Assembly (NCBI GenBank): GCA_964030785.1
Contig: OZ034977.1
Coordinates: 25,615,652-25,679,651 of the forward strand
Source of the DNA: Siderastrea siderea
Lineage: Eukaryota > Cnidaria > Anthozoa > Scleractinia > Rhizangiidae
Direction of reading: 5' to 3'
Length of the DNA: 64,000 bases
Below, piece by piece: positions 1 through 64,000 of the stretch (position 1 is the stretch's first letter; each line of letters begins with the position of its first letter). Position numbers and translations under genes: made by a program. Below the pieces are notes generated by a model. That model saw only the letters and a program-made list of their open reading frames with translations, ran no database searches and was not told the DNA's origin.

Positions 1-155
1 TGGATCATATATTTCAGTCTTTGAAAAGTGCCGTCTGTCGCGTGACATTGTAGGTCAGCTACGTCACTGTGAACTTGGGCGCGTGACCTTGCGTAATCGT
101 TACATTTCCTTGCTTGAATGTGTATTTTATACTTAAAGTAATGGTAAAATTACCA

Positions 156-161
156 AATAAA
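156..161 (+). terminator. Putative polyadenylation signal AATAAA for the transposase transcript
   Basis: Canonical eukaryotic hexamer, with T/GT-rich sequence downstream. It repeats at the same offset in each unit (for example 3867-3872). Function is inferred from position only. Confidence 0.45.
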
Positions 162-189
162 TCAAACAGATATGTAGTACTGTCTCTGT

Positions 190-195
190 TTTAAT
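190..195 (-). terminator. Possible minus-strand polyadenylation signal ATTAAA for Rep
   Basis: ATTAAA on the minus strand, about 140 nt past the Rep stop codon. It is the commonest natural variant of AATAAA, and no AATAAA was seen nearer on that strand. The evidence is weak and positional. Confidence 0.3.
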
Positions 196-244
196 ATATG
201 CCGTGAACAAAATGAATATATCAGCTATATTTCTCCAGTTTCAA

Positions 245-350
245 CGAGTAACCACGAGTAACCACGAGTAACCACTCATTAATTAAACAACATTATCTGA
301 ACACTTATTGTCTTTCTATTTGGTTACTCGTGGTTACTCGTGGTTACTCG
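245..350. repeat. Iteron inverted repeat, putative Rep origin (unit 1)
   Basis: Three perfect tandem copies of CGAGTAACCA (245-274) and three perfect copies of the complement TGGTTACTCG (321-350) flank a 46-nt AT-rich spacer (275-320). The result is a perfect 30-bp inverted repeat able to extrude a long hairpin. It lies where the two genes' 3' ends converge, and the last codons and stop of Rep (ending at 334) are inside the right arm. Tandem iterons beside a stem-loop are the classic layout of rolling-circle and rolling-hairpin Rep origins. Each iteron holds ACCA, the core of the parvovirus MVM NS1 binding motif. No canonical CRESS nonanucleotide (NANTATTAC) was found in the spacer, so the origin call is inference. 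Confidence 0.65.
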
Positions 351-1863
351 TTATCTCGGCGACGCTGTCATCACTGTCTCCTCCAAGAACCAAAATTGCA
401 AAACACTTCGGGCATGGCGGAATTTCTTTCTGTTGCTGCTGTGGGATCTGCGCATGAAAACGAAATATTTTCCAGCGCACAGCCATCATCTCAGTCTCTT
501 TGTCATCAATGGCTCCACTCTTGACGAAAATTATTTCATTCTTTCCTGTGGCGAAAATTGGCGTATCTTTGTCGAAAACTATGTCCTTTGCATAGTGTGA
601 CTTTGGAGCCGGCAAATGTACTAACTGCCCTTCCAGTAATAACAATAGGTCATGCCACGGAATAATGCAAGGCGACCACCTGAAATCATTAAGAAAAATG
701 CATTCTGCCTTTTCTGCGCCCACCCACGCGAAACTTGTACATGCGGGATTTGAAAAGGTATTAAAAATAACATTTAGAGGATTCAACAGAAAGGTTTTAC
801 CACAGTTAGCAACACCAATATTCATGATATTACGGTATTTTCCCCGTCCCTTCTCTAGTAAATCTTGAATACTCCTGCCATAATACTGAGCATCGATGCC
901 GTTACATGCCAGTACCTCTTTAGCACATGTCAACCACTGCCCATAACAACCCTCCACGCACTGTCCTTCCTTCGCCTCATTTATCAGTTCGATTCTTGTT
1001 TTCGTCTGTCTGTCCAGTTGTTGTTTTGAATTCTCCATTTCCCAGGTAGTTTCCAAAACTTCAGCGACAACCTTAGGGCCCCTGTTAACGATAAACTCCG
1101 CCAGATCAATTTTCCCCTCTTGTTTCTGTTCTCTTGCAAGAGCAAGTAACTCTGTGCGAGACTTGATATTCTTGGCGAGGATGATTTCGGAAAGTTCATA
1201 GCTTGTCATGCGTTTCCTCTTTGCCTTTCCCTTGGCCTTGGATTTGCTGTTAGTTGGTGCTTCCATTTCGTCAATCTTTCCGTGCTCGAACTCGTCATCT
1301 TCGTCGCCCATGTCATCGTTTAAACCTCTCTTTGGTTGCTTACTGTTTGCTGCTAGTGAATTAGCAAAAGAAGCCCGGTTCGTTCTTGGCGGATTACTAT
1401 TGCTGAGATCTGGATGGCCAGAACTCTGAATGTAATCTTCATCCTCTTTTGTCACGTACTGCCAGGCACTAAAATAATTTGCGTGGATAGCGGAGAAATG
1501 AACCGAGATTCCACACCGCTCTGACAAAAACCTCTTACTAGACAACCACCGTTTATTTTTATCCAACTTGACAGCCATGTGGTAGTGGATACCAAAATTA
1601 AGGTGTCTTTCCATGGAACAACACCACTGAATTATTTTGGCTGGGGTATCATAGAAAGAATGAACAACGGCGTCAACGAAAGACTGTCTTGTAGGAAAGC
1701 GGGCTTCATCTGCTTGACTGTACGTTATTAAGTACACTTTACGTACAGCACGAGCGTTGATCTCTTGCCGGTTTACTTCAGGCATCTCGGTACCAGTATG
1801 CTCCTGTGTTTCACTTGCTTCGGAGGAAGCTGAATCGGACTCATATCCTTTTATCATTTCCAT
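334..1863 (-). CDS. HUH endonuclease-SF3 helicase replication initiator (Rep), copy 1
   Basis: A 509-aa protein read from the ATG at 1863-1861 (A at -3, G at +4; a second ATG lies two codons later). The longer open frame begins at a non-ATG codon and is not preferred. An acidic Ser/Glu-rich N-terminus (about 1-35) precedes the HUH nuclease domain: motif I VYLITYSQ (43-50), motif II HYH (His93, His95), motif III YVTK (Tyr136 nucleophile, Lys139). A basic run KSKAKGKAKRKR (207-218) looks like a nuclear localisation signal. The SF3 helicase follows: Walker A GVANCGKT (350-357), Walker B IFLND (389-393), motif C-like FATGKN ending in Asn442, and Arg463 in RWKIFRF as candidate arginine finger. A CPKC pair lies at 484-487. 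The family nicks and joins one strand at an origin and unwinds the template for rolling-circle or rolling-hairpin replication. The exact subfamily (CRESS-like or parvovirus-like) is not assigned. Confidence 0.88.
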   Translation of the reverse strand: MEMIKGYESDSASSEASETQEHTGTEMPEVNRQEINARAVRKVYLITYSQADEARFPTRQSFVDAVVHSFYDTPAKIIQWCCSMERHLNFGIHYHMAVKLDKNKRWLSSKRFLSERCGISVHFSAIHANYFSAWQYVTKEDEDYIQSSGHPDLSNSNPPRTNRASFANSLAANSKQPKRGLNDDMGDEDDEFEHGKIDEMEAPTNSKSKAKGKAKRKRMTSYELSEIILAKNIKSRTELLALAREQKQEGKIDLAEFIVNRGPKVVAEVLETTWEMENSKQQLDRQTKTRIELINEAKEGQCVEGCYGQWLTCAKEVLACNGIDAQYYGRSIQDLLEKGRGKYRNIMNIGVANCGKTFLLNPLNVIFNTFSNPACTSFAWVGAEKAECIFLNDFRWSPCIIPWHDLLLLLEGQLVHLPAPKSHYAKDIVFDKDTPIFATGKNEIIFVKSGAIDDKETEMMAVRWKIFRFHAQIPQQQQKEIPPCPKCFAILVLGGDSDDSVAEITSNHE

Positions 1864-2143
1864 AATGACTTCAAGAAGGGAAAACAAGTGTTATTATGCC
1901 TTGCGAAATTGATTGTGAACGTGCCGAAGACGACAACAATCACTTTGAAAATCGACATTTGATACGACCAAAAGATATCACACACAAAATTCGTTAGCTA
2001 AAAACTTGATTTTTTAATGCTAAAAACTACTACACATGACAATTTTCTAAATCTGTACTTTACTTGGCGGATATTTCCTTTATGTAATGGCGTTGTACTC
2101 AGTTTCACTTTTTGCTGTTCAGCAAAGATTTTCAAACACAAAT

Positions 2144-2287
2144 CCCCCCTCCCCCTATCCAATGTTGTACCGGGATAAACGCTGGTTCCCACCTAGCAAA
2201 TTCAACACGGGATAAACGCTGGTTCCCACCTAGCAAATTCAACATTGTTTGGGGGGGATGGGGGGTATATTTTAGTGGGTAAGGGGG
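2144..2287. repeat. C-tract/G-tract imperfect inverted repeat with G-quadruplex potential
   Basis: C-rich 2144-2156 and G-rich 2251-2287 (runs of 7, 6, 3 and 5 G) face each other across the 37-bp repeats. A perfect 8-bp stem CAATGTTG (2160-2167)/CAACATTG (2240-2247) lies inside them. The G-rich strand meets the usual four-run G-quadruplex pattern. Present in all units. Confidence 0.55.
2171..2244. repeat. 37-bp direct repeat, two copies (unit 1)
   Basis: Perfect head-to-tail copies at 2171-2207 and 2208-2244, starting CGGGATAAAC and ending TTCAACA. Copy number varies between units: three in unit 2 (5882-5992), one in unit 14 (55075-55111), two elsewhere. This accounts for the 37-bp length difference of unit 2. 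Confidence 0.95.
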
Positions 2288-2298
2288 ATTTTAAAGCT

Positions 2299-2396
2299 AG
2301 GTATGCCAAAAAAAGGGGAATGTCTCAACACTTTTGACGCTCATTGTAGGTATGCCAAAAAAAGGGGAATGTCTCAACACTTTTGACGCTCATTGT
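2299..2396. repeat. 49-bp direct repeat, two copies (unit 1)
   Basis: Perfect copies at 2299-2347 and 2348-2396, starting AGGTATGCC and ending GCTCATTGT. Two copies in units 1-9 and one in units 10-14, which explains the 49-bp length step. Its 3' part is one arm of the 34-bp inverted repeat seen whole in units 11-13. Confidence 0.95.
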
Positions 2397-2553
2397 CCGA
2401 ATGTGAAAACTTGGTATATTGGGAAAACAAAACGTTGCGTTACTCTGATTTGAACGTAAATTACGCAAATTAGCTAAATAATGACATTTATACCGATTTG
2501 CGTGACTTCTCGCTAATTAGTGCGAAAATAAAGTGATTTTTTCATTTGCACAG

Positions 2554-2561
2554 TGACGTCA
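2554..2561. promoter_or_regulatory. Perfect CRE palindrome TGACGTCA upstream of transposase
   Basis: The consensus CREB/ATF site, centred about 38 bp before the transposase ATG, within CACAGTGACGT (2549-2559). The octamer recurs in the other units with a transposase start, including unit 6, where a neighbouring base (21155) is changed. A role in transcription is inferred; it could instead belong to a transposase-binding motif. Confidence 0.45.
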
Positions 2562-2595
2562 CAAAAGTGTGAAATTCATCTCGTATAGAGGGAAG

Positions 2596-3696
2596 ATGGC
2601 TTTTACCGGTAAAATAAGTCCAGAAAGTCGTGCGTATGTCCTGTTTGCAATGAAATGCAAACGCCTCAGAAAAAGGGACATTATCGAGCAAGTTAATATA
2701 TCGCGGGCTTCACTTTATCGAATTTTAAAGCAAAAAAAGGATGCGAAACGGAAGAAAGCGCGTGCAAGTGAGGACACCGTCTTTGGTCGGCCACGCAAAC
2801 TAGGACCCCGAGAGGAGCGCATGTTGCTGCGAAAAATTCATCCACTGAGAAAAGCAGAAGGACAGTTTACTGTAAAGCGACTTATGCGAGAAGCAGGTAT
2901 TAATTCCAATAACGTATCCTGCAGGACTGTTCAACGTTTCTTACGTTCCAAAGGTTACAAATACCTACACGCGAGACAAAAAGGACTCTTAACAGAACAG
3001 GATATTGTCAAGCGATTAAAGTTCGCACGGGAGATGAAACGCGAACATACTGAAGATTTTTGGACAAAAGAGATTGCATTCTATTTAGATGGCGTAAGTT
3101 TTGTCCACAAATATAATCCCGCAGATCAAGCGCGTGCCCCTAAAGGACGAATTTGGCGTAAAGACGACGAGGGCTTAGCATTGGGCTGCACCGCGAAAGG
3201 CTCGCATTGTGGGACAGGGGGAAGAGTAGCCAAATTTATGGTTGCTATAACCTATAGGGAAGGAGTCATACTCTGTGAACACTACGATAATCTTAACGGG
3301 GCCTATTTTAAGGATTTAATTGAGCGAGAATTTGAACGGATGTTTAGGGACGCCAATAAGGGTACGTCCAAGCTTTTTATGCAAGATGGCGATCCCAGTC
3401 AGAATTCAGCGCTAGCACGTTCCGCATGGCAAGAGATAGGGGCCCAGCTGATGTCCTTGCCACCTAGGAGCGGAGACATTCATTGTATAGAATCTATCTT
3501 TCACATAGTGAAAATTAATTTGCGGGACGATGCACTGAAGAAGAACATAACTTATGAAACCTTTCCAGATTTCTGTAAACGCGTGGAGGACACGATCAGG
3601 TCCCTGGATAAGAAGATAATTGACAAGACGATAGAAACAATGCAGAAGAGAATAGAGTTAGTTATACAAAGAAAAGGACAGCGAACCAAATATTAA
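2596..3696 (+). CDS. Tc1/IS630-type DD34E transposase, copy 1
   Basis: A 366-aa protein from the ATG at 2596 (A at -3, G at +4). The frame stays open 27 bp upstream to a GTG, which is unlikely to be used in a eukaryote. Two N-terminal helix-turn-helix regions (about 22-48 and 91-121) flank a GRPRK AT-hook-like linker (64-68), the usual bipartite DNA-binding arrangement of Tc1-like transposases. The RNase H-like catalytic domain has Asp165 (FYLDGVSF), Asp264 (FMQDGDP) and Glu299 (HCIESIF). Exactly 34 residues separate the last two, the DD34E signature. PPRSGD before the Glu corresponds to the family's PPQSPDLNP block. The enzyme should bind terminal inverted repeats and cut and paste DNA at TA targets. 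The length is near the family norm and all catalytic residues are present, so it may be active. Confidence 0.9.
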   Translation: MAFTGKISPESRAYVLFAMKCKRLRKRDIIEQVNISRASLYRILKQKKDAKRKKARASEDTVFGRPRKLGPREERMLLRKIHPLRKAEGQFTVKRLMREAGINSNNVSCRTVQRFLRSKGYKYLHARQKGLLTEQDIVKRLKFAREMKREHTEDFWTKEIAFYLDGVSFVHKYNPADQARAPKGRIWRKDDEGLALGCTAKGSHCGTGGRVAKFMVAITYREGVILCEHYDNLNGAYFKDLIEREFERMFRDANKGTSKLFMQDGDPSQNSALARSAWQEIGAQLMSLPPRSGDIHCIESIFHIVKINLRDDALKKNITYETFPDFCKRVEDTIRSLDKKIIDKTIETMQKRIELVIQRKGQRTKY

Positions 3697-3955
3697 ATGC
3701 GTTATTATCTGTGGATCATATATTTCAGTCTTTGAAAAGTGCCGTCTGTCGCGTGACATTGTAGGTCAGCTACGTCACTGTGAACTTGGGCGCGTGACCT
3801 TGCGTAATCGTTACATTTCCTTGCTTGAATGTGTATTTTATACTTAAAGTAATGGTAAAATTACCAAATAAATCAAACAGATATGTAGTACTGTCTCTGT
3901 TTTAATATATGCCGTGAACAAAATGAATATATCAGCTATATTTCTCCAGTTTCAA

Positions 3956-4061
3956 CGAGTAACCACGAGTAACCACGAGTAACCACTCATTAATTAAACA
4001 ACATTATCTGAACACTTATTGTCTTTCTATTTGGTTACTCGTGGTTACTCGTGGTTACTCG
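3956..4061. repeat. Iteron inverted repeat, unit 2
   Basis: Arms 3956-3985 and 4032-4061, identical to unit 1. This copy lies wholly between two complete genes: transposase 1 ends at 3696 and Rep 2 ends at 4045. Confidence 0.65.
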
Positions 4062-5574
4062 TTATCTCGGCGACGCTGTCATCACTGTCTCCTCCAAGAA
4101 CCAAAATTGCAAAACACTTCGGGCATGGCGGAATTTCTTTCTGTTGCTGCTGTGGGATCTGCGCATGAAAACGAAATATTTTCCAGCGCACAGCCATCAT
4201 CTCAGTCTCTTTGTCATCAATGGCTCCACTCTTGACGAAAATTATTTCATTCTTTCCTGTGGCGAAAATTGGCGTATCTTTGTCGAAAACTATGTCCTTT
4301 GCATAGTGTGACTTTGGAGCCGGCAAATGTACTAACTGCCCTTCCAGTAATAACAATAGGTCATGCCACGGAATAATGCAAGGCGACCACCTGAAATCAT
4401 TAAGAAAAATGCATTCTGCCTTTTCTGCGCCCACCCACGCGAAACTTGTACATGCGGGATTTGAAAAGGTATTAAAAATAACATTTAGAGGATTCAACAG
4501 AAAGGTTTTACCACAGTTAGCAACACCAATATTCATGATATTACGGTATTTTCCCCGTCCCTTCTCTAGTAAATCTTGAATACTCCTGCCATAATACTGA
4601 GCATCGATGCCGTTACATGCCAGTACCTCTTTAGCACATGTCAACCACTGCCCATAACAACCCTCCACGCACTGTCCTTCCTTCGCCTCATTTATCAGTT
4701 CGATTCTTGTTTTCGTCTGTCTGTCCAGTTGTTGTTTTGAATTCTCCATTTCCCAGGTAGTTTCCAAAACTTCAGCGACAACCTTAGGGCCCCTGTTAAC
4801 GATAAACTCCGCCAGATCAATTTTCCCCTCTTGTTTCTGTTCTCTTGCAAGAGCAAGTAACTCTGTGCGAGACTTGATATTCTTGGCGAGGATGATTTCG
4901 GAAAGTTCATAGCTTGTCATGCGTTTCCTCTTTGCCTTTCCCTTGGCCTTGGACTTGCTGTTAGTTGGTGCTTCCATTTCGTCAATCTTTCCGTGCTCGA
5001 ACTCGTCATCTTCGTCGCCCATGTCATCGTTTAAACCTCTCTTTGGTTGCTTACTGTTTGCTGCTAGTGAATTAGCAAAAGAAGCCCGGTTCGTTCTTGG
5101 CGGATTACTATTGCTGAGATCTGGATGGCCAGAACTCTGAATGTAATCTTCATCCTCTTTTGTCACGTACTGCCAGGCACTAAAATAATTTGCGTGGATA
5201 GCGGAGAAATGAACCGAGATTCCACACCGCTCTGACAAAAACCTCTTACTAGACAACCACCGTTTATTTTTATCCAACTTGACAGCCATGTGGTAGTGGA
5301 TACCAAAATTAAGGTGTCTTTCCATGGAACAACACCACTGAATTATTTTGGCTGGGGTATCATAGAAAGAATGAACAACGGCGTCAACGAAAGACTGTCT
5401 TGTAGGAAAGCGGGCTTCATCTGCTTGACTGTACGTTATTAAGTACACTTTACGTACAGCACGAGCGTTGATCTCTTGCCGGTTTACTTCAGGCATCTCG
5501 GTACCAGTATGCTCCTGTGTTTCACTTGCTTCGGAGGAAGCTGAATCGGACTCATATCCTTTTATCATTTCCAT
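4045..5574 (-). CDS. HUH-SF3 Rep, copy 2
   Basis: 509 aa, protein identical to copy 1. One silent difference is visible at 4954 (Lys codon). Confidence 0.88.
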   Translation of the reverse strand: MEMIKGYESDSASSEASETQEHTGTEMPEVNRQEINARAVRKVYLITYSQADEARFPTRQSFVDAVVHSFYDTPAKIIQWCCSMERHLNFGIHYHMAVKLDKNKRWLSSKRFLSERCGISVHFSAIHANYFSAWQYVTKEDEDYIQSSGHPDLSNSNPPRTNRASFANSLAANSKQPKRGLNDDMGDEDDEFEHGKIDEMEAPTNSKSKAKGKAKRKRMTSYELSEIILAKNIKSRTELLALAREQKQEGKIDLAEFIVNRGPKVVAEVLETTWEMENSKQQLDRQTKTRIELINEAKEGQCVEGCYGQWLTCAKEVLACNGIDAQYYGRSIQDLLEKGRGKYRNIMNIGVANCGKTFLLNPLNVIFNTFSNPACTSFAWVGAEKAECIFLNDFRWSPCIIPWHDLLLLLEGQLVHLPAPKSHYAKDIVFDKDTPIFATGKNEIIFVKSGAIDDKETEMMAVRWKIFRFHAQIPQQQQKEIPPCPKCFAILVLGGDSDDSVAEITSNHE

Positions 5575-6343
5575 AATGACTTCAAGAAGGGAAAACAAGT
5601 GTTATTATGCCTTGCGAAATTGATTGTGAACGTGCCGAAGACGACAACAATCACTTTGAAAATCGACATTTGATACGACCAAAAGATATCACACACAAAA
5701 TTCGTTAGCTAAAAACTTGATTTTTTAATGCTAAAAACTACTACACATGACAATTTTCTAAATCTGTACTTTACTTGGCGGATATTTCCTTTATGTAATG
5801 GCGTTGTACTCAGTTTCACTTTTTGCTGTTCAGCAAAGATTTTCAAACACAAATCCCCCCTCCCCCTATCCAATGTTGTACCGGGATAAACGCTGGTTCC
5901 CACCTAGCAAATTCAACACGGGATAAACGCTGGTTCCCACCTAGCAAATTCAACACGGGATAAACGCTGGTTCCCACCTAGCAAATTCAACATTGTTTGG
6001 GGGGGATGGGGGGTATATTTTAGTGGGTAAGGGGGATTTTAAAGCTAGGTATGCCAAAAAAAGGGGAATGTCTCAACACTTTTGACGCTCATTGTAGGTA
6101 TGCCAAAAAAAGGGGAATGTCTCAACACTTTTGACGCTCATTGTCCGAATGTGAAAACTTGGTATATTGGGAAAACAAAACGTTGCGTTACTCTGATTTG
6201 AACGTAAATTACGCAAATTAGCTAAATAATGACATTTATACCGATTTGCGTGACTTCTCGCTAATTAGTGCGAAAATAAAGTGATTTTTTCATTTGCACA
6301 GTGACGTCACAAAAGTGTGAAATTCATCTCGTATAGAGGGAAG

Positions 6344-7444
6344 ATGGCTTTTACCGGTAAAATAAGTCCAGAAAGTCGTGCGTATGTCCTGTTTGCAATG
6401 AAATGCAAACGCCTCAGAAAAAGGGACATTATCGAGCAAGTTAATATATCGCGGGCTTCACTTTATCGAATTTTAAAGCAAAAAAAGGATGCGAAACGGA
6501 AGAAAGCGCGTGCAAGTGAGGACACCGTCTTTGGTCGGCCACGCAAACTAGGACCCCGAGAGGAGCGCATGTTGCTGCGAAAAATTCATCCACTGAGAAA
6601 AGCAGAAGGACAGTTTACTGTAAAGCGACTTATGCGAGAAGCAGGTATTAATTCCAATAACGTATCCTGCAGGACTGTTCAACGTTTCTTACGTTCCAAA
6701 GGTTACAAATACCTACACGCGAGACAAAAAGGACTCTTAACAGAACAGGATATTGTCAAGCGATTAAAGTTCGCACGGGAGATGAAACGCGAACATACTG
6801 AAGATTTTTGGACAAAAGAGATTGCATTCTATTTAGATGGCGTAAGTTTTGTCCACAAATATAATCCCGCAGATCAAGCGCGTGCCCCTAAAGGACGAAT
6901 TTGGCGTAAAGACGACGAGGGCTTAGCATTGGGCTGCACCGCGAAAGGCTCGCATTGTGGGACAGGGGGAAGAGTAGCCAAATTTATGGTTGCTATAACC
7001 TATAGGGAAGGAGTCATACTCTGTGAACACTACGATAATCTTAACGGGGCCTATTTTAAGGATTTAATTGAGCGAGAATTTGAACGGATGTTTAGGGACG
7101 CCAATAAGGGTACGTCCAAGCTTTTTATGCAAGATGGCGATCCCAGTCAGAATTCAGCGCTAGCACGTTCCGCATGGCAAGAGATAGGGGCCCAGCTGAT
7201 GTCCTTGCCACCTAGGAGCGGAGACATTCATTGTATAGAATCTATCTTTCACATAGTGAAAATTAATTTGCGGGACGATGCACTGAAGAAGAACATAACT
7301 TATGAAACCTTTCCAGATTTCTGTAAACGCGTGGAGGACACGATCAGGTCCCTGGATAAGAAGATAATTGACAAGACGATAGAAACAATGCAGAAGAGAA
7401 TAGAGTTAGTTATACAAAGAAAAGGACAGCGAACCAAATATTAA
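6344..7444 (+). CDS. DD34E transposase, copy 2
   Basis: 366 aa, identical to copy 1, with Leu233. Intact catalytic triad. Confidence 0.9.
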   Translation: MAFTGKISPESRAYVLFAMKCKRLRKRDIIEQVNISRASLYRILKQKKDAKRKKARASEDTVFGRPRKLGPREERMLLRKIHPLRKAEGQFTVKRLMREAGINSNNVSCRTVQRFLRSKGYKYLHARQKGLLTEQDIVKRLKFAREMKREHTEDFWTKEIAFYLDGVSFVHKYNPADQARAPKGRIWRKDDEGLALGCTAKGSHCGTGGRVAKFMVAITYREGVILCEHYDNLNGAYFKDLIEREFERMFRDANKGTSKLFMQDGDPSQNSALARSAWQEIGAQLMSLPPRSGDIHCIESIFHIVKINLRDDALKKNITYETFPDFCKRVEDTIRSLDKKIIDKTIETMQKRIELVIQRKGQRTKY

Positions 7445-7703
7445 ATGCGTTATTATCTGTGGATCATATATTTCAGTCTTTGAAAAGTGCCGTCTGTCGC
7501 GTGACATTGTAGGTCAGCTACGTCACTGTGAACTTGGGCGCGTGACCTTGCGTAATCGTTACATTTCCTTGCTTGAATGTGTATTTTATACTTAAAGTAA
7601 TGGTAAAATTACCAAATAAATCAAACAGATATGTAGTACTGTCTCTGTTTTAATATATGCCGTGAACAAAATGAATATATCAGCTATATTTCTCCAGTTT
7701 CAA

Positions 7704-7809
7704 CGAGTAACCACGAGTAACCACGAGTAACCACTCATTAATTAAACAACATTATCTGAACACTTATTGTCTTTCTATTTGGTTACTCGTGGTTACTCGT
7801 GGTTACTCG
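7704..7809. repeat. Iteron inverted repeat, unit 3
   Basis: Arms 7704-7733 and 7780-7809, unchanged from unit 1. Confidence 0.65.
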
Positions 7810-9322
7810 TTATCTCGGCGACGCTGTCATCACTGTCTCCTCCAAGAACCAAAATTGCAAAACACTTCGGGCATGGCGGAATTTCTTTCTGTTGCTGCTG
7901 TGGGATCTGCGCATGAAAACGAAATATTTTCCAGCGCACAGCCATCATCTCAGTCTCTTTGTCATCAATGGCTCCACTCTTGACGAAAATTATTTCATTC
8001 TTTCCTGTGGCGAAAATTGGCGTATCTTTGTCGAAAACTATGTCCTTTGCATAGTGTGACTTTGGAGCCGGCAAATGTACTAACTGCCCTTCCAGTAATA
8101 ACAATAGGTCATGCCACGGAATAATGCAAGGCGACCACCTGAAATCATTAAGAAAAATGCATTCTGCCTTTTCTGCGCCCACCCACGCGAAACTTGTACA
8201 TGCGGGATTTGAAAAGGTATTAAAAATAACATTTAGAGGATTCAACAGAAAGGTTTTACCACAGTTAGCAACACCAATATTCATGATATTACGGTATTTT
8301 CCCCGTCCCTTCTCTAGTAAATCTTGAATACTCCTGCCATAATACTGAGCATCGATGCCGTTACATGCCAGTACCTCTTTAGCACATGTCAACCACTGCC
8401 CATAACAACCCTCCACGCACTGTCCTTCCTTCGCCTCATTTATCAGTTCGATTCTTGTTTTCGTCTGTCTGTCCAGTTGTTGTTTTGAATTCTCCATTTC
8501 CCAGGTAGTTTCCAAAACTTCAGCGACAACCTTAGGGCCCCTGTTAACGATAAACTCCGCCAGATCAATTTTCCCCTCTTGTTTCTGTTCTCTTGCAAGA
8601 GCAAGTAACTCTGTGCGAGACTTGATATTCTTGGCGAGGATGATTTCGGAAAGTTCATAGCTTGTCATGCGTTTCCTCTTTGCCTTTCCCTTGGCCTTGG
8701 ATTTGCTGTTAGTTGGTGCTTCCATTTCGTCAATCTTTCCGTGCTCGAACTCGTCATCTTCGTCGCCCATGTCATCGTTTAAACCTCTCTTTGGTTGCTT
8801 ACTGTTTGCTGCTAGTGAATTAGCAAAAGAAGCCCGGTTCGTTCTTGGCGGATTACTATTGCTGAGATCTGGATGGCCAGAACTCTGAATGTAATCTTCA
8901 TCCTCTTTTGTCACGTACTGCCAGGCACTAAAATAATTTGCGTGGATAGCGGAGAAATGAACCGAGATTCCACACCGCTCTGACAAAAACCTCTTACTAG
9001 ACAACCACCGTTTATTTTTATCCAACTTGACAGCCATGTGGTAGTGGATACCAAAATTAAGGTGTCTTTCCATGGAACAACACCACTGAATTATTTTGGC
9101 TGGGGTATCATAGAAAGAATGAACAACGGCGTCAACGAAAGACTGTCTTGTAGGAAAGCGGGCTTCATCTGCTTGACTGTACGTTATTAAGTACACTTTA
9201 CGTACAGCACGAGCGTTGATCTCTTGCCGGTTTACTTCAGGCATCTCGGTACCAGTATGCTCCTGTGTTTCACTTGCTTCGGAGGAAGCTGAATCGGACT
9301 CATATCCTTTTATCATTTCCAT
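7793..9322 (-). CDS. HUH-SF3 Rep, copy 3
   Basis: 509 aa, intact, same protein as copy 1. Confidence 0.88.
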   Translation of the reverse strand: MEMIKGYESDSASSEASETQEHTGTEMPEVNRQEINARAVRKVYLITYSQADEARFPTRQSFVDAVVHSFYDTPAKIIQWCCSMERHLNFGIHYHMAVKLDKNKRWLSSKRFLSERCGISVHFSAIHANYFSAWQYVTKEDEDYIQSSGHPDLSNSNPPRTNRASFANSLAANSKQPKRGLNDDMGDEDDEFEHGKIDEMEAPTNSKSKAKGKAKRKRMTSYELSEIILAKNIKSRTELLALAREQKQEGKIDLAEFIVNRGPKVVAEVLETTWEMENSKQQLDRQTKTRIELINEAKEGQCVEGCYGQWLTCAKEVLACNGIDAQYYGRSIQDLLEKGRGKYRNIMNIGVANCGKTFLLNPLNVIFNTFSNPACTSFAWVGAEKAECIFLNDFRWSPCIIPWHDLLLLLEGQLVHLPAPKSHYAKDIVFDKDTPIFATGKNEIIFVKSGAIDDKETEMMAVRWKIFRFHAQIPQQQQKEIPPCPKCFAILVLGGDSDDSVAEITSNHE

Positions 9323-10054
9323 AATGACTTCAAGAAGGGAAAACAAGTGTTATTATGCCTTGCGAAATTGATTGTGAACGTGCCGAAGACGACAACAATC
9401 ACTTTGAAAATCGACATTTGATACGACCAAAAGATATCACACACAAAATTCGTTAGCTAAAAACTTGATTTTTTAATGCTAAAAACTACTACACATGACA
9501 ATTTTCTAAATCTGTACTTTACTTGGCGGATATTTCCTTTATGTAATGGCGTTGTACTCAGTTTCACTTTTTGCTGTTCAGCAAAGATTTTCAAACACAA
9601 ATCCCCCCTCCCCCTATCCAATGTTGTACCGGGATAAACGCTGGTTCCCACCTAGCAAATTCAACACGGGATAAACGCTGGTTCCCACCTAGCAAATTCA
9701 ACATTGTTTGGGGGGGATGGGGGGTATATTTTAGTGGGTAAGGGGGATTTTAAAGCTAGGTATGCCAAAAAAAGGGGAATGTCTCAACACTTTTGACGCT
9801 CATTGTAGGTATGCCAAAAAAAGGGGAATGTCTCAACACTTTTGACGCTCATTGTCCGAATGTGAAAACTTGGTATATTGGGAAAACAAAACGTTGCGTT
9901 ACTCTGATTTGAACGTAAATTACGCAAATTAGCTAAATAATGACATTTATACCGATTTGCGTGACTTCTCGCTAATTAGTGCGAAAATAAAGTGATTTTT
10001 TCATTTGCACAGTGACGTCACAAAAGTGTGAAATTCATCTCGTATAGAGGGAAG

Positions 10055-11155
10055 ATGGCTTTTACCGGTAAAATAAGTCCAGAAAGTCGTGCGTATGTCC
10101 TGTTTGCAATGAAATGCAAACGCCTCAGAAAAAGGGACATTATCGAGCAAGTTAATATATCGCGGGCTTCACTTTATCGAATTTTAAAGCAAAAAAAGGA
10201 TGCGAAACGGAAGAAAGCGCGTGCAAGTGAGGACACCGTCTTTGGTCGGCCACGCAAACTAGGACCCCGAGAGGAGCGCATGTTGCTGCGAAAAATTCAT
10301 CCACTGAGAAAAGCAGAAGGACAGTTTACTGTAAAGCGACTTATGCGAGAAGCAGGTATTAATTCCAATAACGTATCCTGCAGGACTGTTCAACGTTTCT
10401 TACGTTCCAAAGGTTACAAATACCTACACGCGAGACAAAAAGGACTCTTAACAGAACAGGATATTGTCAAGCGATTAAAGTTCGCACGGGAGATGAAACG
10501 CGAACATACTGAAGATTTTTGGACAAAAGAGATTGCATTCTATTTAGATGGCGTAAGTTTTGTCCACAAATATAATCCCGCAGATCAAGCGCGTGCCCCT
10601 AAAGGACGAATTTGGCGTAAAGACGACGAGGGCTTAGCATTGGGCTGCACCGCGAAAGGCTCGCATTGTGGGACAGGGGGAAGAGTAGCCAAATTTATGG
10701 TTGCTATAACCTATAGGGAAGGAGTCATACTCTGTGAACACTACGATAATCTTAACGGGGCCTATTTTAAGGATTTAATTGAGCGAGAATTTGAACGAAT
10801 GTTTAGGGACGCCAATAAGGGTACGTCCAAGCTTTTTATGCAAGATGGCGATCCCAGTCAGAATTCAGCGCTAGCACGTTCCGCATGGCAAGAGATAGGG
10901 GCCCAGCTGATGTCCTTGCCACCTAGGAGCGGAGACATTCATTGTATAGAATCTATCTTTCACATAGTGAAAATTAATTTGCGGGACGATGCACTGAAGA
11001 AGAACATAACTTATGAAACCTTTCCAGATTTCTGTAAACGCGTGGAGGACACGATCAGGTCCCTGGATAAGAAGATAATTGACAAGACGATAGAAACAAT
11101 GCAGAAGAGAATAGAGTTAGTTATACAAAGAAAAGGACAGCGAACCAAATATTAA
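10055..11155 (+). CDS. DD34E transposase, copy 3
   Basis: 366 aa, intact, Leu233. A silent Arg codon change (CGG to CGA) at 10798 marks this copy. Confidence 0.9.
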   Translation: MAFTGKISPESRAYVLFAMKCKRLRKRDIIEQVNISRASLYRILKQKKDAKRKKARASEDTVFGRPRKLGPREERMLLRKIHPLRKAEGQFTVKRLMREAGINSNNVSCRTVQRFLRSKGYKYLHARQKGLLTEQDIVKRLKFAREMKREHTEDFWTKEIAFYLDGVSFVHKYNPADQARAPKGRIWRKDDEGLALGCTAKGSHCGTGGRVAKFMVAITYREGVILCEHYDNLNGAYFKDLIEREFERMFRDANKGTSKLFMQDGDPSQNSALARSAWQEIGAQLMSLPPRSGDIHCIESIFHIVKINLRDDALKKNITYETFPDFCKRVEDTIRSLDKKIIDKTIETMQKRIELVIQRKGQRTKY

Positions 11156-11414
11156 ATGCGTTATTATCTGTGGATCATATATTTCAGTCTTTGAAAAGTG
11201 CCGTCTGTCGCGTGACATTGTAGGTCAGCTACGTCACTGTGAACTTGGGCGCGTGACCTTGCGTAATCGTTACATTTCCTTGCTTGAATGTGTATTTTAT
11301 ACTTAAAGTAATGGTAAAATTACCAAATAAATCAAACAGATATGTAGTACTGTCTCTGTTTTAATATATGCCGTGAACAAAATGAATATATCAGCTATAT
11401 TTCTCCAGTTTCAA

Positions 11415-11520
11415 CGAGTAACCACGAGTAACCACGAGTAACCACTCATTAATTAAACAACATTATCTGAACACTTATTGTCTTTCTATTTGGTTACTCG
11501 TGGTTACTCGTGGTTACTCG
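11415..11520. repeat. Iteron inverted repeat, unit 4
   Basis: Arms 11415-11444 and 11491-11520. Confidence 0.65.
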
Positions 11521-13033
11521 TTATCTCGGCGACGCTGTCATCACTGTCTCCTCCAAGAACCAAAATTGCAAAACACTTCGGGCATGGCGGAATTTCTTTC
11601 TGTTGCTGCTGTGGGATCTGCGCATGAAAACGAAATATTTTCCAGCGCACAGCCATCATCTCAGTCTCTTTGTCATCAATGGCTCCACTCTTGACGAAAA
11701 TTATTTCATTCTTTCCTGTGGCGAAAATTGGCGTATCTTTGTCGAAAACTATGTCCTTTGCATAGTGTGACTTTGGAGCCGGCAAATGTACTAACTGCCC
11801 TTCCAGTAATAACAATAGGTCATGCCACGGAATAATGCAAGGCGACCACCTGAAATCATTAAGAAAAATGCATTCTGCCTTTTCTGCGCCCACCCACGCG
11901 AAACTTGTACATGCGGGATTTGAAAAGGTATTAAAAATAACATTTAGAGGATTCAACAGAAAGGTTTTACCACAGTTAGCAACACCAATATTCATGATAT
12001 TACGGTATTTTCCCCGTCCCTTCTCTAGTAAATCTTGAATACTCCTGCCATAATACTGAGCATCGATGCCGTTACATGCCAGTACCTCTTTAGCACATGT
12101 CAACCACTGCCCATAACAACCCTCCACGCACTGTCCTTCCTTCGCCTCATTTATCAGTTCGATTCTTGTTTTCGTCTGTCTGTCCAGTTGTTGTTTTGAA
12201 TTCTCCATTTCCCAGGTAGTTTCCAAAACTTCAGCGACAACCTTAGGGCCCCTGTTAACGATAAACTCCGCCAGATCAATTTTCCCCTCTTGTTTCTGTT
12301 CTCTTGCAAGAGCAAGTAACTCTGTGCGAGACTTGATATTCTTGGCGAGGATGATTTCGGAAAGTTCATAGCTTGTCATGCGTTTCCTCTTTGCCTTTCC
12401 CTTGGCCTTGGATTTGCTGTTAGTTGGTGCTTCCATTTCGTCAATCTTTCCGTGCTCGAACTCGTCATCTTCGTCGCCCATGTCATCGTTTAAACCTCTC
12501 TTTGGTTGCTTACTGTTTGCTGCTAGTGAATTAGCAAAAGAAGCCCGGTTCGTTCTTGGCGGATTACTATTGCTGAGATCTGGATGGCCAGAACTCTGAA
12601 TGTAATCTTCATCCTCTTTTGTCACGTACTGCCAGGCACTAAAATAATTTGCGTGGATAGCGGAGAAATGAACCGAGATTCCACACCGCTCTGACAAAAA
12701 CCTCTTACTAGACAACCACCGTTTATTTTTATCCAACTTGACAGCCATGTGGTAGTGGATACCAAAATTAAGGTGTCTTTCCATGGAACAACACCACTGA
12801 ATTATTTTGGCTGGGGTATCATAGAAAGAATGAACAACGGCGTCAACGAAAGACTGTCTTGTAGGAAAGCGGGCTTCATCTGCTTGACTGTACGTTATTA
12901 AGTACACTTTACGTACAGCACGAGCGTTGATCTCTTGCCGGTTTACTTCAGGCATCTCGGTACCAGTATGCTCCTGTGTTTCACTTGCTTCGGAGGAAGC
13001 TGAATCGGACTCATATCCTTTTATCATTTCCAT
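11504..13033 (-). CDS. HUH-SF3 Rep, copy 4
   Basis: 509 aa, intact, same protein as copy 1. Confidence 0.88.
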   Translation of the reverse strand: MEMIKGYESDSASSEASETQEHTGTEMPEVNRQEINARAVRKVYLITYSQADEARFPTRQSFVDAVVHSFYDTPAKIIQWCCSMERHLNFGIHYHMAVKLDKNKRWLSSKRFLSERCGISVHFSAIHANYFSAWQYVTKEDEDYIQSSGHPDLSNSNPPRTNRASFANSLAANSKQPKRGLNDDMGDEDDEFEHGKIDEMEAPTNSKSKAKGKAKRKRMTSYELSEIILAKNIKSRTELLALAREQKQEGKIDLAEFIVNRGPKVVAEVLETTWEMENSKQQLDRQTKTRIELINEAKEGQCVEGCYGQWLTCAKEVLACNGIDAQYYGRSIQDLLEKGRGKYRNIMNIGVANCGKTFLLNPLNVIFNTFSNPACTSFAWVGAEKAECIFLNDFRWSPCIIPWHDLLLLLEGQLVHLPAPKSHYAKDIVFDKDTPIFATGKNEIIFVKSGAIDDKETEMMAVRWKIFRFHAQIPQQQQKEIPPCPKCFAILVLGGDSDDSVAEITSNHE

Positions 13034-13765
13034 AATGACTTCAAGAAGGGAAAACAAGTGTTATTATGCCTTGCGAAATTGATTGTGAACGTGCCGAAGA
13101 CGACAACAATCACTTTGAAAATCGACATTTGATACGACCAAAAGATATCACACACAAAATTCGTTAGCTAAAAACTTGATTTTTTAATGCTAAAAACTAC
13201 TACACATGACAATTTTCTAAATCTGTACTTTACTTGGCGGATATTTCCTTTATGTAATGGCGTTGTACTCAGTTTCACTTTTTGCTGTTCAGCAAAGATT
13301 TTCAAACACAAATCCCCCCTCCCCCTATCCAATGTTGTACCGGGATAAACGCTGGTTCCCACCTAGCAAATTCAACACGGGATAAACGCTGGTTCCCACC
13401 TAGCAAATTCAACATTGTTTGGGGGGGATGGGGGGTATATTTTAGTGGGTAAGGGGGATTTTAAAGCTAGGTATGCCAAAAAAAGGGGAATGTCTCAACA
13501 CTTTTGACGCTCATTGTAGGTATGCCAAAAAAAGGGGAATGTCTCAACACTTTTGACGCTCATTGTCCGAATGTGAAAACTTGGTATATTGGGAAAACAA
13601 AACGTTGCGTTACTCTGATTTGAACGTAAATTACGCAAATTAGCTAAATAATGACATTTATACCGATTTGCGTGACTTCTCGCTAATTAGTGCGAAAATA
13701 AAGTGATTTTTTCATTTGCACAGTGACGTCACAAAAGTGTGAAATTCATCTCGTATAGAGGGAAG

Positions 13766-14866
13766 ATGGCTTTTACCGGTAAAATAAGTCCAGAAAGTCG
13801 TGCGTATGTCCTGTTTGCAATGAAATGCAAACGCCTCAGAAAAAGGGACATTATCGAGCAAGTTAATATATCGCGGGCTTCACTTTATCGAATTTTAAAG
13901 CAAAAAAAGGATGCGAAACGGAAGAAAGCGCGTGCAAGTGAGGACACCGTCTTTGGTCGGCCACGCAAACTAGGACCCCGAGAGGAGCGCATGTTGCTGC
14001 GAAAAATTCATCCACTGAGAAAAGCAGAAGGACAGTTTACTGTAAAGCGACTTATGCGAGAAGCAGGTATTAATTCCAATAACGTATCCTGCAGGACTGT
14101 TCAACGTTTCTTACGTTCCAAAGGTTACAAATACCTACACGCGAGACAAAAAGGACTCTTAACAGAACAGGATATTGTCAAGCGATTAAAGTTCGCACGG
14201 GAGATGAAACGCGAACATACTGAAGATTTTTGGACAAAAGAGATTGCATTCTATTTAGATGGCGTAAGTTTTGTCCACAAATATAATCCCGCAGATCAAG
14301 CGCGTGCCCCTAAAGGACGAATTTGGCGTAAAGACGACGAGGGCTTAGCATTGGGCTGCACCGCGAAAGGCTCGCATTGTGGGACAGGGGGAAGAGTAGC
14401 CAAATTTATGGTTGCTATAACCTATAGGGAAGGAGTCATACTCTGTGAACACTACGATAATCGTAACGGGGCCTATTTTAAGGATTTAATTGAGCGAGAA
14501 TTTGAACGGATGTTTAGGGACGCCAATAAGGGTACGTCCAAGCTTTTTATGCAAGATGGCGATCCCAGTCAGAATTCAGCGCTAGCACGTTCCGCATGGC
14601 AAGAGATAGGGGCCCAGCTGATGTCCTTGCCACCTAGGAGCGGAGACATTCATTGTATAGAATCTATCTTTCACATAGTGAAAATTAATTTGCGGGACGA
14701 TGCACTGAAGAAGAACATAACTTATGAAACCTTTCCAGATTTCTGTAAACGCGTGGAGGACACGATCAGGTCCCTGGATAAGAAGATAATTGACAAGACG
14801 ATAGAAACAATGCAGAAGAGAATAGAGTTAGTTATACAAAGAAAAGGACAGCGAACCAAATATTAA
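13766..14866 (+). CDS. DD34E transposase, copy 4 (Arg233)
   Basis: 366 aa, intact. Leu233 is replaced by Arg, between the first and second catalytic Asp residues. The effect on activity is unknown. Confidence 0.9.
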   Translation: MAFTGKISPESRAYVLFAMKCKRLRKRDIIEQVNISRASLYRILKQKKDAKRKKARASEDTVFGRPRKLGPREERMLLRKIHPLRKAEGQFTVKRLMREAGINSNNVSCRTVQRFLRSKGYKYLHARQKGLLTEQDIVKRLKFAREMKREHTEDFWTKEIAFYLDGVSFVHKYNPADQARAPKGRIWRKDDEGLALGCTAKGSHCGTGGRVAKFMVAITYREGVILCEHYDNRNGAYFKDLIEREFERMFRDANKGTSKLFMQDGDPSQNSALARSAWQEIGAQLMSLPPRSGDIHCIESIFHIVKINLRDDALKKNITYETFPDFCKRVEDTIRSLDKKIIDKTIETMQKRIELVIQRKGQRTKY

Positions 14867-15125
14867 ATGCGTTATTATCTGTGGATCATATATTTCAGTC
14901 TTTGAAAAGTGCCGTCTGTCGCGTGACATTGTAGGTCAGCTACGTCACTGTGAACTTGGGCGCGTGACCTTGCGTAATCGTTACATTTCCTTGCTTGAAT
15001 GTGTATTTTATACTTAAAGTAATGGTAAAATTACCAAATAAATCAAACAGATATGTAGTACTGTCTCTGTTTTAATATATGCCGTGAACAAAATGAATAT
15101 ATCAGCTATATTTCTCCAGTTTCAA

Positions 15126-15231
15126 CGAGTAACCACGAGTAACCACGAGTAACCACTCATTAATTAAACAACATTATCTGAACACTTATTGTCTTTCTAT
15201 TTGGTTACTCGTGGTTACTCGTGGTTACTCG
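15126..15231. repeat. Iteron inverted repeat, unit 5
   Basis: Arms 15126-15155 and 15202-15231. Confidence 0.65.
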
Positions 15232-16744
15232 TTATCTCGGCGACGCTGTCATCACTGTCTCCTCCAAGAACCAAAATTGCAAAACACTTCGGGCATGGCG
15301 GAATTTCTTTCTGTTGCTGCTGTGGGATCTGCGCATGAAAACGAAATATTTTCCAGCGCACAGCCATCATCTCAGTCTCTTTGTCATCAATGGCTCCACT
15401 CTTGACGAAAATTATTTCATTCTTTCCTGTGGCGAAAATTGGCGTATCTTTGTCGAAAACTATGTCCTTTGCATAGTGTGACTTTGGAGCCGGCAAATGT
15501 ACTAACTGCCCTTCCAGTAATAACAATAGGTCATGCCACGGAATAATGCAAGGCGACCACCTGAAATCATTAAGAAAAATGCATTCTGCCTTTTCTGCGC
15601 CCACCCACGCGAAACTTGTACATGCGGGATTTGAAAAGGTATTAAAAATAACATTTAGAGGATTCAACAGAAAGGTTTTACCACAGTTAGCAACACCAAT
15701 ATTCATGATATTACGGTATTTTCCCCGTCCCTTCTCTAGTAAATCTTGAATACTCCTGCCATAATACTGAGCATCGATGCCGTTACATGCCAGTACCTCT
15801 TTAGCACATGTCAACCACTGCCCATAACAACCCTCCACGCACTGTCCTTCCTTCGCCTCATTTATCAGTTCGATTCTTGTTTTCGTCTGTCTGTCCAGTT
15901 GTTGTTTTGAATTCTCCATTTCCCAGGTAGTTTCCAAAACTTCAGCGACAACCTTAGGGCCCCTGTTAACGATAAACTCCGCCAGATCAATTTTCCCCTC
16001 TTGTTTCTGTTCTCTTGCAAGAGCAAGTAACTCTGTGCGAGACTTGATATTCTTGGCGAGGATGATTTCGGAAAGTTCATAGCTTGTCATGCGTTTCCTC
16101 TTTGCCTTTCCCTTGGCCTTGGATTTGCTGTTAGTTGGTGCTTCCATTTCGTCAATCTTTCCGTGCTCGAACTCGTCATCTTCGTCGCCCATGTCATCGT
16201 TTAAACCTCTCTTTGGTTGCTTACTGTTTGCTGCTAGTGAATTAGCAAAAGAAGCCCGGTTCGTTCTTGGCGGATTACTATTGCTGAGATCTGGATGGCC
16301 AGAACTCTGAATGTAATCTTCATCCTCTTTTGTCACGTACTGCCAGGCACTAAAATAATTTGCGTGGATAGCGGAGAAATGAACCGAGATTCCACACCGC
16401 TCTGACAAAAACCTCTTACTAGACAACCACCGTTTATTTTTATCCAACTTGACAGCCATGTGGTAGTGGATACCAAAATTAAGGTGTCTTTCCATGGAAC
16501 AACACCACTGAATTATTTTGGCTGGGGTATCATAGAAAGAATGAACAACGGCGTCAACGAAAGACTGTCTTGTAGGAAAGCGGGCTTCATCTGCTTGACT
16601 GTACGTTATTAAGTACACTTTACGTACAGCACGAGCGTTGATCTCTTGCCGGTTTACTTCAGGCATCTCGGTACCAGTATGCTCCTGTGTTTCACTTGCT
16701 TCGGAGGAAGCTGAATCGGACTCATATCCTTTTATCATTTCCAT
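15215..16744 (-). CDS. HUH-SF3 Rep, copy 5
   Basis: 509 aa, intact, same protein as copy 1. Confidence 0.88.
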   Translation of the reverse strand: MEMIKGYESDSASSEASETQEHTGTEMPEVNRQEINARAVRKVYLITYSQADEARFPTRQSFVDAVVHSFYDTPAKIIQWCCSMERHLNFGIHYHMAVKLDKNKRWLSSKRFLSERCGISVHFSAIHANYFSAWQYVTKEDEDYIQSSGHPDLSNSNPPRTNRASFANSLAANSKQPKRGLNDDMGDEDDEFEHGKIDEMEAPTNSKSKAKGKAKRKRMTSYELSEIILAKNIKSRTELLALAREQKQEGKIDLAEFIVNRGPKVVAEVLETTWEMENSKQQLDRQTKTRIELINEAKEGQCVEGCYGQWLTCAKEVLACNGIDAQYYGRSIQDLLEKGRGKYRNIMNIGVANCGKTFLLNPLNVIFNTFSNPACTSFAWVGAEKAECIFLNDFRWSPCIIPWHDLLLLLEGQLVHLPAPKSHYAKDIVFDKDTPIFATGKNEIIFVKSGAIDDKETEMMAVRWKIFRFHAQIPQQQQKEIPPCPKCFAILVLGGDSDDSVAEITSNHE

Positions 16745-17476
16745 AATGACTTCAAGAAGGGAAAACAAGTGTTATTATGCCTTGCGAAATTGATTGTGAA
16801 CGTGCCGAAGACGACAACAATCACTTTGAAAATCGACATTTGATACGACCAAAAGATATCACACACAAAATTCGTTAGCTAAAAACTTGATTTTTTAATG
16901 CTAAAAACTACTACACATGACAATTTTCTAAATCTGTACTTTACTTGGCGGATATTTCCTTTATGTAATGGCGTTGTACTCAGTTTCACTTTTTGCTGTT
17001 CAGCAAAGATTTTCAAACACAAATCCCCCCTCCCCCTATCCAATGTTGTACCGGGATAAACGCTGGTTCCCACCTAGCAAATTCAACACGGGATAAACGC
17101 TGGTTCCCACCTAGCAAATTCAACATTGTTTGGGGGGGATGGGGGGTATATTTTAGTGGGTAAGGGGGATTTTAAAGCTAGGTATGCCAAAAAAAGGGGA
17201 ATGTCTCAACACTTTTGACGCTCATTGTAGGTATGCCAAAAAAAGGGGAATGTCTCAACACTTTTGACGCTCATTGTCCGAATGTGAAAACTTGGTATAT
17301 TGGGAAAACAAAACGTTGCGTTACTCTGATTTGAACGTAAATTACGCAAATTAGCTAAATAATGACATTTATACCGATTTGCGTGACTTCTCGCTAATTA
17401 GTGCGAAAATAAAGTGATTTTTTCATTTGCACAGTGACGTCACAAAAGTGTGAAATTCATCTCGTATAGAGGGAAG

Positions 17477-18577
17477 ATGGCTTTTACCGGTAAAATAAGT
17501 CCAGAAAGTCGTGCGTATGTCCTGTTTGCAATGAAATGCAAACGCCTCAGAAAAAGGGACATTATCGAGCAAGTTAATATATCGCGGGCTTCACTTTATC
17601 GAATTTTAAAGCAAAAAAAGGATGCGAAACGGAAGAAAGCGCGTGCAAGTGAGGACACCGTCTTTGGTCGGCCACGCAAACTAGGACCCCGAGAGGAGCG
17701 CATGTTGCTGCGAAAAATTCATCCACTGAGAAAAGCAGAAGGACAGTTTACTGTAAAGCGACTTATGCGAGAAGCAGGTATTAATTCCAATAACGTATCC
17801 TGCAGGACTGTTCAACGTTTCTTACGTTCCAAAGGTTACAAATACCTACACGCGAGACAAAAAGGACTCTTAACAGAACAGGATATTGTCAAGCGATTAA
17901 AGTTCGCACGGGAGATGAAACGCGAACATACTGAAGATTTTTGGACAAAAGAGATTGCATTCTATTTAGATGGCGTAAGTTTTGTCCACAAATATAATCC
18001 CGCAGATCAAGCGCGTGCCCCTAAAGGACGAATTTGGCGTAAAGACGACGAGGGCTTAGCATTGGGCTGCACCGCGAAAGGCTCGCATTGTGGGACAGGG
18101 GGAAGAGTAGCCAAATTTATGGTTGCTATAACCTATAGGGAAGGAGTCATACTCTGTGAACACTACGATAATCGTAACGGGGCCTATTTTAAGGATTTAA
18201 TTGAGCGAGAATTTGAACGGATGTTTAGGGACGCCAATAAGGGTACGTCCAAGCTTTTTATGCAAGATGGCGATCCCAGTCAGAATTCAGCGCTAGCACG
18301 TTCCGCATGGCAAGAGATAGGGGCCCAGCTGATGTCCTTGCCACCTAGGAGCGGAGACATTCATTGTATAGAATCTATCTTTCACATAGTGAAAATTAAT
18401 TTGCGGGACGATGCACTGAAGAAGAACATAACTTATGAAACCTTTCCAGATTTCTGTAAACGCGTGGAGGACACGATCAGGTCCCTGGATAAGAAGATAA
18501 TTGACAAGACGATAGAAACAATGCAGAAGAGAATAGAGTTAGTTATACAAAGAAAAGGACAGCGAACCAAATATTAA
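17477..18577 (+). CDS. DD34E transposase, copy 5 (Arg233)
   Basis: 366 aa, intact, Arg233. Confidence 0.9.
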   Translation: MAFTGKISPESRAYVLFAMKCKRLRKRDIIEQVNISRASLYRILKQKKDAKRKKARASEDTVFGRPRKLGPREERMLLRKIHPLRKAEGQFTVKRLMREAGINSNNVSCRTVQRFLRSKGYKYLHARQKGLLTEQDIVKRLKFAREMKREHTEDFWTKEIAFYLDGVSFVHKYNPADQARAPKGRIWRKDDEGLALGCTAKGSHCGTGGRVAKFMVAITYREGVILCEHYDNRNGAYFKDLIEREFERMFRDANKGTSKLFMQDGDPSQNSALARSAWQEIGAQLMSLPPRSGDIHCIESIFHIVKINLRDDALKKNITYETFPDFCKRVEDTIRSLDKKIIDKTIETMQKRIELVIQRKGQRTKY

Positions 18578-18836
18578 ATGCGTTATTATCTGTGGATCAT
18601 ATATTTCAGTCTTTGAAAAGTGCCGTCTGTCGCGTGACATTGTAGGTCAGCTACGTCACTGTGAACTTGGGCGCGTGACCTTGCGTAATCGTTACATTTC
18701 CTTGCTTGAATGTGTATTTTATACTTAAAGTAATGGTAAAATTACCAAATAAATCAAACAGATATGTAGTACTGTCTCTGTTTTAATATATGCCGTGAAC
18801 AAAATGAATATATCAGCTATATTTCTCCAGTTTCAA

Positions 18837-18942
18837 CGAGTAACCACGAGTAACCACGAGTAACCACTCATTAATTAAACAACATTATCTGAACACTTAT
18901 TGTCTTTCTATTTGGTTACTCGTGGTTACTCGTGGTTACTCG
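18837..18942. repeat. Iteron inverted repeat, unit 6
   Basis: Arms 18837-18866 and 18913-18942. Confidence 0.65.
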
Positions 18943-20455
18943 TTATCTCGGCGACGCTGTCATCACTGTCTCCTCCAAGAACCAAAATTGCAAAACACTT
19001 CGGGCATGGCGGAATTTCTTTCTGTTGCTGCTGTGGGATCTGCGCATGAAAACGAAATATTTTCCAGCGCACAGCCATCATCTCAGTCTCTTTGTCATCA
19101 ATGGCTCCACTCTTGACGAAAATTATTTCATTCTTTCCTGTGGCGAAAATTGGCGTATCTTTGTCGAAAACTATGTCCTTTGCATAGTGTGACTTTGGAG
19201 CCGGCAAATGTACTAACTGCCCTTCCAGTAATAACAATAGGTCATGCCACGGAATAATGCAAGGCGACCACCTGAAATCATTAAGAAAAATGCATTCTGC
19301 CTTTTCTGCGCCCACCCACGCGAAACTTGTACATGCGGGATTTGAAAAGGTATTAAAAATAACATTTAGAGGATTCAACAGAAAGGTTTTACCACAGTTA
19401 GCAACACCAATATTCATGATATTACGGTATTTTCCCCGTCCCTTCTCTAGTAAATCTTGAATACTCCTGCCATAATACTGAGCATCGATGCCGTTACATG
19501 CCAGTACCTCTTTAGCACATGTCAACCACTGCCCATAACAACCCTCCACGCACTGTCCTTCCTTCGCCTCATTTATCAGTTCGATTCTTGTTTTCGTCTG
19601 TCTGTCCAGTTGTTGTTTTGAATTCTCCATTTCCCAGGTAGTTTCCAAAACTTCAGCGACAACCTTAGGGCCCCTGTTAACGATAAACTCCGCCAGATCA
19701 ATTTTCCCCTCTTGTTTCTGTTCTCTTGCAAGAGCAAGTAACTCTGTGCGAGACTTGATATTCTTGGCGAGGATGATTTCGGAAAGTTCATAGCTTGTCA
19801 TGCGTTTCCTCTTTGCCTTTCCCTTGGCCTTGGATTTGCTGTTAGTTGGTGCTTCCATTTCGTCAATCTTTCCGTGCTCGAACTCGTCATCTTCGTCGCC
19901 CATGTCATCGTTTAAACCTCTCTTTGGTTGCTTACTGTTTGCTGCTAGTGAATTAGCAAAAGAAGCCCGGTTCGTTCTTGGCGGATTACTATTGCTGAGA
20001 TCTGGATGGCCAGAACTCTGAATGTAATCTTCATCCTCTTTTGTCACGTACTGCCAGGCACTAAAATAATTTGCGTGGATAGCGGAGAAATGAACCGAGA
20101 TTCCACACCGCTCTGACAAAAACCTCTTACTAGACAACCACCGTTTATTTTTATCCAACTTGACAGCCATGTGGTAGTGGATACCAAAATTAAGGTGTCT
20201 TTCCATGGAACAACACCACTGAATTATTTTGGCTGGGGTATCATAGAAAGAATGAACAACGGCGTCAACGAAAGACTGTCTTGTAGGAAAGCGGGCTTCA
20301 TCTGCTTGACTGTACGTTATTAAGTACACTTTACGTACAGCACGAGCGTTGATCTCTTGCCGGTTTACTTCAGGCATCTCGGTACCAGTATGCTCCTGTG
20401 TTTCACTTGCTTCGGAGGAAGCTGAATCGGACTCATATCCTTTTATCATTTCCAT
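18926..20455 (-). CDS. HUH-SF3 Rep, copy 6
   Basis: 509 aa, intact, same protein as copy 1. Confidence 0.88.
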   Translation of the reverse strand: MEMIKGYESDSASSEASETQEHTGTEMPEVNRQEINARAVRKVYLITYSQADEARFPTRQSFVDAVVHSFYDTPAKIIQWCCSMERHLNFGIHYHMAVKLDKNKRWLSSKRFLSERCGISVHFSAIHANYFSAWQYVTKEDEDYIQSSGHPDLSNSNPPRTNRASFANSLAANSKQPKRGLNDDMGDEDDEFEHGKIDEMEAPTNSKSKAKGKAKRKRMTSYELSEIILAKNIKSRTELLALAREQKQEGKIDLAEFIVNRGPKVVAEVLETTWEMENSKQQLDRQTKTRIELINEAKEGQCVEGCYGQWLTCAKEVLACNGIDAQYYGRSIQDLLEKGRGKYRNIMNIGVANCGKTFLLNPLNVIFNTFSNPACTSFAWVGAEKAECIFLNDFRWSPCIIPWHDLLLLLEGQLVHLPAPKSHYAKDIVFDKDTPIFATGKNEIIFVKSGAIDDKETEMMAVRWKIFRFHAQIPQQQQKEIPPCPKCFAILVLGGDSDDSVAEITSNHE

Positions 20456-21187
20456 AATGACTTCAAGAAGGGAAAACAAGTGTTATTATGCCTTGCGAAA
20501 TTGATTGTGAACGTGCCGAAGACGACAACAATCACTTTGAAAATCGACATTTGATACGACCAAAAGATATCACACACAAAATTCGTTAGCTAAAAACTTG
20601 ATTTTTTAATGCTAAAAACTACTACACATGACAATTTTCTAAATCTGTACTTTACTTGGCGGATATTTCCTTTATGTAATGGCGTTGTACTCAGTTTCAC
20701 TTTTTGCTGTTCAGCAAAGATTTTCAAACACAAATCCCCCCTCCCCCTATCCAATGTTGTACCGGGATAAACGCTGGTTCCCACCTAGCAAATTCAACAC
20801 GGGATAAACGCTGGTTCCCACCTAGCAAATTCAACATTGTTTGGGGGGGATGGGGGGTATATTTTAGTGGGTAAGGGGGATTTTAAAGCTAGGTATGCCA
20901 AAAAAAGGGGAATGTCTCAACACTTTTGACGCTCATTGTAGGTATGCCAAAAAAAGGGGAATGTCTCAACACTTTTGACGCTCATTGTCCGAATGTGAAA
21001 ACTTGGTATATTGGGAAAACAAAACGTTGCGTTACTCTGATTTGAACGTAAATTACGCAAATTAGCTAAATAATGACATTTATACCGATTTGCGTGACTT
21101 CTCGCTAATTAGTGCGAAAATAAAGTGATTTTTTCATTTGCACAGTGACGTCACGAAAGTGTGAAATTCATCTCGTATAGAGGGAAG

Positions 21188-22147
21188 ATGGCTTTTACCG
21201 GTAAAATAAGTCCAGAAAGTCGTGCGTATGTCCTGTTTGCAATGAAATGCAAACGCCTCAGAAAAAGGGACATTATCGAGCAAGTTAATATATCGCGGGC
21301 TTCACTTTATCGAATTTTAAAGCAAAAAAAGGATGCGAAACGGAAGAAAGCGCGTGCAAGTGAGGACACCGTCTTTGGTCGGCCACGCAAACTAGGACCC
21401 CGAGAGGAGCGCATGTTGCTGCGAAAAATTCATCCACTGAGAAAAGCAGAAGGACAGTTTACTGTAAAGCGACTTATGCGAGAAGCAGGTATTAATTCCA
21501 ATAACGTATCCTGCAGGACTGTTCAACGTTTCTTACGTTCCAAAGGTTACAAATACCTACACGCGAGACAAAAAGGACTCTTAACAGAACAGGATATTGT
21601 CAAGCGATTAAAGTTCGCACGGGAGATGAAACGCGAACATACTGAAGATTTTTGGACAAAAGAGATTGCATTCTATTTAGATGGCGTAAGTTTTGTCCAC
21701 AAATATAATCCCGCAGATCAAGCGCGTGCCCCTAAAGGACGAATTTGGCGTAAAGACGACGAGGGCTTAGCATTGGGCTGCACCGCGAAAGGCTCGCATT
21801 GTGGGACAGGGGGAAGAGTAGCCAAATTTATGGTTGCTATAACCTATAGGGAAGGAGTCATACTCTGTGAACACTACGATAATCGTAACGGGGCCTATTT
21901 TAAGGATTTAATTGAGCGAGAATTTGAACGGATGTTTAGGGACGCCAATAAGGGTACGTCCAAGCTTTTTATGCAAGATGGCGATCCCAGTCAGAATTCA
22001 GCGCTAGCACGTTCCGCATGGCAAGAGATAGGGGCCCAGCTGATGTCCTTGCCACCTAGGAGCGGAGACATTCATTGTATAGAATCTATCTTTCACATAG
22101 TGAAAATTAATTTGCGGGACGATGCACTGAAGAAGAACATAACTTAG
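21188..22147 (+). pseudogene. DD34E transposase, copy 6, truncated by a nonsense mutation
   Basis: Tyr320 (TAT) has become TAG at 22145-22147, leaving 319 of 366 residues. Both Asp residues and Glu299 are kept, but the last 47 residues, mostly charged helix, are lost. The remaining coding sequence to 22288 is otherwise undecayed, so the mutation is recent. Whether the shortened protein works is unknown. Confidence 0.9.
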
Positions 22148-22547
22148 GAAACCTTTCCAGATTTCTGTAAACGCGTGGAGGACACGATCAGGTCCCTGGA
22201 TAAGAAGATAATTGACAAGACGATAGAAACAATGCAGAAGAGAATAGAGTTAGTTATACAAAGAAAAGGACAGCGAACCAAATATTAAATGCGTTATTAT
22301 CTGTGGATCATATATTTCAGTCTTTGAAAAGTGCCGTCTGTCGCGTGACATTGTAGGTCAGCTACGTCACTGTGAACTTGGGCGCGTGACCTTGCGTAAT
22401 CGTTACATTTCCTTGCTTGAATGTGTATTTTATACTTAAAGTAATGGTAAAATTACCAAATAAATCAAACAGATATGTAGTACTGTCTCTGTTTTAATAT
22501 ATGCCGTGAACAAAATGAATATATCAGCTATATTTCTCCAGTTTCAA

Positions 22548-22653
22548 CGAGTAACCACGAGTAACCACGAGTAACCACTCATTAATTAAACAACATTATC
22601 TGAACACTTATTGTCTTTCTATTTGGTTACTCGTGGTTACTCGTGGTTACTCG
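22548..22653. repeat. Iteron inverted repeat, unit 7
   Basis: Arms 22548-22577 and 22624-22653. Confidence 0.65.
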
Positions 22654-24166
22654 TTATCTCGGCGACGCTGTCATCACTGTCTCCTCCAAGAACCAAAATT
22701 GCAAAACACTTCGGGCATGGCGGAATTTCTTTCTGTTGCTGCTGTGGGATCTGCGCATGAAAACGAAATATTTTCCAGCGCACAGCCATCATCTCAGTCT
22801 CTTTGTCATCAATGGCTCCACTCTTGACGAAAATTATTTCATTCTTTCCTGTGGCGAAAATTGGCGTATCTTTGTCGAAAACTATGTCCTTTGCATAGTG
22901 TGACTTTGGAGCCGGCAAATGTACTAACTGCCCTTCCAGTAATAACAATAGGTCATGCCACGGAATAATGCAAGGCGACCACCTGAAATCATTAAGAAAA
23001 ATGCATTCTGCCTTTTCTGCGCCCACCCACGCGAAACTTGTACATGCGGGATTTGAAAAGGTATTAAAAATAACATTTAGAGGATTCAACAGAAAGGTTT
23101 TACCACAGTTAGCAACACCAATATTCATGATATTACGGTATTTTCCCCGTCCCTTCTCTAGTAAATCTTGAATACTCCTGCCATAATACTGAGCATCGAT
23201 GCCGTTACATGCCAGTACCTCTTTAGCACATGTCAACCACTGCCCATAACAACCCTCCACGCACTGTCCTTCCTTCGCCTCATTTATCAGTTCGATTCTT
23301 GTTTTCGTCTGTCTGTCCAGTTGTTGTTTTGAATTCTCCATTTCCCAGGTAGTTTCCAAAACTTCAGCGACAACCTTAGGGCCCCTGTTAACGATAAACT
23401 CCGCCAGATCAATTTTCCCCTCTTGTTTCTGTTCTCTTGCAAGAGCAAGTAACTCTGTGCGAGACTTGATATTCTTGGCGAGGATGATTTCGGAAAGTTC
23501 ATAGCTTGTCATGCGTTTCCTCTTTGCCTTTCCCTTGGCCTTGGATTTGCTGTTAGTTGGTGCTTCCATTTCGTCAATCTTTCCGTGCTCGAACTCGTCA
23601 TCTTCGTCGCCCATGTCATCGTTTAAACCTCTCTTTGGTTGCTTACTGTTTGCTGCTAGTGAATTAGCAAAAGAAGCCCGGTTCGTTCTTGGCGGATTAC
23701 TATTGCTGAGATCTGGATGGCCAGAACTCTGAATGTAATCTTCATCCTCTTTTGTCACGTACTGCCAGGCACTAAAATAATTTGCGTGGATAGCGGAGAA
23801 ATGAACCGAGATTCCACACCGCTCTGACAAAAACCTCTTACTAGACAACCACCGTTTATTTTTATCCAACTTGACAGCCATGTGGTAGTGGATACCAAAA
23901 TTAAGGTGTCTTTCCATGGAACAACACCACTGAATTATTTTGGCTGGGGTATCATAGAAAGAATGAACAACGGCGTCAACGAAAGACTGTCTTGTAGGAA
24001 AGCGGGCTTCATCTGCTTGACTGTACGTTATTAAGTACACTTTACGTACAGCACGAGCGTTGATCTCTTGCCGGTTTACTTCAGGCATCTCGGTACCAGT
24101 ATGCTCCTGTGTTTCACTTGCTTCGGAGGAAGCTGAATCGGACTCATATCCTTTTATCATTTCCAT
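22637..24166 (-). CDS. HUH-SF3 Rep, copy 7
   Basis: 509 aa, intact, same protein as copy 1. Confidence 0.88.
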   Translation of the reverse strand: MEMIKGYESDSASSEASETQEHTGTEMPEVNRQEINARAVRKVYLITYSQADEARFPTRQSFVDAVVHSFYDTPAKIIQWCCSMERHLNFGIHYHMAVKLDKNKRWLSSKRFLSERCGISVHFSAIHANYFSAWQYVTKEDEDYIQSSGHPDLSNSNPPRTNRASFANSLAANSKQPKRGLNDDMGDEDDEFEHGKIDEMEAPTNSKSKAKGKAKRKRMTSYELSEIILAKNIKSRTELLALAREQKQEGKIDLAEFIVNRGPKVVAEVLETTWEMENSKQQLDRQTKTRIELINEAKEGQCVEGCYGQWLTCAKEVLACNGIDAQYYGRSIQDLLEKGRGKYRNIMNIGVANCGKTFLLNPLNVIFNTFSNPACTSFAWVGAEKAECIFLNDFRWSPCIIPWHDLLLLLEGQLVHLPAPKSHYAKDIVFDKDTPIFATGKNEIIFVKSGAIDDKETEMMAVRWKIFRFHAQIPQQQQKEIPPCPKCFAILVLGGDSDDSVAEITSNHE

Positions 24167-24898
24167 AATGACTTCAAGAAGGGAAAACAAGTGTTATTAT
24201 GCCTTGCGAAATTGATTGTGAACGTGCCGAAGACGACAACAATCACTTTGAAAATCGACATTTGATACGACCAAAAGATATCACACACAAAATTCGTTAG
24301 CTAAAAACTTGATTTTTTAATGCTAAAAACTACTACACATGACAATTTTCTAAATCTGTACTTTACTTGGCGGATATTTCCTTTATGTAATGGCGTTGTA
24401 CTCAGTTTCACTTTTTGCTGTTCAGCAAAGATTTTCAAACACAAATCCCCCCTCCCCCTATCCAATGTTGTACCGGGATAAACGCTGGTTCCCACCTAGC
24501 AAATTCAACACGGGATAAACGCTGGTTCCCACCTAGCAAATTCAACATTGTTTGGGGGGGATGGGGGGTATATTTTAGTGGGTAAGGGGGATTTTAAAGC
24601 TAGGTATGCCAAAAAAAGGGGAATGTCTCAACACTTTTGACGCTCATTGTAGGTATGCCAAAAAAAGGGGAATGTCTCAACACTTTTGACGCTCATTGTC
24701 CGAATGTGAAAACTTGGTATATTGGGAAAACAAAACGTTGCGTTACTCTGATTTGAACGTAAATTACGCAAATTAGCTAAATAATGACATTTATACCGAT
24801 TTGCGTGACTTCTCGCTAATTAGTGCGAAAATAAAGTGATTTTTTCATTTGCACAGTGACGTCACAAAAGTGTGAAATTCATCTCGTATAGAGGGAAG

Positions 24899-25999
24899 AT
24901 GGCTTTTACCGGTAAAATAAGTCCAGAAAGTCGTGCGTATGTCCTGTTTGCAATGAAATGCAAACGCCTCAGAAAAAGGGACATTATCGAGCAAGTTAAT
25001 ATATCGCGGGCTTCACTTTATCGAATTTTAAAGCAAAAAAAGGATGCGAAACGGAAGAAAGCGCGTGCAAGTGAGGACACCGTCTTTGGTCGGCCACGCA
25101 AACTAGGACCCCGAGAGGAGCGCATGTTGCTGCGAAAAATTCATCCACTGAGAAAAGCAGAAGGACAGTTTACTGTAAAGCGACTTATGCGAGAAGCAGG
25201 TATTAATTCCAATAACGTATCCTGCAGGACTGTTCAACGTTTCTTACGTTCCAAAGGTTACAAATACCTACACGCGAGACAAAAAGGACTCTTAACAGAA
25301 CAGGATATTGTCAAGCGATTAAAGTTCGCACGGGAGATGAAACGCGAACATACTGAAGATTTTTGGACAAAAGAGATTGCATTCTATTTAGATGGCGTAA
25401 GTTTTGTCCACAAATATAATCCCGCAGATCAAGCGCGTGCCCCTAAAGGACGAATTTGGCGTAAAGACGACGAGGGCTTAGCATTGGGCTGCACCGCGAA
25501 AGGCTCGCATTGTGGGACAGGGGGAAGAGTAGCCAAATTTATGGTTGCTATAACCTATAGGGAAGGAGTCATACTCTGTGAACACTACGATAATCGTAAC
25601 GGGGCCTATTTTAAGGATTTAATTGAGCGAGAATTTGAACGGATGTTTAGGGACGCCAATAAGGGTACGTCCAAGCTTTTTATGCAAGATGGCGATCCCA
25701 GTCAGAATTCAGCGCTAGCACGTTCCGCATGGCAAGAGATAGGGGCCCAGCTGATGTCCTTGCCACCTAGGAGCGGAGACATTCATTGTATAGAATCTAT
25801 CTTTCACATAGTGAAAATTAATTTGCGGGACGATGCACTGAAGAAGAACATAACTTATGAAACCTTTCCAGATTTCTGTAAACGCGTGGAGGACACGATC
25901 AGGTCCCTGGATAAGAAGATAATTGACAAGACGATAGAAACAATGCAGAAGAGAATAGAGTTAGTTATACAAAGAAAAGGACAGCGAACCAAATATTAA
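24899..25999 (+). CDS. DD34E transposase, copy 7 (Arg233)
   Basis: 366 aa, intact, Arg233. Confidence 0.9.
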   Translation: MAFTGKISPESRAYVLFAMKCKRLRKRDIIEQVNISRASLYRILKQKKDAKRKKARASEDTVFGRPRKLGPREERMLLRKIHPLRKAEGQFTVKRLMREAGINSNNVSCRTVQRFLRSKGYKYLHARQKGLLTEQDIVKRLKFAREMKREHTEDFWTKEIAFYLDGVSFVHKYNPADQARAPKGRIWRKDDEGLALGCTAKGSHCGTGGRVAKFMVAITYREGVILCEHYDNRNGAYFKDLIEREFERMFRDANKGTSKLFMQDGDPSQNSALARSAWQEIGAQLMSLPPRSGDIHCIESIFHIVKINLRDDALKKNITYETFPDFCKRVEDTIRSLDKKIIDKTIETMQKRIELVIQRKGQRTKY

Positions 26000-26258
26000 A
26001 TGCGTTATTATCTGTGGATCATATATTTCAGTCTTTGAAAAGTGCCGTCTGTCGCGTGACATTGTAGGTCAGCTACGTCACTGTGAACTTGGGCGCGTGA
26101 CCTTGCGTAATCGTTACATTTCCTTGCTTGAATGTGTATTTTATACTTAAAGTAATGGTAAAATTACCAAATAAATCAAACAGATATGTAGTACTGTCTC
26201 TGTTTTAATATATGCCGTGAACAAAATGAATATATCAGCTATATTTCTCCAGTTTCAA

Positions 26259-26364
26259 CGAGTAACCACGAGTAACCACGAGTAACCACTCATTAATTAA
26301 ACAACATTATCTGAACACTTATTGTCTTTCTATTTGGTTACTCGTGGTTACTCGTGGTTACTCG
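26259..26364. repeat. Iteron inverted repeat, unit 8
   Basis: Arms 26259-26288 and 26335-26364. Confidence 0.65.
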
Positions 26365-27877
26365 TTATCTCGGCGACGCTGTCATCACTGTCTCCTCCAA
26401 GAACCAAAATTGCAAAACACTTCGGGCATGGCGGAATTTCTTTCTGTTGCTGCTGTGGGATCTGCGCATGAAAACGAAATATTTTCCAGCGCACAGCCAT
26501 CATCTCAGTCTCTTTGTCATCAATGGCTCCACTCTTGACGAAAATTATTTCATTCTTTCCTGTGGCGAAAATTGGCGTATCTTTGTCGAAAACTATGTCC
26601 TTTGCATAGTGTGACTTTGGAGCCGGCAAATGTACTAACTGCCCTTCCAGTAATAACAATAGGTCATGCCACGGAATAATGCAAGGCGACCACCTGAAAT
26701 CATTAAGAAAAATGCATTCTGCCTTTTCTGCGCCCACCCACGCGAAACTTGTACATGCGGGATTTGAAAAGGTATTAAAAATAACATTTAGAGGATTCAA
26801 CAGAAAGGTTTTACCACAGTTAGCAACACCAATATTCATGATATTACGGTATTTTCCCCGTCCCTTCTCTAGTAAATCTTGAATACTCCTGCCATAATAC
26901 TGAGCATCGATGCCGTTACATGCCAGTACCTCTTTAGCACATGTCAACCACTGCCCATAACAACCCTCCACGCACTGTCCTTCCTTCGCCTCATTTATCA
27001 GTTCGATTCTTGTTTTCGTCTGTCTGTCCAGTTGTTGTTTTGAATTCTCCATTTCCCAGGTAGTTTCCAAAACTTCAGCGACAACCTTAGGGCCCCTGTT
27101 AACGATAAACTCCGCCAGATCAATTTTCCCCTCTTGTTTCTGTTCTCTTGCAAGAGCAAGTAACTCTGTGCGAGACTTGATATTCTTGGCGAGGATGATT
27201 TCGGAAAGTTCATAGCTTGTCATGCGTTTCCTCTTTGCCTTTCCCTTGGCCTTGGATTTGCTGTTAGTTGGTGCTTCCATTTCGTCAATCTTTCCGTGCT
27301 CGAACTCGTCATCTTCGTCGCCCATGTCATCGTTTAAACCTCTCTTTGGTTGCTTACTGTTTGCTGCTAGTGAATTAGCAAAAGAAGCCCGGTTCGTTCT
27401 TGGCGGATTACTATTGCTGAGATCTGGATGGCCAGAACTCTGAATGTAATCTTCATCCTCTTTTGTCACGTACTGCCAGGCACTAAAATAATTTGCGTGG
27501 ATAGCGGAGAAATGAACCGAGATTCCACACCGCTCTGACAAAAACCTCTTACTAGACAACCACCGTTTATTTTTATCCAACTTGACAGCCATGTGGTAGT
27601 GGATACCAAAATTAAGGTGTCTTTCCATGGAACAACACCACTGAATTATTTTGGCTGGGGTATCATAGAAAGAATGAACAACGGCGTCAACGAAAGACTG
27701 TCTTGTAGGAAAGCGGGCTTCATCTGCTTGACTGTACGTTATTAAGTACACTTTACGTACAGCACGAGCGTTGATCTCTTGCCGGTTTACTTCAGGCATC
27801 TCGGTACCAGTATGCTCCTGTGTTTCACTTGCTTCGGAGGAAGCTGAATCGGACTCATATCCTTTTATCATTTCCAT
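26348..27877 (-). CDS. HUH-SF3 Rep, copy 8
   Basis: 509 aa, intact, same protein as copy 1. Confidence 0.88.
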   Translation of the reverse strand: MEMIKGYESDSASSEASETQEHTGTEMPEVNRQEINARAVRKVYLITYSQADEARFPTRQSFVDAVVHSFYDTPAKIIQWCCSMERHLNFGIHYHMAVKLDKNKRWLSSKRFLSERCGISVHFSAIHANYFSAWQYVTKEDEDYIQSSGHPDLSNSNPPRTNRASFANSLAANSKQPKRGLNDDMGDEDDEFEHGKIDEMEAPTNSKSKAKGKAKRKRMTSYELSEIILAKNIKSRTELLALAREQKQEGKIDLAEFIVNRGPKVVAEVLETTWEMENSKQQLDRQTKTRIELINEAKEGQCVEGCYGQWLTCAKEVLACNGIDAQYYGRSIQDLLEKGRGKYRNIMNIGVANCGKTFLLNPLNVIFNTFSNPACTSFAWVGAEKAECIFLNDFRWSPCIIPWHDLLLLLEGQLVHLPAPKSHYAKDIVFDKDTPIFATGKNEIIFVKSGAIDDKETEMMAVRWKIFRFHAQIPQQQQKEIPPCPKCFAILVLGGDSDDSVAEITSNHE

Positions 27878-28609
27878 AATGACTTCAAGAAGGGAAAACA
27901 AGTGTTATTATGCCTTGCGAAATTGATTGTGAACGTGCCGAAGACGACAACAATCACTTTGAAAATCGACATTTGATACGACCAAAAGATATCACACACA
28001 AAATTCGTTAGCTAAAAACTTGATTTTTTAATGCTAAAAACTACTACACATGACAATTTTCTAAATCTGTACTTTACTTGGCGGATATTTCCTTTATGTA
28101 ATGGCGTTGTACTCAGTTTCACTTTTTGCTGTTCAGCAAAGATTTTCAAACACAAATCCCCCCTCCCCCTATCCAATGTTGTACCGGGATAAACGCTGGT
28201 TCCCACCTAGCAAATTCAACACGGGATAAACGCTGGTTCCCACCTAGCAAATTCAACATTGTTTGGGGGGGATGGGGGGTATATTTTAGTGGGTAAGGGG
28301 GATTTTAAAGCTAGGTATGCCAAAAAAAGGGGAATGTCTCAACACTTTTGACGCTCATTGTAGGTATGCCAAAAAAAGGGGAATGTCTCAACACTTTTGA
28401 CGCTCATTGTCCGAATGTGAAAACTTGGTATATTGGGAAAACAAAACGTTGCGTTACTCTGATTTGAACGTAAATTACGCAAATTAGCTAAATAATGACA
28501 TTTATACCGATTTGCGTGACTTCTCGCTAATTAGTGCGAAAATAAAGTGATTTTTTCATTTGCACAGTGACGTCACAAAAGTGTGAAATTCATCTCGTAT
28601 AGAGGGAAG

Positions 28610-29710
28610 ATGGCTTTTACCGGTAAAATAAGTCCAGAAAGTCGTGCGTATGTCCTGTTTGCAATGAAATGCAAACGCCTCAGAAAAAGGGACATTATCG
28701 AGCAAGTTAATATATCGCGGGCTTCACTTTATCGAATTTTAAAGCAAAAAAAGGATGCGAAACGGAAGAAAGCGCGTGCAAGTGAGGACACCGTCTTTGG
28801 TCGGCCACGCAAACTAGGACCCCGAGAGGAGCGCATGTTGCTGCGAAAAATTCATCCACTGAGAAAAGCAGAAGGACAGTTTACTGTAAAGCGACTTATG
28901 CGAGAAGCAGGTATTAATTCCAATAACGTATCCTGCAGGACTGTTCAACGTTTCTTACGTTCCAAAGGTTACAAATACCTACACGCGAGACAAAAAGGAC
29001 TCTTAACAGAACAGGATATTGTCAAGCGATTAAAGTTCGCACGGGAGATGAAACGCGAACATACTGAAGATTTTTGGACAAAAGAGATTGCATTCTATTT
29101 AGATGGCGTAAGTTTTGTCCACAAATATAATCCCGCAGATCAAGCGCGTGCCCCTAAAGGACGAATTTGGCGTAAAGACGACGAGGGCTTAGCATTGGGC
29201 TGCACCGCGAAAGGCTCGCATTGTGGGACAGGGGGAAGAGTAGCCAAATTTATGGTTGCTATAACCTATAGGGAAGGAGTCATACTCTGTGAACACTACG
29301 ATAATCGTAACGGGGCCTATTTTAAGGATTTAATTGAGCGAGAATTTGAACGGATGTTTAGGGACGCCAATAAGGGTACGTCCAAGCTTTTTATGCAAGA
29401 TGGCGATCCCAGTCAGAATTCAGCGCTAGCACGTTCCGCATGGCAAGAGATAGGGGCCCAGCTGATGTCCTTGCCACCTAGGAGCGGAGACATTCATTGT
29501 ATAGAATCTATCTTTCACATAGTGAAAATTAATTTGCGGGACGATGCACTGAAGAAGAACATAACTTATGAAACCTTTCCAGATTTCTGTAAACGCGTGG
29601 AGGACACGATCAGGTCCCTGGATAAGAAGATAATTGACAAGACGATAGAAACAATGCAGAAGAGAATAGAGTTAGTTATACAAAGAAAAGGACAGCGAAC
29701 CAAATATTAA
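28610..29710 (+). CDS. DD34E transposase, copy 8 (Arg233)
   Basis: 366 aa, intact, Arg233. Confidence 0.9.
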   Translation: MAFTGKISPESRAYVLFAMKCKRLRKRDIIEQVNISRASLYRILKQKKDAKRKKARASEDTVFGRPRKLGPREERMLLRKIHPLRKAEGQFTVKRLMREAGINSNNVSCRTVQRFLRSKGYKYLHARQKGLLTEQDIVKRLKFAREMKREHTEDFWTKEIAFYLDGVSFVHKYNPADQARAPKGRIWRKDDEGLALGCTAKGSHCGTGGRVAKFMVAITYREGVILCEHYDNRNGAYFKDLIEREFERMFRDANKGTSKLFMQDGDPSQNSALARSAWQEIGAQLMSLPPRSGDIHCIESIFHIVKINLRDDALKKNITYETFPDFCKRVEDTIRSLDKKIIDKTIETMQKRIELVIQRKGQRTKY

Positions 29711-29969
29711 ATGCGTTATTATCTGTGGATCATATATTTCAGTCTTTGAAAAGTGCCGTCTGTCGCGTGACATTGTAGGTCAGCTACGTCACTGTGAACT
29801 TGGGCGCGTGACCTTGCGTAATCGTTACATTTCCTTGCTTGAATGTGTATTTTATACTTAAAGTAATGGTAAAATTACCAAATAAATCAAACAGATATGT
29901 AGTACTGTCTCTGTTTTAATATATGCCGTGAACAAAATGAATATATCAGCTATATTTCTCCAGTTTCAA

Positions 29970-30075
29970 CGAGTAACCACGAGTAACCACGAGTAACCAC
30001 TCATTAATTAAACAACATTATCTGAACACTTATTGTCTTTCTATTTGGTTACTCGTGGTTACTCGTGGTTACTCG
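29970..30075. repeat. Iteron inverted repeat, unit 9
   Basis: Arms 29970-29999 and 30046-30075. Confidence 0.65.
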
Positions 30076-31588
30076 TTATCTCGGCGACGCTGTCATCACT
30101 GTCTCCTCCAAGAACCAAAATTGCAAAACACTTCGGGCATGGCGGAATTTCTTTCTGTTGCTGCTGTGGGATCTGCGCATGAAAACGAAATATTTTCCAG
30201 CGCACAGCCATCATCTCAGTCTCTTTGTCATCAATGGCTCCACTCTTGACGAAAATTATTTCATTCTTTCCTGTGGCGAAAATTGGCGTATCTTTGTCGA
30301 AAACTATGTCCTTTGCATAGTGTGACTTTGGAGCCGGCAAATGTACTAACTGCCCTTCCAGTAATAACAATAGGTCATGCCACGGAATAATGCAAGGCGA
30401 CCACCTGAAATCATTAAGAAAAATGCATTCTGCCTTTTCTGCGCCCACCCACGCGAAACTTGTACATGCGGGATTTGAAAAGGTATTAAAAATAACATTT
30501 AGAGGATTCAACAGAAAGGTTTTACCACAGTTAGCAACACCAATATTCATGATATTACGGTATTTTCCCCGTCCCTTCTCTAGTAAATCTTGAATACTCC
30601 TGCCATAATACTGAGCATCGATGCCGTTACATGCCAGTACCTCTTTAGCACATGTCAACCACTGCCCATAACAACCCTCCACGCACTGTCCTTCCTTCGC
30701 CTCATTTATCAGTTCGATTCTTGTTTTCGTCTGTCTGTCCAGTTGTTGTTTTGAATTCTCCATTTCCCAGGTAGTTTCCAAAACTTCAGCGACAACCTTA
30801 GGGCCCCTGTTAACGATAAACTCCGCCAGATCAATTTTCCCCTCTTGTTTCTGTTCTCTTGCAAGAGCAAGTAACTCTGTGCGAGACTTGATATTCTTGG
30901 CGAGGATGATTTCGGAAAGTTCATAGCTTGTCATGCGTTTCCTCTTTGCCTTTCCCTTGGCCTTGGATTTGCTGTTAGTTGGTGCTTCCATTTCGTCAAT
31001 CTTTCCGTGCTCGAACTCGTCATCTTCGTCGCCCATGTCATCGTTTAAACCTCTCTTTGGTTGCTTACTGTTTGCTGCTAGTGAATTAGCAAAAGAAGCC
31101 CGGTTCGTTCTTGGCGGATTACTATTGCTGAGATCTGGATGGCCAGAACTCTGAATGTAATCTTCATCCTCTTTTGTCACGTACTGCCAGGCACTAAAAT
31201 AATTTGCGTGGATAGCGGAGAAATGAACCGAGATTCCACACCGCTCTGACAAAAACCTCTTACTAGACAACCACCGTTTATTTTTATCCAACTTGACAGC
31301 CATGTGGTAGTGGATACCAAAATTAAGGTGTCTTTCCATGGAACAACACCACTGAATTATTTTGGCTGGGGTATCATAGAAAGAATGAACAACGGCGTCA
31401 ACGAAAGACTGTCTTGTAGGAAAGCGGGCTTCATCTGCTTGACTGTACGTTATTAAGTACACTTTACGTACAGCACGAGCGTTGATCTCTTGCCGGTTTA
31501 CTTCAGGCATCTCGGTACCAGTATGCTCCTGTGTTTCACTTGCTTCGGAGGAAGCTGAATCGGACTCATATCCTTTTATCATTTCCAT
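30059..31588 (-). CDS. HUH-SF3 Rep, copy 9
   Basis: 509 aa, intact, same protein as copy 1. Confidence 0.88.
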   Translation of the reverse strand: MEMIKGYESDSASSEASETQEHTGTEMPEVNRQEINARAVRKVYLITYSQADEARFPTRQSFVDAVVHSFYDTPAKIIQWCCSMERHLNFGIHYHMAVKLDKNKRWLSSKRFLSERCGISVHFSAIHANYFSAWQYVTKEDEDYIQSSGHPDLSNSNPPRTNRASFANSLAANSKQPKRGLNDDMGDEDDEFEHGKIDEMEAPTNSKSKAKGKAKRKRMTSYELSEIILAKNIKSRTELLALAREQKQEGKIDLAEFIVNRGPKVVAEVLETTWEMENSKQQLDRQTKTRIELINEAKEGQCVEGCYGQWLTCAKEVLACNGIDAQYYGRSIQDLLEKGRGKYRNIMNIGVANCGKTFLLNPLNVIFNTFSNPACTSFAWVGAEKAECIFLNDFRWSPCIIPWHDLLLLLEGQLVHLPAPKSHYAKDIVFDKDTPIFATGKNEIIFVKSGAIDDKETEMMAVRWKIFRFHAQIPQQQQKEIPPCPKCFAILVLGGDSDDSVAEITSNHE

Positions 31589-32320
31589 AATGACTTCAAG
31601 AAGGGAAAACAAGTGTTATTATGCCTTGCGAAATTGATTGTGAACGTGCCGAAGACGACAACAATCACTTTGAAAATCGACATTTGATACGACCAAAAGA
31701 TATCACACACAAAATTCGTTAGCTAAAAACTTGATTTTTTAATGCTAAAAACTACTACACATGACAATTTTCTAAATCTGTACTTTACTTGGCGGATATT
31801 TCCTTTATGTAATGGCGTTGTACTCAGTTTCACTTTTTGCTGTTCAGCAAAGATTTTCAAACACAAATCCCCCCTCCCCCTATCCAATGTTGTACCGGGA
31901 TAAACGCTGGTTCCCACCTAGCAAATTAAACACGGGATAAACGCTGGTTCCCACCTAGCAAATTCAACATTGTTTGGGGGGGATGGGGGGTATATTTTAG
32001 TGGGTAAGGGGGATTTTAAAGCTAGGTATGCCAAAAAAAGGGGAATGTCTCAACACTTTTGACGCTCATTGTAGGTATGCCAAAAAAAGGGGAATGTCTC
32101 AACACTTTTGACGCTCATTGTCCGAATGTGAAAACTTGGTATATTGGGAAAACAAAACGTTGCGTTACTCTGATTTGAACGTAAATTACGCAAATTAGCT
32201 AAATAATGACATTTATACCGATTTGCGTGACTTCTCGCTAATTAGTGCGAAAATAAAGTGATTTTTTCATTTGCACAGTGACGTCACAAAAGTGTGAAAT
32301 TCATCTCGTATAGAGGGAAG

Positions 32321-33421
32321 ATGGCTTTTACCGGTAAAATAAGTCCAGAAAGTCGTGCGTATGTCCTGTTTGCAATGAAATGCAAACGCCTCAGAAAAAG
32401 GGACATTATCGAGCAAGTTAATATATCGCGGGCTTCACTTTATCGAATTTTAAAGCAAAAAAAGGATGCGAAACGGAAGAAAGCGCGTGCAAGTGAGGAC
32501 ACCGTCTTTGGTCGGCCACGCAAACTAGGACCCCGAGAGGAGCGCATGTTGCTGCGAAAAATTCATCCACTGAGAAAAGCAGAAGGACAGTTTACTGTAA
32601 AGCGACTTATGCGAGAAGCAGGTATTAATTCCAATAACGTATCCTGCAGGACTGTTCAACGTTTCTTACGTTCCAAAGGTTACAAATACCTACACGCGAG
32701 ACAAAAAGGACTCTTAACAGAACAGGATATTGTCAAGCGATTAAAGTTCGCACGGGAGATGAAACGCGAACATACTGAAGATTTTTGGACAAAAGAGATT
32801 GCATTCTATTTAGATGGCGTAAGTTTTGTCCACAAATATAATCCCGCAGATCAAGCGCGTGCCCCTAAAGGACGAATTTGGCGTAAAGACGACGAGGGCT
32901 TAGCATTGGGCTGCACCGCGAAAGGCTCGCATTGTGGGACAGGGGGAAGAGTAGCCAAATTTATGGTTGCTATAACCTATAGGGAAGGAGTCATACTCTG
33001 TGAACACTACGATAATCGTAACGGGGCCTATTTTAAGGATTTAATTGAGCGAGAATTTGAACGGATGTTTAGGGACGCCAATAAGGGTACGTCCAAGCTT
33101 TTTATGCAAGATGGCGATCCCAGTCAGAATTCAGCGCTAGCACGTTCCGCATGGCAAGAGATAGGGGCCCAGCTGATGTCCTTGCCACCTAGGAGCGGAG
33201 ACATTCATTGTATAGAATCTATCTTTCACATAGTGAAAATTAATTTGCGGGACGATGCACTGAAGAAGAACATAACTTATGAAACCTTTCCAGATTTCTG
33301 TAAACGCGTGGAGGACACGATCAGGTCCCTGGATAAGAAGATAATTGACAAGACGATAGAAACAATGCAGAAGAGAATAGAGTTAGTTATACAAAGAAAA
33401 GGACAGCGAACCAAATATTAA
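32321..33421 (+). CDS. DD34E transposase, copy 9 (Arg233)
   Basis: 366 aa, intact, Arg233. Confidence 0.9.
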   Translation: MAFTGKISPESRAYVLFAMKCKRLRKRDIIEQVNISRASLYRILKQKKDAKRKKARASEDTVFGRPRKLGPREERMLLRKIHPLRKAEGQFTVKRLMREAGINSNNVSCRTVQRFLRSKGYKYLHARQKGLLTEQDIVKRLKFAREMKREHTEDFWTKEIAFYLDGVSFVHKYNPADQARAPKGRIWRKDDEGLALGCTAKGSHCGTGGRVAKFMVAITYREGVILCEHYDNRNGAYFKDLIEREFERMFRDANKGTSKLFMQDGDPSQNSALARSAWQEIGAQLMSLPPRSGDIHCIESIFHIVKINLRDDALKKNITYETFPDFCKRVEDTIRSLDKKIIDKTIETMQKRIELVIQRKGQRTKY

Positions 33422-33680
33422 ATGCGTTATTATCTGTGGATCATATATTTCAGTCTTTGAAAAGTGCCGTCTGTCGCGTGACATTGTAGGTCAGCTACGT
33501 CACTGTGAACTTGGGCGCGTGACCTTGCGTAATCGTTACATTTCCTTGCTTGAATGTGTATTTTATACTTAAAGTAATGGTAAAATTACCAAATAAATCA
33601 AACAGATATGTAGTACTGTCTCTGTTTTAATATATGCCGTGAACAAAATGAATATATCAGCTATATTTCTCCAGTTTCAA

Positions 33681-33786
33681 CGAGTAACCACGAGTAACCA
33701 CGAGTAACCACTCATTAATTAAACAACATTATCTGAACACTTATTGTCTTTCTATTTGGTTACTCGTGGTTACTCGTGGTTACTCG
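33681..33786. repeat. Iteron inverted repeat, unit 10
   Basis: Arms 33681-33710 and 33757-33786. Confidence 0.65.
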
Positions 33787-35299
33787 TTATCTCGGCGACG
33801 CTGTCATCACTGTCTCCTCCAAGAACCAAAATTGCAAAACACTTCGGGCATGGCGGAATTTCTTTCTGTTGCTGCTGTGGGATCTGCGCATGAAAACGAA
33901 ATATTTTCCAGCGCACAGCCATCATCTCAGTCTCTTTGTCATCAATGGCTCCACTCTTGACGAAAATTATTTCATTCTTTCCTGTGGCGAAAATTGGCGT
34001 ATCTTTGTCGAAAACTATGTCCTTTGCATAGTGTGACTTTGGAGCCGGCAAATGTACTAACTGCCCTTCCAGTAATAACAATAGGTCATGCCACGGAATA
34101 ATGCAAGGCGACCACCTGAAATCATTAAGAAAAATGCATTCTGCCTTTTCTGCGCCCACCCACGCGAAACTTGTACATGCGGGATTTGAAAAGGTATTAA
34201 AAATAACATTTAGAGGATTCAACAGAAAGGTTTTACCACAGTTAGCAACACCAATATTCATGATATTACGGTATTTTCCCCGTCCCTTCTCTAGTAAATC
34301 TTGAATACTCCTGCCATAATACTGAGCATCGATGCCGTTACATGCCAGTACCTCTTTAGCACATGTCAACCACTGCCCATAACAACCCTCCACGCACTGT
34401 CCTTCCTTCGCCTCATTTATCAGTTCGATTCTTGTTTTCGTCTGTCTGTCCAGTTGTTGTTTTGAATTCTCCATTTCCCAGGTAGTTTCCAAAACTTCAG
34501 CGACAACCTTAGGGCCCCTGTTAACGATAAACTCCGCCAGATCAATTTTCCCCTCTTGTTTCTGTTCTCTTGCAAGAGCAAGTAACTCTGTGCGAGACTT
34601 GATATTCTTGGCGAGGATGATTTCGGAAAGTTCATAGCTTGTCATGCGTTTCCTCTTTGCCTTTCCCTTGGCCTTGGATTTGCTGTTAGTTGGTGCTTCC
34701 ATTTCGTCAATCTTTCCGTGCTCGAACTCGTCATCTTCGTCGCCCATGTCATCGTTTAAACCTCTCTTTGGTTGCTTACTGTTTGCTGCTAGTGAATTAG
34801 CAAAAGAAGCCCGGTTCGTTCTTGGCGGATTACTATTGCTGAGATCTGGATGGCCAGAACTCTGAATGTAATCTTCATCCTCTTTTGTCACGTACTGCCA
34901 GGCACTAAAATAATTTGCGTGGATAGCGGAGAAATGAACCGAGATTCCACACCGCTCTGACAAAAACCTCTTACTAGACAACCACCGTTTATTTTTATCC
35001 AACTTGACAGCCATGTGGTAGTGGATACCAAAATTAAGGTGTCTTTCCATGGAACAACACCACTGAATTATTTTGGCTGGGGTATCATAGAAAGAATGAA
35101 CAACGGCGTCAACGAAAGACTGTCTTGTAGGAAAGCGGGCTTCATCTGCTTGACTGTACGTTATTAAGTACACTTTACGTACAGCACGAGCGTTGATCTC
35201 TTGCCGGTTTACTTCAGGCATCTCGGTACCAGTATGCTCCTGTGTTTCACTTGCTTCGGAGGAAGCTGAATCGGACTCATATCCTTTTATCATTTCCAT
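33770..35299 (-). CDS. HUH-SF3 Rep, copy 10
   Basis: 509 aa, intact, same protein as copy 1. Confidence 0.88.
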   Translation of the reverse strand: MEMIKGYESDSASSEASETQEHTGTEMPEVNRQEINARAVRKVYLITYSQADEARFPTRQSFVDAVVHSFYDTPAKIIQWCCSMERHLNFGIHYHMAVKLDKNKRWLSSKRFLSERCGISVHFSAIHANYFSAWQYVTKEDEDYIQSSGHPDLSNSNPPRTNRASFANSLAANSKQPKRGLNDDMGDEDDEFEHGKIDEMEAPTNSKSKAKGKAKRKRMTSYELSEIILAKNIKSRTELLALAREQKQEGKIDLAEFIVNRGPKVVAEVLETTWEMENSKQQLDRQTKTRIELINEAKEGQCVEGCYGQWLTCAKEVLACNGIDAQYYGRSIQDLLEKGRGKYRNIMNIGVANCGKTFLLNPLNVIFNTFSNPACTSFAWVGAEKAECIFLNDFRWSPCIIPWHDLLLLLEGQLVHLPAPKSHYAKDIVFDKDTPIFATGKNEIIFVKSGAIDDKETEMMAVRWKIFRFHAQIPQQQQKEIPPCPKCFAILVLGGDSDDSVAEITSNHE

Positions 35300-35982
35300 A
35301 ATGACTTCAAGAAGGGAAAACAAGTGTTATTATGCCTTGCGAAATTGATTGTGAACGTGCCGAAGACGACAACAATCACTTTGAAAATCGACATTTGATA
35401 CGACCAAAAGATATCACACACAAAATTCGTTAGCTAAAAACTTGATTTTTTAATGCTAAAAACTACTACACATGACAATTTTCTAAATCTGTACTTTACT
35501 TGGCGGATATTTCCTTTATGTAATGGCGTTGTACTCAGTTTCACTTTTTGCTGTTCAGCAAAGATTTTCAAACACAAATCCCCCCTCCCCCTATCCAATG
35601 TTGTACCGGGATAAACGCTGGTTCCCACCTAGCAAATTCAACACGGGATAAACGCTGGTTCCCACCTAGCAAATTCAACATTGTTTGGGGGGGATGGGGG
35701 GTATATTTTAGTGGGTAAGGGGGATTTTAAAGCTAGGTATGCCAAAAAAAGGGGAATGTCTCAACACTTTTGACGCTCATTGTCCGAATGTGAAAACTTG
35801 GTATATTGGGAAAACAAAACGTTGCGTTACTCTGATTTGAACGTAAATTACGCAAATTAGCTAAATAATGACATTTATACCGATTTGCGTGACTTCTCGC
35901 TAATTAGTGCGAAAATAAAGTGATTTTTTCATTTGCACAGTGACGTCACAAAAGTGTGAAATTCATCTCGTATAGAGGGAAG

Positions 35983-37083
35983 ATGGCTTTTACCGGTAAA
36001 ATAAGTCCAGAAAGTCGTGCGTATGTCCTGTTTGCAATGAAATGCAAACGCCTCAGAAAAAGGGACATTATCGAGCAAGTTAATATATCGCGGGCTTCAC
36101 TTTATCGAATTTTAAAGCAAAAAAAGGATGCGAAACGGAAGAAAGCGCGTGCAAGTGAGGACACCGTCTTTGGTCGGCCACGCAAACTAGGACCCCGAGA
36201 GGAGCGCATGTTGCTGCGAAAAATTCATCCACTGAGAAAAGCAGAAGGACAGTTTACTGTAAAGCGACTTATGCGAGAAGCAGGTATTAATTCCAATAAC
36301 GTATCCTGCAGGACTGTTCAACGTTTCTTACGTTCCAAAGGTTACAAATACCTACACGCGAGACAAAAAGGACTCTTAACAGAACAGGATATTGTCAAGC
36401 GATTAAAGTTCGCACGGGAGATGAAACGCGAACATACTGAAGATTTTTGGACAAAAGAGATTGCATTCTATTTAGATGGCGTAAGTTTTGTCCACAAATA
36501 TAATCCCGCAGATCAAGCGCGTGCCCCTAAAGGACGAATTTGGCGTAAAGACGACGAGGGCTTAGCATTGGGCTGCACCGCGAAAGGCTCGCATTGTGGG
36601 ACAGGGGGAAGAGTAGCCAAATTTATGGTTGCTATAACCTATAGGGAAGGAGTCATACTCTGTGAACACTACGATAATCGTAACGGGGCCTATTTTAAGG
36701 ATTTAATTGAGCGAGAATTTGAACGGATGTTTAGGGACGCCAATAAGGGTACGTCCAAGCTTTTTATGCAAGATGGCGATCCCAGTCAGAATTCAGCGCT
36801 AGCACGTTCCGCATGGCAAGAGATAGGGGCCCAGCTGATGTCCTTGCCACCTAGGAGCGGAGACATTCATTGTATAGAATCTATCTTTCACATAGTGAAA
36901 ATTAATTTGCGGGACGATGCACTGAAGAAGAACATAACTTATGAAACCTTTCCAGATTTCTGTAAACGCGTGGAGGACACGATCAGGTCCCTGGATAAGA
37001 AGATAATTGACAAGACGATAGAAACAATGCAGAAGAGAATAGAGTTAGTTATACAAAGAAAAGGACAGCGAACCAAATATTAA
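35983..37083 (+). CDS. DD34E transposase, copy 10 (Arg233)
   Basis: 366 aa, intact; last Arg233 copy in the array. Confidence 0.9.
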   Translation: MAFTGKISPESRAYVLFAMKCKRLRKRDIIEQVNISRASLYRILKQKKDAKRKKARASEDTVFGRPRKLGPREERMLLRKIHPLRKAEGQFTVKRLMREAGINSNNVSCRTVQRFLRSKGYKYLHARQKGLLTEQDIVKRLKFAREMKREHTEDFWTKEIAFYLDGVSFVHKYNPADQARAPKGRIWRKDDEGLALGCTAKGSHCGTGGRVAKFMVAITYREGVILCEHYDNRNGAYFKDLIEREFERMFRDANKGTSKLFMQDGDPSQNSALARSAWQEIGAQLMSLPPRSGDIHCIESIFHIVKINLRDDALKKNITYETFPDFCKRVEDTIRSLDKKIIDKTIETMQKRIELVIQRKGQRTKY

Positions 37084-37342
37084 ATGCGTTATTATCTGTG
37101 GATCATATATTTCAGTCTTTGAAAAGTGCCGTCTGTCGCGTGACATTGTAGGTCAGCTACGTCACTGTGAACTTGGGCGCGTGACCTTGCGTAATCGTTA
37201 CATTTCCTTGCTTGAATGTGTATTTTATACTTAAAGTAATGGTAAAATTACCAAATAAATCAAACAGATATGTAGTACTGTCTCTGTTTTAATATATGCC
37301 GTGAACAAAATGAATATATCAGCTATATTTCTCCAGTTTCAA

Positions 37343-37448
37343 CGAGTAACCACGAGTAACCACGAGTAACCACTCATTAATTAAACAACATTATCTGAAC
37401 ACTTATTGTCTTTCTATTTGGTTACTCGTGGTTACTCGTGGTTACTCG
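37343..37448. repeat. Iteron inverted repeat, unit 11
   Basis: Arms 37343-37372 and 37419-37448. Confidence 0.65.
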
Positions 37449-38961
37449 TTATCTCGGCGACGCTGTCATCACTGTCTCCTCCAAGAACCAAAATTGCAAA
37501 ACACTTCGGGCATGGCGGAATTTCTTTCTGTTGCTGCTGTGGGATCTGCGCATGAAAACGAAATATTTTCCAGCGCACAGCCATCATCTCAGTCTCTTTG
37601 TCATCAATGGCTCCACTCTTGACGAAAATTATTTCATTCTTTCCTGTGGCGAAAATTGGCGTATCTTTGTCGAAAACTATGTCCTTTGCATAGTGTGACT
37701 TTGGAGCCGGCAAATGTACTAACTGCCCTTCCAGTAATAACAATAGGTCATGCCACGGAATAATGCAAGGCGACCACCTGAAATCATTAAGAAAAATGCA
37801 TTCTGCCTTTTCTGCGCCCACCCACGCGAAACTTGTACATGCGGGATTTGAAAAGGTATTAAAAATAACATTTAGAGGATTCAACAGAAAGGTTTTACCA
37901 CAGTTAGCAACACCAATATTCATGATATTACGGTATTTTCCCCGTCCCTTCTCTAGTAAATCTTGAATACTCCTGCCATAACACTGAGCATCGATGCCGT
38001 TACATGCCAGTACCTCTTTAGCACATGTCAACCACTGCCCATAACAACCCTCCACGCACTGTCCTTCCTTCGCCTCATTTATCAGTTCGATTCTTGTTTT
38101 CGTCTGTCTGTCCAGTTGTTGTTTTGAATTCTCCATTTCCCAGGTAGTTTCCAAAACTTCAGCGACAACCTTAGGGCCCCTGTTAACGATAAACTCCGCC
38201 AGATCAATTTTCCCCTCTTGTTTCTGTTCTCTTGCAAGAGCAAGTAACTCTGTGCGAGACTTGATATTCTTGGCGAGGATGATTTCGGAAAGTTCATAGC
38301 TTGTCATGCGTTTCCTCTTTGCCTTTCCCTTGGCCTTGGATTTGCTGTTAGTTGGTGCTTCCATTTCGTCAATCTTTCCGTGCTCGAACTCGTCATCTTC
38401 GTCGCCCATGTCATCGTTTAAACCTCTCTTTGGTTGCTTACTGTTTGCTGCTAGTGAATTAGCAAAAGAAGCCCGGTTCGTTCTTGGCGGATTACTATTG
38501 CTGAGATCTGGATGGCCAGAACTCTGAATGTAATCTTCATCCTCTTTTGTCACGTACTGCCAGGCACTAAAATAATTTGCGTGGATAGCGGAGAAATGAA
38601 CCGAGATTCCACACCGCTCTGACAAAAACCTCTTACTAGACAACCACCGTTTATTTTTATCCAACTTGACAGCCATGTGGTAGTGGATACCAAAATTAAG
38701 GTGTCTTTCCATGGAACAACACCACTGAATTATTTTGGCTGGGGTATCATAGAAAGAATGAACAACGGCGTCAACGAAAGACTGTCTTGTAGGAAAGCGG
38801 GCTTCATCTGCTTGACTGTACGTTATTAAGTACACTTTACGTACAGCACGAGCGTTGATCTCTTGCCGGTTTACTTCAGGCATCTCGGTACCAGTATGCT
38901 CCTGTGTTTCACTTGCTTCGGAGGAAGCTGAATCGGACTCATATCCTTTTATCATTTCCAT
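37432..38961 (-). CDS. HUH-SF3 Rep, copy 11 (Y327C)
   Basis: 509 aa. A base change at 37982 turns Tyr327 into Cys, in the linker about 20 residues before the Walker A motif. Nuclease and helicase motifs are unchanged. Confidence 0.88.
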   Translation of the reverse strand: MEMIKGYESDSASSEASETQEHTGTEMPEVNRQEINARAVRKVYLITYSQADEARFPTRQSFVDAVVHSFYDTPAKIIQWCCSMERHLNFGIHYHMAVKLDKNKRWLSSKRFLSERCGISVHFSAIHANYFSAWQYVTKEDEDYIQSSGHPDLSNSNPPRTNRASFANSLAANSKQPKRGLNDDMGDEDDEFEHGKIDEMEAPTNSKSKAKGKAKRKRMTSYELSEIILAKNIKSRTELLALAREQKQEGKIDLAEFIVNRGPKVVAEVLETTWEMENSKQQLDRQTKTRIELINEAKEGQCVEGCYGQWLTCAKEVLACNGIDAQCYGRSIQDLLEKGRGKYRNIMNIGVANCGKTFLLNPLNVIFNTFSNPACTSFAWVGAEKAECIFLNDFRWSPCIIPWHDLLLLLEGQLVHLPAPKSHYAKDIVFDKDTPIFATGKNEIIFVKSGAIDDKETEMMAVRWKIFRFHAQIPQQQQKEIPPCPKCFAILVLGGDSDDSVAEITSNHE

Positions 38962-39178
38962 AATGACTTCAAGAAGGGAAAACAAGTGTTATTATGCCTT
39001 GCGAAATTGATTGTGAACGTGCCGAAGACGACAACAATCACTTTGAAAATCGACATTTGATACGACCAAAAGATATCACACACAAAATTCGTTAGCTAAA
39101 AACTTGATTTTTTAATGCTAAAAACTACTACACATGACAATTTTCTAAATCTGTACTTTACTTGGCGGATATTTCCTT

Positions 39179-39290
39179 AATATAAATATCGTGAAGACAT
39201 GATAGCACCCCGTCCACAACAAAAAAGGCAATACTGACAATATGACCACCTCGGACAATGAGCGACAAAAGTAGTTGAGACATTTTCTAA
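39179..39290. other. 112-bp module unique to the right-hand units (unit 11 copy)
   Basis: Extra sequence in the intergenic region of units 11-14, replacing a direct join seen in units 1-10. The other copies begin at 42953, 51099 and 54873. It carries the left arm of a ~34-bp inverted repeat. Whether it was lost from units 1-10 or gained by 11-14 is not certain; loss is favoured because the inverted repeat is complete only with it. Confidence 0.85.
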
Positions 39291-39561
39291 AATGTAATGG
39301 CGTTGTACTCAGTTTCACTTTTTGCTGTTCAGCAAAGATTTTCAAACACAAATCCCCCCTCCCCCTATCCAATGTTGTACCGGGATAAACGCTGGTTCCC
39401 ACCTAGCAAATTCAACACGGGATAAACGCTGGTTCCCACCTAGCAAATTCAACATTGTTTGGGGGGGATGGGGGGTATATTTTAGTGGGTAAGGGGGATT
39501 TTAAAGCTAGGTATGCCAAAAAAAGGGGAATGTCTCAACACTTTTGACGCTCATTGTCCGA
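39251..39561. repeat. 311-bp segment bounded by ~34-bp inverted repeats (unit 11)
   Basis: Left arm 39251-39286 starts TCGGACAATGAGCG. Right arm 39528-39561 ends in its exact complement CGCTCATTGTCCGA. The inner ~20 bp match with few differences. Equivalent pairs lie at 43025-43335 and 51171-51481. The arms look like transposon terminal inverted repeats. They could bound this small MITE-like piece or, read the other way round the unit, the ~3.46 kb gene-bearing piece. No clear TA duplication flanks them. Confidence 0.7.
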
Positions 39562-39756
39562 ATGTGAAAACTTGGTATATTGGGAAAACAAAACGTTGCG
39601 TTACTCTGATTTGAACGTAAATTACGCAAATTAGCTAAATAATGACATTTATACCGATTTGCGTGACTTCTCGCTAATTAGTGCGAAAATAAAGTGATTT
39701 TTTCATTTGCACAGTGACGTCACAAAAGTGTGAAATTCATCTCGTATAGAGGGAAG

Positions 39757-40857
39757 ATGGCTTTTACCGGTAAAATAAGTCCAGAAAGTCGTGCGTATGT
39801 CCTGTTTGCAATGAAATGCAAACGCCTCAGAAAAAGGGACATTATCGAGCAAGTTAATATATCGCGGGCTTCACTTTATCGAATTTTAAAGCAAAAAAAG
39901 GATGCGAAACGGAAGAAAGCGCGTGCAAGTGAGGACACCGTCTTTGGTCGGCCACGCAAACTAGGACCCCGAGAGGAGCGCATGTTGCTGCGAAAAATTC
40001 ATCCACTGAGAAAAGCAGAAGGACAGTTTACTGTAAAGCGACTTATGCGAGAAGCAGGTATTAATTCCAATAACGTATCCTGCAGGACTGTTCAACGTTT
40101 CTTACGTTCCAAAGGTTACAAATACCTACACGCGAGACAAAAAGGACTCTTAACAGAACAGGATATTGTCAAGCGATTAAAGTTCGCACGGGAGATGAAA
40201 CGCGAACATACTGAAGATTTTTGGACAAAAGAGATTGCATTCTATTTAGATGGCGTAAGTTTTGTCCACAAATATAATCCCGCAGATCAAGCGCGTGCCC
40301 CTAAAGGACGAATTTGGCGTAAAGACGACGAGGGCTTAGCATTGGGCTGCACCGCGAAAGGCTCGCATTGTGGGACAGGGGGAAGAGTAGCCAAATTTAT
40401 GGTTGCTATAACCTATAGGGAAGGAGTCATACTCTGTGAACACTACGATAATCTTAACGGGGCCTATTTTAAGGATTTAATTGAGCGAGAATTTGAACGG
40501 ATGTTTAGGGACGCCAATAAGGGTACGTCCAAGCTTTTTATGCAAGATGGCGATCCCAGTCAGAATTCAGCGCTAGCACGTTCCGCATGGCAAGAGATAG
40601 GGGCCCAGCTGATGTCCTTGCCACCTAGGAGCGGAGACATTCATTGTATAGAATCTATCTTTCACATAGTGAAAATTAATTTGCGGGACGATGCACTGAA
40701 GAAGAACATAACTTATGAAACCTTTCCAGATTTCTGTAAACGCGTGGAGGACACGATCAGGTCCCTGGATAAGAAGATAATTGACAAGACGATAGAAACA
40801 ATGCAGAAGAGAATAGAGTTAGTTATACAAAGAAAAGGACAGCGAACCAAATATTAA
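39757..40857 (+). CDS. DD34E transposase, copy 11 (Leu233)
   Basis: 366 aa, intact, Leu233 as in copies 1-3. Confidence 0.9.
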   Translation: MAFTGKISPESRAYVLFAMKCKRLRKRDIIEQVNISRASLYRILKQKKDAKRKKARASEDTVFGRPRKLGPREERMLLRKIHPLRKAEGQFTVKRLMREAGINSNNVSCRTVQRFLRSKGYKYLHARQKGLLTEQDIVKRLKFAREMKREHTEDFWTKEIAFYLDGVSFVHKYNPADQARAPKGRIWRKDDEGLALGCTAKGSHCGTGGRVAKFMVAITYREGVILCEHYDNLNGAYFKDLIEREFERMFRDANKGTSKLFMQDGDPSQNSALARSAWQEIGAQLMSLPPRSGDIHCIESIFHIVKINLRDDALKKNITYETFPDFCKRVEDTIRSLDKKIIDKTIETMQKRIELVIQRKGQRTKY

Positions 40858-41116
40858 ATGCGTTATTATCTGTGGATCATATATTTCAGTCTTTGAAAAG
40901 TGCCGTCTGTCGCGTGACATTGTAGGTCAGCTACGTCACTGTGAACTTGGGCGCGTGACCTTGCGTAATCGTTACATTTCCTTGCTTGAATGTGTATTTT
41001 ATACTTAAAGTAATGGTAAAATTACCAAATAAATCAAACAGATATGTAGTACTGTCTCTGTTTTAATATATGCCGTGAACAAAATGAATATATCAGCTAT
41101 ATTTCTCCAGTTTCAA

Positions 41117-41222
41117 CGAGTAACCACGAGTAACCACGAGTAACCACTCATTAATTAAACAACATTATCTGAACACTTATTGTCTTTCTATTTGGTTACT
41201 CGTGGTTACTCGTGGTTACTCG
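41117..41222. repeat. Iteron inverted repeat, unit 12
   Basis: Arms 41117-41146 and 41193-41222. Confidence 0.65.
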
Positions 41223-42735
41223 TTATCTCGGCGACGCTGTCATCACTGTCTCCTCCAAGAACCAAAATTGCAAAACACTTCGGGCATGGCGGAATTTCTT
41301 TCTGTTGCTGCTGTGGGATCTGCGCATGAAAACGAAATATTTTCCAGCGCACAGCCATCATCTCAGTCTCTTTGTCATCAATGGCTCCACTCTTGACGAA
41401 AATTATTTCATTCTTTCCTGTGGCGAAAATTGGCGTATCTTTGTCGAAAACTATGTCCTTTGCATAGTGTGACTTTGGAGCCGGCAAATGTACTAACTGC
41501 CCTTCCAGTAATAGCAATAGGTCATGCCACGGAATAATGCAAGGCGACCACCTGAAATCATTAAGAAAAATGCATTCTGCCTTTTCTGCGCCCACCCACG
41601 CGAAACTTGTACATGCGGGATTTGAAAAGGTATTAAAAATAACATTTAGAGGATTCAACAGAAAGGTTTTACCACAGTTAGCAACACCAATATTCATGAT
41701 ATTACGGTATTTTCCCCGTCCCTTCTCTAGTAAATCTTGAATACTCCTGCCATAATACTGAGCATCGATGCCGTTACATTCCAGTACCTCTTTAGCACAT
41801 GTCAACCACTGCCCATAACAACCCTCCACGCACTGTCCTTCCTTCGCCTCATTTATCAGTTCGATTCTTGTTTTCGTCTGTCTGTCCAGTTGTTGTTTTG
41901 AATTCTCCATTTCCCAGGTAGTTTCCAAAACTTCAGCGACAACCTTAGGGCCCCTGTTAACGATAAACTCCGCCAGATCAATTTTCCCCTCTTGTTTCTG
42001 TTCTCTTGCAAGAGCAAGTAACTCTGTGCGAGACTTGATATTCTTGGCGAGGATGATTTCGGAAAGTTCATAGCTTGTCATGCGTTTCCTCTTTGCCTTT
42101 CCCTTGGCCTTGGATTTGCTGTTAGTTGGTGCTTCCATTTCGTCAATCTTTCCGTGCTCGAACTCGTCATCTTCGTCGCCCATGTCATCGTTTAAACCTC
42201 TCTTTGGTTGCTTACTGTTTGCTGCTAGTGAATTAGCAAAAGAAGCCCGGTTCGTTCTTGGCGGATTACTATTGCTGAGATCTGGATGGCCAGAACTCTG
42301 AATGTAATCTTCATCCTCTTTTGTCACGTACTGCCAGGCACTAAAATAATTTGCGTGGATAGCGGAGAAATGAACCGAGATTCCACACCGCTCTGACAAA
42401 AACCTCTTACTAGACAACCACCGTTTATTTTTATCCAACTTGACAGCCATGTGGTAGTGGATACCAAAATTAAGGTGTCTTTCCATGGAACAACACCACT
42501 GAATTATTTTGGCTGGGGTATCATAGAAAGAATGAACAACGGCGTCAACGAAAGACTGTCTTGTAGGAAAGCGGGCTTCATCTGCTTGACTGTACGTTAT
42601 TAAGTACACTTTACGTACAGCACGAGCGTTGATCTCTTGCCGGTTTACTTCAGGCATCTCGGTACCAGTATGCTCCTGTGTTTCACTTGCTTCGGAGGAA
42701 GCTGAATCGGACTCATATCCTTTTATCATTTCCAT
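41206..42735 (-). CDS. HUH-SF3 Rep, copy 12 (A319E)
   Basis: 509 aa. Ala319 is Glu (base 41780), shared with copies 13 and 14. A silent Leu codon change at 41514 is also shared by these three, marking a common lineage. Confidence 0.88.
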   Translation of the reverse strand: MEMIKGYESDSASSEASETQEHTGTEMPEVNRQEINARAVRKVYLITYSQADEARFPTRQSFVDAVVHSFYDTPAKIIQWCCSMERHLNFGIHYHMAVKLDKNKRWLSSKRFLSERCGISVHFSAIHANYFSAWQYVTKEDEDYIQSSGHPDLSNSNPPRTNRASFANSLAANSKQPKRGLNDDMGDEDDEFEHGKIDEMEAPTNSKSKAKGKAKRKRMTSYELSEIILAKNIKSRTELLALAREQKQEGKIDLAEFIVNRGPKVVAEVLETTWEMENSKQQLDRQTKTRIELINEAKEGQCVEGCYGQWLTCAKEVLECNGIDAQYYGRSIQDLLEKGRGKYRNIMNIGVANCGKTFLLNPLNVIFNTFSNPACTSFAWVGAEKAECIFLNDFRWSPCIIPWHDLLLLLEGQLVHLPAPKSHYAKDIVFDKDTPIFATGKNEIIFVKSGAIDDKETEMMAVRWKIFRFHAQIPQQQQKEIPPCPKCFAILVLGGDSDDSVAEITSNHE

Positions 42736-43530
42736 AATGACTTCAAGAAGGGAAAACAAGTGTTATTATGCCTTGCGAAATTGATTGTGAACGTGCCGAA
42801 GACGACAACAATCACTTTGAAAATCGACATTTGATACGACCAAAAGATATCACACACAAAATTCGTTAGCTAAAAACTTGATTTTTTAATGCTAAAAACT
42901 ACTACACATGACAATTTTCTAAATCTGTACTTTACTTGGCGGATATTTCCTTAATATAAATATCGTGAAGACATGATAGCACCCCGTCCACAACAAAAAA
43001 GGCAATACTGACAATATGACCACCTCGGACAATGAGCGACAAAAGTAGTTGAGACATTTTCTAAAATGTAATGGCGTTGTACTCAGTTTCACTTTTTGCT
43101 GTTCAGCAAAGATTTTCAAACACAAATCCCCCCTCCCCCTATCCAATGTTGTACCGGGATAAACGCTGGTTCCCACCTAGCAAATTCAACACGGGATAAA
43201 CGCTGGTTCCCACCTAGCAAATTCAACATTGTTTGGGGGGGATGGGGGGTATATTTTAGTGGGTAAGGGGGATTTTAAAGCTAGGTATGCCAAAAAAAGG
43301 GGAATGTCTCAACACTTTTGACGCTCATTGTCCGAATGTGAAAACTTGGTATATTGGGAAAACAAAACGTTGCGTTACTCTGATTTGAACGTAAATTACG
43401 CAAATTAGCTAAATAATGACATTTATACCGATTTGCGTGACTTCTCGCTAATTAGTGCGAAAATAAAGTGATTTTTTCATTTGCACAGTGACGTCACAAA
43501 AGTGTGAAATTCATCTCGTATAGAGGGAAG

Positions 43531-43838
43531 ATGGCTTTTACCGGTAAAATAAGTCCAGAAAGTCGTGCGTATGTCCTGTTTGCAATGAAATGCAAACGCC
43601 TCAGAAAAAGGGACATTATCGAGCAAGTTAATATATCGCGGGCTTCACTTTATCGAATTTTAAAGCAAAAAAAGGATGCGAAACGGAAGAAAGCGCGTGC
43701 AAGTGAGGACACCGTCTTTGGTCGGCCACGCAAACTAGGACCCCGAGAGGAGCGCATGTTGCTGCGAAAAATTCATCCACTGAGAAAAGCAGAAGGACAG
43801 TTTACTGTAAAGCGACTTATGCGAGAAGCAGGTATTAA
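43531..43838 (+). pseudogene. 5' fragment of transposase copy 12
   Basis: Codes for the first ~102 residues, covering the first helix-turn-helix, GRPRK and part of the second. It is then cut by the mobile element at TTAA (43835-43838). The frame runs a few codons into the element and stops at 43854. Confidence 0.93.
43835..43838. repeat. Left TTAA target-site duplication
   Basis: Uninterrupted copies of the gene have one TTAA at this site; here it appears on both sides of the element (also 48207-48210). Confidence 0.92.
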
Positions 43839-44688
43839 GAGCGCCTGTCTGTAAAAATCAGACAAAATCAAAATTCCGCGGCAAGGGTCGAAAATTCGAT
43901 TTCTTTCATATTTTAATGTTAGATAGGTTAGAGTATAACTAAAATCACTGGATACTTTTTTTGGCAAAATATCCTTTTATTTCAAAGAAAAATGCAAATA
44001 ACGAACTTCCGTTAAAATCGCCATTTGAAGCAGTAAATTATGACATCAATTTGAGGCGTTCGCGTGCAAAAACAAATCCCTCTGTCGTCTTTTAAACACT
44101 CAATTTTACTTTTGCAATCCCTCAAGAGCTTCAAAACTGATTTTGGTAGAAACAGCCTTGTTCTTTGTGTTTGAAATAATTTAATTTTGAAAGTATACAT
44201 TTCTCATCAGGAAAAGTACTTCGTGAATTAAATTATTTTTCACCATGTGCTAAACCTTCAAATCGATTCAGCTTCTGGCTGTTCAATTAACAAAAGATGT
44301 TCTCAGGATTGCTGCAAAAATTTCTTTGGGCAAATGATTGAGAGCGACGCGAGAGCTTTTCAAAGTTCGTTAAAATGCAGGTTGTTTGACCCTTCTTGGC
44401 AACATTCCATTCGCGAGTCACGCACATATTTTAATGTGTTTTCGAAAACGTCAAACAGAAAAACGGTTCGAAATGCTCTTACCTCATTTGCTGTAGAGGA
44501 CAGGTCCAGAGGCCATTTCCGAGTGATTCTCTTGCCGTTCGACGTACTTTGGTCCTGTTGATGCCATCTAATGAACACCGCCAACTGGGTCAGTGTATTG
44601 TAAACGGTCGCACAGCTCAACAACAACCTTTCTTCCAAAACGTTGGACATCTTTCTACGCTGTGACACCTTACTCAACGGTTCAGTTG
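43839..44688. repeat. Left long terminal inverted repeat
   Basis: Matches the reverse complement of 47352-48206 to the sequence TTCAGTTG at 44681-44688, after which the arms diverge. The right arm has a ~14-bp extra stretch near 47598-47612. Small open frames here reappear mirrored in the other arm and are not genes. Confidence 0.88.
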
Positions 44689-47351
44689 CTGGTCAGTGTT
44701 GCTTAGATGGCAATACACAAAAAGGTTTTTATCACCACATGTCGCCGCTAACGTGGCCAAAGTTCTTTCTAGAGCCGCGTCACGCAATGCAAATCATCGG
44801 AATGGACATTTTACTAGCGGGTAGGGGAAGGGCAAAATCTGCTCTGATTCTTTTTAAACGGCTCAGGGTTCGAGAAATGGGAGGAACTAGTAATGGACTA
44901 AAAATACGAAACAAAATTAGTGCTACAGTTAGGCACCTCAACCTCTCGTGCCAGAATGCAGAAAAAGTAGTCACCCCTCGGCGTGAGTTGTAGGCATGCA
45001 AATAACAATGTTCGAACACGAAAATTAGCTAAAAAGGGTACGTGTACTAGCTTAAGTGAAAAACCTCTTCAAAACGTCGAGTCCAGAACATTAAAGTCGT
45101 TTTTATCAGGGAAATTGCGATGTGACTAACTAGTTTGTGCTTCTTGTTTTGGCTTAGAGGTTCCATTTTCTTGTTGTCGGAGTTTGTGGTTACAACACCA
45201 GACGAATCAAAAGCTTGAAAAAAACCGTTCCCTTACTTTCATGCACCAAGAATACCCAGGCCCGTAGAAGGGGGGGGGGGGGGGGGGCTCGAGTCCCCAG
45301 AAGTTTTCGAAGTTGAAAAAACATTACAATAAGTGAGCCAAAAAATATATAATTAAAACAATTTAATGTGCAACGAATAGTCTTAAATGCTGATGCTAAA
45401 AGTTCTTTTTATTATTTTACAACCTTTAACAGGGTTTGACATCTGTTGAGTCACTAGCTACCGGGCAAGTGGGCTTCAAAAATCTACTAGCCCACCGCAT
45501 ATTTCAGTCGCCCAGGTTCCTTACCAATGTCTTTCTTCACCCATATCACCTTGACCCTGGCATTATAGCTTTACTGTGAAGGACCTTAATGCCTTTAATA
45601 GCTAAGCGACTGCTGTGTATTTGCTGCAAGCTTTAAGCTCATCATGTTGTTTTAAAACAAGTCTAAGGAACAAAACAATTTTTATCTCACCAATCGAGTG
45701 ATAAAAGTTACGTTAACATTTACGAGAGTTAGGTAAAACAGGTCCGAAATTCGTAGCTTGGCTGTCGAAATGTTTCAATTTTAACAAACCTTGTAACTTT
45801 AAGGGTACTTTTTTAAAACTGATGCTATAAATTTGGTGGATGTTGCCAACAACTGTGTTGGCGAAAAAGCAAACAGGAAGCAGCTTTTTGGCAAATTGTC
45901 AACGAAGGATGTCCCCAAAAAGGTGTCGTTTTTGACGAAATCGACACAAACTGTGGCATTGTGAACAGAGTTAGTATCTATGTGCACGAGTGTGTATTTT
46001 GAAGGGGGGCGGGGGGGGGGGGGTGTGAAGGTTTTGACTAGGCCAATTTGCTCGCAGCATTTATTTCAGCCTTGGTGCGGCCCTGATACCACCAAAAGAG
46101 GTGCTACACTACTGGATACCACAAGTTACAAGTCAGTTTTTACAACGAACGCTTGAATACAATGACGATATGTCCCAGCCATCGTGGAAAACTTGGAATA
46201 GTGTCTAGCAGAAGCTGCAGCACAAGGGGCCGGGTCACGGTAAGGAAAAGGGGAGTGGCCAAAAAGTGAAAGAGGACTGGGGAAAAAGGGATCTGAAATT
46301 ATCTTCCGCTTGACTGGTTCGCTTGTAAAAGTTGGATCAGTTGAGTTTTATATTCGCTTGTGGACTATCCGAATATTAGCCAGGTTGTCGATGGAAGCCT
46401 CACTCTTCTCTTCGTCCTCATTAAGGTGTATGTAGAACGTGAAAGAGGTAACAGACGTTTAAGGGCAAGATGCTTGACGTATTTCTGTTATGATATCCTC
46501 ATATTCATTATGATAAGTATGCTGGCTGCTGTGAGAGATCTCGCTCACTGCGAACCTGTCTCAGTAAGATTCGTAAACAGAAATTCAGGAACAGAAAAAC
46601 CTCATTTTTTGTTACCATGGTTACGTGCCATATTTCACAGTCTTCAAACAGCACTGGCGTGCTGTTAGAGGCCCCACTCATTAGTCAGGATACACTAATG
46701 TAGACTAAATCAAACAGCTGACAAAAGAGCACAGTTAAACACTTCGATTGCACCCATTTGTTATGAAGAGAGAACCCTTCCTGTCCAAAACTCCATCCAA
46801 CCCTTTAACAGCGAACTGACTTTCACTCGTGATATAACTGTGCCTTGAACCGGTCCTGTGCCAGCTGAGAACCAGCAGACTGACACCAATGATCATAGGT
46901 AGAATACCCGCTCGTCAATTAACAAAAGGGAGCCCCATGTAGTTATAGGTTTTCCCCGTATTAAAGTTGGGTCTAGTTAATAATAGCGCCACTTCTGTTG
47001 CACCACTCACCTGTAACCATGTCTGTAAGCTTGTACAACGGTTGGAATTGCGTCTCAGACTACTAGGCTAGGGTAGCAAATACAATTTTTAATGGTTGTA
47101 ACAACACTGGTAATAAGTAAGAAAGACACACAACGCCATTAAAACCACGAATAATCCCTGCAATTAACACTGTATGTTATTTTACTTCACCTCAAAGGTT
47201 TTTCCCTTCCCCTACCCCCTAAAATGCCTTTGATACGCATTACGTGACAAACCGAATACGCACGCCGCGCCATTCACGTTTGGTCCCAATTTAGCAGGCA
47301 AATCTGATAATGCTTTTGTGCACTGAAAACTGAGCAACACTCGTATTAAAT
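44689..47351. other. Core of the TTAA element; no gene recognised
   Basis: AT-rich, non-coding in appearance. Two long guanine runs stand out: 18 G at 45270-45287, and 6 G, C, 13 G at 46004-46023. The open frame at 46360-46668 (102 codons) has no recognisable domain and is not called. Confidence 0.6.
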
Positions 47352-48206
47352 CAACTGAACCGTTGAGTAAGATGTCACAGTGTAGAAAGATGTCGAACGT
47401 TTTGGAAGAAAGGTTGTTGTTGAGCTGTTCGACCGTTTACAATACACTGACCCAGTTGGCGGTGTTCATTGGATGACATCAACAGGACCAAAATACGTCG
47501 AACGGCAAGAGAATCACTCGGAAATGGCCTCTGGACCTGTCCTCTACAGCAAATAAGGTAAGAGCATTTCGAACTGTTTTTCTGTTTGACGTTTTCGATC
47601 TCATATGGGTCGAAACACATTAAAATATGTGCGTGACTCGCGAATGATATGTTGCCAAGAAGGGTCAAACAACCTGCATTTTAACGAACTTTGAAAAGCT
47701 CTCGCGTCGCTCTCAATCATTTGCCCAAAGAAATTTTTGCAGCAATCCTGAGAACATCTTTTCTTAATTGAACAGCCAGAAGCTGAATCGATTTGAAGGT
47801 TTAGCACATGGTGAAAAATAATTTAATTCACGAAGTACTTTTCCTGATGAGAAATGTATACTTTCAAAATTAAATTATTCCAAACACAAAGAACAAGGCT
47901 GTTTCTACCAAATTCAGTTTTGAAGCTCTTGAGGGATTGCAAAAGTAAAATTGAGTGTTTAAAAGACGACAGAGGGATTTGTTTTTGCACGCGAACGCCT
48001 CAAATTGATGTCATAATTTACTGCTTCAAATGGCGATTTTAACGGAAGTTCGTTATTTGCATTTTTCTTTAAAATAAAAGGATATTTTGCCAAAAAAAGT
48101 ATCCAGTGATTTTAGTTATATTCTAACCTATCTAACATTAAAATATGAAAGAAATCGAATTTTCCACCCTTGCCGGGTTATGTTTGATTTTTACAGACAA
48201 GCGCTC
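47352..48206. repeat. Right long terminal inverted repeat
   Basis: Inverted partner of 43839-44688, ending GCGCTC directly before the second TTAA. Differences from the left arm imply the arms have aged since they were last homogenised. Confidence 0.88.
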
Positions 48207-48210
48207 TTAA
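48207..48210. repeat. Right TTAA target-site duplication
   Basis: Second copy of the TTAA target; the transposase sequence resumes right after it. Confidence 0.92.
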
Positions 48211-49003
48211 TTCCAATAACGTATCCTGCAGGACTGTTCAACGTTTCTTACGTTCCAAAGGTTACAAATACCTACACGCGAGACAAAAAGGACTCTTAAC
48301 AGAACAGGATATTGTCAAGCGATTAAAGTTCGCACGGGAGATGAAACGCGAACATACTGAAGATTTTTGGACAAAAGAGATTGCATTCTATTTAGATGGC
48401 GTAAGTTTTGTCCACAAATATAATCCCGCAGATCAAGCGCGTGCCCCTAAAGGACGAATTTGGCGTAAAGACGACGAGGGCTTAGCATTGGGCTGCACCG
48501 CGAAAGGCTCGCATTGTGGGACAGGGGGAAGAGTAGCCAAATTTATGGTTGCTATAACCTATAGGGAAGGAGTCATACTCTGTGAACACTACGATAATCT
48601 TAACGGGGCCTATTTTAAGGATTTAATTGAGCGAGAATTTGAACGGATGTTTAGGGACGCCAATAAGGGTACGTCCAAGCTTTTTATGCAAGATGGCGAT
48701 CCCAGTCAGAATTCAGCGCTAGCACGTTCCGCATGGCAAGAGATAGGGGCCCAGCTGATGTCCTTGCCACCTAGGAGCGGAGACATTCATTGTATAGAAT
48801 CTATCTTTCACATAGTGAAAATTAATTTGCGGGACGATGCACTGAAGAAGAACATAACTTATGAAACCTTTCCAGATTTCTGTAAACGCGTGGAGGACAC
48901 GATCAGGTCCCTGGATAAGAAGATAATTGACAAGACGATAGAAACAATGCAGAAGAGAATAGAGTTAGTTATACAAAGAAAAGGACAGCGAACCAAATAT
49001 TAA
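48211..49003 (+). pseudogene. 3' fragment of transposase copy 12
   Basis: The remainder of the gene after the insertion. It holds the rest of the second helix-turn-helix and the complete DD34E catalytic domain, with Leu233 and no further damage. An internal ATG at 48341 opens a 220-codon frame with all three catalytic residues but no DNA-binding domain. Expression of it is speculative. Confidence 0.92.
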
Positions 49004-49262
49004 ATGCGTTATTATCTGTGGATCATATATTTCAGTCTTTGAAAAGTGCCGTCTGTCGCGTGACATTGTAGGTCAGCTACGTCACTGTGAACTTGGGCGC
49101 GTGACCTTGCGTAATCGTTACATTTCCTTGCTTGAATGTGTATTTTATACTTAAAGTAATGGTAAAATTACCAAATAAATCAAACAGATATGTAGTACTG
49201 TCTCTGTTTTAATATATGCCGTGAACAAAATGAATATATCAGCTATATTTCTCCAGTTTCAA

Positions 49263-49368
49263 CGAGTAACCACGAGTAACCACGAGTAACCACTCATTAA
49301 TTAAACAACATTATCTGAACACTTATTGTCTTTCTATTTGGTTACTCGTGGTTACTCGTGGTTACTCG
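49263..49368. repeat. Iteron inverted repeat, unit 13
   Basis: Arms 49263-49292 and 49339-49368. Confidence 0.65.
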
Positions 49369-50881
49369 TTATCTCGGCGACGCTGTCATCACTGTCTCCT
49401 CCAAGAACCAAAATTGCAAAACACTTCGGGCATGGCGGAATTTCTTTCTGTTGCTGCTGTGGGATCTGCGCATGAAAACGAAATATTTTCCAGCGCACAG
49501 CCATCATCTCAGTCTCTTTGTCATCAATGGCTCCACTCTTGACGAAAATTATTTCATTCTTTCCTGTGGCGAAAATTGGCGTATCTTTGTCGAAAACTAT
49601 GTCCTTTGCATAGTGTGACTTTGGAGCCGGCAAATGTACTAACTGCCCTTCCAGTAATAGCAATAGGTCATGCCACGGAATAATGCAAGGCGACCACCTG
49701 AAATCATTAAGAAAAATGCATTCTGCCTTTTCTGCGCCCACCCACGCGAAACTTGTACATGCGGGATTTGAAAAGGTATTAAAAATAACATTTAGAGGAT
49801 TCAACAGAAAGGTTTTACCACAGTTAGCAACACCAATATTCATGATATTACGGTATTTTCCCCGTCCCTTCTCTAGTAAATCTTGAATACTCCTGCCATA
49901 ATACTGAGCATCGATGCCGTTACATTCCAGTACCTCTTTAGCACATGTCAACCACTGCCCATAACAACCCTCCACGCACTGTCCTTCCTTCGCCTCATTT
50001 ATCAGTTCGATTCTTGTTTTCGTCTGTCTGTCCAGTTGTTGTTTTGAATTCTCCATTTCCCAGGTAGTTTCCAAAACTTCAGCGACAACCTTAGGGCCCC
50101 TGTTAACGATAAACTCCGCCAGATCAATTTTCCCCTCTTGTTTCTGTTCTCTTGCAAGAGCAAGTAACTCTGTGCGAGACTTGATATTCTTGGCGAGGAT
50201 GATTTCGGAAAGTTCATAGCTTGTCATGCGTTTCCTCTTTGCCTTTCCCTTGGCCTTGGATTTGCTGTTAGTTGGTGCTTCCATTTCGTCAATCTTTCCG
50301 TGCTCGAACTCGTCATCTTCGTCGCCCATGTCATCGTTTAAACCTCTCTTTGGTTGCTTACTGTTTGCTGCTAGTGAATTAGCAAAAGAAGCCCGGTTCG
50401 TTCTTGGCGGATTACTATTGCTGAGATCTGGATGGCCAGAACTCTGAATGTAATCTTCATCCTCTTTTGTCACGTACTGCCAGGCACTAAAATAATTTGC
50501 GTGGATAGCGGAGAAATGAACCGAGATTCCACACCGCTCTGACAAAAACCTCTTACTAGACAACCACCGTTTATTTTTATCCAACTTGACAGCCATGTGG
50601 TAGTGGATACCAAAATTAAGGTGTCTTTCCATGGAACAACACCACTGAATTATTTTGGCTGGGGTATCATAGAAAGAATGAACAACGGCGTCAACGAAAG
50701 ACTGTCTTGTAGGAAAGCGGGCTTCATCTGCTTGACTGTACGTTATTAAGTACACTTTACGTACAGCACGAGCGTTGATCTCTTGCCGGTTTACTTCAGG
50801 CATCTCGGTACCAGTATGCTCCTGTGTTTCACTTGCTTCGGAGGAAGCTGAATCGGACTCATATCCTTTTATCATTTCCAT
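49352..50881 (-). CDS. HUH-SF3 Rep, copy 13 (A319E)
   Basis: 509 aa with Glu319 (base 49926) and the silent Leu change at 49660. Confidence 0.88.
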   Translation of the reverse strand: MEMIKGYESDSASSEASETQEHTGTEMPEVNRQEINARAVRKVYLITYSQADEARFPTRQSFVDAVVHSFYDTPAKIIQWCCSMERHLNFGIHYHMAVKLDKNKRWLSSKRFLSERCGISVHFSAIHANYFSAWQYVTKEDEDYIQSSGHPDLSNSNPPRTNRASFANSLAANSKQPKRGLNDDMGDEDDEFEHGKIDEMEAPTNSKSKAKGKAKRKRMTSYELSEIILAKNIKSRTELLALAREQKQEGKIDLAEFIVNRGPKVVAEVLETTWEMENSKQQLDRQTKTRIELINEAKEGQCVEGCYGQWLTCAKEVLECNGIDAQYYGRSIQDLLEKGRGKYRNIMNIGVANCGKTFLLNPLNVIFNTFSNPACTSFAWVGAEKAECIFLNDFRWSPCIIPWHDLLLLLEGQLVHLPAPKSHYAKDIVFDKDTPIFATGKNEIIFVKSGAIDDKETEMMAVRWKIFRFHAQIPQQQQKEIPPCPKCFAILVLGGDSDDSVAEITSNHE

Positions 50882-51676
50882 AATGACTTCAAGAAGGGAA
50901 AACAAGTGTTATTATGCCTTGCGAAATTGATTGTGAACGTGCCGAAGACGACAACAATCACTTTGAAAATCGACATTTGATACGACCAAAAGATATCACA
51001 CACAAAATTCGTTAGCTAAAAACTTGATTTTTTAATGCTAAAAACTACTACACATGACAATTTTCTAAATCTGTACTTTACTTGGCGGATATTTCCTTAA
51101 TATAAATATCGTGAAGACATGATAGCACCCCGTCCACAACAAAAAAGGCAATACTGACAATATGACCACCTCGGACAATGAGCGACAAAAGTAGTTGAGA
51201 CATTTTCTAAAATGTAATGGCGTTGTACTCAGTTTCACTTTTTGCTGTTCAGCAAAGATTTTCAAACACAAATCCCCCCTCCCCCTATCCAATGTTGTAC
51301 CGGGATAAACGCTGGTTCCCACCTAGCAAATTCAACACGGGATAAACGCTGGTTCCCACCTAGCAAATTCAACATTGTTTGGGGGGGATGGGGGGTATAT
51401 TTTAGTGGGTAAGGGGGATTTTAAAGCTAGGTATGCCAAAAAAAGGGGAATGTCTCAACACTTTTGACGCTCATTGTCCGAATGTGAAAACTTGGTATAT
51501 TGGGAAAACAAAACGTTGCGTTACTCTGATTTGAACGTAAATTACGCAAATTAGCTAAATAATGACATTTATACCGATTTGCGTGACTTCTCGCTAATTA
51601 GTGCGAAAATAAAGTGATTTTTTCATTTGCACAGTGACGTCACAAAAGTGTGAAATTCATCTCGTATAGAGGGAAG

Positions 51677-52777
51677 ATGGCTTTTACCGGTAAAATAAGT
51701 CCAGAAAGTCGTGCGTATGTCCTGTTTGCAATGAAATGCAAACGCCTCAGAAAAAGGGACATTATCGAGCAAGTTAATATATCGCGGGCTTCACTTTATC
51801 GAATTTTAAAGCAAAAAAAGGATGCGAAACGGAAGAAAGCGCGTGCAAGTGAGGACACCGTCTTTGGTCGGCCACGCAAACTAGGACCCCGAGAGGAGCG
51901 CATGTTGCTGCGAAAAATTCATCCACTGAGAAAAGCAGAAGGACAGTTTACTGTAAAGCGACTTATGCGAGAAGCAGGTATTAATTCCAATAACGTATCC
52001 TGCAGGACTGTTCAACGTTTCTTACGTTCCAAAGGTTACAAATACCTACACGCGAGACAAAAAGGACTCTTAACAGAACAGGATATTGTCAAGCGATTAA
52101 AGTTCGCACGGGAGATGAAACGCGAACATACTGAAGATTTTTGGACAAAAGAGATTGCATTCTATTTAGATGGCGTAAGTTTTGTCCACAAATATAATCC
52201 CGCAGATCAAGCGCGTGCCCCTAAAGGACGAATTTGGCGTAAAGACGACGAGGGCTTAGCATTGGGCTGCACCGCGAAAGGCTCGCATTGTGGGACAGGG
52301 GGAAGAGTAGCCAAATTTATGGTTGCTATAACCTATAGGGAAGGAGTCATACTCTGTGAACACTACGATAATCTTAACGGGGCCTATTTTAAGGATTTAA
52401 TTGAGCGAGAATTTGAACGGATGTTTAGGGACGCCAATAAGGGTACGTCCAAGCTTTTTATGCAAGATGGCGATCCCAGTCAGAATTCAGCGCTAGCACG
52501 TTCCGCATGGCAAGAGATAGGGGCCCAGCTGATGTCCTTGCCACCTAGGAGCGGAGACATTCATTGTATAGAATCTATCTTTCACATAGTGAAAATTAAT
52601 TTGCGGGACGATGCACTGAAGAAGAACATAACTTATGAAACCTTTCCAGATTTCTGTAAACGCGTGGAGGACACGATCAGGTCCCTGGATAAGAAGATAA
52701 TTGACAAGACGATAGAAACAATGCAGAAGAGAATAGAGTTAGTTATACAAAGAAAAGGACAGCGAACCAAATATTAA
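51677..52777 (+). CDS. DD34E transposase, copy 13 (Leu233)
   Basis: 366 aa, intact; last transposase of the array. Confidence 0.9.
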   Translation: MAFTGKISPESRAYVLFAMKCKRLRKRDIIEQVNISRASLYRILKQKKDAKRKKARASEDTVFGRPRKLGPREERMLLRKIHPLRKAEGQFTVKRLMREAGINSNNVSCRTVQRFLRSKGYKYLHARQKGLLTEQDIVKRLKFAREMKREHTEDFWTKEIAFYLDGVSFVHKYNPADQARAPKGRIWRKDDEGLALGCTAKGSHCGTGGRVAKFMVAITYREGVILCEHYDNLNGAYFKDLIEREFERMFRDANKGTSKLFMQDGDPSQNSALARSAWQEIGAQLMSLPPRSGDIHCIESIFHIVKINLRDDALKKNITYETFPDFCKRVEDTIRSLDKKIIDKTIETMQKRIELVIQRKGQRTKY

Positions 52778-53036
52778 ATGCGTTATTATCTGTGGATCAT
52801 ATATTTCAGTCTTTGAAAAGTGCCGTCTGTCGCGTGACATTGTAGGTCAGCTACGTCACTGTGAACTTGGGCGCGTGACCTTGCGTAATCGTTACATTTC
52901 CTTGCTTGAATGTGTATTTTATACTTAAAGTAATGGTAAAATTACCAAATAAATCAAACAGATATGTAGTACTGTCTCTGTTTTAATATATGCCGTGAAC
53001 AAAATGAATATATCAGCTATATTTCTCCAGTTTCAA

Positions 53037-53142
53037 CGAGTAACCACGAGTAACCACGAGTAACCACTCATTAATTAAACAACATTATCTGAACACTTAT
53101 TGTCTTTCTATTTGGTTACTCGTGGTTACTCGTGGTTACTCG
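53037..53142. repeat. Iteron inverted repeat, unit 14
   Basis: Arms 53037-53066 and 53113-53142. Confidence 0.65.
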
Positions 53143-54655
53143 TTATCTCGGCGACGCTGTCATCACTGTCTCCTCCAAGAACCAAAATTGCAAAACACTT
53201 CGGGCATGGCGGAATTTCTTTCTGTTGCTGCTGTGGGATCTGCGCATGAAAACGAAATATTTTCCAGCGCACAGCCATCATCTCAGTCTCTTTGTCATCA
53301 ATGGCTCCACTCTTGACGAAAATTATTTCATTCTTTCCTGTGGCGAAAATTGGCGTATCTTTGTCGAAAACTATGTCCTTTGCATAGTGTGACTTTGGAG
53401 CCGGCAAATGTACTAACTGCCCTTCCAGTAATAGCAATAGGTCATGCCACGGAATAATGCAAGGCGACCACCTGAAATCATTAAGAAAAATGCATTCTGC
53501 CTTTTCTGCGCCCACCCACGCGAAACTTGTACATGCGGGATTTGAAAAGGTATTAAAAATAACATTTAGAGGATTCAACAGAAAGGTTTTACCACAGTTA
53601 GCAACACCAATATTCATGATATTACGGTATTTTCCCCGTCCCTTCTCTAGTAAATCTTGAATACTCCTGCCATAATACTGAGCATCGATGCCGTTACATT
53701 CCAGTACCTCTTTAGCACATGTCAACCACTGCCCATAACAACCCTCCACGCACTGTCCTTCCTTCGCCTCATTTATCAGTTCGATTCTTGTTTTCGTCTG
53801 TCTGTCCAGTTGTTGTTTTGAATTCTCCATTTCCCAGGTAGTTTCCAAAACTTCAGCGACAACCTTAGGGCCCCTGTTAACGATAAACTCCGCCAGATCA
53901 ATTTTCCCCTCTTGTTTCTGTTCTCTTGCAAGAGCAAGTAACTCTGTGCGAGACTTGATATTCTTGGCGAGGATGATTTCGGAAAGTTCATAGCTTGTCA
54001 TGCGTTTCCTCTTTGCCTTTCCCTTGGCCTTGGATTTGCTGTTAGTTGGTGCTTCCATTTCGTCAATCTTTCCGTGCTCGAACTCGTCATCTTCGTCGCC
54101 CATGTCATCGTTTAAACCTCTCTTTGGTTGCTTACTGTTTGCTGCTAGTGAATTAGCAAAAGAAGCCCGGTTCGTTCTTGGCGGATTACTATTGCTGAGA
54201 TCTGGATGGCCAGAACTCTGAATGTAATCTTCATCCTCTTTTGTCACGTACTGCCAGGCACTAAAATAATTTGCGTGGATAGCGGAGAAATGAACCGAGA
54301 TTCCACACCGCTCTGACAAAAACCTCTTACTAGACAACCACCGTTTATTTTTATCCAACTTGACAGCCATGTGGTAGTGGATACCAAAATTAAGGTGTCT
54401 TTCCATGGAACAACACCACTGAATTATTTTGGCTGGGGTATCATAGAAAGAATGAACAACGGCGTCAACGAAAGACTGTCTTGTAGGAAAGCGGGCTTCA
54501 TCTGCTTGACTGTACGTTATTAAGTACACTTTACGTACAGCACGAGCGTTGATCTCTTGCCGGTTTACTTCAGGCATCTCGGTACCAGTATGCTCCTGCG
54601 TTTCACTTGCTTCGGAGGAAGCTGAATCGGACTCATATCCTTTTATCATTTCCAT
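53126..54655 (-). CDS. HUH-SF3 Rep, copy 14 (A319E)
   Basis: 509 aa with Glu319 (base 53700). Private silent change at 54599 (Thr codon). It is intact although its unit is truncated. Confidence 0.88.
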   Translation of the reverse strand: MEMIKGYESDSASSEASETQEHTGTEMPEVNRQEINARAVRKVYLITYSQADEARFPTRQSFVDAVVHSFYDTPAKIIQWCCSMERHLNFGIHYHMAVKLDKNKRWLSSKRFLSERCGISVHFSAIHANYFSAWQYVTKEDEDYIQSSGHPDLSNSNPPRTNRASFANSLAANSKQPKRGLNDDMGDEDDEFEHGKIDEMEAPTNSKSKAKGKAKRKRMTSYELSEIILAKNIKSRTELLALAREQKQEGKIDLAEFIVNRGPKVVAEVLETTWEMENSKQQLDRQTKTRIELINEAKEGQCVEGCYGQWLTCAKEVLECNGIDAQYYGRSIQDLLEKGRGKYRNIMNIGVANCGKTFLLNPLNVIFNTFSNPACTSFAWVGAEKAECIFLNDFRWSPCIIPWHDLLLLLEGQLVHLPAPKSHYAKDIVFDKDTPIFATGKNEIIFVKSGAIDDKETEMMAVRWKIFRFHAQIPQQQQKEIPPCPKCFAILVLGGDSDDSVAEITSNHE

Positions 54656-57600
54656 AATGACTTCAAGAAGGGAAAACAAGTGTTATTATGCCTTGCGAAA
54701 TTGATTGTGAACGTGCCGAAGACGACAACAATCACTTTGAAAATCGACATTTGATACGACCAAAAGATATCACACACAAAATTCGTTAGCTAAAAACTTG
54801 ATTTTTTAATGCTAAAAACTACTACACATGACAATTTTCTAAATCTGTACTTTACTTGGCGGATATTTCCTTAATATAAATATCGTGAAGACATGATAGC
54901 ACCCCGTCCACAACAAAAAAGGCAATACTGACAATATGACCACCTCGGACAATGAGCGACAAAAGTAGTTGAGACATTTTCTAAAATGTAATGGCGTTGT
55001 ACTCAGTTTCACTTTTTGCTGTTCAGCAAAGATTTTCAAACACAAATCCCCCCTCCCCCTATCCAATGTTGTACCGGGATAAACGCTGGTTCCCACCTAG
55101 CAAATTCAACATTGTTTGGGGGGGATGGGGGGTATATTTTAGTGGGTAAGGGGGATTTTAAAGCTAGGTATGCCAAAAAAAGGGGAATGTCTCAACACTT
55201 TTGACGCTCATTGTGTGTATAGCCATGTATAGCCATGTATAGCTGTGTATAGCCATGTATAGCTATGTATAGCTGTGTATAGCTATGTATGGCTATGTAT
55301 ATCTGTGTATAGCCATGTATAGTTGTGTATGGTTGTGTATAGCCATGTATAGTCATGTTTAGCTGTGTATAGACATATATAGCTGTGTAAAGCTGTGTAT
55401 AGCTATGTATGGCTATGTATATCTGTGTATAGCCATGTATAGCTGTGTATAGCTGTGTATAGCCATGTACAGCCATGTAGAGCCATGTATAGCCATGTAT
55501 AGCTGTGTATAGCCATTTATAGCTGTGTATAGCTGTGTATAGCCATGTATAGCTGTGTATAGTCATGTAAAGCTGTGTATAGCCATCTATAGCTGTGTAT
55601 AGCTGTGTATAGCTATGTATAGCTATGTATAGCTGTGTATAGCCATGTATAGCCATGTATAGCTGTGTATAGCTATGTATGGCTATGTATATCTGTGTAT
55701 AGCCATGTATAGCTGTGTATAGCTGTGTATAGCCATGTATAGCGGTGTATAGCCATGTATAGCTGTGTATAGCCATATATAGCTGTGTCTAGTCATGTAT
55801 AGCTGTGTATAGCCATGTATAGCTGTGTATAGCTGAGTATAGCTATGTATGGCTATATATATCAGTGTATAGCCATGTATAGCTATGTATAGCTGTGTAT
55901 AGCCATGTATAGCTGTGTCTAGTCATGTATAGCTGTGTATAGCCATGTATAGCTGTGTATAGCTGAGTATAGCTATTTATGGCTATGTATATCTGTGTAT
56001 ACCCATGTATAGCTGTGTATAGCTGTGTATAGACATGTATAGCTGTGTATAGTCATGTATAGCTGTGTATAGCCGTGTATAGTTGTGTATAGCTATGTAT
56101 GGCTATGTATAACTGTGTATAGCAATGTATGGCTGTGTATAGCTGTGTATAACCATGTACAGCCATGTATAGCCATGTATAGCTGTGTATAGCCATGTAT
56201 AGCTAAGTATAGCTGTGTATAGCTTTGTATGGCTATGTATATCTGTGTATAGCCATGTATAGTTGTGTATAGTTGTGTATAGCCATGTATAGCCATGTTG
56301 AGTTTTGTATAGCCATGTATATCTGTGTAAAGCTGTGTCTAGCTATGTATGGCTATGTATATCTGTGTATAGCCATGTATAGCTGTGTATAGCTGCGTAT
56401 AGCTATGTACAGCCATGTATAGCCATGTATAGCCATGTATAGCTGTGTATAGCCATGTATAGCTGTGTATAGCTGTGTATAGCCATGTATAGCTGTGTAT
56501 AGTCATGTATAGCTGTGTATAGCCATCTATAGCTGTGTATAGCTGTGTATAGCTATGTATAGTTATGTATAGCTGTGTATAGCCATGTATAGCCATGTAG
56601 AGCTGTGTATAGCTATGTACGGCTATGTATATCTGTGTATAGCCATGTATAGCTGTGTATACCTGTGTATAGCCATGTATAGCTGTGTATAGCCATGTAT
56701 AGCTGTGTATAGCCATGTATAGCTGTGTATAGCTGTGTATAGCTATGTATGGCTATGTATATCTGTGTATAGCCATGTATAGCTGTGTATAGCTGTGTAT
56801 AGCCATGTATAGCTGTGTCTAGTCATGTATAGCTGTGTATAGCCATGTATAGCTGTGTATAGCTGTGTATAGCTATGTATGGCTATGTATATCTGTGTAT
56901 AGCTATGTTTAGCTGTGTATAGCTGTGTATAGTCATGTATTACTGTGTACAGCCATGTATAGCTGTGTATAGCTGTGTATAGCTATGTATGGCTATGTGT
57001 ATCTGTGTATAGCCATGTATAGCTGTGTATAGTTATGTATAGCTGTGTATAGCTGTGTAGAGCCATGTATATCTGTGTATAGCTATGTATGGCTATGTAT
57101 ATCTGTGTATAGCCATGTATAGCTGTGTATAGCTGTGTATAGCCATGTATAGCTGTGTATAGTCATGTATAGCTGTGTATAGCCATGTATAGCTGTGTAT
57201 AGCTGTGTATAGCTATGTATAGCTATGTATATCTGTGTATAGCCATGTATAGCTTTGTATAGCTGTGTATAGCCATGTATAGCTGTGTCTAGTCATGTAT
57301 AGCTGTGTATAGCCATGTATAGCTGTGTATAGCTGAGTATAGCTATGTATGGCTATGTATATCTGTGTATAGCCATGTATAGCTGTGTATAGCTGTGTAT
57401 AGACATGTATAGCTGTGTATAGTCATGTATAGCTGTGTATAGCCATGTATAGCTGTGTATAGCTGTGTATAGCTATGTATAGTTATGTATAGCTGTGTAT
57501 AGCTGTGTATAGCCATGTATAGCTGTGTATAGCTATGTATGGCTATGTATATCTGTGTATAGCCATGTATAGCTGTGTATAGCTGTGTACAGTCATGTAT

Positions 57601-59340
57601 AGCTGTGTATAGCCATGTATAGCTGTGTATAGCCATGTATAGCTGTGTCTAGTCATGTACAGCTGTGTATAGCCATGTATAGCTGTGTATAGCTGTGTAT
57701 AGCTATCTATTGTGATGTATATCTGTGTATAGCCATGTATAGCTGTGTATAGCTGTGTATAGACATGTATAGCTGTGTATAGTCATGTATAGCTGTGTAT
57801 AGCCATGTATAGCTGTGTATAGCTGTGTATAGCTATGTATGGCTATGTATATCTGTGTATAGCCATGTATAGCTGTGTATAGCTGTGTATAGCCATGTAT
57901 AGCTGTGTCTAGTCATGTATAGCTGTGTATAGCCATGTATAGCTGTGTATAGCTGAGTATAGCTATGTATGGCTATGTATATCTGTGTATAGCCATGTAT
58001 AGCTGTGTATAGCTGTGTATAGACATGTATAGCTGTGTATAGTCATGTATAGCTGTGTATAGCCATGTATAGCTGTGTATAGCTGTGTATAGCTATGTAT
58101 AGTTATGTATAGCTGTGTATAGCTGTGTATAGCCATGTATAGCTGTGTATAGGTATGTATGGCTATGTATATCTGTGTATAGCCATGTATAGCTGTGTAT
58201 AGCTGTGTACAGTCATGTATAGCTGTGTATAGCCATGTATAGCTGTGTATAGCCATGTATAGCTGTGTCTAGTTATGTATAGCTGTGTATAGCCATGTAT
58301 AGCTGTGTATAGCTGTGTATAGCTATCTATTGTGATGTATATCTGTGTATAGCCATGTATAGCTGTGTATAGCTGTGTATAGACATGTATAGCTGTGTAT
58401 AGTCATGTATAGCTGTGTATAGCCATGTATAGCTGTGTATAGCTGTGTATGGCTATGTATGGCTATGTATATCTGTGTATAGCCATGTATAGCTGTGTAT
58501 AGTTATGTATAGCTGTGTATAGCTGTGTATAGCCATGTATAGCTGTGTATAGCTATGTATGGCTATGTATATCTGTGTATAGCCATGTACAGCTGTGTAT
58601 AGCTGTGTATAGCCATGTATAGCTGTGTATAGTCATGTATAGCTGTGTATAGCCATGTATAGCTGTGTATAGCTGTGTATAGCTATATATGGCTATGTAT
58701 ATCTGTGTATAGCCATGTATAGCTGTGTATAGCTGTGTATAGCCATGTATAGCTGTGTCTAGTCATGTATAGCTGTGTATAGCCATGTATAGCTGTGTAT
58801 AGCTGAGTATAGCTATGTATGGCTATGTATATCTGTGTATAGCCATGTATAGCTGTGTATAGTTGTGTATAGCTATGTATGGCTATGTATATCTGTGTAT
58901 AGCCATGTATGGCTGTGTATAGCCATGTATAGCTGTGTATAGCTGTGTATAGCCATGTATAGCTGTGTATAGTCATGTAAAGCTATGTATATCTGTGTAT
59001 AGCCATGTATAGCTATGTATATCTGTGTATAGCCATGTATAGCTGTGTATAGTTATGTATAGCTGTCTATAGCTGTGTATAGCCATGTATAGCTGTGTAT
59101 AGCAGTGTATAGCCATGTATAGCTGTGTATAGTCATGTATAGCTGTGTATAGCCATGTATAGCTGTGTATAGCTGTTTATAGCTATGTATGGCTATGTAT
59201 ATCTGTGTATAGCCATGTATAGCTGTGTATAGCTGTGTATAGCCATGTATAGCTGTGTCTAGTCATGTATAGCTGTGTATAGCCATGTATAGCTGTGTAT
59301 AGCTGAGTATAGCTATGTATGGCTATGTATATCTGTGTAT

Positions 59341-60566
59341 AGCCATGTATAGCTGTGTATAGTTGTGTATAGCTCTGTATGGCTATGTATATCTGTGTAT
59401 AGCCATGTATGGCTGTGTATAGCTGTGTATAGCCATGTATAGCCATGTACAGCTGTTTATAGCCATGTATAGCTATGTATAGCTGTGTATAGCTATGTAT
59501 GGCTATGTATATCTGTGTATAGCCATGTATAGTTGTGTATGGTTGTGTATAGCCATGTATAGCCATGTTTAGCTGTGTATAGCCATGTATAGCTGTGTAA
59601 ATCTGTGTATAGCTATGTATGGCTATGTATATCTGTGTATAGCCATGTATAGCTGTGTATAGCTGTGTATAGCTATGTACAGCCATGTATAGCCATGTAT
59701 AGCCATGTATAGCTGTGTATAGCCATGTATAGCTGTGTATAGCTGTGTATAGCCATGTATAGCTGTGTATAGTCATGTATAGCTGTGTATAGCCATCTAT
59801 AGCTGTGTATAGCTGTGTATAGCTATGTATAGTTATGTATAGCTGTGTATAGCCATGTATAGCCATATATAGCTGTGTATAGCTATGTATCTCTATGTAT
59901 AGCTGTGTATAGCCATGTATAGCTGTGTATAGCCATGTATAGCTGTGTATAGCCATGTATAGCTGTGTATAGTTGTGTATAGCTCTGTATGGCTATGTAT
60001 ATCTGTGTATAGCCATGTATGGCTGTGTATAGCTGTGTATAGCCATGTATAGCCATGTACAGCTGTTTATAGCCATGTATAGCTATGTATAGCTGTGTAT
60101 AGCTATGTATGGCTATGTATATCTGTGTATAGCCATGTATAGTTGTGTATGGTTGTGTATAGCCATGTATAGCCATGTTTAGCTGTGTATAGCCATGTAT
60201 AGCTGTGTAAATCTGTGTATAGCTATGTATGGCTATGTATATCTGTGTATAGCCATGTATAGCTGTGTATAGCTGTGTATAGCTATGTACAGCCATGTAT
60301 AGCCATGTATAGCCATGTATAGCTGTGTATAGCCATGTATAGCTGTGTATAGCTGTGTATAGCCATGTATAGCTGTGTATAGTCATGTATAGCTGTGTAT
60401 AGCCATCTATAGCTGTGTATAGCTGTGTATAGCTATGTATAGTTATGTATAGCTGTGTATAGCCATGTATAGCCATATATAGCTGTGTATAGCTATGTAT
60501 CTCTATGTATAGCTGTGTATAGCCATGTATAGCTGTGTATAGCCATGTATAGCTGTGTATAGCCAT
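59341..60566. repeat. 610-bp tandem duplication within the minisatellite
   Basis: 59341-59956 is repeated almost unchanged at 59951-60566, identifiable by rare decamers such as agctctgtat and ctctatgtat. A more diverged relative begins near 60881. A separate pair with a 620-bp offset lies at 57291-57650 and 57911-58270. Confidence 0.85.
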
Positions 60567-62380
60567 GTATAGCTGTGTATAGCTGTGTATAGCTATGTAT
60601 GGCTATGTATATCTGTGTATAGCCATGTATAGCTGTGTATAGCTGCGTATAGCCATGTATAGCTGTGTATAGTCATGTATAGCTGTGTATAGCCATGTAT
60701 AGCTGTGTATAGCTGTGTATAGCTATGTATGGCTATGTATATCTGTGTATAGCCATGTATAGCTGTGTATAGCTGTGTATAGCCATGTATAGCTGTGTAT
60801 AGTCATGTATAGCTCTGTATAGCCATGTATAGCTGTGTATAGCTGTGTATAGCTATGTATGGCTAAGTATATCTGTGTATAGCCATGTATAGCTGTGTAT
60901 AGTTGTGTATAGCTATGTATGGCTATGTATATCTGTGTATAGCCATGTATGGCTGTGTATAGCTGTGTATAGCCATGTATAGCCATGTACAGCTGTTTAT
61001 AGCCATGTATAGCTATGTATAGCTGTGTATAGCTATGTATGGCTATGTATATCTGTGTATAGCCATGTATAGTTGTGTATGGTTGTGTATAGCCATGTAT
61101 AGCCATGTTTAGCTGTGTATAGCCATGTATAGCTGTGTAAATCTGTGTATAGCTATGTATGGCTATGTATATCTGTGTATAGCCATGTATAGCTGTGTAT
61201 AGCTGTGTATGGCTATGTATGGCCATGTATATCTGTGTATAGCCATGTATAGCTGTGTATAGTTATGTATAGCTGTGTATAGCTGTGTATAGCCATGTAT
61301 AGCTGTGTATAGCTATGTATGGCTATGTATATCTGTGTATAGCCATGTACAGCTGTGTATAGCTGTGTATAGCCATGTATAGCTGTGTATAGTCATGTAT
61401 AGCTGTGTATAGCCATGTATAGCTGTGTATAGCTGTGTATAGCTATGTATGGCTAAGTATATCTGTGTATAGCCATGTATAGCTGTGTATAGTTATGTAT
61501 AGCTGTGTATAGCTGTGTATAGCCATGTATAGCTGTGTATAGCTATGTATGGCTATGTATGTCTGTGTATAGTTGTGTATAGCCGTGTATAGTTGTGTAT
61601 AGCTATGTATGGCTATGTATAACTGTGTATAGCAATGTATGGCTGTTTATAGCTGTGTATAACCATGTACAGCCATGTATAGCCATGTATAGCCATGTAT
61701 AGCTGTGTATAGCCATGTATAGCTATGTATAGCTGTGTATAGCTTTGTATGGCTATGTATATCTGTGTGTAGCCATGTATAGTTGTGTATAGTTGTGTAT
61801 AGCCATGTATAGCCATGTTTAGCTGTGTATAGCTATGTATAGCTGTGTAAGGCTGTGTATAGCTCTGTATGGCTATGTATATCTGTGTATAGCCATGTAT
61901 AGCTGTGTATAGCTGCGTATAGCCATGTACAGCCATGTATAGCCATGTATAGCCATGTATAGCTGTGTATAGCCATGTATAGCTGTGTATAGCTGTGTAT
62001 AGCCATGTATAGCTGTGTATAGTCATGTATAGCTGTGTATAGCCATCTATAGCTGTGTATAGCTGTGTATAGCTATGTATAGTTATGTATAGCTGTGTAT
62101 AGCCATGTATAGCTGTGTATAGCTATGTATGGCTATGTATATCTGTGTATAGCCATGTATAGCTGTGTATAGCTGTGTATAGCCATGTATAGCTGTGTAT
62201 AGCCATGTATAGCTGTGTATAGCCATGTATAGCTGTGTATAGCTGTGTATAGCTATGTATGGCTATGTATATCTGTGTATAGCCATGTATAGCTGTGTAG
62301 AGCTGTGTATAGCCATGTATAGCTGTGTCTAGTCATGTATAGCTGTGTATAGCCATGTATAGCTGTGTATAGCTGTGTAT

Positions 62381-62950
62381 AGCTATGTATGGCTATGTAT
62401 ATCTGTGTATAGCCATGTATAGCTGTGTATAGCTGTGTATAGACATGTATAGCTGTGTATAGTCATGTATAGCTGTGTATAGCCATGTATAGCTGTGTAT
62501 AGCTGTGTATAGCTATGTATGGCTATGTATATCTGTGTATAGCCATGTATAGCTGTGTATAGCTATGTATTGCTATGTATATCTGTGTATAGCCATGTAT
62601 AGCTGTGTATAGCTGTGTATAGCCATGTATAGCTGTGTATAGTCATGTATAGCTGTGTATAGCCATGTATAGCTGTGTATAGCTGTGTATAGCTATGTAT
62701 GGCTATGTATATCTGTGTATAGCCATGTATAGCTGTGTATAGCTGTGTATAGCCATGTATAGCTGTGTCTAGTCATGTATAGCTGTGTATAGCCATGTAT
62801 AGCTGTGTATAGCTGTGTATAGCTATGTATGGCTATGTATATCTGTGTATAGCCATGTATAGCTGTGTAAAGCTGTGTATAGACATGTATAGCTGTGTAT
62901 AGTCATGTATAGCTGTGTATAGCCATGTATAGCTGTGTATAGCTGTGTAT
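62381..62950. repeat. 130-bp higher-order repeats (13 decamers)
   Basis: The word order agctatgtat, ggctatgtat, atctgtgtat, agccatgtat recurs starting at 62381, 62511, 62561, 62691 and 62821. Steps are 130 bp except for one shortened 50-bp step. Confidence 0.75.
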
Positions 62951-63227
62951 AGCTGTGTATAGCTATGTATAGTTATGTATAGCTGTGTATAGCTGTGTAT
63001 AGCCATGTATAGCTGCGTATAGCTATGTATGGCTATGTATATCTGTGTATAGACATGTATAGCCGTGTATAGTTGTGTATAGCTATGTATGGCTATGTAT
63101 AACTGTGTATAGCAATGTATGGCTGTGTATAGCTGTGTATAGCCATGTACAGCCATGTATAGCCATGTATAGCCATGTATAGCTGTGTATAGCCATGCAT
63201 GAGAACCCTCAGGCCTTAGAAACGGAA

Positions 63228-63254
63228 AGTTCGGTCATCTGAAATGACCGAACT
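63228..63254. repeat. Perfect 11-bp hairpin
   Basis: AGTTCGGTCAT and its exact complement ATGACCGAACT are separated by a 5-nt loop, about 30 bp after the minisatellite ends. It may be chance, a small inverted repeat, or part of an old element end. Confidence 0.7.
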
Positions 63255-63296
63255 GTGATCCCTACCCGCTATAAGACAATAGGAGCCGTTGACAGA

Positions 63297-63440
63297 GCAC
63301 ACAGCTGGATTCTCCTCTGGCCTCTAGTAAACGAATGTTAATCGTCAGTCACACGTCAACACTTGACGAGGCACACAGTTGGACTCTCGTGTGTTCTCTG
63401 CTAAAACGAATGTTAACCATCAGTCACACGTCAACTTTTC
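63297..63440. repeat. Imperfect 74-bp direct repeat, two copies
   Basis: Copies begin GCACACAGCTGG (63297) and GCACACAGTTGG (63371). They share ACGAATGTTAA and CAGTCACACGTCAAC, with scattered differences between. Confidence 0.8.
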
Positions 63441-63778
63441 ACAGTGCTTGCGAAATATCGAAACACCCAAGCGCAAGAACCGCTTCGCTTCCTTCTCTTT
63501 ACTTGCGGTTCAGCTTTTCGATAGTGCGCCTCCGCTTCTTCAGACATGCCGTACTGAACCGAATAATTAATAGTCATGCGAAGCAAGTAAACGCGACAGA
63601 CAATACGACACGCAGTCAGTCCACTTTTTTCAGTGCGAGATTCGGGAGGGGGAGGCTAGGTGGGAGGGTGTTATAATTTGAAATTGTTGTACATACAAAC
63701 ATTAGACGACCTGGACTTGATGTTTTCGGTCATTTAGTGCAATATTCTAGTAATGAATGGGTTAATTGGAAAATATAT

Positions 63779-63812
63779 ATATTCTCATACTCTCATATTC
63801 TCATATTCTCTT
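63779..63812. repeat. Short CTCATATT-type simple repeat
   Basis: Several near-copies of CTCATATT in a T-rich stretch; a minor low-complexity sequence. Confidence 0.7.
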
Positions 63813-64000
63813 ATAATTATGCTTCATTCAGTTTTGTTTATCATTAGAAATTAGCAAGGGTAGGGTGAGTTGACATTTTTTATTGTCAGGAAGTAAGATA
63901 TGTTCTTCATTTCCGTTTACAATTCCGCTCAGTTAGTCTATGATTAGTACTGTTTGTGTTACATTGAACTGTATGAGACGCAACACCCGCCAGTTCAGAT

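Follow-up and report, generated by a model that had tools for sequence, protein, structure and literature searches.

A Rep–transposase mobile element in the coral Siderastrea siderea, present as single insertions and as tandem arrays

Analysis of a 64,000-nucleotide stretch of the Siderastrea siderea genome (hereafter, the window) points to a two-enzyme mobile element, in which a Tc1-type transposase would integrate the DNA and a Rep protein would replicate a circular form and generate concatemers, a reading to which we assign a probability of about 60%. The affiliation of both enzymes with one mobile unit is supported by their joint presence in separate insertions and in two families, and terminal inverted repeats together with 2-bp target duplications make integration by the transposase a well-supported conclusion from the sequence; the circular form and the role of Rep are what we infer.

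Positions 1–55213 of the window constitute the right part of a 187-kb array (array A, C12:25484259-25670864) with TIR_L and TIR_R at its outer ends. As proposed in the preliminary description, the array consists of units of ~3.7 kb, each carrying a Rep gene and a transposase gene in divergent orientation. Fourteen Rep ORFs of 517 aa lie on the minus strand (334–1887, characterized by sequence, Pfam search with 30 relatives and fold, as well as 4045–5598, 7793–9346, 11504–13057, 15215–16768, 18926–20479, 22637–24190, 26348–27901, 30059–31612, 33770–35323, 37432–38985, 41206–42759, 49352–50905 and 53126–54679), and 11 intact transposase ORFs of 375 aa lie on the plus strand (2569–3696, 6317–7444, 10028–11155, 13739–14866, 17450–18577, 24872–25999, 28583–29710, 32294–33421, 35956–37083, 39730–40857 and 51650–52777). 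Additional transposase copies are one shortened by a stop codon to 328 aa (21161–22147, plus strand) and one split by an insert. The commonest unit size is 3711 bp, with variants of 3748, 3662 and 3774 bp, and each of 11 units differs from one reference unit by 0–4 substitutions.

The Rep combines, by fold, a geminivirus-type HUH nuclease and an AAV/papillomavirus-type SF3 helicase, the pair of domains found in the Reps of CRESS-DNA viruses. The motifs reported previously could all be read, namely, HYH (H101 and H103), YVTK (Y144–K147) and the Walker A motif GVANCGKT, and H101, H103, Y144, K147, G358, N361 and K364 are invariant across 30 aligned Reps. At the sequence level, the Rep query P0001 retrieved no relatives among prokaryote genomes, nor did P0001 or the 30-Rep alignment among IMG/VR viral contigs; PHROGs yielded no match for Rep, and the PDB sequence search with P0001 and A1 produced nothing but weak, unrelated NTPases. 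The transposase contains the domains HTH_Tnp_Tc3_2 (E 2.1e-9) and DDE_3 (E 1.6e-6; 28.4 bits against a cut-off of 28.6), and a profile of 30 transposase rows matched Sleeping Beauty at E 9.2e-15. D174, D273 and E308 are invariant in these 30 rows, with 34 residues separating the last two, so that the DD34E triad is indeed complete, as previously claimed; along with the Tc1-type HTH, it places the enzyme in the Tc1/mariner (IS630) superfamily.

Across the 831-Mb genome, 13 dispersed Rep loci and eight arrays were read. All but one of the dispersed loci have the layout [module]-body-[module], span 3.9–4.0 kb and fall into two families, between which Rep is ~52% identical. Both genes are present in 10 of the 10 dispersed copies read from family 1, the family of the window (Rep is frame-shifted in three), and in the second family as well. 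Terminal inverted repeats are found at both ends, and an exact 2-bp target duplication accompanies 16 of 18 insertions (12 dispersed copies and six arrays), most often TA, as in Tc1/mariner transposons (TA 12, CA 2, TC 1, AG 1, none 2); the two exceptions are array A, flanked by TA and TG, and L014, flanked by AT and TA. The transposase match of L017 contains two stops, so this copy may be broken, and that of L016 contains a single stop, located before its ATG. The remaining dispersed locus, L018, representing a third family, is the only one of the 13 without two outer ends: its Rep lies between two inverted module copies, the expected layout is absent and no transposase ORF of at least 120 aa is present; we treat it as a rearranged copy. 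A Helitron is rejected, as these elements encode a different helicase and are not known to have inverted repeats, a target duplication or a DDE enzyme, whereas both inverted repeats and a target duplication are present here.

The preliminary description envisaged that the pairing might be a chance nested insertion within one array. Near-identical array units can mislead assemblers, and the alternative would be a Tc1 copy inserted into a Rep repeat and amplified once, or an artefact of assembly. This explanation is hardly credible given the 12 separate dispersed insertions, which differ in their flanks and of which 11 have duplications, the two protein-divergent families and the contigs of the same size matching Rep and transposase elsewhere. 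In other assemblies, three sizes above 8 kb are common to contigs matching Rep and contigs matching transposase and, over 11 pairs of same-size contigs, Rep divergence correlates with transposase divergence, suggesting, albeit indirectly, that the two genes may travel together there, too. An earlier, smaller comparison of this kind gave six matches, a number attained by 2 of 120 shifts, and only two long contigs stood out, for which reason a further Rep search was added for the final pairing. Within the latter, the pair of size 3819 looks mismatched: compared with the pair of size 13745, the value for Rep is 73% but that for transposase 48%. Separately, unit-length contigs among the relatives are only suggestive of a circular form.

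The fold-level resemblance of Rep to those of AAV, geminiviruses and redondoviruses, and the parvovirus-like repeats of lower animals mentioned by Liu (2011, PMC3198968), invite the alternative of an endogenous single-stranded DNA virus, parvovirus- or CRESS-like, that a Tc1 element came to carry after the viral capsid gene had been lost. We regard this origin as quite improbable: among single-exon ORFs of at least 150 aa, the window units encode only Rep and transposase, the two genes have been kept together in two families, and the IMG/VR searches with two queries returned no relative. A plain endogenous virus is rejected by the same lack of a single-exon capsid ORF of at least 150 aa in the window units and by the retention of both genes in two families; a parvovirus, which would have a linear genome, terminal hairpins and a capsid gene, likewise by the lack of such an ORF and by the copies ending in duplicated modules with inverted repeats.

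These modules, which the preliminary description missed, are 179–265 bp long in the dispersed copies and are themselves flanked by the transposon inverted repeats. The last terminal module of array A (54950–55213, plus strand) comprises TIR_L (CAATGAGCG...), a core and TIR_R (...CGCTCATTG), and its inverted-repeat end, at 55213, forms the right-hand outer boundary of the entire array. Complete modules, as delimited by the TIR positions, also occur within the array (39256–39556, 43030–43330 and 51176–51476, plus strand). By contrast, the module of the 3711-bp unit type (2082–2395, plus strand) is without TIR_L and carries TIR_R twice owing to a 49-bp duplication (2298–2396), a pattern shared by the remaining 3711-bp units in the window; hence, most window units could not be excised singly. 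The module core (2143–2266) is a candidate Rep origin, consisting of a C-tract, CAATGTTG, 37-bp direct repeats, CAACATTG and a G-tract, and a similar core is present in family 2; the module folding z values are -5.6 and -5.5. A second candidate origin, recurring in each unit, is the inverted repeat with three ACGAGTAACC and three GGTTACTCGT (244–351), located between the convergent 3' ends and retained in the derivative unit that was read. By eye, neither candidate hairpin displays a clear nonanucleotide such as is conserved in the origin hairpins of CRESS-DNA viruses.

In six of the eight arrays, both ends coincide with module inverted repeats; the C313 array begins within a unit, and the C3 array has no TIR_L in the 121 bases read at its predicted left end. 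Most of the arrays read, whether composed of full units or of derivatives, have one outer pair of inverted repeats and one 2-bp duplication. Since the terminal modules are direct repeats, the integrated form corresponds to a partial dimer; in having a module on either side of the body, a chromosomal copy resembles the partial-dimer clones that give off geminiviruses through replicational release. A circle composed of one body and one module could possibly be liberated by replicational release between the duplicated origins, after which Rep would amplify it by rolling-circle replication from a nick at an origin, located in either the module core or the 3' iteron hairpin. Having a single module, a monomer circle could yield only the small module, so that multimers would be the substrate that the transposase needs; pairing TIR_L and TIR_R of different modules, the enzyme would insert a fragment comprising n bodies and n+1 modules. 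The inverted repeats and duplications uphold the transposase-integration half of the joint model put forward previously. Tentatively, and short of even odds, we extend it to a transposing replicon existing by turns as a rolling-circle plasmid driven by Rep and as a Tc1-type chromosomal insertion: each transposon-ended module of the integrated partial dimer would hold an origin, allowing Rep to free circles, and the transposase would insert, in a single event, concatemers made by Rep and numbering up to dozens of units, from which both large satellite-like arrays and helper-dependent defective ones would arise.

Arrays might also have grown in place. Under this alternative, a conventional Tc1-type transposon bearing terminal direct repeats once captured a Rep gene, and unequal crossing-over between terminal modules after insertion produced the arrays with no need for Rep. 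Insertion of a complete array and growth at the site would leave the same outer repeats and the same duplication; moreover, arrays are also formed by derivatives without a usable Rep, and variants in the window occur in blocks, such as 747T>G, common to seven consecutive units, which is indicative of duplication or exchange in place. Nevertheless, we consider this scenario unlikely. Within family 1, constraint is indicated in only 1 of 14 comparisons (p 0.0494), there being too few differences, but between families Rep is constrained at least as strongly as the transposase and apparently remains associated with it, unlike a passenger. Furthermore, among the loci listed, none of the eight arrays contains 2–4 units, whereas single copies are many, albeit in a small sample, and unequal crossing-over leaves unexplained the origin of a terminal direct repeat that holds both inverted repeats.

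If the two-enzyme reading is correct, rolling-circle replication and cut-and-paste transposition, which are usually separate, are joined in a 3.7-kb two-gene element. Long satellite-like arrays could then stem directly from a mobile element, a transposase could account for the entry of Rep replicons into animal chromosomes, and the idea that single-stranded DNA replicons become transposons could be put to the test in a living lineage of animals whose copies are intact.

The suggestion that no named class carries both enzymes was nearly right: the closest description found in print is that of the geminivirus-like transposon of the truffle Tuber melanosporum, a degraded repeat whose Rep and transposase ORFs are enclosed by 37-bp inverted repeats (Liu 2011, PMC3198968). 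Beyond that paper, no such element was found in the listed titles and abstract openings of open-licence PMC articles, which does not prove its absence from print. Compared by description, the truffle element likewise unites Rep-like and transposase ORFs in one repeat with terminal inverted repeats and recent multiplication, but it is fungal, its ORFs are interrupted or truncated and it has no obvious target duplication, and the section devoted to it describes no terminal modules, arrays or transposase type (PMC3198968); the coral element has intact genes, 2-bp duplications, terminal direct-repeat modules, arrays and an AAV/papilloma-like helicase fold. Tandem-copy geminivirus clones and integrated geminivirus DNA share the head-to-tail copies and the presence of a presumed origin on either side of a single body; release by Rep is established for them and only inferred here, and the passages concerned mention neither a transposase nor inverted repeats nor a target duplication (PMC3187698). 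Teratorn, too, unites a viral system of replication and a cut-and-paste transposon, although in that case piggyBac and a herpesvirus within 180 kb, as outlined in PMC10175614, rather than Tc1 and an HUH-SF3 Rep within 3.7 kb with no capsid seen, and Helitrons offer a precedent for an HUH protein in a eukaryotic transposon (cf. PMC6668415). With Tc1/mariner (IS630) transposons, such as Sleeping Beauty, the element shares the DD34E transposase, the terminal inverted repeats and the TA duplication; unlike them, it has a Rep gene, two module copies each containing both inverted repeats, and multi-unit insertions. It is also two to three times the usual Tc1/mariner size.

All 13 dispersed (non-array) Rep loci among the matches listed in our Rep search of the genome (831 Mb in 402 contigs; 83 of 492 candidates scored; locus counts refer to these matches) were read, and 12 of them share one layout, namely, a single unit with an extra copy of a short terminal module, spanning 3882–4005 bp. 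The preliminary description had proposed that Rep and transposase belong to one unit, and this holds at all 12 loci and across two families: ten belong to the family of the window (family 1; L009–L015 and L019–L021) and two to family 2 (L016 and L017), whose Rep and transposase share 52% and about 46% identity, respectively, with their counterparts in the window (tblastn). The module, 179–265 bp long, lies in the same orientation at either end of these single copies. It starts with CAATGAGCG and ends with CGCTCATTG in family 1, and starts with CAATCACTGCC and ends with GGCAGTGATTG in family 2; therefore, every module carries both transposon ends. In the alignment of the two families, the core, a candidate Rep origin, reads C-tract, CAATGTTG, loop, CAACATTG and G-tract. 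Single-strand folding of the module is far better than that of shuffled sequences (z −5.6 and −5.5), which the inverted ends alone would go some way to explain. Judged by eye, the core pattern recurs in family 3, represented by the thirteenth locus (L018:3154–5724), in which Rep (473 aa) lies between two inverted 291-nt copies containing the core, with no transposase ORF of at least 120 aa at this locus.

The flanking 2 bp are equal in 11 of the 12 single copies (TA in eight; CA, TC and AG in one each), the only failure being L014, flanked by AT and TA. Both outer repeats are present in six of eight arrays, five of which show an exact duplication: array B (C12:31006114–31040107, nine units; TA/TA), array C of family 2 (C1:19557119–19612344, about 15 units by length, with nine scored and ~6 kb unread; TA/TA), and derivative arrays at C7:39.06M (CA/CA), C12:26.49M (TA/TA) and C12:20.57M (TA/TA). 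Array A, which extends into the window (C12:25484259–25670864; 42 full-length Rep copies scored, of which one contains a stop), is flanked by TA/TG, both sides lying within the same TGTATAGC satellite. The array at C3:24.51M terminates on the right in TIR_R, TIR_L being absent from the 121 bases read where its left end was predicted, and the C313 array begins mid-unit and continues off the contig end. Overall, an exact 2-bp duplication is found in 16 of 18 cases, against a mean of 9.7 when left/right pairs are shuffled (p = 1e-5). A derivative single copy at C8:18.96M has TIR_L; the 401 bases read where TIR_R was predicted to lie do not contain it. There is thus good support for transposase-driven insertion into TA-like targets via the inverted repeats, and these repeats and the predominantly TA duplications support the earlier suggestion that the transposase integrates the element.

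Given such insertion, n bodies with n+1 modules require a donor that has more than one module; it could be an integrated copy or a multimer, and Rep would be the obvious producer of circles and multimers. If the origin lay within the module, a single copy in the chromosome would amount to a partial dimer that could give off a unit circle by replicational release, for which excerpts of PMC3187698 provide a precedent in tandem geminivirus clones. Were it instead the iteron hairpin between the convergent 3′ gene ends, the circle would have to arise via recombination between modules. The main rival explanation, which may act alongside insertion, is that arrays expand in place by unequal exchange. 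In the window (C12:25615652–25679651), positions 1–55213 contain 14 Rep ORFs of 517 aa on the − strand and, on the + strand, 11 transposase ORFs intact at 375 aa; one more transposase copy is truncated, and another is interrupted by an insert. The 3711-bp unit shows 0–4 substitutions across the 11 units compared and also varies through blocks of 37, 49 and 112 bp, and the block-wise sharing of variants among these units suits growth in place.

Derivative tandem arrays are among the matches listed in the transposase search of the genome (109 of 555 candidates scored). Their spacing is 2076, 2086 and about 2450 bp, the transposase match stops at residue 239–255, and there is no Rep match at them among the Rep matches listed. 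Still present in the one derivative unit read (L035, from the C7 array) are the module, the 3′ iteron hairpin, both Rep gene ends and the 5′ portion of the transposase gene; the Rep nuclease and helicase are missing. The remaining derivative arrays, read at their ends only, probably likewise lack a usable Rep, given their spacing and absent Rep match. A helper-dependent replicon would be expected to behave in this way, losing the enzymes but retaining both candidate origins; the pattern does not single out the origin used. A full-length transposase copy (97%) also occurs at C14:38670353–38671477, with no adjacent Rep among the Rep matches listed.

Beyond this genome, homologues number 930 proteins for Rep (E 1e-3 or better), 647 for the family 2 Rep (among the 7999 candidates with the greatest number of words in common) and 661 for the transposase; the only named relatives in the 120 listed Rep matches come from two stony corals, Acropora millepora and Porites evermanni, which makes a coral the probable host. 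As a proxy for pairing, the size of the longest contig was compared across the 120 listed matches of each search. Nine sizes are common to 172 Rep and 120 transposase sizes, a number reached by none of 400 control shifts of 1–200 bases either way (mean 2.6, maximum 7). Three shared sizes lie above 8 kb, whereas the shifts average 0.01 such sizes and never give more than 1; among the six shorter sizes, two or three may be due to chance. Equal sizes suggest that Rep and transposase reside on the same contig. Across 11 pairs (these nine, of which the one of length 3819 is apparently mismatched, and two from this genome), the distances among Reps correlate with those among transposases (Mantel r 0.625; 0 of 20,000 permutations). 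Between families, synonymous divergence is at or close to saturation, against a pN of 0.335 for Rep and 0.389 for the transposase; both genes have thus been maintained as proteins. For 33 of the best 120 Rep matches, the longest contig measures 3.3–4.3 kb, about one unit, which fits circles and collapsed arrays equally.

By its ends and enzyme the coral element is a Tc1-type transposon, and by gene content a Rep replicon. The nearest published counterpart found, as far as the excerpts of its description go, is a truffle repeat (Liu et al. 2011; PMC3198968) whose Rep and transposase ORFs are interrupted; its inverted repeats measure 37 bp, and no duplication is obvious. Besides that repeat, titles and abstract openings yielded no published account of such an element, and no earlier description of its layout turned up in the same literature. 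According to excerpts of a Teratorn review (PMC10175614), multiplied endogenous single-stranded DNA viruses are thought to integrate via the Rep nuclease, which is experimentally unconfirmed, whereas the ends of the coral element indicate a DDE transposase.

Array A seems to be situated within the TGTATAGC satellite, since this satellite, adjoining it on the right for ~8 kb (window 55214–63193), likewise flanks its left end. The insert splitting one transposase copy (window 43839–48206) is 4368 bp long with ~695-bp inverted ends, and the TTAA on either side suggests a piggyBac-type non-autonomous element. A further insertion is suggested by a ~22-kb stretch inside array A (C12:25546707–25568579; L024 and L025), which breaks a Rep copy, is free of units where read, and has edges resembling inverted copies of each other. 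Past the satellite, window positions 63289–63435 hold a 75-bp tandem duplication.
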